Below, piece after piece: positions 1-48,699 of a stretch of 48,699 nucleotides of DNA. Numbering within the stretch: the first letter of the stretch is position 1; each line of letters begins with the position of its first letter. The notes beneath the pieces were generated by a model. The model had not been told where the DNA came from. It saw only the letters and a list, made by a program, of their open reading frames with translations, and searched no databases. The position numbers and the translations under genes were made by a program. This DNA comes from a virus. The stretch is from positions 1-48,699 of IMG/VR virus record IMGVR_UViG_3300021559_000015. One strand, written 5' to 3'.

Positions 1-111
1 AGCGGTGACCCGAGCGGCCTCCCGAGCGGCGTCCCAAGCGGCGACCCCAGCGGCGACCCCAGCGGCGTCCCGAGCGGCGTCCCAAGCGGCGTCCCAAGCG
101 GCGGCCCAGCT
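1..111. repeat. 12-bp tandem repeat array (left part)
   Basis: About nine units of a 12-bp repeat, consensus AGCGGCGTCCCR on the plus strand, ending just before the unique sequence at 112. Because the unit is a multiple of three, the array encodes a tetrapeptide repeat (W/R/G-D/V-A-A) in the minus-strand gene that crosses it. The variable bases fall mainly in the codons for W/R/G and D/V/A, while the two Ala codons stay fixed. Confidence 0.92.
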
Positions 112-145
112 TTTTAGAATTTCAATATCGAAATCGAGTTTGAAA
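1..145. repeat. left copy of terminal overlap
   Basis: Bases 20-145 are identical to 48574-48699, and bases 1-19 match 48555-48573 with three differences (positions 6, 8 and 19). A direct repeat at both ends of a contig means the molecule is circular or circularly permuted, or was closed by the assembler inside a repeat. The unique length is then about 48,554 bp. The three differences lie inside a 12-bp tandem array and may reflect a wrong repeat count or real variation. Confidence 0.9.
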
Positions 146-561
146 CCAAAAGGAACCAATAACTTAAAATGAGTACGGATCAGTGTTTTAGCTTTCTTCT
201 CGTCCGTTCCTTTGAACCATGGGATGATTTTTACATCTTCCTGAATTTTCTTGATCTTCTTTTCCAGATTAACAGCCCATTCGGGAACTGGCAATTCACC
301 TAGACTTTGAGCTTTCGCTACGCGGATTTTATCGTCATCCTCACCGAGAATGGGCGAGAGAGGAATCACTTTGAGGATACGAAATGGGAACGTCGCGTAC
401 TTCAAACCTCCTTCGATTTTCTTAGCTAAATGAAGTCCTTTTCCGCAAGGGCCATCGGGAGCGGCATCTGAAATTTCCACGATGCCATTAACGGGCCATT
501 GGAAGGATTCATCGTAGAAGCTCTTATAATCTGGTCGAACCAGTTTCAGGTAGTCAGTCAT
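1..561 (-). CDS. N-terminal part of a phage protein with an Ala-rich WDAA tetrapeptide repeat (gene crosses the contig junction)
   Basis: The frame opens at ATG 561, after the ribosome-binding sequence AAAGGTGAG, and stays open to base 1. It continues in frame from 48554 to the stop at 48423, giving about 230 residues. Residues 1-170 form a compact domain with the motifs CGKGLHLA and GEDDDKIRVA. This resembles the widespread phage family (DUF7666-like) whose members also end in Ala-rich tetrapeptide tails. From about residue 174 the chain is SWAAAWDAAWDAARDAAGVA and further units, probably a long amphipathic helix. Its function is unknown. The family match is made from memory of the motif pattern and is moderately sure; the reading frame itself is certain. 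Confidence 0.85.
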   Translation of the reverse strand, partial: MTDYLKLVRPDYKSFYDESFQWPVNGIVEISDAAPDGPCGKGLHLAKKIEGGLKYATFPFRILKVIPLSPILGEDDDKIRVAKAQSLGELPVPEWAVNLEKKIKKIQEDVKIIPWFKGTDEKKAKTLIRTHFKLLVPFGFKLDFDIEILKSWAAAWDAAWDAARDAAGVAAGVAAWDAAREAARVTA

Positions 562-586
562 TTCTCACCTTTCCCGCAGGAGCGGT

Positions 587-709
587 TCATTCGTGATCTC
601 CGTCCTTGATCTCGCCGCACGCTTCACACGCACAAACATCATCTTTCTGACATGGCGTAGGTCTTTCGCATCGTTCACACCAATGATTACCATGAATAAT
701 GACTGTCAT
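587..709 (-). CDS. 40-residue Cys-rich (zinc-ribbon-like) protein
   Basis: ATG 709 follows the binding sequence GAGGCGAGAGG and the frame stops at 587, leaving 25 bp before the repeat-protein start. The protein has a CERCERPTPC cluster, then CACEACG, so two CxxC pairs could hold one zinc ion. It is one of about a dozen tiny CxxC proteins in this genome. Its role is unknown; nucleic-acid or protein binding is only a guess. Confidence 0.65.
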   Translation of the reverse strand: MTVIIHGNHWCERCERPTPCQKDDVCACEACGEIKDGDHE

Positions 710-730
710 CCTCTCGCCTCCGGGGAAGGG

Positions 731-1018
731 CTACTTAATTCCAGCCTCTTTCTTTCCCGCCTTATTTGCACTGTCCTTTTCCTTGTCTAATTGCTCATCT
801 TGTTTAGTCAAGTCAGGTGCATCGAGAATCTTTACTCCCTCGCGCTCATAACTTGGCATTCTATCCGACGGTGGTTTCTCGTCGCTTGCATATTTCATCG
901 ACGGATTGACACTCGATTCTACGCATACCCCCTCCACATCTGAAGGTTCATATCCAGATTTACAAGCCAGCACGGGCGTGGAAAGTATGAAGACTATCAG
1001 TACATAAATCGATTTCAT
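731..1018 (-). CDS. small predicted lipoprotein
   Basis: This is a 95-residue protein. A hydrophobic N-terminus (MKSIYVLIVFILSTPVLAC) ends in a lipobox-like VLAC, so cleavage and lipidation at Cys19 are expected. The rest is hydrophilic and Lys/Glu/Asp-rich (residues 45-95), as in a periplasmic tether. It starts at the TAATG overlap with the collagen-like lipoprotein gene upstream, so the two are translationally coupled. It could be a superinfection-exclusion or envelope-modifying lipoprotein, or an outer spanin; no domain is recognisable. Confidence 0.7.
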   Translation of the reverse strand: MKSIYVLIVFILSTPVLACKSGYEPSDVEGVCVESSVNPSMKYASDEKPPSDRMPSYEREGVKILDAPDLTKQDEQLDKEKDSANKAGKKEAGIK

Positions 1019-1446
1019 TAGGTTTTATGCACGCCATTGATCGTCCATTGAACCATCGGCGCCGCCGGTCCGATCACCGTTGTGATGGTGACAGCGTTAC
1101 CTGTCACAGCGTAACTCCCTGCCATCCCACCCACCCAAGTGCTGCCGATCTGTGTCCAAGGTTGACCTTGCCAGGAGATATAGACATTCAGCACGTCTCC
1201 AGCGTCTAAGTTTAAGTTTGGAACGATCTGGGTGACCGTCGTTTGTGGGAAAGAATAGGTTCCTTCGTAACTAAACGGGGTCGTAGAATTAAGGCCAGCA
1301 GGTCCCATCAACCCTGGTAAGCCGGTTTCCCCCGATGGCCCTTGAGACCCCGCCGCACCGTTTGTTCCGTTTTGACCTGGATCGCCTTTGGGTCCTTTAC
1401 ACGCCATTAACAACAAGAGTCCGAGAACTGCGAGTTTCGTTTTCAT
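1018..1446 (-). CDS. collagen-like lipoprotein
   Basis: This is a 142-residue protein. A short signal peptide ends in LLMAC, a lipobox with Cys16, followed directly by a Gly-X-Y run (KGPKGDPGQNGTNGAAG and on to about residue 52, roughly 11 triplets). Residues 53-142 form a Thr/Val-rich beta domain. Collagen-like triplets trimerise in many phage fibres and bacterial surface proteins. Here the lipobox would put a short triple helix on the cell envelope, unusual for a phage product. It overlaps the gene upstream by 4 bp and sits outside the virion block, so a role in the infected cell's envelope is as likely as a virion role. Confidence 0.75.
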   Translation of the reverse strand: MKTKLAVLGLLLLMACKGPKGDPGQNGTNGAAGSQGPSGETGLPGLMGPAGLNSTTPFSYEGTYSFPQTTVTQIVPNLNLDAGDVLNVYISWQGQPWTQIGSTWVGGMAGSYAVTGNAVTITTVIGPAAPMVQWTINGVHKT

Positions 1447-1886
1447 GGATCAATTCCTTTCGTTCGTGCAGGTTCTCGGTCTGCGTTGCCTTCCAATACC
1501 AACTTCAGTTGATGCAATTCTTTGTCCGCTTTGGCCCAGTGGCCGTTTTCGATGTCTGAGGAAATCTGTTCAATCTTTAAGTCAATGTCGGTATTAGTAT
1601 GGAAAATCTGATTTAAACTTTTATCGGGCCTAGCTTTAGCGTCTGTCATGTAACGTGATGGCGAAATATCCTGGCGAATGTACATCACTGCATAGCAATA
1701 GCCTATCACCCATAGAATCAACAGGGCCGGAACCATAAAAGACCAAACAGAACAAGGCGGTTCAGGTTTAGCGCAGTCAGGTAATTCGTTTAAAGGGGTT
1801 TCAATGGAAGGAAAAGTTAGTCCTTGTAAAGGTTTCATGGCTTTGGCGATCCGTTTCTTGTTGATCCCTAGCTTCTTTTCTTTCAT
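1443..1886 (-). CDS. membrane protein of unknown function
   Basis: This is a 147-residue protein with a basic cytoplasmic N-terminus (KEKKLGINKKRIAKAMK), one hydrophobic segment at about residues 48-68 (SFMVPALLILWVIGYCYAVM) and a charged, helical C-terminal half rich in Glu/Lys. The layout, one membrane segment plus a coiled-coil-like periplasmic domain just upstream of two small lipoproteins, resembles an inner-membrane (Rz-type) spanin beside outer-membrane partners. That is inference from architecture only. It overlaps both neighbours by 4 bp. Confidence 0.65.
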   Translation of the reverse strand: MKEKKLGINKKRIAKAMKPLQGLTFPSIETPLNELPDCAKPEPPCSVWSFMVPALLILWVIGYCYAVMYIRQDISPSRYMTDAKARPDKSLNQIFHTNTDIDLKIEQISSDIENGHWAKADKELHQLKLVLEGNADREPARTKGIDP

Positions 1887-2179
1887 GACCCCTCCATTAC
1901 TTTCTTGATGAACACTTGGGCTTCGCCAGTTTTAAGTTGCCGAGGAGTGAAACGATAGACTCGCCATAAAAGCCGTGTGGCTTCATTGTACTTATCCATG
2001 TCTCCAATAAAGCCCAAAGCGCGATTATGACGGCCTCTGGACCATATACCTCCTTCAATCTCGACAGCAATGGATCTATTTGGCCAGCAATAATCAAAGC
2101 GCCATCGGCGGGTTGGATGAAAGCGGTATTCGGTTTCCGGTGTTTCGATGCCATAAGGTCTCCAGATTATGTCCGTCAC
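1883..2179 (-). CDS. small PD-(D/E)XK (DUF559/Vsr-like) endonuclease
   Basis: This is a 98-residue protein. The core reads RRWRFDYCWPNRSIAVEIEG, with Asp in RFDY and Glu in VEIEG forming the D-ExE pattern of restriction-like nucleases. It is followed by GRHNRALGFIGDMDKYNEA and a C-terminal strand with RVYRFTPRQL. Such short proteins are common in phages and are thought to cut or nick DNA, perhaps in recombination or branch resolution. It overlaps its neighbours by 4 bp at each end. Catalytic activity is not proven, but the expected acidic residues are present. Confidence 0.75.
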   Translation of the reverse strand: MTDIIWRPYGIETPETEYRFHPTRRWRFDYCWPNRSIAVEIEGGIWSRGRHNRALGFIGDMDKYNEATRLLWRVYRFTPRQLKTGEAQVFIKKVMEGS

Positions 2180-2400
2180 AAAACCATTGAGCTTTGACCT
2201 GTTTTATCAAAAGGCGTGAGTATGTAAAGGTTGTCAGAAGGCGTCTTGCCGCGGATGAACTGGATCACATGGCCTTCCTTACGCATCTCGGACATCCTGG
2301 CGCGATATTCGGCAGCTAAGGTGGTCTGCATGATTTGACCCAAGGTTAGCTTGTATCCATAGCGTTGAAAGAGTTCCATGAGTTGAGCGTGTTGGGTCAT
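2176..2400 (-). CDS. small helix-turn-helix (winged-helix-like) protein
   Basis: This is a 74-residue protein. Its helices resemble the phage HTH_39-type proteins: a first helix (AQLMELFQRYG), then LTLGQIMQTTLAAEYRARM with a recognition-like helix, then EMRKEGHVIQFIRG as the start of a wing. These proteins are usually small transcription regulators or accessory DNA-binding proteins. It overlaps the Dam-type methyltransferase gene upstream by 4 bp, so the two are probably translated together. Confidence 0.6.
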   Translation of the reverse strand: MTQHAQLMELFQRYGYKLTLGQIMQTTLAAEYRARMSEMRKEGHVIQFIRGKTPSDNLYILTPFDKTGQSSMVL

Positions 2401-2849
2401 AAGATACTATTCTCTGGTTTATAGATAACCACCATAGAAGGAAATGGCGCTCGATCCCGACCGGAGAAATGCAAGCGTCCTTTTAAAAATCTGATTTCGT
2501 ATTGTTTTTTATAAACCCAGTCATGAAACCATTGTGTATCTGTTCGAGCAGGAACTAAAGCCACTATAAGGACGCCACGTTGTGATTCCATCCACGCTTT
2601 CTTCATCCATAACCGTATATCCCGACCATAGGGAGGGTTCATATACACACGATAACCTCGCCAGTCTTGTTCGAGTCCGTTTTGTACTTTCGTGAAATAC
2701 TTAACACATTTATAGTTTTCCAAAGAGGCACAGGGATCCAAGGTAAAGTGAAATTCATTATCTAGTTTAAAGTAGAAATCTGCTGGAGTAGAATACTCTT
2801 CTGAACGCGAAGAAAACAATGTTCCGAAGCTTTTTTCATTACGACCCAT
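2397..2849 (-). CDS. phage DNA N-6-adenine methyltransferase (Dam family)
   Basis: This is a 150-residue protein of the small phage Dam family. The order of landmarks is typical: SRSEEYSTPADFYFKLDNEF (the family's STP...F signature), then LDPCA, then the catalytic MNPPYG at about residues 71-76, then VALVPARTDTQWFHDWV and the end GRLHFSGRDRAPFPSMVVIY. The enzyme should transfer methyl from S-adenosylmethionine to adenine N6, which could protect phage DNA from host restriction. Its length matches the family. It sits in the DNA-metabolism operon with the exonuclease and SSB-like genes. Confidence 0.9.
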   Translation of the reverse strand: MGRNEKSFGTLFSSRSEEYSTPADFYFKLDNEFHFTLDPCASLENYKCVKYFTKVQNGLEQDWRGYRVYMNPPYGRDIRLWMKKAWMESQRGVLIVALVPARTDTQWFHDWVYKKQYEIRFLKGRLHFSGRDRAPFPSMVVIYKPENSIL

Positions 2850-3172
2850 TATTTTGACCCCTTCATCGCCTGTATTTCCTCATAGGTAAGGCGCTCGGAC
2901 TCTGGCGGTATGTTTTCTTTATAGAGCTTGGAGTTCTGCGTAGGCATCAGGTTCCCGAACTCTTTAGCCTTTTTCATCCAAGTATTGAGCGCCCTACATA
3001 CATTCTTTTTTGGGAATTTACTCGGATTTGCTAAATACCAGGCATAGGCTATCGGGATCTGTCGCATCACCGCTTGCTCATCGACTTGGTAGGCATGAGC
3101 CCAGATCGGGATGAGTTCAAAGATGCGAACCGAGTGGGGCTTGAACTTCGGCATGAGATCAAAGTCCAGCAT
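2849..3172 (-). CDS. hypothetical protein, replication-operon neighbour
   Basis: This is a 107-residue, mostly helical protein with basic patches (KFPKKNVCRALNTWMKKAKE) and a hydrophilic C-terminus. The start immediately follows the stop of the gene upstream (TAAATG). I do not recognise a family. Its position between a Dam methyltransferase and the SSB/exonuclease genes suggests a DNA-metabolism role, but this is context only. An alternative start at the second Met (MPKFKPH) is possible. Confidence 0.6.
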   Translation of the reverse strand: MLDFDLMPKFKPHSVRIFELIPIWAHAYQVDEQAVMRQIPIAYAWYLANPSKFPKKNVCRALNTWMKKAKEFGNLMPTQNSKLYKENIPPESERLTYEEIQAMKGSK

Positions 3173-3349
3173 TTACAAGACCTCTAGTTTGTCTATGTCC
3201 GCGGAATCCAGGATCGCTACATCTGTCAAGGTTCCGTCCTCCAACTTCTCAATCAAGTGCATCTGATGGCCTTCTCCGAGAGAAGGGCAATTATTGACGG
3301 CAGTAGGGTACTCCACCGCACTGCCATCGGTAAACGTGACTTTAATCAT
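3173..3349 (-). CDS. 58-residue hypothetical protein
   Basis: The ATG at 3349 overlaps the end of the gene upstream by 8 bp, and its stop abuts the next start, so it fits a coupled chain. The sequence begins MIKVTFTDGSAVEYPTAVNN, a beta hairpin, and continues with a helical acidic half (LIEKLEDG, LDSADIDKLEVL). It looks like a small beta-alpha domain; no family was recognised. Confidence 0.6.
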   Translation of the reverse strand: MIKVTFTDGSAVEYPTAVNNCPSLGEGHQMHLIEKLEDGTLTDVAILDSADIDKLEVL

Positions 3350-3509
3350 GGGTAAGTTCCTCGTTAATTTCTAAGTCCAAAGGTTTCTTGAGCAAGGCAT
3401 GAATCTTGTTGAAGTCGTCGCCAAAGACATCTAGCGTCACACGTTGTACAGTGTCACCCTGGGCATCGACTTTGGCGTTGATGGAAACGATGGTGGCTTT
3501 AAAATTCAT
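3342..3509 (-). CDS. 55-residue hypothetical protein
   Basis: It starts at ATG 3509, inside the ATGA overlap with the SSB-like gene, and ends by overlapping the next small gene by 8 bp. The sequence begins MNFKATIVSINAKVDAQGDT with alternating hydrophobic residues (beta strands), then an amphipathic helix (DDFNKIHALLKKPLDLEI). No family was recognised. The tight overlaps on both sides support it as real. Confidence 0.6.
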   Translation of the reverse strand: MNFKATIVSINAKVDAQGDTVQRVTLDVFGDDFNKIHALLKKPLDLEINEELTHD

Positions 3510-3964
3510 GCGGGTTCACCGAAGGGAATTTCGTCTTCTGCCGGCGCTTCGTCCATGGGAGGCTCATCTTGGGGTTCAATCTCAGGAATCACCATCGACT
3601 TAAGAGGTCGGATGAGTTCTAAGTTATCCCAGTCGCCGTTCACGGACCACATGGTTTTAATCGCCATTCCTTTTAACTGCTCTAAGTCAAAGTCAAAGTT
3701 CTTCTTTGCCCCTTGGACTAAAGGAATAAGGTACTTCGTTAATAGCGTGGACTTCTCGCTGTAGCTGAATGTCATCCACCGTGAGAAATGGTTGAACTTG
3801 TAGCCTTCCAGAGAGAAAACGAATCTAACGCTATCCACGATGCGGTCTTCCCCCTTGTACGTGCTTTTACGTGATGGATCGCGTTCGACCTTGGCAATAA
3901 TACCTGGAATCCATTCATCGGGTCTGACTCGTTCAAAGTCTGTGTTACTACGATTGGGTTTCAT
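3506..3964 (-). CDS. candidate single-stranded-DNA-binding protein with acidic tail
   Basis: This is a 152-residue protein. Residues 1-115 are beta-rich with aromatic residues (FSRWMTFSYSEKS, KTMWSVNGDWDNLELIRP), compatible with an OB-type fold. Residues 120-152 form a Pro/Glu/Asp-rich disordered tail with DEIPF near the end, reminiscent of the DDDIPF tip that SSB proteins use to recruit partners, although here it is followed by GEPA. It is coupled by 4-bp overlaps to the exonuclease gene upstream and a small gene downstream. A recombination or repair SSB role is inferred from tail and context; the fold is not proven. Confidence 0.5.
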   Translation of the reverse strand: MKPNRSNTDFERVRPDEWIPGIIAKVERDPSRKSTYKGEDRIVDSVRFVFSLEGYKFNHFSRWMTFSYSEKSTLLTKYLIPLVQGAKKNFDFDLEQLKGMAIKTMWSVNGDWDNLELIRPLKSMVIPEIEPQDEPPMDEAPAEDEIPFGEPA

Positions 3965-4773
3965 GAGCTTGCTCCATTCTTTTTTGGTTTAGGGGTATAC
4001 GGGTTTTGCTTTTCCCATTCTTGGATTGCAGAGAAAATGTGACCACAGCCGGTCAGTACGTCTCGTGCCACTTCAATTCCAGGGAACTCATTACGCTTGA
4101 AGATTCGGACTTCTGGCGTTCCATCCTTACCAAAGCGCCCTATGGCTACTTGGCGGTAGAGCCGTTCGTTGTTCTCGGATTCATCAGCCAGGGCATAGCC
4201 CCAAGCCTGAATCGCCATTTCCATATAGATACCGCTAGAGGTCTTCCAGTCCAAAAGTGTCAGTTCCCCATCCACCTGAGCCACACAATCTACCGTTCCT
4301 GCGTAGTTTAAACGGCAGTTATAGAAGGTTTGTTCGGTTTTAAGGGTCTTGAGTTGATGCTCCTTTTTCCACGCTAAAAAGGCCCCTACCGCTTGCTGAG
4401 CGGGGTCTGGGAGGGCCTTTAGATCAATTTCTTGGCCTTTTAGATGGGCTTCGATCCAGGCATGGGCCATTGTGCCTATATCTGCCGCCTCTTGGCCCAG
4501 GTCTTTTCCAGACTTCCAGAAGGCCGTATCCTCGGTGAGTTTCCATTGTGCCTCTGCCAGAGGCATCCATTTATTTTTAAAGGTATCGGGGGCATCGGCT
4601 TCTACGATGTTTTTAAGCACGTTCAATTTGGCGACCCCGTTCTTTGCCATCCATCCCATCAGCGCTCGGCTCGATATAACCCCTAATAAAGTCGTAACAC
4701 TAGGGTGACTCTGACCGCATTTTTCATGGGGATACCATCTGTCTCTGCCCTTCTGTTTCGTTTCAGCTTTCAT
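3961..4773 (-). CDS. PD-(D/E)XK exonuclease (RecB/Cas4-like)
   Basis: This is a 270-residue protein. Typical landmarks are a helix with GTMAHAWIEAHL (catalytic His region), RLNYAGTVDCVAQVDG (first acidic residue), TLLDWKTSSGIY (the D-x-K core) and MAIQAWGYALA (the Q-x-x-x-Y helix). Together they match the RecB-family nuclease domain found in many phages as a recombination exonuclease. It should degrade one strand of duplex DNA ends, feeding an annealase or SSB; the SSB-like gene follows it directly. The start at 4773 is fixed by the TAATG overlap with the zinc-ribbon gene. No iron-sulphur Cys cluster is evident. Confidence 0.85.
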   Translation of the reverse strand: MKAETKQKGRDRWYPHEKCGQSHPSVTTLLGVISSRALMGWMAKNGVAKLNVLKNIVEADAPDTFKNKWMPLAEAQWKLTEDTAFWKSGKDLGQEAADIGTMAHAWIEAHLKGQEIDLKALPDPAQQAVGAFLAWKKEHQLKTLKTEQTFYNCRLNYAGTVDCVAQVDGELTLLDWKTSSGIYMEMAIQAWGYALADESENNERLYRQVAIGRFGKDGTPEVRIFKRNEFPGIEVARDVLTGCGHIFSAIQEWEKQNPYTPKPKKNGASS

Positions 4774-4934
4774 TAGACCTCCAATAGATCAATAGGTTCC
4801 ATCGCTAACAGTTCCTCGGCCTCTATACATTTCTCACAGTGCATCGGCGTACAACCCCTAGCGTCGTAATCGAGAAAGAAGTCTGCGCCGCAGAGTTCGC
4901 ACATATAGACGTTGATGCTGTCGGGGTTCATCAT
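4773..4934 (-). CDS. zinc-ribbon-like small protein
   Basis: This is a 53-residue protein with MCELCGADFF and HCEKCIEAEE, a clean pair of CxxC knuckles separated by 22 residues. A strong GGAGG lies 8 nt before ATG 4934; a second ATG follows immediately. The C-terminus is acidic. It overlaps the exonuclease start (TAATG). It is probably a structural zinc site; the partner is unknown. Confidence 0.7.
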   Translation of the reverse strand: MMNPDSINVYMCELCGADFFLDYDARGCTPMHCEKCIEAEELLAMEPIDLLEV

Positions 4935-5107
4935 CGGTAGATCCTCCGTCGTTCAACGACATAGAAAGCACAAAATATCTCTAACCACATCCTTGCGTGC
5001 ATCAGTGTAATGTTTTGTCTATTATTCGTAACCATCCAACTATGCTGAAACAAAAATTCATTTGCAGCTATTTTTACATCTTTGCGAAGAACGTCTAGTT
5101 TTTCCAT
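4931..5107 (-). CDS. 58-residue hypothetical protein
   Basis: The start ATG 5107 lies inside the last codons of the HNH gene, and the stop overlaps the zinc-ribbon start (CGATGATG). The sequence is helical, with MEKLDVLRKDVKIAANEFLF and a basic end. There is no clear ribosome-binding site, so it may rely on translation from the upstream frame. The HNH gene appears to have been fitted between this gene and the membrane-protein gene without breaking either. Confidence 0.55.
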   Translation of the reverse strand: MEKLDVLRKDVKIAANEFLFQHSWMVTNNRQNITLMHARMWLEIFCAFYVVERRRIYR

Positions 5108-5604
5108 GTGATATTCTTTAGCACATTTCTAATAGAATCTTTATGAACATGGTATTTTTTAGCTAATTCGATATAGCCTGGATTTTCTGTATCTCTTATA
5201 ATTTTAGCGATTTTGAAGTTAAGTTTTTTCCCTCTTTTGAGGAATCTGTCCCTATTATTATCACCGATAGTCCCTATAAAAATATGATCTGGGTTAACAC
5301 ACCAAGGAGTGTCGCATTTATGACAAGCACATAATCCCTTTGGAATATCCCCATACTTTTGCTCATACATAAAGCGATGGGTAAGATGCCATTTTCCACG
5401 AAGTAAAAAGCTTCCGTATCCAGCAGTTGATTTTGCTCCCAACCAAAACCAACATTTTGGAGTTATAAATATCTTATCGAACCATCTTAACTTAAATGTA
5501 TTTTTGGAGTGTCCATACCTAAAACGTACTGGCCTTTTCCTTTTATCAAAAAAAGGGATAGGGAATCCGCAACCACAGGCACATTTATTATTCAGAACTT
5601 CCAT
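5095..5604 (-). CDS. HNH homing endonuclease (HNH_3 type)
   Basis: This is a 169-residue protein. It has an N-terminal CACGCGF zinc knuckle, then CWFWLGAKSTAGYGSF, then the HNH core HRFMYEQKYGDIPKGLCACH with CDTPWCVNPDHIFIGT, and a C-terminal helix-turn-helix (IELAKKYHVHKDSIRNVLKN) that would recognise DNA. This is a free-standing homing endonuclease of the type that spreads by cutting uninvaded alleles. It overlaps the start of 4931-5107 by 13 bp and the end of 5592-5747 by 13 bp. Confidence 0.9.
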   Translation of the reverse strand: MEVLNNKCACGCGFPIPFFDKRKRPVRFRYGHSKNTFKLRWFDKIFITPKCWFWLGAKSTAGYGSFLLRGKWHLTHRFMYEQKYGDIPKGLCACHKCDTPWCVNPDHIFIGTIGDNNRDRFLKRGKKLNFKIAKIIRDTENPGYIELAKKYHVHKDSIRNVLKNITWKN

Positions 5605-5747
5605 AAGTGTTTCCTCCGATTGAACGCCACCCAGTCCTTGTGCTTCATCCGTTTCTGTTCCTTATATTGGTTGTAACAGCTGAGGCAGAAGAAAATAAAG
5701 GCAGTGTAAAAGACAATGAATAGAAAGAACCCGACCCCTTGCTCCAT
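5592..5747 (-). CDS. 51-residue single-span membrane protein
   Basis: The ATG at 5747 directly follows the stop of the zinc-ribbon gene (TAAATGG). A hydrophobic helix at about residues 5-26 (VGFFLFIVFYTAFIFFCLSC) is followed by a strongly basic tail (YKEQKRMKHKDW and RRKHLWKF). It has an outside-N, cytoplasmic-C layout under the positive-inside rule. It could be a small early membrane protein or an antiholin-like regulator; no family was recognised. Confidence 0.65.
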   Translation of the reverse strand: MEQGVGFFLFIVFYTAFIFFCLSCYNQYKEQKRMKHKDWVAFNRRKHLWKF

Positions 5748-5864
5748 TTAAGCCCCCTTATTCCAATCATAGCGTTTGCAATTCGGACACGATTTAGGTT
5801 CTTTCTTACGCGACATCCAAAGATACCCGCATCGACGACACATTTGTTCGTAAAGCTTTTTCAT
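5748..5864 (-). CDS. 38-residue zinc-ribbon protein, first gene of the second leftward unit
   Basis: The sequence begins MKKLYEQMCRRCGYLWMSRK and continues with SCPNCKRYDW, a compact zinc ribbon with two CxxC pairs. No ribosome-binding site precedes ATG 5864. Instead a -10-like box (TAACCT) sits exactly 6 nt upstream with TTGACA 17 nt further, so the mRNA probably begins at the ATG (leaderless). Confidence 0.7.
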   Translation of the reverse strand: MKKLYEQMCRRCGYLWMSRKKEPKSCPNCKRYDWNKGA

Positions 5865-5870
5865 GAGCAA

Positions 5871-5899
5871 AGGTTACTTTATTATTATTATGATGTCAA
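5871..5899 (-). promoter_or_regulatory. leftward sigma70-type promoter, leaderless geometry
   Basis: A perfect TTGACA (plus-strand 5894-5899) is followed after 17 nt by TAACCT (5871-5876), a weak -10. The start codon of the zinc-ribbon gene begins 6 nt after the -10, so the expected first transcribed base is the A of ATG 5864. The site lies between the late-unit terminator and the first gene of the second leftward unit. Confidence 0.6.
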
Positions 5900-5908
5900 C
5901 AATTATTT

Positions 5909-5958
5909 TAGATAAAAATAAACCCCGCCAGGTAAAGGGGGTCATCTCCCCTGGCGAG
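5909..5958 (-). terminator. intrinsic terminator of the late leftward unit
   Basis: Read leftward, CGCCAGG (5956-5950) pairs with CCTGGCG (5932-5926), with an inner GG/CC extension. The hairpin is followed by GGGGTTTATTTTTATC, a T-rich tract. It lies just past the last late gene (5979-6149) and before the promoter at 5871-5899, the expected position for separating two transcription units. Confidence 0.65.
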
Positions 5959-5978
5959 GCAAGTGGCCTGCGTAGGCG

Positions 5979-6149
5979 TTACGCGGGTCTAAAGTGAGGG
6001 CGATGCCCCAGGAACGAACTACAGGTACGGCCATAGAGCCGGATGTCCCGTTCGGTCATCTTCTGGTATTCGGTCTTCTTCGTCTTCGGATGTTTTAAAG
6101 CTTTCGGTGGTGGCCCCCAGCGCCATCCCTTGCCGAAATTTTCCCACAT
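5979..6149 (-). CDS. 56-residue basic protein, last gene of the late unit
   Basis: ATG 6149 overlaps the stop of the secreted-protein gene upstream (TAATG). The sequence MWENFGKGWRWGPPPKALKH and the following KTKKTEYQKM is basic and Trp/Pro-rich. No family is recognised. It precedes the terminator. No independent ribosome-binding site is seen, so coupling to the upstream gene is assumed. Confidence 0.55.
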   Translation of the reverse strand: MWENFGKGWRWGPPPKALKHPKTKKTEYQKMTERDIRLYGRTCSSFLGHRPHFRPA

Positions 6150-6637
6150 TAGGGTGTCGCGGTTGGGAACCCAGAGAACTTATACGATAGGGCTCCGCCA
6201 GCGCCTAGATGGTTTCCCGTAGAAGCGACGTACCTGACAAACCCCTGTACCTGTAGGTTAGCGATCTGGCTCAAGCCAGGGATGTACTTGGCGAAGTCGG
6301 CACCCGCCCCGACATAGGGCTGGACGTTAGGCGTTTGAGCCTGCCATTCGCCTACCGCTCCCACGTAGCCGTTTAAGTCCTTAAAGAGCGTGATGAGGGA
6401 CGATGAAGCCCCTGCGATCATCTGCTTCTTAAGGAAGTCGTAACCGACCAAGGGAAGGATGTCTGAGGCCGTAGACGGTATTTGAACAGTTCCGATCCCG
6501 CCTGGGATGTTCCATTGTAGGGCTTGCGGAGTTACGGCAGTCGTACCCTGGCCCAGAACCACATCAGCCCAGCACGTCAAAAGAGGGGATGTGACTGTGC
6601 AGAAAGCGAACGACAAGAGCATGATTAACTTTTTCAT
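6149..6637 (-). CDS. secreted protein with Sec signal peptide
   Basis: This is a 162-residue protein. The N-terminus MKKLIMLLSFAFCTVTSPLL ends near TCWA, a good signal-peptidase I site around residue 24. The mature part is Gly/Ala-rich with alternating hydrophobics toward the end (LQVQGFVRYVAS, GALSYKFSGF), which could form beta strands as in small outer-membrane or fibre proteins. GGAG lies 10 nt before the ATG. It sits at the end of the late unit beside holin-like and DUF5675 genes. Its function is unknown. Confidence 0.7.
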   Translation of the reverse strand: MKKLIMLLSFAFCTVTSPLLTCWADVVLGQGTTAVTPQALQWNIPGGIGTVQIPSTASDILPLVGYDFLKKQMIAGASSSLITLFKDLNGYVGAVGEWQAQTPNVQPYVGAGADFAKYIPGLSQIANLQVQGFVRYVASTGNHLGAGGALSYKFSGFPTATP

Positions 6638-6921
6638 TTAGGGGGTTCTCCTTGCGGTTGGGATACCGCGTTAATGGCGTTGGTTCCATGATACTGCAAC
6701 AACTTCACAACCCCTGCAATCACTGCGGGAAGTCCTGCGATCGCTGCCACTGACAATTCATTCCAGTAGATGGTGGTTGTATGTGCGGCTGCGTCAGAAA
6801 CAATGCCCCAGTGACTGAGCATCCCGTTTTTGGTTAAAAGCCAACCCGCAATACCGAGAATCGCTCCTCGTACCGCTGAAGGCCCGAACTGCGTTAGTCC
6901 TACTTTTTCAAGCCAGTCCAT
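6634..6921 (-). CDS. holin-like small membrane protein
   Basis: I choose ATG 6921 because the perfect ribosome-binding sequence AAGGAGGATCAAATC precedes it; the longer frame to 6990 has none. The 95-residue protein has two hydrophobic segments: AVRGAILGIAGWLLT (about residues 17-31) and AAIAGLPAVIAGVVKLLQY (about 60-78), with a short polar C-terminus. Length and topology suit a class II holin, and lysis-type genes often end late units. No sequence family was recognised, so the call rests on topology and position. Confidence 0.5.
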   Translation of the reverse strand: MDWLEKVGLTQFGPSAVRGAILGIAGWLLTKNGMLSHWGIVSDAAAHTTTIYWNELSVAAIAGLPAVIAGVVKLLQYHGTNAINAVSQPQGEPPK

Positions 6922-6934
6922 GATTTGATCCTCC

Positions 6935-7306
6935 TTATGCCGCTGGGGGTGTAGCTGGGGCTGGTGCAGGAGCTGGCGCTGGCGGTGCATCAGCCGCTGT
7001 AATGGCTTGCACGGCTGCGTTCACGGCTGCATCTGCTGCTGTTACCTGAGCCACTTCTGCCGTTAAGTCAACAGTGGCTGGAACTACGGCTGCTATTTTC
7101 GCTAAGAGTGCCGCGATTGCCGTTGAGTTAGCTTGTACCGTAGTAGAGAGCGTTGTTAAGTCTGTTGTTAATTGTGTGAGTACCGCGTCGAGTTGCTGTT
7201 GTGTGGCTGCCATGTTTTTAACCTCCGTGAGTATTTCGAGGAGTTGATCCTCGATGTCGTAAATTGAATCGACAATGGGTTGATTAAACCATTTTCGGAT
7301 ATTCAT
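6935..7306 (-). CDS. Ala/Thr-rich coiled-coil protein with Pro-Ala tail
   Basis: This is a 123-residue protein. Residues 1-45 are amphipathic (VDSIYDIEDQLLEILTEVKN), residues 45-100 a long helical heptad-like stretch rich in Ala, Thr and Val (DLTTLSTTVQANSTAIAALL), and the end is a PAPAPAPATPPAA linker-like tail. It looks like a trimeric coiled coil with a flexible end. It is coupled to the DUF5675 gene upstream by a 4-bp overlap. Virion or lysis accessory role unknown. Confidence 0.6.
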   Translation of the reverse strand: MNIRKWFNQPIVDSIYDIEDQLLEILTEVKNMAATQQQLDAVLTQLTTDLTTLSTTVQANSTAIAALLAKIAAVVPATVDLTAEVAQVTAADAAVNAAVQAITAADAPPAPAPAPAPATPPAA

Positions 7307-7866
7307 AAAACACCTTTATACGTATCAATGATTTGAATGTACAAAGGCCCTGCTTTCAAAGCCGCTTCCACTGCTGGGATAACAACATCCGTTAGCGCCG
7401 CTACACTGGATCCCACCCAATCTTTATCTTTAGTTAGACCAGGACCTATGCAACCCTCTGTTGTCCAGTGTTGAGACCCATCAGGCATTGTAACCAAGTG
7501 CTCATCATTCAAAGGATGGATTTCAATCAAGGTGCGTCCTGGTACACCCAATAAATGCGGTGTATCCCTCTGGAATCTCGACGACCATTGCATGACAATT
7601 TGAGCCCTGCAAGGTGGAATACATTTAGGTTCTTTCGGATTATTAATAGGAGGTTCTAACGTCCAAACCAGATGTTTTCCGTTTTGGCAAAGTTCTCCTT
7701 GCGACGTAATATCTGAATAAACATTTCTCGTCAAAATGAAGTCTCCCATTTCTTTATCTCCTGTCCACTTAAATCTCAGTGAAATCGATGCCGTGACCTG
7801 TTCTTGCGGAGTCTTTCGGATAAACCCTTTTAAGGCATCCAGGACAAAAGAAAAAAATCCCGCCAT
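7303..7866 (-). CDS. DUF5675 family protein
   Basis: This is a 187-residue protein. From about residue 40 it follows the DUF5675 pattern: FILTRNVYSDITSQGELCQN, then LVWTLEPP, CIPPCRAQIVMQWSSRFQRD, LLGVPGRTLIEIHPLND and TTEGCIGPG. The conserved histidine and cysteine (IEIH, EGCI) recall L,D-transpeptidase-type active sites, and the family is typical of phages and often lies near lysis genes. Its exact reaction is not established to my knowledge. No signal peptide is seen. Neighbours on both sides are small membrane or helical proteins. Confidence 0.8.
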   Translation of the reverse strand: MAGFFSFVLDALKGFIRKTPQEQVTASISLRFKWTGDKEMGDFILTRNVYSDITSQGELCQNGKHLVWTLEPPINNPKEPKCIPPCRAQIVMQWSSRFQRDTPHLLGVPGRTLIEIHPLNDEHLVTMPDGSQHWTTEGCIGPGLTKDKDWVGSSVAALTDVVIPAVEAALKAGPLYIQIIDTYKGVL

Positions 7867-7871
7867 CGGAA

Positions 7872-8153
7872 TTAGCGTCCCAGCCTGGCTCCATCAGAGT
7901 TTTGCACTCGGAACATTTCGTTATCAGTCACCCATTGTTGCAACTTAGTGATGGAATCATGATCCATCCCAAAACGGTTCCATATTTGTGAAATAGATTC
8001 ATCGCGAGTTCTCTTTTGCTGTTCCATATCCGACTTTAACCCAGCCACTGTAAACTCCAAACGTACACACCAACTCGTTGCAAGGACGATCCCCGCTACA
8101 ATCCAGTACACCATATGAACACGACGATCTATTTTTTCTTCATCCATCTTCAT
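7872..8153 (-). CDS. membrane-anchored coiled-coil protein (spanin/holin candidate)
   Basis: This is a 93-residue protein. A short basic N-terminus (EEKIDRRVHM) precedes one membrane helix (VYWIVAGIVLATSWCVRLEF, about residues 14-33). A helical, charged domain with heptads follows (LKSDMEQQKRTRDESISQIW). An N-in, C-out topology with a periplasmic coiled coil is what inner-membrane spanins look like. It overlaps the similar-sized membrane-protein gene upstream by 4 bp. No family was recognised. Confidence 0.6.
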   Translation of the reverse strand: MKMDEEKIDRRVHMVYWIVAGIVLATSWCVRLEFTVAGLKSDMEQQKRTRDESISQIWNRFGMDHDSITKLQQWVTDNEMFRVQNSDGARLGR

Positions 8154-8431
8154 GGATCGTCCGGATACTTATTCCCTAATATTTTTCTGAAAGCGCGTTC
8201 ATTGGACTTAATGTTATGTTGAACGGAATCGGCTAACGTGGTCATGACACGCGTGTTATTATCCAATGCCGAACTCATCTTGGGTATTTCAGTTAAAGCA
8301 ATGTATCCCATGTAAATAGCCACTGCAATAGGGAATCCAACCTCTTTAATGAAAACAATCATCCATCGCAGTAATGATGGAATATCATCGAGTCGTTGTC
8401 TGCCATGAAGGTCGCTATTCATACCGTTCAT
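8150..8431 (-). CDS. small single-span membrane protein (holin candidate)
   Basis: This is a 93-residue protein (90 if ATG 8422 is used). One hydrophobic helix (VGFPIAVAIYMGYIALTEI, about residues 32-50) follows an amphipathic N-terminus. The C-terminus is a polar helix ending in NKYPDDP. This layout recalls phage holins of about 90 residues with one or two segments. The gene start overlaps the stop of the fibre-type gene upstream. It pairs with 7872-8153 as two consecutive membrane proteins. Confidence 0.55.
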   Translation of the reverse strand: MNGMNSDLHGRQRLDDIPSLLRWMIVFIKEVGFPIAVAIYMGYIALTEIPKMSSALDNNTRVMTTLADSVQHNIKSNERAFRKILGNKYPDDP

Positions 8432-9143
8432 ATTTCATCGTCTGACTTGCACCACCGGTAACAGCAGCTACAGACGGTTCTATCGCCATAGCACAATAAA
8501 CAGGTTGAGCGAAACTGGAGGCCGTATAGGTCATGTTGGTCGTTCCTATGCCAACAGGTCCCTGAGTAGACCCCGCTGCTTTTCCTGCTCCAATGCCTCC
8601 CTGACTAGCCCATTGAAGTGTGCCACTACCCGACGTAAGGACATTTCCCGCATTATTTAATGCTGAATCACTTAATAAGTCATTGTTAACGGTCGTTGTT
8701 AAGCCCACTGTTATTGTCGTTCCACCCGATCCAGCTACGCTACAATTAGCTACGTCTACGGGAGTCGTTGTATTCACACCTGAAAAACATTTTGCACCTG
8801 CTGCTTTGTTGGCTCCTGCTTGAACGAATGTAATAGATACTGTATTGGCTCCAGCCGCTGGGTTAGTTAAGTAATAAATCCCTGTATAAGTAGGCCCGCC
8901 TGTATCTATTGTTTCTGTACTCTTTGTTAAAGCTACGCCATTATAAGTAGAACCTGTCACCCTAAACCCAGACTCATTGATGGCATCTACTTCCAGAAGA
9001 TTTCCCCCTTGGCAATTGATGGTGAATGTCATCACGCTCGTAGCATTGGCATCAGCCGCCCATGTCTGCGAGCTAACGGTTATCGCTCCCCATCCTGACG
9101 AACAAAAGGTCATAAATCCAATGAAGGCGATCAGGCGTTTCAT
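8415..9143 (-). CDS. secreted beta-sandwich (fibre/appendage-type) protein
   Basis: This is a 242-residue protein. MKRLIAFIGFMTFCSSGWGA is a signal peptide with a likely cut after GWGA at residue 20. The mature part is Thr/Ser/Gly-rich beta sequence with YNGVALTKSTETIDTG, YYLTNPAAGANTVSITFVQA and AKCFSGVNTTTPVDVANC. It resembles the beta-sandwich domains seen in phage appendage and bacterial surface proteins. Cys pairs could form disulphides, consistent with export. No strong ribosome-binding site is visible. Confidence 0.65.
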   Translation of the reverse strand: MKRLIAFIGFMTFCSSGWGAITVSSQTWAADANATSVMTFTINCQGGNLLEVDAINESGFRVTGSTYNGVALTKSTETIDTGGPTYTGIYYLTNPAAGANTVSITFVQAGANKAAGAKCFSGVNTTTPVDVANCSVAGSGGTTITVGLTTTVNNDLLSDSALNNAGNVLTSGSGTLQWASQGGIGAGKAAGSTQGPVGIGTTNMTYTASSFAQPVYCAMAIEPSVAAVTGGASQTMKYERYE

Positions 9144-9167
9144 GGTGTCATTTAAAAGTTCATTATC

Positions 9168-10823
9168 CTATGGACTAATTGCAGTAACTTCAGCCCAGTC
9201 AAAATCAATAGTAAAAACGCCACCTGTCACCGTAGTTCCGTTACCATCTACACCCGTTGCCAAACTTACGGCTACACATTCCTTAACACCATTCAACACA
9301 ATGGGTTTGGTTCTCCACCACGCTGGACTTTCATAGAAATCGCTTGATGAACTTTGTGCGGCATTAGCACATTCCACGCCCTGAGAACCAAGTTGTCCTA
9401 CTAATCCTCCGCGTGTGGTATTTCCAGTATAAACGTAAGTAGCGGTGGTGGAGTTCGCGGAGAAGTTGGAGTTGGAAGCCACTACCGTCATGGTGCTCAC
9501 AATGTTCCCTGCGTTAGCTCCTGGTTGATCGGCATTAGAGCGCTTCAAGAACGAAACATGAACTATTCCAGCCGTTGTCTCTATACAACTCACGCGGATA
9601 TGAGTGAGAAGAGTCGCTGTCGTTGCCTGTCCGCATATCTGGGCGATGTCTGTAGCTAATGCCACAACTTGCGTGGCACTCGATGCATGGAAATCGGCAG
9701 GACGTAGCGATGGAAGATTAGCCGTCCAGAGCAATCCGTCAGTCCCCGAATTAAGTGCCGCGTTCCGTCCTTGTGTGGCGGCAGTTCCATTTTCATAAGT
9801 GTTCTGAATTATCGATGGCAACGTCGGCAACCGATCTTGTCCAGCGGCCACGCCATTATCCGCTTTAGCTCCCGTTACCGTCACACTCCCTACGGCAATA
9901 ATGTAGAAAGGATTCGTTGGGGTTCCTGACGATAGTTGTAGAGATAATGGAATGGTTACGTTAAACGGATTTGCGGGTGTTCCTGATGAAAGTTGCAGGG
10001 ACAACGGTATCGTCACATTGAAGGGATTAGCAGGGGTTCCAGAAGATAACTGGAGCGACAAAGGCACTTGAACAAAGAACGGGTTGGCGGGTGTTCCAGA
10101 GGATAATTGAAGGGCTAACGGGTCATGGACATTAACATTATTTCCTGTCAAAGGGCCAACAATACTAACAGGAACTGAAGAACCACCATTCTGATACCCT
10201 ACTGCTGTAATTACCCCTGCTGTATTTTGGACAGCTATAGCGTCTGCTGTACTGATAATAAGTATCGGAGAAGTTCCTTGAACTATTGTGAAACTCCCGA
10301 CACCTGCCACATTAAGAGTAGAAGATGCAAGTTGAATCCCTGGATTAACTGTCACAAACCAATTCCCCTGTTGACTTGCCGCCACTGTTGAACCATTGGT
10401 ATTCCAAGACGAAAGTTGGACGTAAAAGGGGTTGGTCGACGTACCTGATGACAATTGAAGTGAAAGCGGAATCACCACATTAAACGGATTGGCGGGTGTG
10501 CCGGAACTTAATTGAATGGATAGCGGAACATTGACATTAAAAGTAGCAGAAGCTAGTTGAACCCCTGGCCCGATCACCGTTACCGGAACACCCCCGTTTG
10601 TTAAAGAGCTTGAAGCCAGATGAACCGTTAGACCCGTCACAGGGTCAACTTGAGCAACGCCTGTAACGGAGTAGGTATCTCCAATCACTACCGTTTGACG
10701 CATGTTACCGTTTGAAAGAAGTTGCCCGTCAATCGCCAAAAAACTACCAGAGGATACAACCAGTGATGTATCTCCCGCCCATGCTGTAGTTACCAAGAAC
10801 AAAAGAGCTAATATTTTTTTCAT
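9168..10823 (-). CDS. secreted repeat-containing fibre protein
   Basis: I choose ATG 10823 (AGGAG 10 nt upstream), which begins the signal peptide MKKILALLFLVTTAWA; the longer frame to 10847 lacks this support. The 551-residue protein carries at least seven copies of a roughly 20-residue repeat around SLQLSSGTPANPFNV between about residues 90 and 290, as expected for a repetitive beta fibre shaft. The C-terminal 250 residues are non-repetitive (IRVSCIETTAGIVHVSFLKR) and may be a head or receptor-binding domain. It belongs to the fibre block. Confidence 0.75.
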   Translation of the reverse strand: MKKILALLFLVTTAWAGDTSLVVSSGSFLAIDGQLLSNGNMRQTVVIGDTYSVTGVAQVDPVTGLTVHLASSSLTNGGVPVTVIGPGVQLASATFNVNVPLSIQLSSGTPANPFNVVIPLSLQLSSGTSTNPFYVQLSSWNTNGSTVAASQQGNWFVTVNPGIQLASSTLNVAGVGSFTIVQGTSPILIISTADAIAVQNTAGVITAVGYQNGGSSVPVSIVGPLTGNNVNVHDPLALQLSSGTPANPFFVQVPLSLQLSSGTPANPFNVTIPLSLQLSSGTPANPFNVTIPLSLQLSSGTPTNPFYIIAVGSVTVTGAKADNGVAAGQDRLPTLPSIIQNTYENGTAATQGRNAALNSGTDGLLWTANLPSLRPADFHASSATQVVALATDIAQICGQATTATLLTHIRVSCIETTAGIVHVSFLKRSNADQPGANAGNIVSTMTVVASNSNFSANSTTATYVYTGNTTRGGLVGQLGSQGVECANAAQSSSSDFYESPAWWRTKPIVLNGVKECVAVSLATGVDGNGTTVTGGVFTIDFDWAEVTAISP

Positions 10824-10836
10824 GTATAAGTTACTC

Positions 10837-11157
10837 CTATGGCCCACACGTAATAGAAAGAAGCAACCCTAGAGGTATACCGCTCGTACATCCCCGAACT
10901 TCAGCCGGAGGCGAGAAGACGGGGCAAGGTTGAGTGATAGAAAGCAAGATCCCATAAGGAATACCGTTAGTGCATCCTACAGGACCTCCACTTGAACCTC
11001 CTGGTTGCGTAAAAATAATGTAGGACTTCTGAGAATTAAGCCCAAATCCGATCGTTGAAGCGAGATCGTTTTCGGAAGGGATGTAGCTGTTAAGCGTTTT
11101 AATCATAAAGACAAAAACGATGATCCTAGAGAGCCGATAATAAATATCCGATGCCAC
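10837..11157 (-). CDS. small protein with internal duplication
   Basis: This is a 106-residue protein read from GTG 11157; an ATG at 11106 is an alternative start. The N-terminus is hydrophobic (RIIVFVFMIKTL). The C-terminal half contains two related units, GCTNGIPYGILLSITQPC and GCTSGIPLGLLLSITCGP, about 28 residues apart. They are a clear internal duplication with conserved Cys and could be a small disulphide-linked beta motif. It overlaps the gene upstream by 32 bp. Function unknown. Confidence 0.5.
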   Translation of the reverse strand: MASDIYYRLSRIIVFVFMIKTLNSYIPSENDLASTIGFGLNSQKSYIIFTQPGGSSGGPVGCTNGIPYGILLSITQPCPVFSPPAEVRGCTSGIPLGLLLSITCGP

Positions 11158-11464
11158 CTGACACCTGCACGTTGGCGTTGGAATTGATGATAAAAGCCGC
11201 CCCTGGAGCCGTCACGAACCACGGTTCCCCTGAAGCGTCGAACGTCAGACCTTCGTTCGCCGCAAAGGGAACGGCTGCGGGACTCGGTTGCGCGTCCACG
11301 AAAGTCAGGTTAACGGCAGCCCCTACCAAGAACCATATCCGATGAACGTAAATCTTCCGGTTCTGAGCATCAGCGGGAACGATAATATTGTTACCCGACG
11401 CACTGAAATTAATAACACCTCGCGTTAGGATATTGATTCTCCCTGCTAAAAGGAGATTAGGCAT
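11126..11464 (-). CDS. beta-rich virion-type protein
   Basis: I choose ATG 11464, which overlaps the stop of the glycosidase-like gene (TAATG). The 112-residue product (MPNLLLAGRINILTRGVINF) is almost all beta strand, with VPADAQNRKIYVHRIWFLVG and AAFIINSNANVQVSGGIGYL. It resembles small jelly-roll decoration or appendage proteins of phages. It has no signal peptide, in contrast to most neighbours. No family name is given. Confidence 0.6.
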   Translation of the reverse strand: MPNLLLAGRINILTRGVINFSASGNNIIVPADAQNRKIYVHRIWFLVGAAVNLTFVDAQPSPAAVPFAANEGLTFDASGEPWFVTAPGAAFIINSNANVQVSGGIGYLLSAL

Positions 11465-13614
11465 TAGCGATAACTCCCGACTCCTTGCATCTTGATAGCT
11501 CCCCGCCATTGTTCGGTAGTTTGATTTAGCGAAAAATTAGCTATTACTTGGAGTAAAGCTTCTCTGGCGACTTCGTAGGCGTTACGATCTTGCGACCAAG
11601 GCCGAGGCCCGAACGAATAGGTGCAATCTGAAAGAGTAAAACATTGCCTCAAATACATGACATCACTAACGACGTTGTTCATAATCGCCGTTGTTGAAGA
11701 AGGATTGATCGCATTAGCCATTTTAAGCAAGTCTGTATCTTGGATCCCACGGGTAAGCATATTTAACTGCCATGTTCCCACGACCCCGTTAAAGCTATAC
11801 ACTGGCGAATAGCCTGTAGACACGGTGTCTGTGGAATTAAATAGCATGACACCCGCTCCATTATCGAAATGGAATCCCGTATGACCCTTGACGGTATCGG
11901 TGGTAGGAAATGAATCGTATCCGAATGTTTTTGAAATACCGTACATATTATTATCGTTATTGGAATTGGCGTTGTATCCATTCTGGGCCTGACCCGCATT
12001 ATTGGAGTCCTGCCAGTAGTTTGTTTCCCATAAGAACCACATCGCTTGGTTTGTCTTATAAGCACCCCAAAGAGGTTCCCTAGAACCCAGGCCGTCTTCC
12101 TGATTGTCTAAGATCGAATCCACTCCTATACTGGAATTGTAACCACCCGCTGTGTGCGTAGAGGAGTTTTGATACAACGATTCAAGAGTTGTCCACGTTG
12201 TTGTCGGAGCATTAAGCCAACTCGTTGTCAGAACCGTATTGACATTCGGAGCATTAGAATAGACTTCGGGAAGTTGTCCAGTTTGTAGGTAAGGGGTACG
12301 ATTAGACCCATTTGCACATGTTGGAGCTGTAGAAGCCCATGTGGATAATGTATTTACTTCACCTGCTAAAATGGCATTGGAGGCTTCATCGTCAGCCGTA
12401 TAAAGCTGACAATTCAACCCGTTCGTCGCACAGTAAGCGGTCCATGAACTTAGGTTCGTACAAAAACCATTCGCACCATCAGTCAAAGTTTTACTCCATG
12501 TTGCTCCAACCCATCCACCGTATGTTCCAATCACATAAAGTTTGTCTCCTTGACCATATCCTGGACTCGTATTAGGAGAGAGGCCGTAGGTTTCCTTGTA
12601 GGCAGAGCCGTCAATGTGTTTTTGGTATTCAATGGAAGGGTAATCCTGCCCTGCCGTCGTAGGATCACCAATGGCTATGACTTTATGACGGTGCAGAAAA
12701 GCAGCAGCGCGTAGATGAGCCGTTAAATAAGGATCTGAAAAATCGTTAGCTGGATTACGTTGACCCGTTAAACGCATGTCCAAATCTTTGTAACCAAGAT
12801 CACCAATTACAGGCAATAAAGCTGTTCCTGGAAGCGTAACATTGTAAACCAAAAGTTGAACAGGGATCGAAGTTGAAATCGATGTTCCTTCCCATACAGT
12901 CTCCGTGGCCGTATAAGTCCCCGCAGGAAGCGACGTTGAAATATAAACCTCTCCCCCAATGGCTTGTGATGAAGACGCAAACACGGTAAAGCTGGAATTG
13001 GCAGGTCCTGTGAATTCTTCCATTGGAACTGCTGGGACAGGGTAAAACTTGTTGGAATCTGACCTATTCAAGAACGTCGTTCCACCGTTAGGAACGGCAT
13101 CATTGTTTCCGTTGACCGTATAGGGTCGTCGCCATCGTAGAGGCAGTTGGTATTGATCGTACTCTGTGGGATCCCATGCCGTTCCTACTTCCGACATACC
13201 GATCACTTGAACATAGCCGTACTTATACAGGCTATAGGGCCTTTGCGAGTAATCCCAAGCATTAACACTGGATACAATGACCGCAGAAAACCCTGAACCT
13301 AACGCAGAGCCTGTTCCTGTAAAGCTTGAGAGCGTGACCATGACATTATTTGCGTTCCCCGCTTGACTGGCATTTAAGTAAGTCACCCATGTTAAAAGTT
13401 CGCCTTTTCCACCGAAGAGTTTGATATTGGTTCCATCCCATATTCGACTGATGGTATTGCTCGAAAAACCTAGCGGGTATTGATCTTGTTGGGACATTTT
13501 CCATCCACCATCTTCGACCCATGTAGCACTTGAAATGAGATTGCCTGAATAGACGATAGAAGGAGTTAAAACAAATATAAAAATAGGAAAGATAACGTAT
13601 TTATTTACAACCAC
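11464..13614 (-). CDS. secreted glycosidase-like tail protein (DUF4091-like C-terminus)
   Basis: This is a 716-residue protein from GTG 13614 with signal peptide MVVNKYVIFPIFIFVLTPSI up to VYS. Residues 25-260 are beta domains. Residues 270-640 look like a (beta/alpha) barrel with QLYTADDEASNAI (an acidic pair where a catalytic Glu/Asp could be), SILDNQEDG and QAMWFLWETNYWQD. The region around LNMLTRGIQDTDLLKMA and the end GPRPWSQDRNAYEVAREALL match the DUF4091-type pattern found in glycosyl-hydrolase-like proteins. I infer a surface-polysaccharide depolymerase or spike. Catalytic residues are not proven. Confidence 0.6.
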   Translation of the reverse strand: MVVNKYVIFPIFIFVLTPSIVYSGNLISSATWVEDGGWKMSQQDQYPLGFSSNTISRIWDGTNIKLFGGKGELLTWVTYLNASQAGNANNVMVTLSSFTGTGSALGSGFSAVIVSSVNAWDYSQRPYSLYKYGYVQVIGMSEVGTAWDPTEYDQYQLPLRWRRPYTVNGNNDAVPNGGTTFLNRSDSNKFYPVPAVPMEEFTGPANSSFTVFASSSQAIGGEVYISTSLPAGTYTATETVWEGTSISTSIPVQLLVYNVTLPGTALLPVIGDLGYKDLDMRLTGQRNPANDFSDPYLTAHLRAAAFLHRHKVIAIGDPTTAGQDYPSIEYQKHIDGSAYKETYGLSPNTSPGYGQGDKLYVIGTYGGWVGATWSKTLTDGANGFCTNLSSWTAYCATNGLNCQLYTADDEASNAILAGEVNTLSTWASTAPTCANGSNRTPYLQTGQLPEVYSNAPNVNTVLTTSWLNAPTTTWTTLESLYQNSSTHTAGGYNSSIGVDSILDNQEDGLGSREPLWGAYKTNQAMWFLWETNYWQDSNNAGQAQNGYNANSNNDNNMYGISKTFGYDSFPTTDTVKGHTGFHFDNGAGVMLFNSTDTVSTGYSPVYSFNGVVGTWQLNMLTRGIQDTDLLKMANAINPSSTTAIMNNVVSDVMYLRQCFTLSDCTYSFGPRPWSQDRNAYEVAREALLQVIANFSLNQTTEQWRGAIKMQGVGSYR

Positions 13615-15631
13615 TTCCGAATCCTTCGCAGTTATAATAGAGAAGTCCTGACCCGACCGTTGAACTGAAGCTGAATGTCACAGCGGTTGGACTGATCGCT
13701 GAGACATCTCCCGTCGCTGTCGTTGCATTGTCAGATTCAGTACATACCACATTACATCCGACACCATAACTCGTTGCAAAGTTCAACGTGCAAGCTGTGG
13801 TTACACCGGTTCCGACGGTGATAACACCTAGATGATCGTTTCCAATAACACTGGGTGTTCCTCCTCCACAGGAAGAAACGGAAGGAACCGTGCCGCTAGA
13901 AATAATATGACCATTGGTAGAAATTCCGACTTGGAACGAACTGGCTGATGTCGCAATAAGGAGGGACCAATTATTCGCGGAATTACCTAAAATACCGACC
14001 TGTGCATTGGCGGGTCCTACTTCGTTAATACCTATATTTCCACCTGTTTCAATACGAAGTCTGTCCGTATCGGATGTCTCAAGTTTAATCGGTACAGCAT
14101 TATCTACATCCAGTCGCCAGTAGTTTCCTGCACTAAAGATCATATCGCCTAAAAAACTCCCTGCATCTGTATACCAGCCAATCGCGCGATTGGTGCCGCC
14201 ACTATTCCAAAAATCGAGTTCTCCTCCAACTCCTCCCACTGTACGGAGAGTCATTGAAGATGCAGCAATACTGGTTGTAAATGAACTTGGTAATACGTTC
14301 GTCCAACTATTCTGACCCGTCCAGATGTTGTTGCCAGCGAGCGTCGGACCCCCACCTCCTCCACAAGACACGGAATTGACTTCTCCTGTAGCTGTCCATC
14401 CCGCGCATTGGCCTGGCGTGATCGGTGTAGTGGAAATGATGATTGTTCCTGTGGAGGTGTTGTTTGCTACTTCCGATAAAAGATGCGTTCCATTATCAGC
14501 ATAAAGAACATCTACACCTGACCCCACAATCGTTAAGGAAGTAGACGTTCCTTCCGTCAGACCGATTTGACCCGCACCTACGCCATTCACCGTCGCACTG
14601 GTTACTGCTAAGTAAACAATAGTAGAGATTTGAGGACCGTTGAAATTGGCATAGTTTGCCGTCACACTGGTCGCAATTACACCGTTAATAAACGTAGCGT
14701 TCTCACTAGGCCATGCCAATTCCAAAATTCCTTGTCCGGCTGTAGCTTCTTGCGCTCCAAATCTCATTGTTGCCTGATTTCCCATCATGCCAATGAAACC
14801 ACGTTGACCACCACCGCCCGTTTCAAAAGTAATGAGATTATCCTGAGAACCCGAAAACTGGTCGTTCAAATGAAGTACGGATGGTTGATTGGGATTATTG
14901 ATCGTGAGTTGTCCATTGAGTGACTGGCTGGAAGTTATTAAGGTTGTAATAGTCGCTGTCGTTGCTGTAATGGAATTGAAGGGAACGGTTCCGTTCTGGT
15001 TGATCTTAAGTGTCGCTGTAGAACCCGCCACAAAAGCCACGGTTAAAGTGACGGTGTCTACGTTAATAACAGACGTAGGGCTTGAAACGATAATGCCATT
15101 GGCGATCACAGCCAGCGAAGAACCACCACCGCCTCCTGAATTGCAGAGAGCGCCGGCACTTACCAGTTGCCCCGAGGAATTGGTTTGAACACATTGGAGT
15201 CCGCTTAAGTTCGTTAATTGTAGGGGACCCGTAATGGAAACGGCATTGGCAGACCCTGCGGGGAATATGGTAACGGTGTTGCTAGCAAAGGTAGCAGATG
15301 AAGCTGAGAAACCCAGAGGAAAAGAAGCCGTGGCTGTGGCAGGATAGACGCCGCCACTTCCTAATCCGCAAGCAAACCCCGCCGAGGCCAACTGACCCGT
15401 TCCGTTCACGGTGACGCATTGACCATTATTTAAACTCAAGTCCACGACTTGGGGTGCGGTCATGGTTCCAGCCAACGTCTCATTGCCTGAGTAATCTAGG
15501 TTGTAAATATACTTCGTCCCATTGGGACCGTTGGTATAGGCTATGGCAGAGGTCGCGGGATTCACTACAACAGCAGCGTGAGCGCAGGCCGTGAGTGCTA
15601 AAACTCCAAATACAACTCGGATAGTTTTCAT
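13601..15631 (-). CDS. large secreted tail-fibre protein
   Basis: This is a 676-residue protein. The signal peptide MKTIRVVFGVLALTACAHAA follows GAGGTCTTT just upstream. The chain is Ser/Thr/Val/Gly-rich beta sequence with Gly-rich linkers (CGGGGG, NSGGGGGSS) that separate modules. The last 100 residues (GNDHLGVITVGTGVTTACTL ... CNVVCTESDN ... GLLYYNCEG) resemble a C-terminal domain common on metagenomic fibre proteins, probably a trimer cap with disulphides. Paired cysteines again fit an exported protein. Its end overlaps the next gene by 14 bp. Confidence 0.75.
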   Translation of the reverse strand: MKTIRVVFGVLALTACAHAAVVVNPATSAIAYTNGPNGTKYIYNLDYSGNETLAGTMTAPQVVDLSLNNGQCVTVNGTGQLASAGFACGLGSGGVYPATATASFPLGFSASSATFASNTVTIFPAGSANAVSITGPLQLTNLSGLQCVQTNSSGQLVSAGALCNSGGGGGSSLAVIANGIIVSSPTSVINVDTVTLTVAFVAGSTATLKINQNGTVPFNSITATTATITTLITSSQSLNGQLTINNPNQPSVLHLNDQFSGSQDNLITFETGGGGQRGFIGMMGNQATMRFGAQEATAGQGILELAWPSENATFINGVIATSVTANYANFNGPQISTIVYLAVTSATVNGVGAGQIGLTEGTSTSLTIVGSGVDVLYADNGTHLLSEVANNTSTGTIIISTTPITPGQCAGWTATGEVNSVSCGGGGGPTLAGNNIWTGQNSWTNVLPSSFTTSIAASSMTLRTVGGVGGELDFWNSGGTNRAIGWYTDAGSFLGDMIFSAGNYWRLDVDNAVPIKLETSDTDRLRIETGGNIGINEVGPANAQVGILGNSANNWSLLIATSASSFQVGISTNGHIISSGTVPSVSSCGGGTPSVIGNDHLGVITVGTGVTTACTLNFATSYGVGCNVVCTESDNATTATGDVSAISPTAVTFSFSSTVGSGLLYYNCEGFGSGCK

Positions 15632-15641
15632 AAAGACCTCA

Positions 15642-16118
15642 TCACTTAAGAGCCTTCCATGTTCGATAATGAATTATTTTATGAATAGCTGCCCTTTTAA
15701 CTCCAAAATGGTTAGCTAATTTTATTGCTGATAATACTGGATGAAAATTTCTAATATCTTTAACATTATCTTCCGTTAGTGCAACGTTGGGATTTCTAAT
15801 TCCCTTTGCATCATAACGACGACCTTTTCGTTTGCAATCTTGCTGATTATCAAAGTCTGTCCCAAGAAACAGATGAGACGGTCTTACGCAAGGAGGGTTA
15901 TCGCAGTGATGAAGAACATCTAAACCAGGAGGAATAGGGCCAATATATAATTCATAGGAAACACGATGTGCACGTTTAACTTTCCAAGATTTCCAGTTTT
16001 TACCTGCTACACCAAAAGAACCATATCCCTGTGGTAACTTAGATCCTGTCCAAAGCCAACATTCACGGCTCTTTTCTATATGTCTTTCAAAACGTGATTT
16101 CGTATCTAAAATACGCAT
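15642..16118 (-). CDS. HNH homing endonuclease (HNH_3 type)
   Basis: I choose ATG 16118, which overlaps the stop of the gene upstream (TAATG); a longer frame to 16139 also exists. The 158-residue protein has CWLWTGSKLPQGYGSF, the core AHRVSYELYIGPIPPGLDVL followed by HHCDNPPCVRPSHLFLGT, and a C-terminal helix-turn-helix (AIKLANHFGVKRAAIHKII). It sits exactly between a secreted-protein gene and the large fibre gene and is AT-richer than both, as expected for a mobile endonuclease gene. Confidence 0.9.
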   Translation of the reverse strand: MRILDTKSRFERHIEKSRECWLWTGSKLPQGYGSFGVAGKNWKSWKVKRAHRVSYELYIGPIPPGLDVLHHCDNPPCVRPSHLFLGTDFDNQQDCKRKGRRYDAKGIRNPNVALTEDNVKDIRNFHPVLSAIKLANHFGVKRAAIHKIIHYRTWKALK

Positions 16119-16717
16119 TATATTGGGTCCTCCCTCCATAAGACGTGTGCAATGATCGCCGCGGCCGAAGTCGATTGAATAGAAATGGTCCCGCCTGGAG
16201 GTACTACAACCTTGCCTTGAGTCAAGTCCGTCATTACCACGCCACTAATTGCTGCTGCTCCAGTGGTTCCACCCAAATACCTAAACGCTATGGGAACACT
16301 GGGAATCGTGGCGGCACGATAACATAGGCCCGTACTTGCTGTAACAGGGTTGGTTGACGTTACGTTGATATAGGCGCTGGTGGTTTGAGCGGGAGTCGTT
16401 GTTGTGGGAGCGCCAGCCGCCGTAGAATAAGCCAACATGAACTGCGCCGCTGCCGCGGGAGCCGCTGTAATATCAATACCCACGTCCAACAACACCAGGT
16501 TCTTTCCTGACCCATAGGGATTGTAGAGCGTTAAAGCGGGGTTTAAGGGAGATAGTCCCGCCGCCGTTGTGACGGCTGTCCCCGCCAGATCGTTGCAATA
16601 GTATTCGCTGTTGGCGTCTTTGGAATAATCGTTGGCACTTGTCGATCCCCAGAACGCCCAGGAATTGGAATAAAAGAATAAGCAAAAGGTTAAAATTGAG
16701 AGTTTCTTAACGGTCAT
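16118..16717 (-). CDS. secreted beta-rich structural-type protein
   Basis: This is a 199-residue protein. The signal peptide MTVKKLSILTFCLFFYSNSW ends near AFWG, and AGGAGG lies 7 nt before the ATG. The mature part begins with a polar, Cys-containing stretch (NSEYYCNDLAGTAV) and continues as beta sandwich (KNLVLLDVGIDITAAPAAAA, KVVVPPGGTISIQSTSAAAI, VLWRED). The last strands look like a small neck or tail-accessory fold. It overlaps the PurD-like gene by 4 bp, so the two are translated together. Confidence 0.65.
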   Translation of the reverse strand: MTVKKLSILTFCLFFYSNSWAFWGSTSANDYSKDANSEYYCNDLAGTAVTTAAGLSPLNPALTLYNPYGSGKNLVLLDVGIDITAAPAAAAQFMLAYSTAAGAPTTTTPAQTTSAYINVTSTNPVTASTGLCYRAATIPSVPIAFRYLGGTTGAAAISGVVMTDLTQGKVVVPPGGTISIQSTSAAAIIAHVLWREDPI

Positions 16718-18060
16718 GTCACGGCCTCCTGTAAGATTTCTGGATAACTCAAAAACGACTTCATCATTTCCACGCGCATGTCACAGCCTTCACCAATATC
16801 AGTGCGGTAAAATTTGTTCGGGACAATGACGTTTCTAACCCGTTCGTAGGCTTTCATTTTGGCTTCTTCTATGGTGTCGCCGCCCGCCGCACAGATCACG
16901 GGGAATCCCATGTCGCCCGTACACTTCCACTGACCGCTTTCATAGTAAACATCGGAAGGATAGATGCCTTCCATAGCTTCTGGGTTCCTGAATAGAACCG
17001 GCATCCCTTCCGAGTATTGATTGGCTAAGTCCTGGCTCGCATAAGGCGCTGGCGGACATGCCACAACCACACAGAGGCTATAAGGATGCGTGACTTTAAA
17101 GTCATTCATTGTTCCTGTAGAAATACCATGAAATAATTCTCCTAAATCGTTGATCTTCATGGTTTCTATTTGAAGCGGTATAGTAGGCCAACCAAATCTA
17201 TTCGTCATCTCGAGAGGCCGTATTCGATAGTTTCCTTCTACCATCGGGTCAAATTCCAGGATGCAGTTAATATCGAAATCGCCTCTATAACCCGTCTTCT
17301 TTAGGACTGGAACGAATAGCTCTAGGGTATCTTGGTAGAGCTTAAAGCCTTTGTCTCTATGGAGCATCAGGGTTCCCATCTCTCCTGTATTGGGTCCCAT
17401 GCCAGCCTGACCACCCTCAAAGCCCCCGTTTGCTACTTTTTTGTGTTCCCAGTTAATTTCGACTGGATCAAGAAACTCCTCCCCATTAAAGAACCCACCT
17501 ATCCCCACTTCAATGCCTGAAACGACACGCTGTAGCTCCACAGAGTCAATCCCTTTGGCCTTGGAAGCCATGTGGGTAAGGACAGGGGGGATGTCGGAGC
17601 CATCCTCCATTTGACCCACGTAGGTGAGAGATTTATCCCCCTGCGACTTCCCACTCGTCTTTACCACGTATTTATCAGGGGTTTTAGAGACAAATTTGAT
17701 CGCCTCTGGAATAGTCTTAAACTCTTGGGATTCAATGGTTTCCATGCCCAGCGCCTTAAACATCCTCTGCCCTACGCCACGTTCCACTTCCAGGGCGTCC
17801 GATAACTCAGTACCCCCGATGACAGGTATACCCATCTTCCTTATGGCATCATTGGTCTTTCCCCACCCCGTATAATCGCAGATCACGTAATCGCACCAGG
17901 TTAACTCCGACTTCCAGTCCGTCACCATAGGGACAAAACCAGCTCCACACTTCCTCGCTTTAGGATCCTTGATAAAGAACTTAACGTCATGGCCTTCTTT
18001 AAGCATGTGCCAGGCCAAGGCCGTTGTGAGGCCGTCATCGGTTAAGTACAGAACCTTCAC
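16714..18060 (-). CDS. PurD-like ATP-grasp ligase (phosphoribosylamine-glycine ligase homologue)
   Basis: This is a 448-residue protein, near the usual 420-430 of PurD. The order of PurD landmarks is preserved: YVVKTSGKSQGDKSLTYVG (ATP-grasp lysine and Gly loop), GIEVGIGGFFNG, MGPNTGEMGTLML (the GPNTGGMG signature), IRPLEMTNRFGWP (metal-binding E/N as in LExNxRFGDP), and the C-terminal AGGDTIEEAKMKAYERVRNV with YRTDIG. The N-terminal GxGGREHA motif, which helps bind phosphoribosylamine in PurD, is replaced by MKVLYLTDDGLTTALAW, so the substrate may differ. The gene overlaps the neighbouring genes by 4 bp inside the virion block. It may modify a virion or cell component, or boost purine synthesis. 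Confidence 0.85.
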   Translation of the reverse strand: MKVLYLTDDGLTTALAWHMLKEGHDVKFFIKDPKARKCGAGFVPMVTDWKSELTWCDYVICDYTGWGKTNDAIRKMGIPVIGGTELSDALEVERGVGQRMFKALGMETIESQEFKTIPEAIKFVSKTPDKYVVKTSGKSQGDKSLTYVGQMEDGSDIPPVLTHMASKAKGIDSVELQRVVSGIEVGIGGFFNGEEFLDPVEINWEHKKVANGGFEGGQAGMGPNTGEMGTLMLHRDKGFKLYQDTLELFVPVLKKTGYRGDFDINCILEFDPMVEGNYRIRPLEMTNRFGWPTIPLQIETMKINDLGELFHGISTGTMNDFKVTHPYSLCVVVACPPAPYASQDLANQYSEGMPVLFRNPEAMEGIYPSDVYYESGQWKCTGDMGFPVICAAGGDTIEEAKMKAYERVRNVIVPNKFYRTDIGEGCDMRVEMMKSFLSYPEILQEAVT

Positions 18061-20924
18061 TGCATGACCGCCTTTTTCTCTTTGGAATAGATATTTCGCA
18101 AAGCAATGTTTCTTAGAAGCGATACGTCGTATCCATTTTCAATGCCAAATTTAATTGCCTTATCCAAGGACTTTGTGTCGCCTTTTTCAATGCCATCCTG
18201 CAGCATCTGGATCACCTGGGTTTTACTGATTCCTTTAGATAAGGGAAATGTCATAGCTAAGTTATTTTCCCCTAACGAAAAAGGTGTCAAGTTTCGCTTT
18301 AGAAATTGTCCTACTCCTTTTTTGTTTTCTGGGATATTGAACCCCGAAAGCGTTCTATCTCCATGTTGAAGGATTTCAGCCATCATCTGAATCGCTGGAG
18401 CCGCCTTGGATCCCAGGGTCTGCATGGGATGTTGGAACCATCCCACAACTTCTACCAAGGATTTCCCTGCCATCATGTAGACATTGCGTCCAGAATCATC
18501 TTTCTTCCAGAACACATGAAATTCTTTACCAGGATCGTTTTCCCATAGAAAACGTCCCTTCCCTAGATACTTTTGGGTGTTGATGTAGTTCATGACGTTA
18601 GCGCCCGTGTAATAGGCTAATCCAGATTTAAGCCAGAACTTCCGCGCTTGATAGCCTTCTGGTCCTCCCTTAAATGCCGCTCCAACGGTCTGAAGTCGGG
18701 TCAACGTCCAATCTGGAGCCAAGAACGCCCACTGTAAAGCTTGCCTGTACTTAGGCGAGTACATCATGCTTTCTAAAGCCCCGCCCGAGGCCTTATTCAC
18801 AAACCCTGCCGTTTCCTGCTTAATCTGTTCCATCGGCATCTTGTCGCCAAATTTGAGGATGTTTTCGGCCAAATGATCCTGATACATCTGGAGCTTGATG
18901 CCGGCGTGATAGTAGTCCCAAAGCGATTTATCCCAAATCTGGTTGAAAGTCCTCAAGCCTTTAACAACTTTCCCTGCAATGGAAACCCGTTTATTCAGTC
19001 CGTCTTCTACCTCCGTTAAAGCCTTAACGACTTTACCGCGCTGTACATCTCCAATAGATCCGACTTGAAGTCCGTGTTCTACGGCGTCACGAGCCAATGG
19101 GATATTGGCGAAATTGGCGTGGCCTTCCATAAATGATTTATAAAGCGCACCAGGAAGTTCCTTAAGGCCATCCCACTCCGCTCCCTTATAAATGGTGGAG
19201 GCTTGGTCACGAAGAACCTTTAAGGGATTTGTCCCGCCTCCAATAGCGGTTTCTGTTAGAGAAAAATGGTGAAAGAAAGAAACTGAGAGCCGGACTTTCT
19301 TGGCAATGGCGTTAAGATATTCGTAGCCATTGACAATGGAATGGAACGCCTTTTGCGATAGCGGAGCGTTGGGTCCTGGCTCCGCAAAGGCAAAAGGCTT
19401 GTCCACAATCGCCCGTACCGCGTCAAAGACTTCAGGGCTTACTTTCACCCCATTAAAAAACGGACTATCCACATACTTCCAGTCGGCAGGAGCCTCAGAT
19501 AGGGGGAGAACAGCCTTACGCCCTCCCTCTACCTGGATATTTTCAAGAGCATCACGAAACCGCATGTTCGCTACAGTTTTAATCTTGTAGTTGTCGTAGG
19601 CTTTAAGAAGTTCCGAAACGTCCAAGGTCTTAGGCGTAAACCCCGCATCAATCCCCTCCGCATAAGATCCGATCACCCGCTCTTTAGTAAAAGGGTTCTT
19701 GGTGCTTAGACTTGTAGCTCCAGGACCATAGGTGGAAGTCTTGGGATTGCGTTCCCAGAGATGGTTGATGTAGTTCTCGTGATAACCAATTTCATCAAAA
19801 TGCTCTTTTAAGAAGGCATGACCTTCATCCAAGTAGGGTCCTATTTTATCGTAGGCATCCTTTAAATTCTTGAAGATTGAGGCATTGGGCTCCTGCTTGT
19901 ACCGTTGAACCGTATCAAGAATCTCTTTGGCTTGGGGATGAATGAACTTCTCTGGGTCTGGCGTTTTTCCTTCGATAATAAATGGGAGCGCCTGTTTCTC
20001 AATATCCGTCAGGCGCCCTGTAGCGTCTCTGATAAACAGACGGCTATCAAAGTACCCCACGCCGATTTCACCGTACCTTCGTTTAAACAAATTCTTGGCC
20101 GTGGAGGAAGCCTCTGTAGGAGAAGCCGTCCAATACTGCCATGCTTTCTGAAGCATATTGAGTTGTGCCACTGGATCACCACGAGCAGCGGCATCCTGGG
20201 CCTTCAGTGAAGATGTTTCTATGGGAGGCGAAAGGTTAACAGCCTGCTGAACCACCTTCTTATCAAAGCCAGTATCTTGAGCAATTTCGCTCACCGTCTT
20301 TCCTTCAGCGGCGTGATCTGCGATCGTTGTCATCACTTCAACAGGTTTCCCTCCAAGCGCCACATTTTCAGAAGGCTTTAAGAGCCATCCCAAAAACGAC
20401 CCCGCGGCCTTAAACGCAACATGTAGTACGGCTCCGCCTACTGCACCTTCTACCGCTGCAATACCTTCCTGCTTAGGGTTAACGGTCCCGCGGTTGGCCA
20501 CATCTTCAATCACTTGTTGACCACCCATAGCCGTAGCACCGGCCATAACGGACTTAACCAGTGGGGCAACTTTCATAGAAGAACCGATTTCTCCCAAGGC
20601 CAGAAACCGAGGATCCAAGAACTCCGCGGCGCCAGCGCCGAGTTTCTCGCCAGATTGTGGCTTGTATCCTGGTTCGGTCGCCGCGGCAGCGCGACTAACA
20701 GCCTCCTCTGTACGACCCTTTAACGTCGGTTCTTGACCCGTAAACATTCTTTCTACACCCACTCCAATACCTTTAAGACCCCGTTCTGGAACGCCCGTGG
20801 CTTGAGCGACACGTTGTAGAGTAGACGGGCCTTGAGGCGGCCCCAAATCCGCCATCTTAGATGGCGCAGGACCTAAATCCTTAAATTTAGAATCTTCCGG
20901 CCCCAGATCAGAAAAATCAGCCAT
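18057..20924 (-). CDS. large internal-virion/injection-type protein
   Basis: This is a 955-residue protein with no signal peptide. The N-terminus carries three short repeats (SDLGPEDSK, KDLGPAPSK, ADLGPPQ). A Gly/Ala-rich hydrophobic region follows at about residues 120-200. The rest is helical and hydrophilic, with a coiled-coil-rich middle and many aromatic residues near the C-terminus. Size, position after the two smaller helical genes, and lack of catalytic motifs fit podoviral internal core or ejection proteins. It is translationally coupled to the PurD-like gene. No enzyme domain was recognised. Confidence 0.55.
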   Translation of the reverse strand: MADFSDLGPEDSKFKDLGPAPSKMADLGPPQGPSTLQRVAQATGVPERGLKGIGVGVERMFTGQEPTLKGRTEEAVSRAAAATEPGYKPQSGEKLGAGAAEFLDPRFLALGEIGSSMKVAPLVKSVMAGATAMGGQQVIEDVANRGTVNPKQEGIAAVEGAVGGAVLHVAFKAAGSFLGWLLKPSENVALGGKPVEVMTTIADHAAEGKTVSEIAQDTGFDKKVVQQAVNLSPPIETSSLKAQDAAARGDPVAQLNMLQKAWQYWTASPTEASSTAKNLFKRRYGEIGVGYFDSRLFIRDATGRLTDIEKQALPFIIEGKTPDPEKFIHPQAKEILDTVQRYKQEPNASIFKNLKDAYDKIGPYLDEGHAFLKEHFDEIGYHENYINHLWERNPKTSTYGPGATSLSTKNPFTKERVIGSYAEGIDAGFTPKTLDVSELLKAYDNYKIKTVANMRFRDALENIQVEGGRKAVLPLSEAPADWKYVDSPFFNGVKVSPEVFDAVRAIVDKPFAFAEPGPNAPLSQKAFHSIVNGYEYLNAIAKKVRLSVSFFHHFSLTETAIGGGTNPLKVLRDQASTIYKGAEWDGLKELPGALYKSFMEGHANFANIPLARDAVEHGLQVGSIGDVQRGKVVKALTEVEDGLNKRVSIAGKVVKGLRTFNQIWDKSLWDYYHAGIKLQMYQDHLAENILKFGDKMPMEQIKQETAGFVNKASGGALESMMYSPKYRQALQWAFLAPDWTLTRLQTVGAAFKGGPEGYQARKFWLKSGLAYYTGANVMNYINTQKYLGKGRFLWENDPGKEFHVFWKKDDSGRNVYMMAGKSLVEVVGWFQHPMQTLGSKAAPAIQMMAEILQHGDRTLSGFNIPENKKGVGQFLKRNLTPFSLGENNLAMTFPLSKGISKTQVIQMLQDGIEKGDTKSLDKAIKFGIENGYDVSLLRNIALRNIYSKEKKAVMQ

Positions 20925-21763
20925 TATGGATTAGCCACCACTTTCACACTCGCATCACGTTTCTGCGCTTCTTCTAAGTTCTTTTTGTAAATTTGATGTG
21001 TTTGGCCCGTAGAATCAGTGATAGTGATTACTGAATTTTCGTCCCCCACACCCTGCAACTTATCGAAACGCTGTTTGTTCTGTTGCAAGAACATCTGTTT
21101 ATCCTGAAGTTCCTTAGCCTTGGTCGGATCAGTCTTAGCCATCTGAGACAAAAGAACGCTGTTAAAACCCTTCAAATCATTTCCGTATTGACGATAGGTC
21201 TTTATAAATTCTTTATCTTGAGGCGCTTCTGCGGTTCCACCTTTAGTAGAAGGTGTTGATTTTAACGACTTCTTGGCTTTATCTTCAGCATCTTGGCGTT
21301 CTTTCTTCGCCTTATTCGCCGTATCTTCCCTATCTTTCTTCGCCTTGTCTTCCGCTGCCTGACGATCGGCTTTTGCTTTGTCTTCTTGATCCTGCTTGTA
21401 TTGAGCGGCTTGGTCCTTCAGTTTCTCAATGTCTTCTTTTCCACTGATAATATCCTGTTGGTAAGCCTTCTTGGATTGAAGTCCCACCATCGCCGTAAAG
21501 ATGCGGGGATCCCACTTTGTACCCGCCGTTCGAGACCAACCGTCATCACCCGTTAATTTAGCTATCCCATTAGCCATCTCAGGGGTAATGGTGATCTTAT
21601 CCAACTGCTTCTCAGTAACGTCCTTAGCGATATCAGCAATCGGAGCATTGGCGTTTTGGATTGCTTCTTGCGTCAATGCCTGTTTCTTCTGCGCAACTTC
21701 TTGCGTCCTTGCCGTTGCGTCTGAGGCCACTCCGAGTAATTGCGGTGACTGGTCAAATGCCAT
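20924..21763 (-). CDS. coiled-coil protein, probable internal virion component
   Basis: This is a 279-residue protein with no signal peptide. Residues 105-170 are a long charged helix with a repeating DKAKKDRE/DTANKAKKERQ pattern (at least four copies of a roughly 10-residue Lys/Asp/Ala unit), probably a rod-like coiled coil. The C-terminus is polar (ITITDSTGQTHQIYKKNLEE). It lies between the 355- and 955-residue candidates and the three probably form an ejection-protein set. Function is inferred from context. Confidence 0.55.
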   Translation of the reverse strand: MAFDQSPQLLGVASDATARTQEVAQKKQALTQEAIQNANAPIADIAKDVTEKQLDKITITPEMANGIAKLTGDDGWSRTAGTKWDPRIFTAMVGLQSKKAYQQDIISGKEDIEKLKDQAAQYKQDQEDKAKADRQAAEDKAKKDREDTANKAKKERQDAEDKAKKSLKSTPSTKGGTAEAPQDKEFIKTYRQYGNDLKGFNSVLLSQMAKTDPTKAKELQDKQMFLQQNKQRFDKLQGVGDENSVITITDSTGQTHQIYKKNLEEAQKRDASVKVVANP

Positions 21764-21772
21764 AAATTCTCC

Positions 21773-22840
21773 TTAAAATAAAGACTCGTTCCCAGCGTTA
21801 GGTGCAAAAGTCCCAAGGCTCTGATTCAGTCCTCCCGTAAAATTCACATTAGCGCCTGCACCTGATGCACCCGTAGAACCCAATTGGCGTTGTGCCGCCA
21901 GGTATCCACCTAAAAGAAGCGGGTTAGAGGCTGATGACCCGAACGTAGCCCCAGCGGGAGACCCTGTTATGGCGGACGCTGCCGAACCTCCCAAAGAAGC
22001 CCCTAGGGAAGCTCCTAGCATCGGATTACCTAAGAAAGACCCTCCTATACCCCCTACAACGGCTCCCAGACCCGTTCCCAGAGCCCCTTCCCATCCCCCA
22101 CCACCCGTTGATTGGCTCATCTGCTTAAGAAGTGCCTGTTGAGCTAAGGATTGTGAAACCGATTGACCTGGAAGGTTTGCTATGTCGGTGGCCGCCCCAT
22201 AGTTCTGTCCCGCAGACTGATTCGCTAATCCCAAGAACTGAGGTGCAAGTCCTAGTTGCTGGGCTCCCCGACCCGCTTGCTGTGAAGCCAATAGTTGTTG
22301 CTGCTGTTGACCAATGCTGAGTCCCTGATTGACAATGTTCTGCTGATACTGCGTCTGAGCTTGAGCCATCGCCTGAGCTTCCAGGCTTGAACCCGCAAGC
22401 CCACGACTCGCTGCCTGACCCGTCACTTGACCTAACCCATAGTTAAATTGGTTTTGAAGCGGAGCCAAGTAACTACTGACCTGATCGGGTGTCATGGACC
22501 CAAACAACTTCGGAGCCGCTTCTAGCGTCGCTTGGGCTGCGTCGTAGGAAGCGTTGCCTGCGGCTGTGGCAGCAGAGGCCGCACCCGTCTCCGCGGTCAA
22601 GTTGCCTTGAATTAGGCTCTGGGCGCCAGCGATCTGTTGATGGGCTTGGACGTAAGAAGCTACAGCAGAGGTACCTGTCTGACCAACGTTAGTGCGACCT
22701 TCAAATGCAGGAGCGAGCGCATCTATTTCACTTTGGCTCGGCGTGTAGCCCATGCTTTCAAAGATAGCCTGAATATCAAAATTAGGCGCACCGCCTGTAG
22801 GGTCGGTAATACTTCCCGTCGATTGATCGGTTGCTGCCAT
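21773..22840 (-). CDS. Gln/Ala/Gly-rich internal virion-type protein with glycine-zipper segment
   Basis: This is a 355-residue protein with no signal peptide. Residues 60-240 are Ala/Gln-rich helix (AQAMAQAQTQYQQNIVNQGL). Residues 250-300 form a glycine-zipper-like hydrophobic stretch (LGAVVGGIGGSFLGNPMLGA followed by SLGASLGGSAASAI), the kind that inserts into membranes. Podoviral ejection proteins often combine such features to build a trans-envelope channel. The pattern is suggestive but not diagnostic. Confidence 0.55.
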   Translation of the reverse strand: MAATDQSTGSITDPTGGAPNFDIQAIFESMGYTPSQSEIDALAPAFEGRTNVGQTGTSAVASYVQAHQQIAGAQSLIQGNLTAETGAASAATAAGNASYDAAQATLEAAPKLFGSMTPDQVSSYLAPLQNQFNYGLGQVTGQAASRGLAGSSLEAQAMAQAQTQYQQNIVNQGLSIGQQQQQLLASQQAGRGAQQLGLAPQFLGLANQSAGQNYGAATDIANLPGQSVSQSLAQQALLKQMSQSTGGGGWEGALGTGLGAVVGGIGGSFLGNPMLGASLGASLGGSAASAITGSPAGATFGSSASNPLLLGGYLAAQRQLGSTGASGAGANVNFTGGLNQSLGTFAPNAGNESLF

Positions 22841-22850
22841 ATAGCCTCCG

Positions 22851-23159
22851 CTAGTTTATGATTGTCCAACCACCACTGGTAACGGTACTGGTTGAAATAT
22901 AAATCTTGGATGTAGTCGTACTCACGTAAATATCACCGATTTTAATGGGTGTCGTCGTAGGGGCCCCTGCTCCCGTAAAAATAGTGGGCTTGGCTGAAAT
23001 CGCCTGATAACTGTTCTGAAACTCACGTTCAATCGCAGGGTCCTTATGCGGAACCACGACGTTTAAATTGTTTGAGGCGCTGAAGGCATAGTATTCACAA
23101 AGGATGCAAAAGAGAATAAAGAGGACAACGAAGAGGGTCCTGTTGATGCGGAACTTCAT
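22851..23159 (-). CDS. signal-peptide-bearing small fibre/collar protein
   Basis: This is a 102-residue protein starting at the TAATG overlap with the nozzle-like gene. A long hydrophobic N-terminus (RTLFVVLFILFCILCEYYAF) is followed by a mature part that ends in PIKIGDIYVSTTTSKIYIST and GGWTIIN. This GDIYVdT-type ending is common at the tips of phage fibre and collar proteins. The hydrophobic stretch might be an uncleaved anchor. Confidence 0.6.
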   Translation of the reverse strand: MKFRINRTLFVVLFILFCILCEYYAFSASNNLNVVVPHKDPAIEREFQNSYQAISAKPTIFTGAGAPTTTPIKIGDIYVSTTTSKIYISTSTVTSGGWTIIN

Positions 23160-25882
23160 TATTGTACCACCCTGTCATGGTAATAGAGCGTAAATCCGTA
23201 GAAGTTCCAGGGGCTGTCCAAGTCGGCTTCGGTAAACGTGAGGGAAATACACTTTCCGAAGTCCTGGTTACCAAACACAAACGGTACTTTGATCGCGGCG
23301 TTGTTAATGTACTCCGATTGATTAATACTGGATAAATTAAATGCAGAAGCGAGATTTCGGTCCATCGCGTAACTGATAGTCGTGTTAAAGTTCCCTAAGT
23401 TGTCCTCAGACACATACAACGATTCATAGTAATCATCCGTATTTAAGTCCGATTCGGGATAATCCTTGGTAACGATAAAAGCATTGATCGGAGCCCCGTT
23501 GTCTCGGTAGCCGTTGCCGTAAACGTAGTCATTGCCCGTAGGATGAGAGTCAGCGATATACAGGTTGCCTTTGCTCTGAATTAAGCCTCCGGCGGGAATG
23601 TTCATGGGAGCCCATGCGCCCTGAGTATCCAAAACCAGAACGGCATCGTTAAAATTATCAACGGGGTTCGTAGATAGAGATAACCAGTACCGACCATGCC
23701 AGACCGTAGAGGCCATACCAGGAGTTCTATTCCCTGAATACCACTGAACGGTAAAGCTATTAAGAACAGGCCCGCCAGTGGAAATGTTGGTTGTGAACGT
23801 CGAGGAAACTTGAACAAAATTGTTCAGTGCTACTGTTATCTGAGAGTTAGGGGTTTGAACAGCACACGCTTCTCCCGACATATTCGCAGCCGCTGCGGTA
23901 CAGATACTAAAACTTATGTTCCCATTTGGCAGAAAATCCTGTACGGCAAAGTTGCCGAAAGAGGTTGTTGAACCCAAGGAATGAACCTGTGATGTAAAGA
24001 CACCAGTAGAAGCCGTAGCAGACACAGAGATGTTGTTGATTGAAGAAAGAGCGCTATCCGAGGAATTGATGGACATGCTTGCAATGTACTGTGCGTACTG
24101 GAAACCCTGAACATTGGTTCCCGTTGTAGTCTCAATGGTTGTCCAAGGACCTGATGGACTTCCTGATGTCTGAAGAGAGAATAAAGGAGTTGATGTATTA
24201 ACTATGTAGCCAGTATTGGTAATGGAATAAGTTGGCGACGACATGCCTGTATTAAAAACCTGAGACGTAAAAGAACCGGACGTAATCGTGCTAGAGCCGT
24301 TCTGGATATTATCCAAGTCTAATTCACAGAATCCTGACCCGCACGAAACCGCTCTATAAAAACTCAGGTCGCCTCCTAGTATGTACGAAGAAGCCGTTGT
24401 TAATGTGTTCCCATTATTAACCCATTGGAAAAGAACACGCCTCCCTACGAGCCCTGCGGAACTCAGAGAATCCTGAGTCCACGCGCAATGCGAGTCCGTA
24501 TTAGGCAATGATTTCGTAAAAAGAACTGCTGACGTATTGGCGTCTATAATAGATGCCGTATTATTAGGGGTTGTAGACAACTCACCGCTTATAGCGAACT
24601 GGCTTCCACTCTGAGGATTCAAAGTACAGGAACTATCTGAATCAAATCGCGATGCTTCAGCGAACCAGTGGGTGCTTGGATTAACCCAATTTGAATTATT
24701 TATTGTTCCTATGGAATCAGACTCAAAAGAAGGATCATTAACAGTTCCGGAATTATTAGTAGTCAATGTTATAGAACTGGGATTAATAGTTAAATTAGAT
24801 GCAGTTCCCAGACTCCACTGGGTTGAAGAATTTTCTGTAGCGGAAAACGTGGATAAAGTTAAACCAGGAGTTGCTACAACAGTGCTTAAGTTACCCGACG
24901 GCGTAAGGGTTCCTGAATTCCAGTCCGAAGGCAGGGACTGAACCCACGACTGGGCGTTAGACCCGCCCTGAGATAAGATCGCAGGATCCACCTTGTTCTT
25001 CATCGGTTCAGAAATTTTAGTGCAAGTATAGCCGTCAAAGAACTCGACTCCTCGCCTAGAAACAAAGTCGAGACCGTGATTAAATGTCTGGATCGACGCT
25101 TGATCAATGCACCCGCACTCAGACGTGATAAAGCTTATTTGAAAAGAAGTCTGGTCGAATCCGTAGAGAGCGTAAATCGAGTAATGCTTAGTGGTATAAA
25201 GGGTATCTAAGAAGGGATAGATAGCGGTGATGTTATCGAAGTTATCCTGAAGTCCTACTGTGAGTTGAACGGGGTCGTTAGGGTTTAATCCGATTGTCCA
25301 CTTCGTGCCATCGCCATAAGCAGAGCCGTACAACTGGTTTCCATTAGGAACGGCGGCTCCAGAGACCCATATCCTTAAATGGAATGACGTTATGAGTGAG
25401 CCCTTGGGAGACCCCGCCACAAAGGTCGTAGCCGTCCCGTTCCAGTAGTACACCCCCTGAGTCGGATCTACGAAGTAGGCATTGCCTTGAGAATTGGTTT
25501 CTCCTACCAAATCATTAGCCGAAGTCGTGGCAATCTTGACCGTGGTTCCAGCGAGGTTGTTTGCTGTGATCTGACCGCTTGACCTTACGATAATCCAAGT
25601 CGTGTTGGAGGGATCGGTATAAACCCACTCCGCTTGATAGGCACCTGTATTCGTAGAGAATACCGTCGTGTAGCCCTTGCGCTTAGATACTGGCGCCTGA
25701 GCATCAAAGAAGACATCCTGGGAGTTTTGTACGAATCCGTCTGGAAGGCTTAGGGATGAATGGTAGGTGTCACAACCTTTAGAGAAATCGTAAACAGCTT
25801 TGCTTTTAAGTCCGCCTGTTGCAAAGCAACAAACGGCTCCTAAAGCGACTAGGAGAGGCGCGAGATAGAGAGGTCTTCGCAC
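23159..25882 (-). CDS. large nozzle/propeller-like tail protein with signal peptide
   Basis: This is a 907-residue protein from GTG 25882, with GGGGAG 7 nt upstream. MRRPLYLAPLLVALGAVCCF is a signal peptide. Residues 25-300 look like the beta-propeller part of podoviral nozzle proteins (SQDVFFDAQAPVSKRKGYTT, TNSQGNAYFVDPTQGVYYWN, VSRRGVEFFDGY). Residues 320-700 are inserted beta domains, and the C-terminal 200 residues return to propeller-like sequence (AVLVLDTQGAWAPMNI). In short-tailed phages the nozzle follows the adaptor gene, as here apart from the inserted HNH gene. Export of a nozzle protein would be unusual. Confidence 0.6.
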   Translation of the reverse strand: MRRPLYLAPLLVALGAVCCFATGGLKSKAVYDFSKGCDTYHSSLSLPDGFVQNSQDVFFDAQAPVSKRKGYTTVFSTNTGAYQAEWVYTDPSNTTWIIVRSSGQITANNLAGTTVKIATTSANDLVGETNSQGNAYFVDPTQGVYYWNGTATTFVAGSPKGSLITSFHLRIWVSGAAVPNGNQLYGSAYGDGTKWTIGLNPNDPVQLTVGLQDNFDNITAIYPFLDTLYTTKHYSIYALYGFDQTSFQISFITSECGCIDQASIQTFNHGLDFVSRRGVEFFDGYTCTKISEPMKNKVDPAILSQGGSNAQSWVQSLPSDWNSGTLTPSGNLSTVVATPGLTLSTFSATENSSTQWSLGTASNLTINPSSITLTTNNSGTVNDPSFESDSIGTINNSNWVNPSTHWFAEASRFDSDSSCTLNPQSGSQFAISGELSTTPNNTASIIDANTSAVLFTKSLPNTDSHCAWTQDSLSSAGLVGRRVLFQWVNNGNTLTTASSYILGGDLSFYRAVSCGSGFCELDLDNIQNGSSTITSGSFTSQVFNTGMSSPTYSITNTGYIVNTSTPLFSLQTSGSPSGPWTTIETTTGTNVQGFQYAQYIASMSINSSDSALSSINNISVSATASTGVFTSQVHSLGSTTSFGNFAVQDFLPNGNISFSICTAAAANMSGEACAVQTPNSQITVALNNFVQVSSTFTTNISTGGPVLNSFTVQWYSGNRTPGMASTVWHGRYWLSLSTNPVDNFNDAVLVLDTQGAWAPMNIPAGGLIQSKGNLYIADSHPTGNDYVYGNGYRDNGAPINAFIVTKDYPESDLNTDDYYESLYVSEDNLGNFNTTISYAMDRNLASAFNLSSINQSEYINNAAIKVPFVFGNQDFGKCISLTFTEADLDSPWNFYGFTLYYHDRVVQ

Positions 25883-25931
25883 TCACGGACTCCCCAAACA
25901 CGAATAATAGGGATAAATTCCTTTTCTAAAT

Positions 25932-25939
25932 GCTATAAT
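25932..25939 (+). promoter_or_regulatory. extended -10 promoter for the plus-strand HNH gene
   Basis: TGCTATAAT contains TATAAT (25934-25939) with the TGn extension, which can act without a good -35; no TTGACA is found 16-18 nt upstream. The ATG of the HNH gene begins 6 nt after the hexamer, so a leaderless mRNA is predicted. No ribosome-binding site is present. Confidence 0.5.
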
Positions 25940-25945
25940 TTGTTC

Positions 25946-26566
25946 ATGAAAAAATGCCTTCTGTGTAATAACGTGGTAAAAAGAAAAAAGAATAAATACT
26001 GCTCCAAGTCTTGCCGTTATAAATCCGCTTTTGAAATAAAGAAATGCAAAACATGTAACCGACAATACAGGATAAATACATTCGGAAGAAAAAGTTCTAT
26101 GCTCTACTGCTCTATTACATGCACCCAGAGAAGACCTTGTATCTTTTGTGGCCATATAATCACTGGAAGAAATGTTTACAACGGAAGGCCAAGACGTTTT
26201 TGCAGTGCGAAATGTTTCAACACTTTGCTTTCCATACGAAAAGTAAAAGACAATTACCTTACAAAGGGATTTTATGATTGCCTTAAACGCCACGGGAAAA
26301 TCCTTTGCGAATCTTGTAAATCGGAAGATAGAAGAAGTCTTATCGTCCATCATCCTGATGGAAGAAAAAATGGGAACTCCACACTGAAAGTCCTTTGTGC
26401 TAACTGTCATATGATCCATCATCACGAAAAACGTCCCACAATGGAAAAATATATGCAAACTTCAAAATTCATTTTCCTCTCGAAAATTAAAGATCCGTAT
26501 TCTCTTTCTTCAGAAGAAATAAATAATTTATTGCTCAAGGAGAACCAAGACCCCCTTGACCAGTAG
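25946..26566 (+). CDS. HNH endonuclease with several zinc knuckles, opposite in strand to its surroundings
   Basis: This is a 206-residue protein from ATG 25946; a TTG at 25940 is a less likely start. Four CxxC clusters (KKCLLCNN, YCSKSC, KKCKTCNR, RPCIFCGH) precede the HNH core RRSLIVHHPDGRKNG with VLCANCHMIHHH. It reads against the 36-kb leftward block and lies exactly between the adaptor-like and nozzle-like genes, overlapping the adaptor 3' end by 32 bp. It is AT-rich. A homing endonuclease with its own promoter is the best explanation. Confidence 0.88.
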   Translation: MKKCLLCNNVVKRKKNKYCSKSCRYKSAFEIKKCKTCNRQYRINTFGRKSSMLYCSITCTQRRPCIFCGHIITGRNVYNGRPRRFCSAKCFNTLLSIRKVKDNYLTKGFYDCLKRHGKILCESCKSEDRRSLIVHHPDGRKNGNSTLKVLCANCHMIHHHEKRPTMEKYMQTSKFIFLSKIKDPYSLSSEEINNLLLKENQDPLDQ

Positions 26567-27335
26567 GGTTTCCGCTGCGTAAGGCTCCAGCGGGAGGGTT
26601 GAAGTCGGGCTGGCGGTTAAGTCCCTGTCGCATAATCAGCAAGAAATTAACCCAGTAATTCAGGTAGTCCTTAGCTATATCGGTTTCTTCTAAAGTCGAA
26701 TAGGCGCGGTACGCCATGTAGTAAGGAAGAGCCGAAACATAGGGCTGTAGAAAATATCTTCCATTAAAAGGCATCGCTGATTCATTGGCTACGGTCAAAT
26801 CCACGGTACTTTGAACATAATAAATAATCACTGGACCTGTAGAAGAAGTTATCGGACTGGGGTAGAATCCCATCGCAATAGGCGTGTTAACTCCAGGCGG
26901 TACGTTTTGACCCATATCCACAAAGTAAGAAATAGGAACACCCTGAACTTGCGTCCAACCAGGCGTCCTCGCATCCAAGTCATCTAAACTGGTAGCGGGT
27001 AATTTAGTGAAGGGTTGTCCAGGTTGTTGATACCAGACACGAATGGGAAAGAGAAAATCAGTAGGCATGTTGAACTCAAACAGGCTTGGAGGCGTCGGAA
27101 CAAGATTCAGTTGAAAACTGGTCTGTAACAACCAGTTCTGAGCGTTGGCTTCCCTCTGCCCGTCAGAAGCCCAGGCAAGGTATTGGGCATCTGAGAACTG
27201 CTGGCGGTTGGATTGCGAGGCGGAGTCTTTGACGAGGGTACGTGCGCGAGCGATTAAATCCGACGTTAATAAAACAGCCTGAGCAGAAGAACCTGCCCAT
27301 AAAATACAGAGCGCAATAAGGAGTCGCTTATGCAC
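26535..27335 (-). CDS. head-tail adaptor-like protein with signal peptide
   Basis: This is a 266-residue protein from GTG 27335, with AAGGAG 4 nt upstream. MHKRLLIALCILWAGSSAQA is a signal peptide. The mature part matches the pattern of podoviral adaptor/tail-tubular-A proteins: LIARARTLVKDSASQSNRQQ, FSDAQYLAWASDGQREANAQ, MPTDFLFPIRVWYQQPGQPF, LDDLDARTPGW and a final helical region with YMAYRAYSTLEETDIAKDYL. Adaptors normally dock on the portal in the cytoplasm, so a signal peptide here is unexpected. The family match is by sequence pattern. Confidence 0.65.
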   Translation of the reverse strand: MHKRLLIALCILWAGSSAQAVLLTSDLIARARTLVKDSASQSNRQQFSDAQYLAWASDGQREANAQNWLLQTSFQLNLVPTPPSLFEFNMPTDFLFPIRVWYQQPGQPFTKLPATSLDDLDARTPGWTQVQGVPISYFVDMGQNVPPGVNTPIAMGFYPSPITSSTGPVIIYYVQSTVDLTVANESAMPFNGRYFLQPYVSALPYYMAYRAYSTLEETDIAKDYLNYWVNFLLIMRQGLNRQPDFNPPAGALRSGNPTGQGGLGSP

Positions 27336-27350
27336 CGGTCTCCTTATAAT

Positions 27351-27959
27351 CTAGTTATTTCCGTAGCTTATTTCTTTCCACTCACCAATCACAGCATCAT
27401 AAATAAGGCTTAACGTTCTACCCCATTGTACGACCCGTGTCGCAGCGCCTAAGTCCATACCCGCAGCCGTGCCACTGGAGAACGTAACGGTTGAAAGCGT
27501 AGACGTACAAGTAATAATTAGATACTGTCCATTAGTCGCCGTCGCCGTAGCGATACAGGGGATAGCCGCGTTCGAAGGAAGCATCGGTGTGGCAGCCCCG
27601 CAAATAACCGTCGTTCCACTCACTCCCGCTGTCGAAAGAACCTGAAGGTAAGTAGCCGCCGGAGAAATAACGGTGATGCTCGAAACACCTGTGACTATTT
27701 GAGGCGGATAAACAGTGATGCCGGAGAATGTATCTGTTCCTGTCACGCTCAAGTTCCCGCCGAAAGAAGATACCGTAGAAGTTCCAGGGCTTCCGGTGGA
27801 GGTGATGTTTCCGTTCACATCCACCTTGAAGGGACAGGTCTTCTGGTTCGGTCCCGTGCAGTAATCGACGAGATCCGTAACACCCGCTGATTTTGCGACC
27901 ATGACAAACCCTAACAGGAACATCAAAACAATGCCTGTTAAGCGTGAAATGTTCTTCAT
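27351..27959 (-). CDS. secreted head/tail fibre-type protein
   Basis: This is a 202-residue protein. AGGAGG lies 6 nt before ATG 27959, which begins the signal peptide RLTGIVLMFLLGFVMVAKSA. The mature N-terminus has two Cys (VDYCTGPNQKTCPFKVDVNG). The C-terminal domain (TVTFSSGTAAGMDLGAATRV, then WGRTLSLIYDAVIGEWKEIS) follows a pattern common at the ends of phage fibre proteins. It lies between the adaptor gene and a helical gene near the capsid. A role as a head or neck fibre is plausible. Confidence 0.65.
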   Translation of the reverse strand: MKNISRLTGIVLMFLLGFVMVAKSAGVTDLVDYCTGPNQKTCPFKVDVNGNITSTGSPGTSTVSSFGGNLSVTGTDTFSGITVYPPQIVTGVSSITVISPAATYLQVLSTAGVSGTTVICGAATPMLPSNAAIPCIATATATNGQYLIITCTSTLSTVTFSSGTAAGMDLGAATRVVQWGRTLSLIYDAVIGEWKEISYGNN

Positions 27960-27972
27960 TTAAAGCCTCCTG

Positions 27973-28473
27973 TTAGTCGGGCCGGATGTTATCCAAATTC
28001 TGTGCATTGGGATTATCCGGCTCCAGCCGCCGCTTCAATTCCTGCCACCGTCTTATATCCGAATCATAGTCTTTCTGAAACTCCAGGTTATGGCGAACCG
28101 CTTTGGCTTTGTCCGAAATGTCGTTCTTAGGCCACATCTCGTTCTTGGTGGGCATCTTGGGAATGATCCGGCCTTCAATTTCTTTGATTTCCTTGTACGC
28201 CAAGTCTTTCCCATCCCCTGAAAAGGTGATTTCATCGTCCTTCGCCAGAAGCATTTTCTTGTGATAGAGCTGCTTTAAGACCTTCGGATCATCCTTTTCA
28301 CCATTTAAGTTCTGGGAGATAGAACGCTCAATCATTTCCACTTCATGGGCTAGAGACTGCCGTTCACTGAAACCTAACTTCTGATCGATTCGTTCCACCG
28401 ATCGTTCCATTTGTTTCGTCGGATCCATCTCTGCCACGCCACCCGATAAACTAGCCAAACTACGTCTTGCCAT
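27973..28473 (-). CDS. helical charged protein of the head block
   Basis: This is a 166-residue, highly charged and helical protein with no signal peptide (SVERIDQKLGFSERQSLAHE, EIKEIEGRIIPKMPTKNEMW, AKAVRHNLEFQKDYDSDIRR). It has no recognised family. Its position between the capsid genes and the fibre gene fits an accessory head or neck protein. The start at ATG 28473 is preceded by an AAAGGAG-like sequence. Confidence 0.6.
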   Translation of the reverse strand: MARRSLASLSGGVAEMDPTKQMERSVERIDQKLGFSERQSLAHEVEMIERSISQNLNGEKDDPKVLKQLYHKKMLLAKDDEITFSGDGKDLAYKEIKEIEGRIIPKMPTKNEMWPKNDISDKAKAVRHNLEFQKDYDSDIRRWQELKRRLEPDNPNAQNLDNIRPD

Positions 28474-28500
28474 AAGAGTCTCCTTTCAAGAGAACGTCAA

Positions 28501-28638
28501 TTAGCTTGCTTTCGCCGGAGCCGGAGGAGGCTCAGGCCCTTTTTGATCTTTCGCGTCCAACGCCGCCTGGCGCAAGGCCAAGTCCGTAGCGTTCAACTTC
28601 TCGTTAGGAAAGTCTGCGAACGTCAGAGTTTTAGACAT
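28501..28638 (-). CDS. 45-residue small head-block protein
   Basis: GGAGG lies upstream of ATG 28638. The sequence MSKTLTFADFPNEKLNATDL is followed by a Pro/Ala/Lys-rich tail (GPEPPPAPAKAS). It lies directly between the capsid gene and a helical gene. It may be a small decoration or head-completion peptide; function unknown. Confidence 0.6.
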   Translation of the reverse strand: MSKTLTFADFPNEKLNATDLALRQAALDAKDQKGPEPPPAPAKAS

Positions 28639-28672
28639 GATAACCTCCGAGTTTTATACCGAGTTGTCAAAA

Positions 28673-29566
28673 TTAGCTGTTCTCGGCGTAGACCCATCTC
28701 CAGTCGGACCATCCAAATGAATACCTCATATAACCTGAGAACTTGGCCACCAAGGTGTCAAATTCTGAGTCCTTATAAAACTCAGGTTTAATCCGATCGA
28801 ACCACATGAGAAATTCTTTCATGAGTTTCGAGTCGATCAAATACCAGTGGGTCCCAGACGTGAGATAGTTGTCCCATACCACCAGCTTATAACGACCGCG
28901 ATGGAAGTTCGGGTTGTTGTTCGCCGTATCCACCTTACCGTTGGAATTGATGATTTCAAAGGCGTAGGTTTCAAGTTGCATCGGAACTAACAAGAGGTCT
29001 GGTTGAATCGTCTCGAAGTTACCACGGTTGGTCAGATAACCCTTCATCTTAATCCGAGCGGTATCGACTTCCGTAGGCGACAGAGAGGTGGTTCCGAGGT
29101 TGGACTGCGAGGGACCGCCGTTGTTCGACGGATGCGCTGCCGAACCCAACGGCTGACCATCACCGCCGGTGATACCCGCGTTGAAGGCGTTATTGAACAC
29201 GCTGGCCGCATCGGTCTCACGCTTACGGAACGCCGCTAGACCTAGCTTCTGAGGTCTACGCGATATAACACGGTATAAGTCGTCATCTACCAGAGTACGT
29301 TCAATCTTCATGCCACGAGCGAACTGGGCGTGGGTGTAGTTCGTCTTATAACCTTCTCCGGTGTCATCATAAGGAACCTGTCCGGTAAAGGGTGCAAAGT
29401 CCAAGATGTCGCCGTCTTCCAAGTCATGTTCCACGGCCTTCATCGAATCCTGAATGTTGAATAAAATGGGTGCAATAGCTTGCAGACTTTCCAGCCACCA
29501 GGCATCGGAAAAGACTTTCCGTAAGCCTGGCTCCAACAGGTCCGGCCAGTTCGCTGATGTATACAC
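28673..29566 (-). CDS. major capsid protein (HK97-type)
   Basis: This is a 297-residue protein. The pattern fits a Mu gpT-like or HK97-fold capsid: a helical N-arm (LLEPGLRKVFSDAWWLESLQ), then ARGMKIERTLVDDDLYRVIS (spine helix region), a loop with GSAAHPSNNGGPSQSN (typical G-AHP of these capsids), PTEVDTARIKMKGYLTNRGN, and LLLVPMQLETYAFEIINSNG with HRGRYKLVVWDNYLTSGTHW at the P-domain. Gene order scaffold - decoration candidate - capsid supports it. A strong hairpin just upstream of the gene may set its high mRNA level. Confidence 0.85.
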   Translation of the reverse strand: MYTSANWPDLLEPGLRKVFSDAWWLESLQAIAPILFNIQDSMKAVEHDLEDGDILDFAPFTGQVPYDDTGEGYKTNYTHAQFARGMKIERTLVDDDLYRVISRRPQKLGLAAFRKRETDAASVFNNAFNAGITGGDGQPLGSAAHPSNNGGPSQSNLGTTSLSPTEVDTARIKMKGYLTNRGNFETIQPDLLLVPMQLETYAFEIINSNGKVDTANNNPNFHRGRYKLVVWDNYLTSGTHWYLIDSKLMKEFLMWFDRIKPEFYKDSEFDTLVAKFSGYMRYSFGWSDWRWVYAENS

Positions 29567-29590
29567 TGATTCCTCCTATGTGAGATTCTA

Positions 29591-29624
29591 GGGGGAGTAA
29601 AGGCGGTTAAGCCCTTACTCCCCC
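29591..29624 (-). promoter_or_regulatory. strong hairpin between decoration-type and capsid genes
   Basis: GGGGGAGTAA (29591-29600) and TTACTCCCCC (29615-29624) form a perfect 10-bp stem, with an inner GGC/GCC extension around a GGTTAA loop. No T-tract follows on either strand, so a simple intrinsic terminator is unlikely. A hairpin in this place could be an mRNA-stabilising or processing site that raises capsid mRNA, or a leaky attenuator. Confidence 0.6.
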
Positions 29625-29632
29625 GCTTTCAA

Positions 29633-30400
29633 TTAGTGAGTACCTAGAACGCTCTGCGTGAACTCAATCAGAGAGTAAATCGCCGGAAACACGCCATTCA
29701 CCGTAGGGAAAATGATGTTATCCGTTTTGGTCGGGTCCAAGATGACGTTATCGAATCCTACGCTTCTCACGTAGTTTTCAAGGACCGTCGCTTGCACCGC
29801 ACCCTGAGCCGCCGTAGCAATACCAATCTTATCCGCTGCCGTGGTAAGCGTGAGTAAAGGCGCTCCCAAGTAGTAGATCTTCGCTACCTTATTCGCCGTG
29901 GTGATACCAGCCGATGTCGCGGTCTTCAACGTCGCCACGCCGCCTGATACGCTTGCCACGTAATGCAGTTCTCCGTTATCAAAGAATAACCATCCCCCTG
30001 AGATTGTTTCTAGGGATGTCACAGTGACTGAAGGCGTTCCAGTCGTTACAGCAGTCAACGTCAAACCATTGGTAAACACCAAAGGGGTTCCCGACAAAGC
30101 ATTATCGTACTGCGCCTCATACAAGTTCTTAGAGTTCATTTCCAAGTCGGTGAGCAAATACTTGGTCCCGCCCGAAGGATCGTTGTCCAGAGTCGCCGCA
30201 TTAAACGGTTGGTCCGTCACACCCAAGAAAAGACCGGCCATTGACGTATTGGCTGGAGCCACGATACCGTACCCCTGGTTGGTACCCTGGGTCGTTCCAC
30301 GCACAATCGCCGCACCTTTCACGATATTGGTGGCGTTTCCAAACAGCGGCCAAGCCTTTTTCCATGACTGCCCCATTTCGGAGCTTCCACGATAAATCAT
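29633..30400 (-). CDS. capsid decoration/accessory head protein candidate
   Basis: This is a 255-residue, beta-rich protein with no signal peptide (GYGIVAPANTSMAGLFLGVT, WLFFDNGELHYVASVSGGVA, TLKTATSAGITTANKVAKIY). Gene order scaffold - this gene - capsid is the classic place for head decoration proteins. Sequence features such as G-V-T-DQPFNAAT early on fit those of phage head proteins. No family name is given. A hairpin separates it from the capsid gene. Confidence 0.6.
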   Translation of the reverse strand: MIYRGSSEMGQSWKKAWPLFGNATNIVKGAAIVRGTTQGTNQGYGIVAPANTSMAGLFLGVTDQPFNAATLDNDPSGGTKYLLTDLEMNSKNLYEAQYDNALSGTPLVFTNGLTLTAVTTGTPSVTVTSLETISGGWLFFDNGELHYVASVSGGVATLKTATSAGITTANKVAKIYYLGAPLLTLTTAADKIGIATAAQGAVQATVLENYVRSVGFDNVILDPTKTDNIIFPTVNGVFPAIYSLIEFTQSVLGTH

Positions 30401-30480
30401 AAATCTACCTCGCTAAAAATAGATAAAAGAGTAGGAAAGGGCTTATAAGAGAAAAGTCAAGAGGAACAACAAGAGGAGAG

Positions 30481-30843
30481 CTATTGGTTCGTAATATCCG
30501 TATTGCTTCCGAAATCGACTCCGACCAACTCACCGGTCGGATTGAATGTCCCGCACATCGGACAGCCGCTCACTACGTTTGGCTCTACCGACGTATACTG
30601 ATAAGAAATAGGCGCGGCCCCAGCCGGAACTGGAAGGTTCACAGTAAGCGTTTTCGGAGCCGCATATTGGATGCCAGGGGAAAGAAGGGTATCACCTTGA
30701 GCATTGGTGTCATCGTCAAAGTTCCACCCGCACATGGCGCATAAACGGTGATGATCTGGTCTATCGGTGGGGTAGTTATACTTCGCCTGAATGATGGTTT
30801 TACCGTCACCGGCAGAACTAGAGGGGTGTAGATCACGAAACAT
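30481..30843 (-). CDS. Cys-containing head-block protein (zinc-site candidate)
   Basis: I choose ATG 30843, preceded by GATTGGAGC. The frame extends to 30918, but the upstream part overlaps the HNH gene and is shadow. The 120-residue protein contains LCAMCGWNFDD and, 60 residues later, GCPMCGTFNPTG, a two-knuckle zinc site around a beta stretch (PVPAGAAPISYQYTSVEPNV). Its start overlaps the HNH stop by 11 bp. Role unknown. Confidence 0.65.
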   Translation of the reverse strand: MFRDLHPSSSAGDGKTIIQAKYNYPTDRPDHHRLCAMCGWNFDDDTNAQGDTLLSPGIQYAAPKTLTVNLPVPAGAAPISYQYTSVEPNVVSGCPMCGTFNPTGELVGVDFGSNTDITNQ

Positions 30844-31237
30844 TAAAAGCTCCAATCTTCCTCTGCCTATAGGTACGCTCTCGGTGGCAATTCGCGCACA
30901 CCACATCACACTTCTCAAGTTCTATTTTAAAATCTTCTAAACTACAATGACTAGATGCACATATTTTCTTCTGCGATGGATCTCTGTGGTCAAACTCCAT
31001 AATCCAAGGATTAAATTGTTTTCCACAATCTTTGCATGGTTGCATTTTCAACCTATTCTTAATTTCCATTCTTCTATCATTTGATTCTCTTTTAAGACGC
31101 TGGTAATTCTCTTTATGTTTTAAATAGTCATCACGTCTTTTCTGCTTACATGCTTCAGGATTATTAATCCGCCAGGTCTTTAATTGTTCATATCTTCTCT
31201 TAAGCATCTGTTCTCTTGTTAATCCTAAAGACCTCAT
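30833..31237 (-). CDS. HNH endonuclease
   Basis: This is a 134-residue protein. The N-terminal half is basic and helical (RRYEQLKTWRINNPEACKQK, RRMEIKNRLKMQ). The C-terminal part is the HNH domain: PCKDCGKQFNPWIMEFDHRD (first CxxC and the DH pair) followed by CDVVCANCHRERTYRQR. It overlaps the scaffold stop at its start (TAATG) and the next gene by 11 bp at its end, so it lies neatly at a gene junction. AT content is above that of its neighbours. Confidence 0.85.
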   Translation of the reverse strand: MRSLGLTREQMLKRRYEQLKTWRINNPEACKQKRRDDYLKHKENYQRLKRESNDRRMEIKNRLKMQPCKDCGKQFNPWIMEFDHRDPSQKKICASSHCSLEDFKIELEKCDVVCANCHRERTYRQRKIGAFNVS

Positions 31238-32007
31238 TAAACCTTCCCGCCTCCGTGTTTACTCATCAACGCAATCAAATCCCTGTCAGCAGCCCCTGCC
31301 GACTTTACGTCAATCTCAGGGACTCTCACAGTTCTCTGCGTGATTTCTCGACGCCCCTGTTTCTTTTCCTCACGCATCGTCGCATAATCTTTTTCACTGA
31401 CTCCCGCTATTCGGGCGTACTGCTTTTCTTCGTCTGTGAGTTGGCCCGCTTCTGATTCTTCCTCTTTATCCTTGCCGCCAAAACTCGCAGCGGCAGGATT
31501 ATAGGCAGGAGCAATACGCTCGTTACGCCCGCCGCCAGGAGCAGTCTTTGCTTTAGGCTGAGAGTCCGGAGCCTTGTATCGTCCCGCATCGACTTCACGC
31601 CCTTTCACCATCCAGAAAATCTGCTCGGCCAGGTCCGCACCAACGGCAATCCCCTGATCCGTGTACTTTTTGTACTCGGCTTCGTAGGGTTCACGGAGCG
31701 AATCAAAGTCTTTGTGAGATTCTCGGACCTTGTTTTTGGAGAGTTCACTCACCATCGGGGCCTGCGAAACCGCTTTATCGCGCTGGTAGGTATCGAACTG
31801 GGCGTCCGTCCAGTTCATCTGCTTTTTCATCGTCTCGCGATAATCGTTTGCGGCTTTGTTGGCGTCAGCAGCCGGCTGGCTTGAAGGAACCTTCTCGTCC
31901 TTCTTTTCCGACTTCTCAAGTTTAGCCCTGACTTCTTCTAAAATCTTATCCGCGGCAGACGGTTCTTCTTTAACTTCTTCGTCTTTCACTTTCTCTTCAT
32001 TAGCCAT
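31237..32007 (-). CDS. scaffolding-type protein
   Basis: I choose ATG 32007, which has GGAGG 9 nt upstream. The 256-residue product is strongly charged: an acidic/basic N-terminal half (KVKDEEVKEEPSAADKILEE, AKLEKSEKKDEKVPSSQPAA) and a long helix-rich C-terminal half ending RVPEIDVKSAGAADRDLIAL. It is highly hydrophilic, without cysteine or signal peptide. Position between portal-side and capsid genes is that of a scaffold. An internal protease is not seen, so it is probably a reusable scaffold. Confidence 0.7.
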   Translation of the reverse strand: MANEEKVKDEEVKEEPSAADKILEEVRAKLEKSEKKDEKVPSSQPAADANKAANDYRETMKKQMNWTDAQFDTYQRDKAVSQAPMVSELSKNKVRESHKDFDSLREPYEAEYKKYTDQGIAVGADLAEQIFWMVKGREVDAGRYKAPDSQPKAKTAPGGGRNERIAPAYNPAAASFGGKDKEEESEAGQLTDEEKQYARIAGVSEKDYATMREEKKQGRREITQRTVRVPEIDVKSAGAADRDLIALMSKHGGGKV

Positions 32008-32389
32008 TTGCAATAGCCTCCTTAGCCCTGCCTAGTTGTTCCTGAAGTGCGGGAAGTTCGGTACGTGCTTTCTTTGATAACTCAATGATCTTCTTCGGCC
32101 TGTCCATCGCCATCTGCGCCTGCTCCTTTAAAATCTGATGCACAAAAATCGTGTGCGAGGCATCTTGCAAGAGCTTGGGTGAGTATTGGCTCATGCCTTC
32201 CAAACACGTATCAATCTCGGCCTGATGCGCCTGGATCGTCTGTTCAAGGTCTTTTAAAACCGCCAGAAAGTCCGACTCCGCCATAAGCCTTTCATATTTT
32301 TCACTTTTTTGCAACACTTCCGTCCAGTAGGCAATCGCCTTCTCAAACTCTGGAACCGTTGCCGCTATCTGATCGATCGGATTTTCCAT
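32000..32389 (-). CDS. helical protein next to the portal
   Basis: This is a 129-residue, entirely helical and charged protein (EFEKAIAYWTEVLQKSEKYE, VLKDLEQTIQAHQAEIDTCL, KIIELSKKARTELPALQEQL). It starts two bases before the portal stop region and overlaps the scaffold start by 8 bp. It probably assists head assembly as a second scaffold or portal chaperone. No family recognised. Confidence 0.6.
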   Translation of the reverse strand: MENPIDQIAATVPEFEKAIAYWTEVLQKSEKYERLMAESDFLAVLKDLEQTIQAHQAEIDTCLEGMSQYSPKLLQDASHTIFVHQILKEQAQMAMDRPKKIIELSKKARTELPALQEQLGRAKEAIANG

Positions 32390-32390
32390 G

Positions 32391-34502
32391 TCACCCCTTC
32401 TTTCCTAATGACCCTACACTTACGTCTGGACCACCCTGCCTTTTGCCTTCTGCCTGTTCTTTCTGATCTGGCTGTTCCCCAACCTTCTGCTGGATATTCC
32501 CATGTAGAGCCGCCGCTCCAAGATGCTGTGCTGCCTGTTGTTGCGCTTCCAGTTGTTCTTGCTGAATCTGTTCCAGCGACGGAAGCAAGGTCGTAATGTC
32601 TTTTTCTCCGGTATCTCGGAGTGTGCGCTTAATGAGTTCGTGCCGTCGCTTAGGAACACCACCTATCATCGGCTCCTGATTCCAAATCTGCCACCGCACC
32701 AAGGCCCGTTGTTGCATCGCGTCTTTGTTGTCCATAACAGTTGTTCGAGCAACCGCTACGTGCATGTTCTTCGACCGCAACTTCGTGCGCTGGATTTCAT
32801 TACGAATCCATTTCTCAGTTTCGGGATTGTATTTGGCAAAGGGAATGACCATGTTCGGAGCAAACTGGTAAAAGAGTTCCAGAATCTGAGACCCTACTTC
32901 ATTGGTGGCAGGAAGAAGTTCTTTGATATAGTCGTCCACGCGGATATTGGATTGCTGGATTTGAGCCTGCGCCTTCTTACCGGAAGCCCTTGGATCCTTC
33001 GTCTGAGGCGTACCCGCTCTTAAGGATGGAGAGTTCCCCACCAACCACTCCGCTAACTGGAACAACGTCTGCTCTTCCTGCTGGCTTTGACCCATATCCG
33101 TCTGCTTGATTTCTAACTGCGTCATGCCATCCGATTTATTGACTACAAAAACCACGCCTGGATAAAAGTGCTGGTCTTTACGGGAGAAGTCAATCGAAGT
33201 CTCAGACAGGAGTTTCTTGAAACTTGGAACCGTCGAAATGGCTCGTGAGTCGATACGTAGGTGGTGTTGGGTATCGCATTCCTCATTTAAGTCCCAGAGC
33301 ATATCGGTCAAGCACCGGCCTTGTAAGCGGTTGGTCTTTTTTCTTATTCTAAAAGGGATATGGTTAATACGGTTATGCCAGTAGGGGTAATCTTCAATCC
33401 GCAAAAGATGTTTGGTCTTGGGGTTATACAGAACATGATACAACTCTTCTTCTCCATCATTGTCCAAGTCTATCCGCAAATTGCCACGGATTGGATAATA
33501 TTCATCGGAGGTACGAATCGGCGTCGATGAAATGCCTTCGTTACGGTTCTGCTGCTGAGAGATGTTATCTATCGGAGTCGTTTCGCCTGGCTGCTTTAAC
33601 ATCAACTCTACTTCGTCTTTATCCAGCCACTTATTTTTCGCTCCCACCCTAAACCAATTCGCCCGTTGCTTGAATTGTTCTCCGTGGAACACTGTGTATT
33701 CTAGATTTGGAGCATCCACGGGGGCTCTCACAAAGTCCTTGAGTTCGACAATCCTGAGTTTTGGACCTCGGTACTTCACGACGTTTTCTTCGATCTTGAT
33801 TTGAACCTGTTCTCCTGCTGCCAAGGCTGCGATATACGAAGTGTACTGCGCCTCCGAGATGCCAGCCTTTTCCGGCGAATCAAATTCCGCCTGAAACTCT
33901 TCGATCGTATCATAGGCGTCTACCCGATACTGCTTCCCGATTTCTTCCACCCAGTCCAAAACCCCGATCGATAACGGTGTCACCATCGCGTTGTAGTAGG
34001 CTTCGGATAACGATTCGTTGATACGAAGCTGGATCTTGCTTACGAAGTTCAAGAACCACTCCACGTTAGGATCTACTTCTTCACCACCAACTGATGGAGG
34101 GATTTCTTCCTTGACCATCCAGATTGGGTCGTTATCAAGAATGGTGGAGGTCACCAGACTATGCAGCCCCAAAGCATGAATCTCAATCAACGGAACCATC
34201 AACGAACACGCCCCAGGCCAGGGATCGGTCTTAGGACTGGATATTCCTTCCAAGCGGTTGTTGTATTTAAGGAGTTTGGAACGCAGTAGGCTCGTGTTGT
34301 TATTCCATTCGCGGTAACACTGATCTAAGAGATCAACAACCTTCTTCTTATCGGCTTCACTAAGGTTTAAACGACGGCGGTAAATACCGTGTTTAAGCGT
34401 AGCAAGTCGAGTGATCTTTGTCTTCGGATCAATCTCTTGCTCTTTCGGCGCTGGCGGCGTTAGCCCCAACGCCACCTGCTCGTCAGATGTCAACGTCGGC
34501 AT
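32391..34502 (-). CDS. portal protein
   Basis: This is a 703-residue protein. The typical portal signature DPWPGACSLMVPLIEIHALG lies near residue 82, with LHSLVTSTILDNDPIWMV after it. Later landmarks are EAYYNAMVTPLSIGVLDWVE (clip/stem side), IRKKTNRLQGRCLTDMLWDL and HHLRIDSRAISTVPSFKKLL. The C-terminal 100 residues are Gln-rich helix (EQIQQEQLEAQQQAAQHLGA), like a barrel or crown extension. The length is larger than a minimal portal (about 500) and near P22-like ones (about 725), which fits a short-tailed phage. The gene is separated from TerL by a run of small genes. Confidence 0.88.
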   Translation of the reverse strand: MPTLTSDEQVALGLTPPAPKEQEIDPKTKITRLATLKHGIYRRRLNLSEADKKKVVDLLDQCYREWNNNTSLLRSKLLKYNNRLEGISSPKTDPWPGACSLMVPLIEIHALGLHSLVTSTILDNDPIWMVKEEIPPSVGGEEVDPNVEWFLNFVSKIQLRINESLSEAYYNAMVTPLSIGVLDWVEEIGKQYRVDAYDTIEEFQAEFDSPEKAGISEAQYTSYIAALAAGEQVQIKIEENVVKYRGPKLRIVELKDFVRAPVDAPNLEYTVFHGEQFKQRANWFRVGAKNKWLDKDEVELMLKQPGETTPIDNISQQQNRNEGISSTPIRTSDEYYPIRGNLRIDLDNDGEEELYHVLYNPKTKHLLRIEDYPYWHNRINHIPFRIRKKTNRLQGRCLTDMLWDLNEECDTQHHLRIDSRAISTVPSFKKLLSETSIDFSRKDQHFYPGVVFVVNKSDGMTQLEIKQTDMGQSQQEEQTLFQLAEWLVGNSPSLRAGTPQTKDPRASGKKAQAQIQQSNIRVDDYIKELLPATNEVGSQILELFYQFAPNMVIPFAKYNPETEKWIRNEIQRTKLRSKNMHVAVARTTVMDNKDAMQQRALVRWQIWNQEPMIGGVPKRRHELIKRTLRDTGEKDITTLLPSLEQIQQEQLEAQQQAAQHLGAAALHGNIQQKVGEQPDQKEQAEGKRQGGPDVSVGSLGKKG

Positions 34503-34670
34503 TTAGGTGGGTTTCGATAACGGCGCTTTCTTTGAGCCCGGCCACGCCATAGCCGGTGTGTTCTGAATCCGACGTTCAAACGACGCTGAAGCTCGGTCTT
34601 TCTCGGACGCTGGCGGCGTCTTTTCCTGAAGCTTCTTTCCTTCACCTGTCTTAAGTTGTTCCTGTCCGAT
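34503..34670 (-). CDS. 55-residue protein lacking a standard start codon; possibly the 3' half of a split gene
   Basis: An open frame ends at 34503, directly before the portal start (TAAATG). A perfect GGAGGT lies 8 nt before an ATC codon at 34670 and no ATG, GTG or TTG is in a proper place. The sequence GQEQLKTGEGKKLQEKTPPA to the end SKKAPLSKPT is basic and hydrophilic. The HNH gene at 34697-35053 lies immediately upstream and a 33-residue acidic gene lies before that. Either the ATC is used, or the frame is the tail end of a gene cut by the HNH insertion. Confidence 0.5.
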   Translation of the reverse strand: MGQEQLKTGEGKKLQEKTPPASEKDRASASFERRIQNTPAMAWPGSKKAPLSKPT

Positions 34671-34696
34671 TGTAGTGTACCTCCGATTTTTGAGGG

Positions 34697-35053
34697 TTAT
34701 CTCCCTGATTTAATAAATCCTCTAATCCCTTTTCTTGCACTAAAATTAAATTTAGCTCTACCTTTATCTCTCATATCCTTCAAATTTTCAGCATTAGTTC
34801 CTAACCATAAATGATCCGGATTAACACATGGAGGATTATCACAAGTGTGACAAACAAATTTTCCCTTTGGGATTTCTCCCCTAAATAGTTGCCATGAAAC
34901 TCTATGCGCCCATAACTTATCTTTTCCTACTCGAAACCGACCATGACCCCACGAATTTCCTTTATGACCTATCCATTCCCAACAGCTATCCGTTTTTAGA
35001 GTATAACGGAGAAAACGATCAAGAAGCGTTTCAGACTTTCTCCAAGTTTTCAT
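34697..35053 (-). CDS. HNH homing endonuclease (HNH_3 type)
   Basis: I choose ATG 35053, overlapping the stop of the upstream small gene (ATGA); a start at 35086 would extend it. The 118-residue protein has CWEWIGHKGNSWGHGRFRVG, then AHRVSWQLFRGEIPKGKFVC and HTCDNPPCVNPDHLWLGTNA, ending in a basic tail (RAKFNFSARKGIRGFIKSGR). It closely resembles the HNH gene at 15642-16118 in its core, so they are probably related copies. It lacks the C-terminal helix-turn-helix seen in that copy. Confidence 0.88.
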   Translation of the reverse strand: MKTWRKSETLLDRFLRYTLKTDSCWEWIGHKGNSWGHGRFRVGKDKLWAHRVSWQLFRGEIPKGKFVCHTCDNPPCVNPDHLWLGTNAENLKDMRDKGRAKFNFSARKGIRGFIKSGR

Positions 35054-35151
35054 TCGTCCTCGCTTTCGTTTGGTTGTTCTAGGCAAATTGGCTCCGAACC
35101 TTCTCCGCCTAACGCTAAATCTTCCGTCAAGTCCGTGAGTTCATCGTCCAT
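35050..35151 (-). CDS. 33-residue acidic peptide, or 5' half of a split gene
   Basis: ATG 35151 overlaps the stop of the gene upstream (TAATG). The sequence MDDELTDLTEDLALGGEGSE followed by PICLEQPNESEDE is strongly acidic. The HNH gene starts inside its stop. It may be a complete acidic peptide or the first exon-like part of the gene whose remainder is 34503-34670. Confidence 0.45.
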   Translation of the reverse strand: MDDELTDLTEDLALGGEGSEPICLEQPNESEDE

Positions 35152-35348
35152 TACTTATCTTTAGACTTTGATAATGCCCTGAAAGCATTAAGTCCGCCTG
35201 GAGAATTTTTATTAAATTGAAGATTGGCCTTATCTACATATCGAGTGTCAGGATCGTTCATTTCTTTTCCACCGGTAAATTTAGAGAACTCTTTCCTAGC
35301 TTTATCCAAATCAGAAACAGCCTGTCTTCTAGACCCGTTAGAACTCAT
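35151..35348 (-). CDS. 65-residue basic hydrophilic protein
   Basis: The sequence (MSSNGSRRQAVSDLDKARKE ... NAFRALSKSKDK) is basic, polar and without predicted structure. It overlaps the gene upstream by 4 bp and the next one by 1 bp. It is part of a run of six short hydrophilic genes between TerL and portal. Function unknown. Confidence 0.6.
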   Translation of the reverse strand: MSSNGSRRQAVSDLDKARKEFSKFTGGKEMNDPDTRYVDKANLQFNKNSPGGLNAFRALSKSKDK

Positions 35349-35599
35349 TTATGCCTCCTATCAACATTCTTACGAAGTCCTGAATTTTTATAATTAGGAA
35401 ATGTTTCCCCATTAACGAGTTGCTCAAATGATAGATCTGCTTTACTTTTTGGCGTGTCATCGAAACCTGCTTTTACTCTATTACTTGGTTCTTCACTATC
35501 AAAAAAATCATCCAAGTTGTCTGAGTGCTTCTTGAAATTCTGGAACTTAATATCGACGCGGCTTTCGGTCTTTGGCTGGAACTTTTCATGTCGGCTCAT
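35345..35599 (-). CDS. 84-residue hydrophilic protein
   Basis: Polar and charged with few hydrophobics (SRVDIKFQNFKKHSDNLDDF, SKADLSFEQLVNGETFPNYK). It overlaps both neighbours by 4 bp. Likely intrinsically disordered; no family recognised. Its place in the small-gene run suggests a packaging or head-assembly accessory, without direct evidence. Confidence 0.6.
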   Translation of the reverse strand: MSRHEKFQPKTESRVDIKFQNFKKHSDNLDDFFDSEEPSNRVKAGFDDTPKSKADLSFEQLVNGETFPNYKNSGLRKNVDRRHK

Positions 35600-35826
35600 A
35601 TCGGGAACCTCCTTCGACTATTGCCCATCATGCTCTCTAAATCTCGATCTGCGGTGTTCTCATTATGATGAAACGGCGACGGCATATTGTTGTGAATATG
35701 AACCTCCACCTTCGACGACTCTTCTTTCTTCGGTTCCACCGGAGGCGTTTCTTCTGGTTTAACCGACGCCATCAACGCTTCCCAGTTTTCCTTGGTAAAC
35801 TTACGGCGCTTCTTTTTAATAGCCAC
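35596..35826 (-). CDS. 76-residue protein with acidic proline-rich middle
   Basis: I choose GTG 35826 because GGGAAAG lies 4 nt upstream; a TTG at 35844 would add six residues. The product begins MAIKKKRRKFTKENWEALMA, basic then helical, followed by EETPPVEPKKEESSKVEVHI and a His/Asn-rich segment (HIHNNMPSPFHHNENTADRD). The start overlaps the 35816-35974 gene by 11 bp. Function unknown. Confidence 0.55.
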   Translation of the reverse strand: MAIKKKRRKFTKENWEALMASVKPEETPPVEPKKEESSKVEVHIHNNMPSPFHHNENTADRDLESMMGNSRRRFPI

Positions 35827-35974
35827 GCAACTTTCCCAAAGCAAGGTCGGCGGGATTGGCCTTACGCGGTGACATCGTGTTCTGATTCACCGAGACTGGC
35901 CTGACCCCCGCCTTCATGTTCTTGGACTTTCCCCTGATCTTATGCCTGCCTTTTGGTCCGCCCATTTTTTTCAT
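35816..35974 (-). CDS. 52-residue strongly basic protein
   Basis: The sequence MKKMGGPKGRHKIRGKSKNM then KAGVRPVSVNQNTMSPRKAN is rich in Lys, Arg and Gly with little hydrophobic content, like nucleic-acid-binding tails. It starts 1 bp after the stop of the upstream gene. It may bind DNA or RNA nonspecifically; the link is composition only. Confidence 0.55.
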   Translation of the reverse strand: MKKMGGPKGRHKIRGKSKNMKAGVRPVSVNQNTMSPRKANPADLALGKLRGY

Positions 35975-35975
35975 A

Positions 35976-36200
35976 TTAATTTACGAGACCTGGCTTGATG
36001 ATCCCGTTCCTTTTCTTTTCAATCATTTCCCTCACCGCTGCCTGCTGGTAATGCGCCTTCACCAAATCCTGAGCTAAGACCAAGGACCCGATGGCCTCCG
36101 CAAAGGCCGCTGGCTTTCCGTCCAAGTAAATCGTTACCGTCATAACGCCATCTTTAACAACGGCCTGGTTTAAATTATTGTTCTGTTCCGCTGAATCCAT
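35976..36200 (-). CDS. 74-residue hypothetical protein
   Basis: A polar N-terminus (MDSAEQNNNLNQAVVKDGVM) is followed by a beta strand (VTIYLDGKP) and a long helix (FAEAIGSLVLAQDLVKAHYQ, REMIEKKRNGII). It overlaps the next gene upstream by TAATG. No family is recognised. The beta-alpha pattern suggests a small folded domain. Confidence 0.55.
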   Translation of the reverse strand: MDSAEQNNNLNQAVVKDGVMTVTIYLDGKPAAFAEAIGSLVLAQDLVKAHYQQAAVREMIEKKRNGIIKPGLVN

Positions 36201-36364
36201 TATCGTCCACTCGCTTTCTTATGTGCCTTCGCTGAAGCTTTCTTCGCTTTGGCTACATGATACGGCAACTTCTTCCCTTTGGGTGTCGCTGACTCAAACT
36301 CTTTCGCCACCTTCGGGTTGTTCGCGTACAAGTACCCGCGTTGCGCCTGAGACCTGAAAGGCAT
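36200..36364 (-). CDS. 54-residue conserved small phage protein (MPFRSQAQRGYLYA type)
   Basis: The start MPFRSQAQRGYLYANNPKVA followed by KEFESATPKGKKLPYHV matches a motif (PFKSxAQRRxMYAxxPxxAKxWExxTPKGKKLP) that is widespread as a short protein in tailed phages and in some capsid or internal-protein N-termini. It is then strongly Lys-rich. The family's job is not known to me; a DNA- or head-related basic peptide is likely. It overlaps both neighbours (TAATG). Confidence 0.75.
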   Translation of the reverse strand: MPFRSQAQRGYLYANNPKVAKEFESATPKGKKLPYHVAKAKKASAKAHKKASGR

Positions 36365-36492
36365 TACGTTTTTCCAGCGGGCCTTTTTCCGAACTTCTTC
36401 TTCGACGGTTTTAAGGACGCCTGCATCCCCGCGTTATTGCCTTTGCCGTAACCCATCGACTTCCTAGCCTTACCGTAGGAATCTTTCATCAT
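36364..36492 (-). CDS. 42-residue basic protein
   Basis: An AAGGAC sequence lies before ATG 36492 (a second ATG follows at once). The sequence MMKDSYGKARKSMGYGKGNN then KPSKKKFGKRPAGKT is basic and glycine-rich. It overlaps the next gene (TAATG) and follows the zinc-ribbon gene by 4 bp. Possible nucleic-acid-binding peptide. Confidence 0.55.
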   Translation of the reverse strand: MMKDSYGKARKSMGYGKGNNAGMQASLKPSKKKFGKRPAGKT

Positions 36493-36496
36493 GTCC

Positions 36497-36775
36497 TTAC
36501 TTTTTACCACTTATGGCCTCCTTGACTTTCGCCATCCAGCCCTTGGGCTTGGCGGGTTCCATTACCATCGTCTCCGGCTCTTTCAACAGATACAACGGAA
36601 AATCTTTTTTACAGGTTCCGCAGTACCAATACCAACCATGACGATTGACTCGATCCATCGGCTTCTTGCACTGTGGACAATCGTACATTCTTTTTTCGTG
36701 GAAGAAAATAGAGGTTCGATGCGCCCCTCGCATATTCCGGTTATCACTCATCAGTTCCACGTAAGCGTTGTTCAT
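36497..36775 (-). CDS. zinc-ribbon protein directly downstream of TerL
   Basis: This is a 92-residue protein. YDCPQCKKPMDRVNRHGWYW followed by YCGTCKKDFPLY is a clear zinc ribbon (two CxxC, about 19 apart) in the middle. The C-terminus is basic (AKPKGWMAKVKEAISGKK). It overlaps the TerL stop by 4 bp, so it is translated with the terminase and may be a packaging accessory or DNA-binding protein. That role is inferred. Confidence 0.65.
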   Translation of the reverse strand: MNNAYVELMSDNRNMRGAHRTSIFFHEKRMYDCPQCKKPMDRVNRHGWYWYCGTCKKDFPLYLLKEPETMVMEPAKPKGWMAKVKEAISGKK

Positions 36776-38514
36776 CCGTATCCAGAGCGACTTTGACTCA
36801 TGAAACTAGGCCGTGCAACTTCTCGATGCTGATGCGTAATCGTGGTCTGATGCGCGTACCAAACCGCAATCGCCAAGGCCATCACGCAATCATCTTTGAA
36901 ACCTTCTTCAGCACCGGTCTGGATCATTGTGATTCCTGTCTGAGCATTGGTCGTCGCCGCGTGAACAACAAACGTGCAGAGTTGATCGATCGTCTGTTTA
37001 TCGTAAATAACTAAAAGCAAGTCTCTCAGAGACGATGAGAGTTTATCTATTATTTGGGGTTTCGTCTTTACGTTAGTATGGAACCCGAACTCTTCCGTCT
37101 CCACCCACTTACCGCCATCTGTAATCACCGACTTCGCCATCCGGCAGATATTCGGGTAGTACATTTCCGCTAACTTCGTGACCGTGACCGCGCCTGGGCC
37201 GTTTCTTTCGGGTGCGATGAGCGCCATGTTGTAGTAAGAGCCCAATGCAAAAAGCTTCCGAGCCAGATCATCAGGAGCAACGTGGCCGTGGAGGTGAGCC
37301 ACCACTTGCCATGTGTTTCTCGCCAGGACCTGTGCGCAGGCTTCATCATGAGAAAGCGCGGATTCACAACTGTCCGCTCCTATGACGTACTGCCATTCGG
37401 GTTGGACTTCCTTGTAGATTTTGAGGAACCCCTGCGGGTCGGCCATAGGACTCGGACGACGGCCCACCATTTCAAGTTCTCCTCTAAACTTCGGCACCGC
37501 CTGCACATGCACTGCCTGTGGGTCCGTAAGGCGATCCGGAAAGACGCGGCGGGATGTTGACTTAAATGCTTCGCGATCTGACAAAGGGTACTCGACTTCA
37601 AACTTATCCTGGTCGCCATTGTACACGTCCTGGATCTGATGCCTGCGCCAGTTCATCTGCTCAAGCGTCAGTTGATGGAACTTCATCACTGCCAATTCCT
37701 CTTGCGTCATGGTCCTGACAAATTGTTCTTTAACGCTTTCGATAATGAACGGCCTCACGTATTCCTCGTGGTCTTTCCAAGGCAGGAAGATTGGGATCCA
37801 CTCCGTCTGACCCTGTTCGTAGAGACGTTTCTTTTCCTGCCAGAATTGATGGAAGTCACCCAGGCCATTAGCTGTAGTTTCAAGCATGAGGATAGTTTCG
37901 GGTTGGTCAGGTATTGAGGGTAAGAGTCCAGCCATAAGTTCTTTAAATCGCGGGTAGAACGCGACTTCAGTGAGGTGCGCGTAGCGGTAGGTGTACTTTC
38001 TTCCAGCGCGTTTATTATTAGCCGTCTCAATACGGATGCCTGACTTGGTATGCAGAAACTCCATGCGCCGCTCATCCGACCGGTTTTTCTTCGGCGTGAG
38101 ATGCGGGTGCTGTCTGGACATTCCGTCATAGAAGGTCTCGTTCATCTTGAAGATGTCTGAGGCGCCTTCCTCGTCGTCGGCTAAAACTAAACCCTGGCTC
38201 ACCCCGCGAAGAGAACAAAAGGCATAAATCAAGGCCTCGCATAAAGTCGAAGTCCCCATCTGACGGCTTTTGAGAATCACAATCCTTACGGGAATTGCCT
38301 GTCGTCTTTGTTTCTGAATCGCATCGATGATTCGTCTTTGGCTCGAGTTCATCTTGAACGGCATCAAGTCGCCGTCCTTGGTCTTGATCTGTAAGTACCC
38401 CTTCTTGAGTATCGCTACCGGATCGTCTGAGAACGCTGATTTCTCCAGCATCATCGCCGTATGGGGATCGGAAGGATCGATCGGGCGCTGATAAGGCACC
38501 GGCGTCAGGTCCAC
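36772..38514 (-). CDS. terminase large subunit
   Basis: This is a 580-residue protein. The ATPase has the Walker-A-like VILKSRQMGTSTLCEALIYA (residues about 83-102), the Walker-B region YRYAHLTEVAFYP with catalytic Glu, and the coupling motif ETTANG. The nuclease half has YVIGADSCESALSHDEACAQ (first Asp), LIAPERNGPGAV (Glu) and GFKDDCVMALAIAV (DD). It powers headful or site-specific DNA packaging into the prohead. The start overlaps the NFACT-R gene by 1 bp. I cannot tell the packaging type reliably from this alone, but circular permutation would fit headful packaging. Confidence 0.93.
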   Translation of the reverse strand: MDLTPVPYQRPIDPSDPHTAMMLEKSAFSDDPVAILKKGYLQIKTKDGDLMPFKMNSSQRRIIDAIQKQRRQAIPVRIVILKSRQMGTSTLCEALIYAFCSLRGVSQGLVLADDEEGASDIFKMNETFYDGMSRQHPHLTPKKNRSDERRMEFLHTKSGIRIETANNKRAGRKYTYRYAHLTEVAFYPRFKELMAGLLPSIPDQPETILMLETTANGLGDFHQFWQEKKRLYEQGQTEWIPIFLPWKDHEEYVRPFIIESVKEQFVRTMTQEELAVMKFHQLTLEQMNWRRHQIQDVYNGDQDKFEVEYPLSDREAFKSTSRRVFPDRLTDPQAVHVQAVPKFRGELEMVGRRPSPMADPQGFLKIYKEVQPEWQYVIGADSCESALSHDEACAQVLARNTWQVVAHLHGHVAPDDLARKLFALGSYYNMALIAPERNGPGAVTVTKLAEMYYPNICRMAKSVITDGGKWVETEEFGFHTNVKTKPQIIDKLSSSLRDLLLVIYDKQTIDQLCTFVVHAATTNAQTGITMIQTGAEEGFKDDCVMALAIAVWYAHQTTITHQHREVARPSFMSQSRSGYG

Positions 38515-38921
38515 TAAATCGCCTCAAAGGTCGTAAAAGATTTTGCATGCCAAATACCAAGTCCTGCTCCATCCGGTTTTTCAATGCGCGAAAGTCGTGC
38601 CACTCGTACCACGGTGTTTCCTTTGGCTTTGGAGTATTCAATGGCGAGCTTCCCCGCTTCCTTAACCACTGGGTCTAACTGATGCGGTTCATGGTTCTTG
38701 CCTTCAATACAAAGCACTACATGGCTGCCACTGGCCCACACCACATGCAACCACAGGCACTGGGGATGAAGCGCCTTATGCTCGGCCACCAGGCGTTCAT
38801 TCGACATCGCGTTCTGACCCACCCAGGCCGTGTACCCATCCAGGTCGCGTTCAATAACGGCATAGATATCCTTCGGCGGTAAATCATTTTCCTCTATGCG
38901 AGCCAAGATATCAGTGGGCAA
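38514..38921 (-). CDS. stand-alone NFACT-R domain protein (RqcH/Tae2 C-terminal domain)
   Basis: This is a 135-residue protein consisting only of the NFACT-R (DUF814) domain. It shows GYTAWVGQNAMSNERL (VGkN...ND.L), CLWLHVVWASGSHVVLCIEG (lWfH....pGSHVvi), EAGKLAIEYSKAKGNTVVRV (EAa.LAayYSkar...v.V) and IEKPDGAGLGIWHA (vkKPnGakpGfv). In cellular RqcH/Tae2/NEMF the domain follows NFACT-N and a coiled coil and contacts tRNA and the stalled 50S subunit during Ala-tailing. Here these other parts are absent. It overlaps TerL by 1 bp and the next gene by 11 bp. It may bind tRNA/rRNA or act as an RQC decoy, but no function is known. Confidence 0.85.
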   Translation of the reverse strand: MPTDILARIEENDLPPKDIYAVIERDLDGYTAWVGQNAMSNERLVAEHKALHPQCLWLHVVWASGSHVVLCIEGKNHEPHQLDPVVKEAGKLAIEYSKAKGNTVVRVARLSRIEKPDGAGLGIWHAKSFTTFEAI

Positions 38922-39288
38922 GAGACGGATCAGGTAAAGAAGGTAAAGGAGGGGGCTGCAAGAGCTTGACCGATTCCGAGAGTTTGTTGATTTCTTCTAC
39001 AGTGTCCCTTAATAGGGAAACGGTGTCGTAAAGAACCACAATCGGGTCCACGACTTTATCCGGTGAGATGATCGGTTCCTTGTACTCGCGGTAGGCCACG
39101 GCCAGATTCACCCATCCGTTGGCGTCCGTATTCATCTCAAAGGCCAAGGGTTCCCCGATATTCAAATCGTTCATCCACTTCTCAATATCCGCCATAAATT
39201 TAAACGGCTCCCTGCGAAAGAACCTGACCCGTACCCCTGACTTTAACTTAAAATCCGCTTCGGTCTTAATTTCCGGCATGAACGCCAT
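38911..39288 (-). CDS. hypothetical protein with helical C-terminus and Pro-rich tail
   Basis: I choose ATG 39288, which has AAGGAGG 6 nt upstream; the frame reaches 39318. The 125-residue product has an N-terminal mixed domain (FMPEIKTEADFKLKSGVRVR), a helix (VLYDTVSLLRDTVEEINKLS) and a Pro-rich end (LQPPPLPSLPDPSLAH). Its start overlaps the GroES-like gene by 23 bp and its end overlaps the NFACT-R gene by 11 bp. Function unknown. Confidence 0.65.
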   Translation of the reverse strand: MAFMPEIKTEADFKLKSGVRVRFFRREPFKFMADIEKWMNDLNIGEPLAFEMNTDANGWVNLAVAYREYKEPIISPDKVVDPIVVLYDTVSLLRDTVEEINKLSESVKLLQPPPLPSLPDPSLAH

Positions 39289-39637
39289 GAGCTTCCTCCT
39301 TGGTTTCAATAGCTTCAATTTCTTTCCACTTACACCAACGCCACGATTCCCCCTTTAACGGGTCATCGTATTTGTCGTCGTCATCCATAATGTCGCCATC
39401 CAACGTAAAGCCCGCGGCTCCGTTAATAATCACCACGCTGCCTACCGTTACTTCCGGTATCCGCCACGCAATCACCGGATCAATCGCTTCCACCACGCCT
39501 CTACGAAAGGCATGATTCCAATGCTTCTTCTGGTCAATCAATTTTAAACCTAGAGGATTATGATAGTCGTCCTTAATAGGAAGCATCTTAATTAAAACTC
39601 TCCGTCTCGGCTTGACGCGACCCGCTAATAAACTCAT
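39266..39637 (-). CDS. GroES-like co-chaperonin candidate
   Basis: This is a 123-residue protein. The pattern follows GroES in order: RRRVLIKMLPIKDD (first strand, cf. RvlVkr.), a flexible loop with NPLGLKLIDQK at the place of the GroEL-binding mobile loop (GGIvl), FRRGVVEAIDP (rG.VvavGpG), EVTVGSVVIINGAAGFTLDG (vkvGD.Vlf.kyaG.ev.ldG) and WRWCKWKEIEAIE at the C-terminal strand. Several phages encode such caps to fold their capsid (T4 gp31 is the classic case). It starts at the ATGA overlap with the zinc-finger frame upstream. Family assignment is by pattern and needs structure comparison. Confidence 0.6.
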   Translation of the reverse strand: MSLLAGRVKPRRRVLIKMLPIKDDYHNPLGLKLIDQKKHWNHAFRRGVVEAIDPVIAWRIPEVTVGSVVIINGAAGFTLDGDIMDDDDKYDDPLKGESWRWCKWKEIEAIETKEEAHGVHAGN

Positions 39638-39813
39638 GCCACCCCAAAGTTCGTCAAGTAGCCTTTGCCGTTACATTGGCTGCATCCCATAACTCCTAAA
39701 CTCTGATTGTTCGAGTTCTGTTCCTTCGTTCCCGCGTCATACCTCACCACGTAATCCGTATCCGTGTACATCCCACCTGAACCATTACACTGTGCGCAAA
39801 TCGTCGTATGGAT
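39634..39813 (-). CDS. DnaJ-like CxxCxGxG mini-protein, no standard start codon
   Basis: An open frame of about 60 codons ends at 39634 in an ATGA overlap with the GroES-like gene. It has CAQCNGSGGMYTD and CSQCNGKGYLTNFGVA, two DnaJ-type zinc knuckles, and closely parallels the gene upstream (39826-40017), ending in the same NFGV. It is in the same frame as that gene, separated only by one TAA at 39828-39826. No ATG, GTG or TTG precedes the first knuckle. Use of ATC/ACG/ATT, readthrough of TAA, or a mutated fused gene are the options. The given start (ATC 39813) is tentative. Confidence 0.5.
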   Translation of the reverse strand: MHTTICAQCNGSGGMYTDTDYVVRYDAGTKEQNSNNQSLGVMGCSQCNGKGYLTNFGVA

Positions 39814-39825
39814 ACCCTCGCTTTC

Positions 39826-40017
39826 TTAAACTCCAAAGTTCCTATATATTCCAGTGCCATTGCAGCCATTACAGATGCTCTGCGTTGGCTGACCGTTCAC
39901 CAACTCCACATTCTGCGACCCCGCAAAACAAGGGTCAATGTCCGTACCCCCCACCAATATCCCCTGTTTCAACTGCACCTTGTCCCCGCTTCCACCACAG
40001 TCCGGACATACCGTCAT
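39826..40017 (-). CDS. DnaJ-like CxxCxGxG zinc-finger mini-protein
   Basis: This is a 63-residue protein. MTVCPDCGGSGDKVQLKQGI and SICNGCNGTGIYRNFGV have the CxxCxGxG spacing of the DnaJ central domain. One zinc ion would be bound by two such knuckles. It overlaps the gene upstream by 4 bp. A similar second frame follows directly after its stop. Next to a GroES-like gene, a chaperone-related role is attractive but not demonstrated. Confidence 0.7.
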   Translation of the reverse strand: MTVCPDCGGSGDKVQLKQGILVGGTDIDPCFAGSQNVELVNGQPTQSICNGCNGTGIYRNFGV

Positions 40018-40304
40018 AATTTCTCCTTCTTCCTTAAAACTACATCAGGAATATAATCTTCCGGATCACATCCACATGAAAACGGTTCGTGACCCGTGTC
40101 CAGCTCATGAATCGTCATGTACGTTTTTCTTAACATGGATAAATGAAGCATCTGAAGACGACGATTGATAATCTTTTTTAATAGCTCCTCCGGAAGAAGA
40201 AGATCCTCTTTGGAAACGCTAACTCCCCGAGCCCATGTAAAACCCATGTTCCCGCTTTCCAATGGAGTACAGAAAACTTTTTTCACCCGATCTGAATAGC
40301 TCAT
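40014..40304 (-). CDS. hypothetical 96-residue protein
   Basis: It starts in the ATGA overlap with 40301-40480 and ends in a 4-bp overlap with the zinc-finger gene. It has MSYSDRVKKVFCTPLESGNM at the start, a helical middle (LLPEELLKKIINRRLQMLHL) and a Cys pair (FSCGCDPEDYIPDVVL). No family is recognised. Confidence 0.6.
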   Translation of the reverse strand: MSYSDRVKKVFCTPLESGNMGFTWARGVSVSKEDLLLPEELLKKIINRRLQMLHLSMLRKTYMTIHELDTGHEPFSCGCDPEDYIPDVVLRKKEKL

Positions 40305-40480
40305 AACTTTTCAAGCTCCAGCATCATACCCTGCATCTTAGTAATACGAAAGAGCGCTCTGCCATGCCCATAAATCTGTACCAACTCGTCCACCCTTAAC
40401 TTCGGTTCTACCATCACGTCGTCATTCACTTCCGGCAAATGACTCGTGTTGGAACACGACGGACAAATATGCGGGATCAT
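40301..40480 (-). CDS. 59-residue protein with one CxxC knuckle
   Basis: ATG 40480 overlaps the stop of the upstream gene (ATGA), and the stop overlaps the next ATG. It has MIPHICPSCSNTSHLPEVND, then VDELVQIYGHGRALFRITKM, a small mixed beta-alpha fold. One CxxC pair is complemented by His. It is one of several knuckle proteins in this stretch. Confidence 0.6.
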   Translation of the reverse strand: MIPHICPSCSNTSHLPEVNDDVMVEPKLRVDELVQIYGHGRALFRITKMQGMMLELEKL

Positions 40481-40662
40481 GCTAACACCTTTATCCTGCT
40501 ATAACGAAATCGTTTGTAATGAATCGTATCACATCCGCAATATCGACATACACGTTGCCCAACTTCTCCAAACTCTTTTGTCATACATCTGATTCGCTTT
40601 GTATCTACCCAAGGCTTTCTACAATTACTACATATTGCAGACTTTAAAATCGGAATCTTCAT
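40477..40662 (-). CDS. 61-residue zinc-knuckle protein
   Basis: SAICSNCRKPWVDTKRIRCM and RVCRYCGCDTIHYKRFRYSR provide two CxxC pairs about 27 residues apart in a strongly basic chain, so zinc plus nucleic-acid binding is plausible. It overlaps both neighbours by 4 bp. Confidence 0.65.
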   Translation of the reverse strand: MKIPILKSAICSNCRKPWVDTKRIRCMTKEFGEVGQRVCRYCGCDTIHYKRFRYSRIKVLA

Positions 40663-40967
40663 GATTTCACCGGCACACTGAAAATGTGTTCGTGCGTGTA
40701 CGTCAAGTGACAGTCAGGGCAAGTGACTCGCGCTTCCTTCGACTGAAACTTCAAGGGAAGCCTTATCCACGTCGGATGAAAACCTTCCACAATCTCCGTA
40801 TGACAAATTGATTCCTGCCATCCTAGTTCGTCCCTGAATACCAATATCCGATCGCCTTCATGTATCGCGTCTTGCATCCCCTGTACCACTAAATTCCCAT
40901 TAGCCATCGTATCCCCAGGCAACGCCGTAAAGTAAAGCTTCACTATCGGTAAATTCAATAAGTCCAT
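40659..40967 (-). CDS. hypothetical protein with C-terminal zinc knuckle
   Basis: I choose ATG 40967, overlapping the stop of the upstream gene (TGATG); an earlier GTG/ATG region reaches 40994. The 102-residue product is beta-rich (IVKLYFTALPGDTMANGNLV, ILVFRDELGWQESICHTEIV) and ends with VTCPDCHLTYTHEHIFSVPV, a Cys2His2-like set. Function unknown. Confidence 0.6.
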   Translation of the reverse strand: MDLLNLPIVKLYFTALPGDTMANGNLVVQGMQDAIHEGDRILVFRDELGWQESICHTEIVEGFHPTWIRLPLKFQSKEARVTCPDCHLTYTHEHIFSVPVKS

Positions 40968-41152
40968 CACCGCGGTAACACCGGCTGACCACAACCGTCC
41001 CGCACTTCCTTGAACGCTCGGTCTAAATCTTTATCGATCTTCGATCGGAAGTTGTTCATCGGCATCAACAGAAATGTCTTAACAGGTTCACCGTTTGGAA
41101 TCGATACGGTTCGTCTTGCGATCAATGTGACCTTTTTGTTTTTAGTGCGCAT
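40967..41152 (-). CDS. 61-residue basic protein (start uncertain)
   Basis: I use ATG 41152 (MRTKNKKVTLIARRTVSIPN), which gives a compact beta-alpha protein ending RAFKEVRDGCGQPVLPR. The frame stays open to GTG 41302 and would add 50 Arg/Lys-rich residues. No start has a good ribosome-binding site, so the N-terminus is unsettled. The 240 bp between 41153 and the TerS stop hold nothing else that I can recognise. Confidence 0.45.
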   Translation of the reverse strand: MRTKNKKVTLIARRTVSIPNGEPVKTFLLMPMNNFRSKIDKDLDRAFKEVRDGCGQPVLPR

Positions 41153-41393
41153 AGCCTTTTTGTTTTGCTTGCGCAGTAATTTGGGTCTGGATATAGATAA
41201 ATGATTCCCCGTTTGGGTTTGGGGGGCGGATCGCTTGCCCGCGCGCACACGCCTGGCCACGCCCCCGCGAGTGCCAGCTATCCTTCTAACCATGCCATTC
41301 ACTTGCGATAACGTTTATTATCATTCGTTCTATCGAGAGGATGCACCCTATACGTGTTTTGGCTTTCATTTCTATGCGTGTTCTAGAGCAGTG

Positions 41394-41960
41394 CTATTTA
41401 TTCTTCGCCGCTTTGATCCGCTTCACAGTCTCAACAACCTCGGCATCAATGGCATCCTGGATGCCCGTAGAACGCGCTGTAGCTTCGCTAGAACTCATCT
41501 TATGCTGTACTTCGACTTGGATCTTAGGATTATAAACTTCTGGCATGTAAGCGTTAAGCAGACACATTCGATCAAAAGCGCCTGCATGAGTCTTCGCCAC
41601 TGTAAATCTAACCTCATTCACATCATCAATGCTTCGATAGCGGATCATATCAACACATTGCGCGAATGATTTATCGAGAGTGTAATGATTCTGGAAGGTA
41701 TAGCGAGAAATTCCAACTTGTGAGCAAGCCCAGGTGATGTTCCAACGCTGCAAAAGCTTTAATAGTATTAATAATTTTTGTTTTACATTGAACTTCGATA
41801 ATGGACTTATCCCTCCCAAACTTCCCACTCGCTGAACCTCTGAACACTTGAGAGATTGCGTAAGGAATCCAGTTTCCTCATCTTCGATCAAACTATTTGC
41901 GTTAAAGGATCCAGCTATTTGATTAGGAGCTTCAAGGAGGTAACTAGCTTGCGGATTCAC
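41394..41960 (-). CDS. terminase small subunit-like DNA-binding protein
   Basis: This is a 188-residue protein from GTG 41960. Residues 58-85 hold a helix-turn-helix (LLILLKLLQRWNITWACSQV then GISRYTFQNHYTLDKSFAQC) and the region after it, ICxDxIRYRSIDDVNEVRF... AGAFDRMCLLNAYMPEVYNP, is like the middle helices of TerS proteins (R..G......LK...P..Y). TerS binds pac or cos and feeds DNA to TerL. The start codon is 6 nt after a -10-like box, so a leaderless message is predicted. Being first in the late unit fits. Confidence 0.6.
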   Translation of the reverse strand: MNPQASYLLEAPNQIAGSFNANSLIEDEETGFLTQSLKCSEVQRVGSLGGISPLSKFNVKQKLLILLKLLQRWNITWACSQVGISRYTFQNHYTLDKSFAQCVDMIRYRSIDDVNEVRFTVAKTHAGAFDRMCLLNAYMPEVYNPKIQVEVQHKMSSSEATARSTGIQDAIDAEVVETVKRIKAAKNK

Positions 41961-41966
41961 GGTCCA

Positions 41967-41995
41967 TATTTAACATTTAAATTTATGCTTGTCAA
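41967..41995 (-). promoter_or_regulatory. late leftward promoter, leaderless geometry
   Basis: TTGACA (plus-strand 41990-41995) is followed after 17 nt by TAAATA (41967-41972); TTAAAT at 16 nt is an alternative -10. The GTG of the TerS-like gene begins 6 nt after the -10. This is the best candidate for the start of the 36-kb late unit. The rest of the intergenic region to 42231 shows only imperfect repeats (AGCTAT) and a CCCTG/CAGGG inverted repeat. Confidence 0.55.
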
Positions 41996-42231
41996 CTTCT
42001 TTAAATAAACCTACCTTCTCGGATAAGAGAAAGCTCAAACAACCAGCGCTAAGCTATAGATGATTAGAGATTAAGCTGTAAAGCTATTCCACAAGTCTAA
42101 ATAAGCACGTTCTCTAATGACGTTGGATAACCGTTCCCTGTTATAAGATATCCGAGAGCAGGGACTAGCCAGGATAGCGCCGGTTGTTCGCTTCTTTTGT
42201 CGAGATGATATGCTTGAACTCGTGCCGAGAG

Positions 42232-42612
42232 TCATCGGCAAACTTTCTTTAAATCCGATTCTGAATAGGGTACGACCCGTTTATTAAGCGGGACGTTTTC
42301 AATAGGAATAGTTTGAGGGCAAGTTTTTATCGCGTATTGTTCGCAGCCGTTTTCATCGCAGAGATATTCTCCCATATCGATGTAACGGCAAGGATCTGGG
42401 TATTGAGAGACATATTGAAGTTGCTGTGTATCGGCGATTTCTTCTTGAGCTTCGGCAGCGCGTTGAAGTTGATACTGGGTGTTCCAGGTATCGTAATAAT
42501 CCGCGGAGAGGGGAGAAGTGAGGAGGGCTAAAATTAAGAGAGGCCGCCCCGATCGCCCGATCAATCCAAAACATTTCGGCGAGGCAGCCACTTTTAATTT
42601 CGGATTGTTCAT
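42232..42612 (-). CDS. secreted protein, single-gene leftward unit
   Basis: I choose ATG 42612. The promoter at 42626-42654 would start the transcript near 42619, which excludes the longer frame to 42678. The 126-residue product has an N-terminal hydrophobic segment (GRPLLILALLTSPLSADYYD), so a signal peptide is probable, with a cut near SADYY. The mature part is Gln/Glu/Tyr-rich and has four cysteines (DPCRYIDMGEYLCDENGCEQ and KTCPQT), which would suit disulphides in the periplasm. The 5' end is the weak point. Confidence 0.55.
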   Translation of the reverse strand: MNNPKLKVAASPKCFGLIGRSGRPLLILALLTSPLSADYYDTWNTQYQLQRAAEAQEEIADTQQLQYVSQYPDPCRYIDMGEYLCDENGCEQYAIKTCPQTIPIENVPLNKRVVPYSESDLKKVCR

Positions 42613-42625
42613 AGGCGATAGTGAA

Positions 42626-42654
42626 ATCCTAGCAAATCCCCTAAATCTTGTCAA
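42626..42654 (-). promoter_or_regulatory. leftward promoter TTGACA-N17-TAGGAT
   Basis: A perfect TTGACA (plus-strand 42649-42654) lies 17 nt upstream of TAGGAT (42626-42631). The next ATG is 13 nt beyond the -10, giving a leader of about 7 nt. The same -35, spacing and -10 (TTGACA-N17-TAGGAT) recur at 42975-43003 on the other strand, so the two divergent units may share a regulator or a sigma factor. Confidence 0.7.
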
Positions 42655-42723
42655 GTCCCTAAATTTCGACGCACACATTTTCGATTACAGCGATTATTCC
42701 TTGGCCTTTGATACTAGATGACC

Positions 42724-42752
42724 TTGACTATCACAAACATAAATGTTATAAA
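42724..42752 (+). promoter_or_regulatory. rightward promoter TTGACT-N17-TATAAA
   Basis: TTGACT (42724-42729) and TATAAA (42747-42752) are 17 nt apart. The expected start near 42760 leaves a leader of about 30 nt with AAGGAGA before ATG 42791. It should drive the ribbon-helix-helix gene and the rightward unit. Confidence 0.75.
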
Positions 42753-42790
42753 TGATTGTACCAACATTACATATATAAGGAGATTCGATC

Positions 42791-42955
42791 ATGCCAACCT
42801 ATTCCACGCTCCATATTTACCTGGGGAAAGATTCAAAGGCCGTAGAACTTGAAGCTAAGATGCGCGTAGCGGCCGATCGCGCCGGACTCACTCTAAACTC
42901 TTGGATCACATCCGTTCTTAGAGCAGCCGTTACTAAAACTGTTGTAAATGAATAG
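42791..42955 (+). CDS. ribbon-helix-helix regulator, 54 residues
   Basis: AAGGAGA precedes the ATG. The sequence STLHIYLGKDSK (beta strand), VELEAKMRVAADRAGL (helix A) and TLNSWITSVLRAAVTKTV (helix B) follows the Arc/MetJ-type ribbon-helix-helix plan, with the strand probably entering the major groove. As first gene of the rightward unit and flanked by promoters on both sides, it probably controls the switch between the leftward and rightward promoters. Confidence 0.75.
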   Translation: MPTYSTLHIYLGKDSKAVELEAKMRVAADRAGLTLNSWITSVLRAAVTKTVVNE

Positions 42956-42974
42956 TTTTAATCAACATTAGTTA

Positions 42975-43003
42975 TTGACATAACATAACTACCATGATAG
43001 GAT
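42975..43003 (+). promoter_or_regulatory. rightward promoter TTGACA-N17-TAGGAT
   Basis: TTGACA (42975-42980), 17 nt, TAGGAT (42998-43003). Transcription would begin near 43011, giving a leader with GGGGG before ATG 43040. This second promoter in a row lets the genes from 43040 on be expressed apart from the regulator, perhaps under its control. Confidence 0.75.
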
Positions 43004-43039
43004 ATATCCAGACGTTAGAAATCATACCAGGGGGCTAAC

Positions 43040-43246
43040 ATGAAAACATTTAAACACACAGTCGATTCATTCAGACTCGCCAAGTATCTAACAAAGTATC
43101 AGGGCGAATGGCATAGCATCTCTAACGACGCTCAAACCCAAAAAGCATTGACCCGTTTAATGCGAGTCGTTAAAGGACATTACGAAATAGTGACTTATGA
43201 CGTGGCACAAACCCAAGTCAAATATTTTCAAGAGAAGGTGGCCTAA
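43040..43246 (+). CDS. 68-residue hypothetical protein
   Basis: Preceded by CCAGGGGGCTAAC. The chain is amphipathic and basic (MKTFKHTVDSFRLAKYLTKY, SNDAQTQKALTRLMRVVKGH) with a beta-alpha-beta look. It is first after the strong promoter, as early phage host-takeover genes often are. No family recognised. Confidence 0.65.
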   Translation: MKTFKHTVDSFRLAKYLTKYQGEWHSISNDAQTQKALTRLMRVVKGHYEIVTYDVAQTQVKYFQEKVA

Positions 43247-43247
43247 C

Positions 43248-43565
43248 ATGAGCGATATAACAGAGTTCATGCGAGAAGCGAGAGAGAAATCAAAAGACGC
43301 CCCAAGCCTGCAAATGGCCGCGCACAACCTGGGACTTGTTTTGAAGTCCAAGGGCTACAAAGAATCCAATGGGGACGACTGGTTAGGGACTCCGATAACA
43401 GACGCTATCCGGTCCATGAACCGTATCATACTATCCTGGCAATTCATGGAAGATCAAAACGCGGACTTATTAGAAGCTGTGAAATGGGCTTATGACGCGG
43501 CCAAAGATCACGGCTATTTCAATCAGGTAATCGAAGATCGAATAGCCCAAGCGGAGGGGGAATAA
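43248..43565 (+). CDS. 105-residue hypothetical protein
   Basis: I choose ATG 43248, one base after the previous stop; the frame upstream overlaps the earlier gene. Helical and acidic (MSDITEFMREAREKSKDAPS, MEDQNADLLEAVKWAYDAAK, VIEDRIAQAEGE). It is a typical small early phage protein. Function unknown. Confidence 0.65.
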   Translation: MSDITEFMREAREKSKDAPSLQMAAHNLGLVLKSKGYKESNGDDWLGTPITDAIRSMNRIILSWQFMEDQNADLLEAVKWAYDAAKDHGYFNQVIEDRIAQAEGE

Positions 43566-43566
43566 C

Positions 43567-43719
43567 ATGCGCCACTACTTCTTAACCGCCGCCGGCTGTA
43601 CGATCCGTTGTAACGAAGTCACGCTGTTGGGTTGGGTGGATTATGCCCTGGACAAAGGGCATTTTCCGCTCATTGAACTGATCCAAGAAACTACTAACGA
43701 AACGAAAGGGGCTAACTAA
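43567..43719 (+). CDS. 50-residue hypothetical protein
   Basis: It begins one base after the previous stop and ends one base before the next ATG. The sequence MRHYFLTAAGCTIRCNEVTL then GWVDYALDKGHFPLIELIQE is compact with two Cys. Function unknown; the arrangement supports it as real. Confidence 0.6.
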   Translation: MRHYFLTAAGCTIRCNEVTLLGWVDYALDKGHFPLIELIQETTNETKGAN

Positions 43720-43720
43720 C

Positions 43721-44110
43721 ATGGAAACTATGACAAAGACGCAATGGAAAAGAGAGCAAGCGTTACGCGGCGCTCTAGCTGTGGCGCGGGTGGCTGATGT
43801 GTCTATCTCTGATGCTTACTTGGTGATCGATGCCTTTAAGCGCTATGAGCGTAAGTTGCAACGCTTGGCAGAGATTGAGTGCAATGGCTATCCTAAACCT
43901 GTCGTCGAATATCGTGAAGGTAAACGATACGAATACAACATCGAAGATGAAACGCTGAAAGCGAAGTGCATGAAACGAGAGGGACAGCTTATGCACAAGG
44001 TTATGGAACTCGCGCAAGCGCATAAACTCGTCGCTGAGTTTCAAGGCGATCCCCGGGGGCTGATGTTTCGCCTGACGTATCAGGGCCAGGAGGTCAATTA
44101 CTCAATCTGA
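43721..44110 (+). CDS. 129-residue helical basic protein
   Basis: The start follows GGGGCTAACTAAC. The protein is rich in Lys, Arg and Glu and mostly helical (TKTQWKREQALRGALAVARV, FKRYERKLQRLAEIECNGYP, KCMKREGQLMHKVMELAQAH). It is a possible nucleic-acid-binding or regulatory protein; no family recognised. Confidence 0.6.
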   Translation: METMTKTQWKREQALRGALAVARVADVSISDAYLVIDAFKRYERKLQRLAEIECNGYPKPVVEYREGKRYEYNIEDETLKAKCMKREGQLMHKVMELAQAHKLVAEFQGDPRGLMFRLTYQGQEVNYSI

Positions 44111-44197
44111 GGTTAGCCCCTTGGACGCTGTCCCTGACAGGCTAGACCTTATGCAGGGGCAGCGATGCAAGGGTACTAACTATCAAAGGGGATCACA
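44111..44197 (+). promoter_or_regulatory. structured leader before the lytic transglycosylase gene
   Basis: The 87 bp between genes contain GCCCC ... GGGGC about 35 nt apart, enclosing CTGTC-cct-GACAG. GTTAGCCCC here is the reverse complement of GGGGCTAAC, which occurs before the genes at 43040 and 43721. This may be chance, a leader structure, or a shared operator. I give it low weight. Confidence 0.25.
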
Positions 44198-44698
44198 GTG
44201 CATAAGCTCTTGAAGTCTATTGCTGTTGCCGGTCTTTGTGCGTCTACGTGCAGCGGCTCAAATCTCGCTGGCGCCCAGAGAATCCATAGGATCCTGGTTC
44301 GCGAGGGCTCAAAGGTGCCCGTAACCGATATTAAGTGGGTCTTAGATGAAATCGATAGGAACCTGGCGCTGTTCTTTCCCCGCGGTCCCTTCACCAAATC
44401 TGATCTAATCGCGATCGCCATGACAGAAAGCCGTTTCAATAGGCATTGTGTGGGCACGTCAGGCGAACGCGGCGTGTTTCAGGTTATGCCAGGCTATCAC
44501 CACGCTGGCGACCTCTCCGCGATCCCCCTAAACACGCGCCTGGCCTTCCTAATCTTGCGCCAGAAGCTCAAAGAACACAAGGACAAGCGCAGGGCCATAA
44601 TTGCCTATAATGGATTCAAAATTTATAGAGGAAAATTGAGAGATTCTTACTGGATTGCTGTTAATAAACAACGTCAAAGAATAAAGGATTTATCATGA
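44198..44698 (+). CDS. secreted lytic transglycosylase (SLT-like)
   Basis: This is a 166-residue protein from GTG 44198, with AAAGGGG upstream. The short N-terminal hydrophobic stretch (LLKSIAVAGLCASTCSG) may be a signal peptide or lipobox-like region. The SLT core is clear: DLIAIAMTESRFNRHCVG with catalytic Glu in TES, GTSGERGVFQVMPGYHHAGD (GlyG-x-FQ-x-MP) and LRQKLKEHKDKRRAIIAYNG (the AYN of the fold). It should cleave peptidoglycan by forming 1,6-anhydro-MurNAc. It might open the wall on entry or in lysis. It is not in the late unit, so an entry or early role is possible. Confidence 0.85.
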   Translation: MHKLLKSIAVAGLCASTCSGSNLAGAQRIHRILVREGSKVPVTDIKWVLDEIDRNLALFFPRGPFTKSDLIAIAMTESRFNRHCVGTSGERGVFQVMPGYHHAGDLSAIPLNTRLAFLILRQKLKEHKDKRRAIIAYNGFKIYRGKLRDSYWIAVNKQRQRIKDLS

Positions 44699-45174
44699 AT
44701 ATGCAATGGAAAGACGTTGACGCTATAGATCGTTTCATGTCAAAAACAGACGTAACAAATGGTTGTTGGTACTGGAAAGGTTTAACCCAGCGCGGTTATG
44801 GCGTTTTTAGTATTCATTGCCGCCCAATGAGGGCACATAGATTTATCTATGAATACTGCCGAGGTAAAATACCAAAAGGGTTAGTTCTAGATCACTTATG
44901 CAGAGTAAAAAATTGTGTTAATCCCAGTCATTTAGAGGCTGTAACGGATAGGGTAAACCTTCTTCGAGGTATTGGAACAGCAGCAATTAATATTAGAAAA
45001 ACCCATTGCTTAAGAGGTCATCCTTTGAACGGTTCAAATCTGGGTTTCCAAAAAAATGGTAGGAAGTGTCTAACATGCCGAAACTATCAAGCTTGGTTAA
45101 CTAGAAATATTAATGGCGACATTCACATTTATCACATGAAATTAAGGAAAGATCGTTTGAAAGATGTTGTTTAA
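44695..45174 (+). CDS. HNH homing endonuclease (HNH_3 type)
   Basis: This is a 159-residue protein whose ATG overlaps the stop of the lytic transglycosylase gene (ATGA). Landmarks: CWYWKGLTQRGYGVFSIHCR, then AHRFIYEYCRGKIPKGLVLD with HLCRVKNCVNPSHLEAVT, and a C-terminal CLRGH...CLTCRNYQAW zinc knuckle. It is AT-rich compared with its neighbours and occupies a gene junction like the other HNH genes. A promoter for the next gene follows within 30 bp. Confidence 0.9.
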   Translation: MNMQWKDVDAIDRFMSKTDVTNGCWYWKGLTQRGYGVFSIHCRPMRAHRFIYEYCRGKIPKGLVLDHLCRVKNCVNPSHLEAVTDRVNLLRGIGTAAINIRKTHCLRGHPLNGSNLGFQKNGRKCLTCRNYQAWLTRNINGDIHIYHMKLRKDRLKDVV

Positions 45175-45176
45175 TA

Positions 45177-45205
45177 TTGACATCTTTTACTATCTTATAT
45201 ATAGT
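45177..45205 (+). promoter_or_regulatory. rightward promoter TTGACA-N17-TATAGT
   Basis: TTGACA (45177-45182), 17 nt, TATAGT (45200-45205), the best -10 match in the window. Start near 45212, leader with GGAGGT before ATG 45251. It restores transcription downstream of the HNH insertion or gives the last three rightward genes their own control. Confidence 0.75.
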
Positions 45206-45250
45206 TCACTCGTTATTTAGTGGCTCATTCCATTCTAATTGGAGGTCAAA

Positions 45251-45457
45251 ATGTCTCTTTCCATCATCTGCGCACATCGCTGGGGCGCTCCTATCCCAAC
45301 GTCAATCCAAAACGATAAAGGCGAACTCACGCCCGCCACGCTTCGCTATTGCCCTGGTTGTACCACGACTTGGCGCACTGACAAACCTGAGCCGCGGGTT
45401 GTTACGGGTTTCTTAGAGGATCTAAAAGAAGTGGCTCCTTCCAAAAAAGAAGATTAG
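45251..45457 (+). CDS. 68-residue protein with zinc knuckle
   Basis: GGAGGTC precedes ATG 45251. SIICAHRWGAPIP and RYCPGCTTTWRTDKPEPR contain a CxxC plus an N-terminal Cys-His pair. A charged C-terminus (FLEDLKEVAPSKKED) follows. It is the first gene after the strong promoter at 45177-45205. Function unknown. Confidence 0.65.
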   Translation: MSLSIICAHRWGAPIPTSIQNDKGELTPATLRYCPGCTTTWRTDKPEPRVVTGFLEDLKEVAPSKKED

Positions 45458-45458
45458 T

Positions 45459-45626
45459 ATGCGGTGGGTTGTGGCTGCGGTAATGATGTGGCTCATCGCA
45501 GGTTGCGCTCCTACCTGCCATATCATGCGCCCCGTCTTTGAACCGCCTATCTCTTTACGCTATAACGCTTGCGTAGACCATCCCAGGATAAAGATAGATT
45601 ATGAGAAGGGTGTATTAAATGAATAA
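45459..45626 (+). CDS. 55-residue small lipoprotein (Rz1-like spanin candidate)
   Basis: ATG 45459 is one base after the previous stop. The N-terminus MRWVVAAVMMWLIAGCAPTC has a lipobox, LIAGC, with Cys16. The mature 40 residues are short and contain Pro residues (MRPVFEPPIS), as in Rz1-type outer-membrane spanins, which are usually 40-60 residues. It overlaps the next gene by 8 bp. An inner-membrane partner is not adjacent, so the spanin call is tentative. Confidence 0.6.
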   Translation: MRWVVAAVMMWLIAGCAPTCHIMRPVFEPPISLRYNACVDHPRIKIDYEKGVLNE

Positions 45627-45978
45627 GAAAATAGCGGCTATTACGATCTATGTCGGGTATGGCCCCGAAGAGATTGAATACAAGAAGCGCTTGCAGAAGA
45701 TCGCGGAGAAGGAAGGTAAAACAGCCTCAGATTTGATCCTGGATGCGTTTGAATACTGGATGGCGAACGATTACTTGAAAAGAGACGAGAAGTACGTTAG
45801 AAAGCACCTTCCCAAGCCTCCAGAACCCCTTAAAATTCCTGTTGTCAAGCCAAGTGTGGCTCGTTCCATTGCCTACGATGACTTAGAAGACCCCCCCGCC
45901 CCTCGTCCCGACCCCTCGTATGTCATGCCTTCTAGTCGTCCTAAGGATTCTGCTGATGTTCCACCTGATCCGGCGTAG
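45619..45978 (+). CDS. ribbon-helix-helix protein with proline-rich tail
   Basis: This is a 119-residue protein. Residues 6-50 (AITIYVGYGPEEIEYKKRLQ, KIAEKEGKTASDLILDAFEY) follow the ribbon-helix-helix plan. Residues 65-119 are Pro-rich and probably disordered (PKPPEPLKIPVVKP, DPPAPRPDPSYV). A DNA-binding dimer with a partner-binding tail is likely. The end overlaps the converging gene 45941-46237 by 38 bp. Confidence 0.7.
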   Translation: MNKKIAAITIYVGYGPEEIEYKKRLQKIAEKEGKTASDLILDAFEYWMANDYLKRDEKYVRKHLPKPPEPLKIPVVKPSVARSIAYDDLEDPPAPRPDPSYVMPSSRPKDSADVPPDPA

Positions 45979-46237
45979 GATGTAAGTCCGTATCCGGCGC
46001 CGGTGCTTGTTCCGGTACGGCATGGGCCGCTTCTCTGAAGGTGTGAGCCGAGTTCATCGCCTGCACGAAGTCTGAGCAGGCCTCTTGTTCATCCCCGCAA
46101 GGAACGACTGCGGCTTCTCCCCCTGGCAGTTGATGTTCTGCCAGGACTTGATGCGTGGCGACGCCATCCCCATAATCCGTTGTATCAAGAGCAACCGTCC
46201 ATGGCAATACCAATAATACCCACGGGATCCATTTCAT
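45941..46237 (-). CDS. secreted acidic protein, end of second leftward unit
   Basis: I choose ATG 46237 because GGAG lies 6 nt upstream; the ATG at 46249 has none. The 98-residue protein has a signal peptide (MKWIPWVLLVLPWTVA) and an acidic, His/Pro-rich mature part with two Cys near its middle (VVPCGDEQEACSDFV). The end overlaps the converging gene by 38 bp, so read-through from either side could make antisense RNA. Confidence 0.6.
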   Translation of the reverse strand: MKWIPWVLLVLPWTVALDTTDYGDGVATHQVLAEHQLPGGEAAVVPCGDEQEACSDFVQAMNSAHTFREAAHAVPEQAPAPDTDLHPTPDQVEHQQNP

Positions 46238-46256
46238 AACAGTCTCCATTAGTTTA

Positions 46257-46331
46257 TTAACCCCACTTCCAAAGCATCAGTGACAAGAGCAACAGCGGCA
46301 TTAAATAGATGGGCCAAATTCTTTTTTCCAT
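46257..46331 (-). CDS. 24-residue hydrophobic peptide (weak)
   Basis: ATG 46331 opens a frame for MEKRIWPIYLMPLLLLSLML followed by WKWG. It is a single membrane helix with a basic N-terminus, similar in plan to small phage membrane peptides. It has no clear ribosome-binding site and overlaps 46301-46456 by 31 bp, so it remains doubtful. Confidence 0.3.
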   Translation of the reverse strand: MEKRIWPIYLMPLLLLSLMLWKWG

Positions 46332-46456
46332 TGGTTAACTTTTCGCTTTAAGTTCTCACAGAATGAACAGCTACACAGGCCACATGCGTTCTGACTTATA
46401 TTCTTTACCAAATCAGCTTTGTCGGCAATCTCTCGCAAGAGTTGGAGTTCTGTCAC
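46301..46456 (-). CDS. 51-residue Cys-rich protein
   Basis: GTG 46456 overlaps the stop of the membrane-protein gene (GTGA). The sequence MTELQLLREIADKADLVKNI then NACGLCSCSFCENLKRKVNQ has a CxxCxCxxC cluster that could bind a metal. The coupling supports it as real. Confidence 0.55.
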   Translation of the reverse strand: MTELQLLREIADKADLVKNISQNACGLCSCSFCENLKRKVNQWKKEFGPSI

Positions 46457-46734
46457 TTCCACCCGTTCCTCCACATCAGAATTAAAATCACCGCGATCAA
46501 TAGCAAGTCACCGTAGAACATAATACCGGCATTGCGCTTGTTATGTTTTCCCCACGAGGCGTAGTCGTCAGGGACGTGACTAATGCCAATGACAGTACCG
46601 GAAGCTAACGTAAAGTCATTCATAAATGATCCGCCACAAACAAATAAGCAGACCAAAAGAGGCCCCATACAAGAAACCACACCACACACCAGAACAGGGA
46701 GGGATGGGAGGTCATTCTGGTATCCATCCTTCAT
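46453..46734 (-). CDS. small membrane protein with one or two spans
   Basis: Read from ATG 46734 it has two hydrophobic helices (LPVLVCGVVSCMGPLLVCLF and GIMFYGDLLLIAVILILMW). From ATG 46623 (GGCGGATC upstream) only the second remains, in 56 residues. Start choice is open. An antiholin- or exclusion-type role is possible, but nothing specific is seen. The end overlaps the Cys-rich gene, and the longer start overlaps the gene upstream. Confidence 0.5.
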   Translation of the reverse strand: MKDGYQNDLPSLPVLVCGVVSCMGPLLVCLFVCGGSFMNDFTLASGTVIGISHVPDDYASWGKHNKRNAGIMFYGDLLLIAVILILMWRNGWK

Positions 46735-47020
46735 CTGAAAATTTTGTTATAGGACGGTTTCTATCAAGATCATTGAACAACTGGGCGATAGCTTTCATTC
46801 GTTGGACAGTATAATCTGATCCTTTTGGGTCTTCGCAAACGATTTCCTTATATTCGTCACGGTAAACCAAAGCTGTGTAAGAACTAGGTTGCCCCCATTT
46901 TCTTGTTCCGCAGTTTTTAATTTTTCCATCTTCTATCTCATGAACCACTTTCCACGGCCCCTCCGCTCCCCACGCTGTGCTTGCCAACAGCACCCCGATC
47001 CACAGCCAGGAGCGGGTCAT
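46712..47020 (-). CDS. secreted protein, 102 residues
   Basis: The N-terminus MTRSWLWIGVLLASTAWGAE is a signal peptide with a cut near AWGA. The mature part contains two Cys (KNCGTRKWGQ, EIVCEDPKGS) and is basic then acidic. It overlaps the helical gene upstream by 4 bp. It is a periplasmic protein of unknown role, possibly superinfection-related. Confidence 0.6.
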   Translation of the reverse strand: MTRSWLWIGVLLASTAWGAEGPWKVVHEIEDGKIKNCGTRKWGQPSSYTALVYRDEYKEIVCEDPKGSDYTVQRMKAIAQLFNDLDRNRPITKFSDEGWIPE

Positions 47021-47355
47021 GGCGCTTTCCTGATTTGGGCGGCGATTGCATCTTGTGGTACTTCATTACCACAATCACAGGGATAACATTTATTTCCTTT
47101 GTCATTACATCGCCAGTTCTCCGCAATCTTCGCTGCACGTTCGCGTTCGTCGAGACGGATTTCTTTAACGACTTCTTCTACACGATTATTATGAAGCCGT
47201 CTATCCTCTTTAAATGCTTTCTCCATCGCCTCAGAGAGCAGGGATTCGATTTGTTGAACACAAAAACATTGTTGATCGTTTGTCTGAGCACTTTTATGAG
47301 AACAAAGATTTGAAAGTTCTTTACATTTGACCGCCAGCTCTCTTTCAGGGGTCAT
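47017..47355 (-). CDS. helical protein with C-terminal zinc knuckle
   Basis: This is a 112-residue protein with a helical N-terminal part (ERELAVKCKELSNLCSHKSA, EAMEKAFKEDRRLHNNRVEE) and a C-terminal CNDKGNKCYPCDCGNEVPQD cluster that may bind zinc. It overlaps both neighbours by 4 bp. Function unknown. Confidence 0.6.
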   Translation of the reverse strand: MTPERELAVKCKELSNLCSHKSAQTNDQQCFCVQQIESLLSEAMEKAFKEDRRLHNNRVEEVVKEIRLDERERAAKIAENWRCNDKGNKCYPCDCGNEVPQDAIAAQIRKAP

Positions 47356-47666
47356 TCTTTTTCGCTCCCGTCCGACAGGGCGGCTTTAGCTGCATTCAAA
47401 ACAACGACTCTCGCCGAGGGCGAACCGTCCTTTTGCTTGTCAGGAATTGAAAAACCATCCATTATCGGTTCCATCCAGCCTACCGCTAATTTCAACGCCT
47501 CTCTCAATTTCTCCACTTTCTTTTCCAAGAGGATGTTGCGGGATTCGAGCGGTTTAATAGCTTCCGCATACCAAGCAGAAACCATATCCACAATAGCTAC
47601 ATAATCTCCGTCGTGCTTAACCACGTCTTTTATTTCAATTGCTAAATTGTTAAGTTTATCACTCAT
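47352..47666 (-). CDS. helical hypothetical protein
   Basis: I choose ATG 47666, which has GAGG 10 nt upstream and overlaps the end of the zinc-knuckle gene by 8 bp; the frame reaches 47783 through that gene's shadow. The 104-residue product (MSDKLNNLAIEIKDVVKHDG) has a coiled-coil helix (LESRNILLEKKVEKLREALK) and a polar end. Function unknown. Confidence 0.6.
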   Translation of the reverse strand: MSDKLNNLAIEIKDVVKHDGDYVAIVDMVSAWYAEAIKPLESRNILLEKKVEKLREALKLAVGWMEPIMDGFSIPDKQKDGSPSARVVVLNAAKAALSDGSEKE

Positions 47667-47820
47667 CGTTTCGGGGCCTCGCTTTGAGACAGCGTTTGCA
47701 GGTGACTCTTTTCCAATAATTTGAAGCATGACAAGTTCTAAAGTTTTGACAGGCAGTTGAATAGCATCTCTCTCCCATTGCAATGTAAGAAATAATTTTA
47801 TGTATTACTCGCTTTTTCAT
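47659..47820 (-). CDS. 53-residue Cys/basic protein
   Basis: AGGAAGGGA precedes ATG 47820. The sequence MKKRVIHKIISYIAMGERCY is followed by STACQNFRTCHASNYWKRVT and CKRCLKARP, with five Cys and high Arg/Lys content. It overlaps the next gene by 8 bp. It is a zinc-binding nucleic-acid ligand candidate. Confidence 0.6.
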   Translation of the reverse strand: MKKRVIHKIISYIAMGERCYSTACQNFRTCHASNYWKRVTCKRCLKARPRNDE

Positions 47821-47851
47821 TCAGTCCCTTCCTCGCGGCGACGGAGAGGCG

Positions 47852-48400
47852 TCATCCCCATTGCTCTGCCATAGCGTCTGCGATGCCTTGAAGTGTTCGA
47901 CTACGTTCTTTCCAGCGATTCGGCCCTGGCGATGCGTAATGGACTCTGGGATTACGTCCAGCAACAATTTTGGTTGGCTTCAACTTCGGCAGATTCTTAA
48001 GCCACAGGCATGTTGCTTTTGTTTCAGAGTGCCCGAATTGCCAGGGTTGAATGATCTGATCGGGTTTGCGAATTTTCGACGAAATTACCGATATGGGATT
48101 TTCTATGGCTATCCTTGGGATTGGAGCGTCCATGAGGAAACGTACAAATTCCAATGCTTGATCCTGTTCTTCTTTACGATCTTTAAACCACCGAGCCCCA
48201 GACACGGCTAAGTACGTGCAGGGAGGATGAGCGATTAGCAAATCATAATCAGAACGAAGGTTGTCCAATATATCTCCTTGGATATGGTTATGCGTAGGAA
48301 TTTCGGACGGGAGTAAATCGCAACTAACTGCAAAGTGTCCTCGCTGTTTAAAAGCTTCTCGGACAATTCCGCTAAATTCGCAAGCCACCAACACTTTCAT
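47852..48400 (-). CDS. C5-cytosine-methyltransferase-like phage protein
   Basis: I choose ATG 48400, with GGAGGGG 4 nt upstream; a longer frame reaches 48472. The 182-residue product has KVLVACEFSGIVREAFKQRG (SAM-site loop), VSCDLLPSEIPTHNHIQGDI, and the catalytic-type LIAHPPCTYLAVSGARWF with Cys in the PPC motif. ATCLWLKNLPKL and NRWKERSRTLQGIADAMAEQ close it. It is a short, common phage relative of DNA cytosine methyltransferases; target recognition is unclear. It might modify phage DNA against restriction, alongside the Dam-type enzyme. Confidence 0.75.
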   Translation of the reverse strand: MKVLVACEFSGIVREAFKQRGHFAVSCDLLPSEIPTHNHIQGDILDNLRSDYDLLIAHPPCTYLAVSGARWFKDRKEEQDQALEFVRFLMDAPIPRIAIENPISVISSKIRKPDQIIQPWQFGHSETKATCLWLKNLPKLKPTKIVAGRNPRVHYASPGPNRWKERSRTLQGIADAMAEQWG

Positions 48401-48422
48401 CTTCCCCTCCGACGGAGAGCGG

Positions 48423-48699
48423 TCATTTTGCCTTCTCGCTGAATAGCATGAACTTCTTTCCATTGAATCCAATCGGCCAGAACCCGAGCTTGTGAACTTC
48501 CCACAAGGGAGTGAACGGATTTTTCTGTTTCAATAAATCCCCAGCGGCGTCCCAAGCGGCGGCCCGAGCGGCGTCCCGAGCGGCGTCCCAAGCGGCGACC
48601 CCAGCGGCGACCCCAGCGGCGTCCCGAGCGGCGTCCCAAGCGGCGTCCCAAGCGGCGGCCCAGCTTTTTAGAATTTCAATATCGAAATCGAGTTTGAAA
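48423..48699 (-). CDS. C-terminal part of the WDAA-repeat protein
   Basis: This continues the gene that starts at 561. In the WDAA frame the repeats run down to about 48541 and are followed by a non-repetitive tail, GDLLKQKNPFTPLWEVHK and so on, ending FSEKAK with TGA at 48425-48423. The tail is hydrophobic and aromatic (WEVHKLGFWPIGFNGKKF), which supports real coding rather than a chance frame. Bases 48555-48699 duplicate the left end. The next gene downstream, the methyltransferase starting at 48400, lies 22 bp away on the same strand. Confidence 0.85.
   Translation of the reverse strand, partial: FKLDFDIEILKSWAAAWDAAWDAARDAAGVAAGVAAWDAARDAARAAAWDAAGDLLKQKNPFTPLWEVHKLGFWPIGFNGKKFMLFSEKAK
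48541..48665. repeat. 12-bp tandem repeat array (right part)
   Basis: About ten units of the same 12-bp repeat, overlapping the left array through the terminal redundancy. The distal units near 48541-48576 extend the array into unique sequence, so the full array in the circle is about ten to eleven units. The exact count is uncertain because assemblers collapse such arrays. Confidence 0.9.
48555..48699. repeat. right copy of terminal overlap
   Basis: Right-hand copy of the end-to-end overlap, at an offset of 48,554 from the left copy. Joining 48554 to base 1 restores one uninterrupted minus-strand reading frame (561 to 48423 through the junction), which is independent support for circular continuity. 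Confidence 0.9.

Follow-up and report, generated by a model that had tools for sequence, protein, structure and literature searches.

Ten genes in the virion block of a short-tailed phage begin with Sec-type signal peptides, and the boundary between proteins with and without a signal is the interface of portal and adaptor. Across the clade to which the phage belongs, the signals are retained on the tail side while their sequences diverge. We propose that the tail parts leave the cytoplasm by export and are processed and oxidised beyond it, that the heads fill within it, and that the two are joined when the inner membrane opens, a reading that we hold to be somewhat probable.

Genome and gene order

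The window analysed here is the whole of the IMG/VR virus record IMGVR_UViG_3300021559_000015 (48,699 nucleotides). It is the genome of a short-tailed double-stranded DNA phage of podovirus type (Caudoviricetes) and a member of an uncultured clade of IMG/VR contigs; the features of that type are all present, namely a large terminase, a phage-type capsid protein, a portal, an adaptor fold and a nozzle or stabilisation protein beside the adaptor (Table 1). On the minus strand, the genes for terminase, portal, a scaffold-like protein, a 255-aa protein, capsid, the 166- and 202-aa proteins, adaptor, nozzle and the 102-aa protein are followed by those for the 355-, 279- and 955-aa internal-type proteins, a 448-aa protein and the 199-, 676-, 716-, 551-, 242- and 162-aa products. 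The 448-aa protein, encoded between the 955- and 199-aa genes, is ATP-grasp-like (GARS). The portal also matches the annotated portals of two records like MW202524. A lysis-like group at 6634-8431 comprises candidate small membrane proteins and a DUF5675 gene; the identity of the holin is not certain.

The adaptor matches phrog_399 (E 3.9e-10), and its AF2 model (pLDDT 64) matches a chain of the GP4 portal-tail complex (8jov; Foldseek E 8.4e-7) as well as the solved adaptors of VP1, N4, crAss001 and SU10. The nozzle-like protein matches phrog_511 (E 4.4e-8) and, by profile comparison (hhalign, E 3.5e-7), the 'phage stabilization protein' of MW202803; the nozzle label is not certain because PHROG calls its family 'internal virion protein', and its AF2 model (pLDDT 40) was too poor for a fold search. 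Among the other signal-bearing products, the 202-aa protein has a weak match to a depolymerase C-terminal family (PF25692, under the curated cut-off) and, like the 716-aa protein, no meaningful PDB sequence relatives; the 716-aa protein is also without a match in Pfam or PHROG, and the 162-aa protein has no family match. The N-terminus of the 676-aa protein weakly matches the Cor lipoprotein family (phrog_1119, E 0.0095) and includes LTAC, a possible lipobox.

Table 1 Structural and signal-bearing genes of the window, in order along the minus strand
Product	Coordinates	Strand	Signal (positions)	Signal score	Remarks
Terminase large subunit	36772..38514	-	none		phrog_2, E 6.9e-23
Portal	32391..34502	-	none	-3.8	tblastn E 5e-8 to annotated MW202524 portal
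Major capsid protein	28673..29566	-	none		PF25209, E 7.7e-16; phrog_371, E 2.4e-17
166-aa conserved charged protein	27973..28473	-	none		flanked by capsid and tail genes
202-aa spike- or knob-like protein	27351..27959	-	27888-27959	12.4	AGGAGG ribosome-binding site
Head-tail adaptor, 266 aa	26535..27335	-	MHKRLLIALCILWAGSSAQA (27276-27335)	13.4	
Nozzle-like protein, 907 aa	23159..25882	-	MRRPLYLAPLLVALGAVCCFATG (25814-25882)	12.2	adjoins adaptor
102-aa protein	22851..23159	-	23079-23159	14.2	directly follows nozzle
355-aa internal (ejection-type) protein	21773..22840	-	none		no cysteine
279-aa internal-type protein	20924..21763	-	none		no cysteine
955-aa internal-type protein	18057..20924	-	none		no cysteine; orthologues 1006-1566 aa
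199-aa protein	16118..16717	-	16655-16717	11.4	
676-aa fibre-like protein	13601..15631	-	present	13.2	
716-aa distal protein	11464..13614	-	13546-13614	10.6	
551-aa repetitive fibre-like protein	9168..10823	-	10776-10823	14.2	
242-aa protein	8415..9143	-	about 9087-9143	10.2	
162-aa protein	6149..6637	-	6566-6637	10.6	adjoins lysis-like genes

Signal peptides in the window

N-termini were scored with a rule-based scheme that considers the charge of the n-region, an uncharged hydrophobic core and small residues at -3/-1. The scheme was calibrated on 109 E. coli K-12 genes from three stretches: all 26 exported proteins scored at least 10.1, none of the 57 cytosolic proteins reached 10 (maximum 9.8), and 4 of the 26 integral membrane proteins did. 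By this measure, the ten N-termini singled out in the sequence-only reading are all present at their minus-strand starts and score 10.2-14.2, with the charged n-region, hydrophobic core and small -3/-1 residues of Sec substrates cut by signal peptidase I. Its companion claim, that head and internal-type genes carry no signal, stands equally, as terminase, portal, scaffold, capsid and the 255-, 166-, 955-, 279- and 355-aa products all score 7.1 or less. What sits inside or on the head prior to packaging (terminase, portal, scaffold, capsid and the internal proteins) is signal-free. For comparison, 21 of the 170 six-frame ORFs of at least 60 aa in the window score at least 10, the true signal genes among them.

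Ribosome-binding sites had been reported at exactly these starts for several genes, and we see them at the adaptor, nozzle and 202-aa starts, with a weaker one at the 102-aa start. The first 50 codons of the window adaptor and nozzle contain no second ATG, GTG or TTG, so that, together with the ribosome-binding sites, no signal-less form of either can arise from a downstream start of these kinds. True starts beyond the hydrophobic stretch, the objection foreseen beforehand, are therefore unavailable in these two genes, and a start-site artefact was ruled out. Chance hydrophobic N-termini were likewise rejected, given the calibration, the homologues and the drift simulation described below. The mature exported-type proteins of the block contain no 19-residue segment with a mean hydropathy above 1.6.

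Conservation of the signals across the clade

Relatives were sought with the adaptor, capsid, nozzle and portal. Close ones were found only among IMG/VR contigs, and a DNA-level search of INPHARED gave no relatives of the stretch from the nozzle to the 202-aa gene. Nine lineages were scored together (the window, G001-G007 and L024), in which 30 of the 32 tail-side genes (adaptor, nozzle, 202-like and 102-like) and none of the 71 head or internal genes have a signal; the Fisher value for this contrast, 6e-24, overstates independence because the sequences are related. Two tail-side genes miss the threshold of 10, namely the nozzle of G001 (9.6) and the 202-like gene of G002 (3.1), the latter with an Asp within the core. 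Three further genes stand outside the 32: the 102-like gene of G006 has a readable signal with an ATA start, the nozzle of G007 has a hydrophobic leader immediately upstream of its first standard start, and the 102-like gene of this lineage, with the N-terminus MRWLWLILVPSIALA, again has a readable signal. L070, a tenth lineage, was retrieved by the nozzle profile once the pattern had been set, and its adaptor, nozzle and 202-like gene all bear signals. Gene by gene, the signal is present on the adaptor in all ten lineages and on the nozzle clearly in eight of ten and probably in the other two; counting the window, it is found by score on the 202-like gene in eight of nine lineages and on all six of the 102-like members scored. 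Orthologues of the 199-aa protein in G001, G002 and G003 are signal-bearing even though their gene is placed upstream of the terminase, and so are weak relatives of the 242-aa protein in G002 and G004. Homologues free of signals had been named as the finding that would overturn the pattern; the lineages of the clade instead conserve them.

Between lineages, the signal sequences are mostly 20-40% identical and the mature parts 27-67%, and the signal type is kept in 26 of 28 diverged comparisons, with small residues at -1/-3 in nearly all orthologues. After random substitution to an equal distance, 2-4% on average remain signals, and 7-26% do so when stop codons are excluded at 50-60% nucleotide identity. 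By these figures the signals are conserved and selectively kept, their type being held despite divergence when drift predicts far fewer.

Signals as additions to ordinary tail proteins

Judged by comparison of N-termini, each signal is an addition to an otherwise normal adaptor or nozzle, and the nearest described phages are without one. For the adaptor this follows from the phrog_399 match, which begins at residue 25 (profile position 5), right after the signal. The nozzle of the outgroup MW202803 (Podoviridae sp. ct52p938) starts MARNTKIAFFNDFTGGLN, and at this place the clade member G005 has a signal, then EGEKPFIFTNFTGGLN. Podoviridae sp. ct2G2228 (MW202785) and Alcaligenes phage vB_Af_QDWS535 (OK172329) have capsids with about 30% identity; MW202785 and MW202803 have adaptors of the same PHROG family as the window adaptor, and the MW202803 nozzle is homologous. 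The gene order of these three phages and of MW202796 is broadly similar to that of the clade, but no scored structural gene in the four has a signal-type N-terminus.

A second, signal-less copy of the adaptor or nozzle was looked for in the window and four relatives and none was found; both genes are single-copy in each genome examined. The nozzle profile, run against genome contigs in a prophage and host search, gave no match. The capsid profile retrieved one Rhodospirillales MAG fragment (43% capsid identity), which has no recognisable adaptor or nozzle within the 8.5 kb examined. Two further searches, of 289 bacterial genomes with phrog_399 and of 398 with the adaptor profile, yielded a single weak match, which carries no signal.

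Cysteines in the mature proteins

The sequence-only reading had described paired cysteines in many of the mature parts. From residue 31 on, the window proteins contain 11 (nozzle), 12 (676-aa), 6 (716-aa), 4 (551-aa), 4 (242-aa), 2 (199-aa) and 5 (202-aa) cysteines, which agrees with that description, but the adaptor and the 102- and 162-aa proteins have none. Since the adaptor is cysteine-free in most lineages, disulfides cannot explain its own export. Across seven genomes, the three internal-type proteins total 13,042 residues with a single cysteine. In the nozzle, G005 and G007 have lost cysteine 256 together with 287, G007 has also lost 661 together with 673, and 832 and 890 are both present only in G002, G003, G004 and L024. 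Because these pairs are gained or lost together, they behave as disulfide partners, in few independent events, and their co-variation fits an oxidising compartment.

Alternative roles for the signals

Signals by themselves are no proof of release. The tail proteins might remain anchored in the inner membrane, with the signal uncleaved or cleaved late, so that filled heads dock there and assembly is membrane-associated. Some cleavage sites are indeed weak (nozzle ATG, 242-aa protein), but nearly all orthologues keep the small -1/-3 residues, as expected for cleaved signals, and the mature adaptor and portal would lie on opposite sides of the membrane, which makes anchoring quite unlikely. Export could also be partial. 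Some phage and cellular proteins are dual-located, and with an inefficient leader much of the adaptor and nozzle would assemble in the cytoplasm, leaving classical assembly intact and giving the exported fraction another role. We think this unlikely, as the signals score as normal E. coli ones and all tail-side genes retain them together, the window adaptor and nozzle are without internal starts, and the cysteine pairing suggests an oxidising site.

It had been suggested at the outset that the signal-bearing proteins decorate the cell envelope; they could then be adhesins, superinfection blockers or released decoys instead of virion parts. Such a role suits the 162-aa protein, which may be an envelope protein instead of a virion part, and could suit some distal fibre-like genes, the possible lipobox of the 676-aa protein being one point in its favour. 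It misfits the adaptor and nozzle because these are single-copy per genome examined and have no signal-less stand-in; the adaptor also matches solved head-tail adaptors and the nozzle a tail stabilisation protein, and the gene order is that of a podovirus in which proteins of these two kinds are annotated. For the block as a whole, we regard decoration as most improbable. Finally, in the AF2 adaptor model the signal core forms the first helix, as might be expected if the hydrophobic leaders were structural or assembly elements (e.g. for membrane insertion at entry) or were cut by a phage protease. This is very unlikely given that what stays constant under sequence drift is a positive n-region, a short uncharged core and small residues at -3/-1, and that leaders of the same type are found on unrelated proteins of the block.

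A proposed route of assembly

From the signals, their conservation, their position and the cysteine patterns, we infer export, cleavage, disulfide formation and late joining of heads and tails. As Sec substrates, the tail proteins would cross the inner membrane unfolded and be cut by signal peptidase I, and the adaptor-nozzle-fibre pieces would fold in the periplasm, the nozzle with disulfides. Heads would be filled in the cytoplasm, their DNA retained by a closed portal valve; with the inner membrane breached by the holin, these heads would meet finished tails and join them at or shortly before release. The earlier suggestion that tails are made in the periplasm or on the membrane is strengthened in part, by signals that are real, conserved and selectively kept, and that split the virion proteins at the portal/adaptor interface.

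T7 tails assemble on the portal after packaging, and a closed portal valve has been proposed to hold the DNA before tail addition (PMC6702177), which makes waiting filled heads plausible. Lambda holin holes reach the micrometre scale (PMC10865782) and would be wide enough for the passage of heads. On the other side, filled heads would need to await tails until lysis, longer than in T7, and in an outer-membrane-bearing host periplasmic tails could meet receptors from inside. The fuller picture of a two-compartment virion, in which cytoplasmic heads and disulfide-bonded periplasmic tails give infectious particles only on breach of the membrane and lysis is the last assembly step, seems to us evenly balanced between right and wrong.

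Relation to known systems and significance

The usual view is that tailed phages finish virion assembly in the cytoplasm. To our knowledge, T7-type tails are made and added there, without signal peptides. The phage studied here resembles the T7-type podovirus tail (gp11 adaptor, gp12 nozzle, gp17 fibres) in its adaptor ring on the portal and nozzle beneath, and would share with T7 the internal proteins in the head and a tail added after packaging (PMC6702177). It differs in that every tail-side protein of the window is signal-bearing; classical T7-type tail proteins are without an export signal, and 30 of 32 tail-side genes in the clade have one. Filamentous phages (Inoviridae) have Sec signal peptides on virion proteins such as pIII and pVIII and assemble at the envelope, but they have single-stranded DNA and no heads or tails, and are extruded without lysis; the head genes argue against an Inoviridae-like membrane assembly, with extrusion and coat subunits in the inner membrane. 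SAR endolysins, spanins and Cor-type lipoproteins are also phage-encoded and take the host Sec path during infection, but are lysis or exclusion factors, not tail parts. The titles and abstracts searched, with incomplete coverage of subscription papers, mention no tailed phage with signal-bearing, exported tail proteins, and in the podovirus papers containing both terms signal peptides appear in the reference lists only. As far as this literature goes, the gene set is an ordinary podovirus one and the proposed assembly route is new.

If the whole tail side is exported, head-tail joining would be tied to lysis, tails could draw on periplasmic machinery for folding and disulfide formation, and heads, once filled, would need to be stable tail-free for much of the infection. 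Signal peptides on adaptor genes offer a simple genomic test of such a route, applicable to every phage genome.

Conserved and signal-bearing genes in and around the virion block

At the boundary between the capsid and tail genes, every lineage that holds this region encodes a 166-aa charged protein lacking a signal (window 27973-28473), which could be a temporary head plug. The position of an ATP-grasp gene resembling phosphoribosylglycinamide synthetase (window 16714-18060; PF01071, E 1.7e-7), between the genes for the internal proteins and those for the fibres, is likewise retained in several relatives. From their reading frames, several genes interspersed among the structural genes were called as HNH-like endonucleases.

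HNH-like endonuclease genes called in the window
Feature	Window coordinates	Basis
HNH-like endonuclease gene	5095-5604	reading frame only
HNH-like endonuclease gene	15642-16139	reading frame only
HNH-like endonuclease gene	34697-35086	reading frame only
HNH-like endonuclease gene	44695-45174	reading frame only

Signals were also observed outside the virion block, where a pair of small genes (window 731-1446) both carry lipoprotein-like signals and one also matches PF01391 (E 1.4e-6) through a collagen-like repeat, and two further genes bear a signal (window 44198-44698 and 46712-47020), one being an SLT transglycosylase (PF01464, E 2.9e-8). In the related lineage G007, the leader of the nozzle gene (L014 4100-4400) either contains an in-frame TAA two codons in or begins with a CTG start; this apparent break may be a sequencing error or a real loss.

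Cysteine in the internal proteins

Cysteine is nearly absent from the three internal (ejection-type) proteins, accounting for one of 13,042 residues across seven genomes (window 18057-22840 and the orthologues in G001-G005 and G007). This scarcity may reflect transit of these proteins through, or their activity in, an oxidising compartment after ejection.
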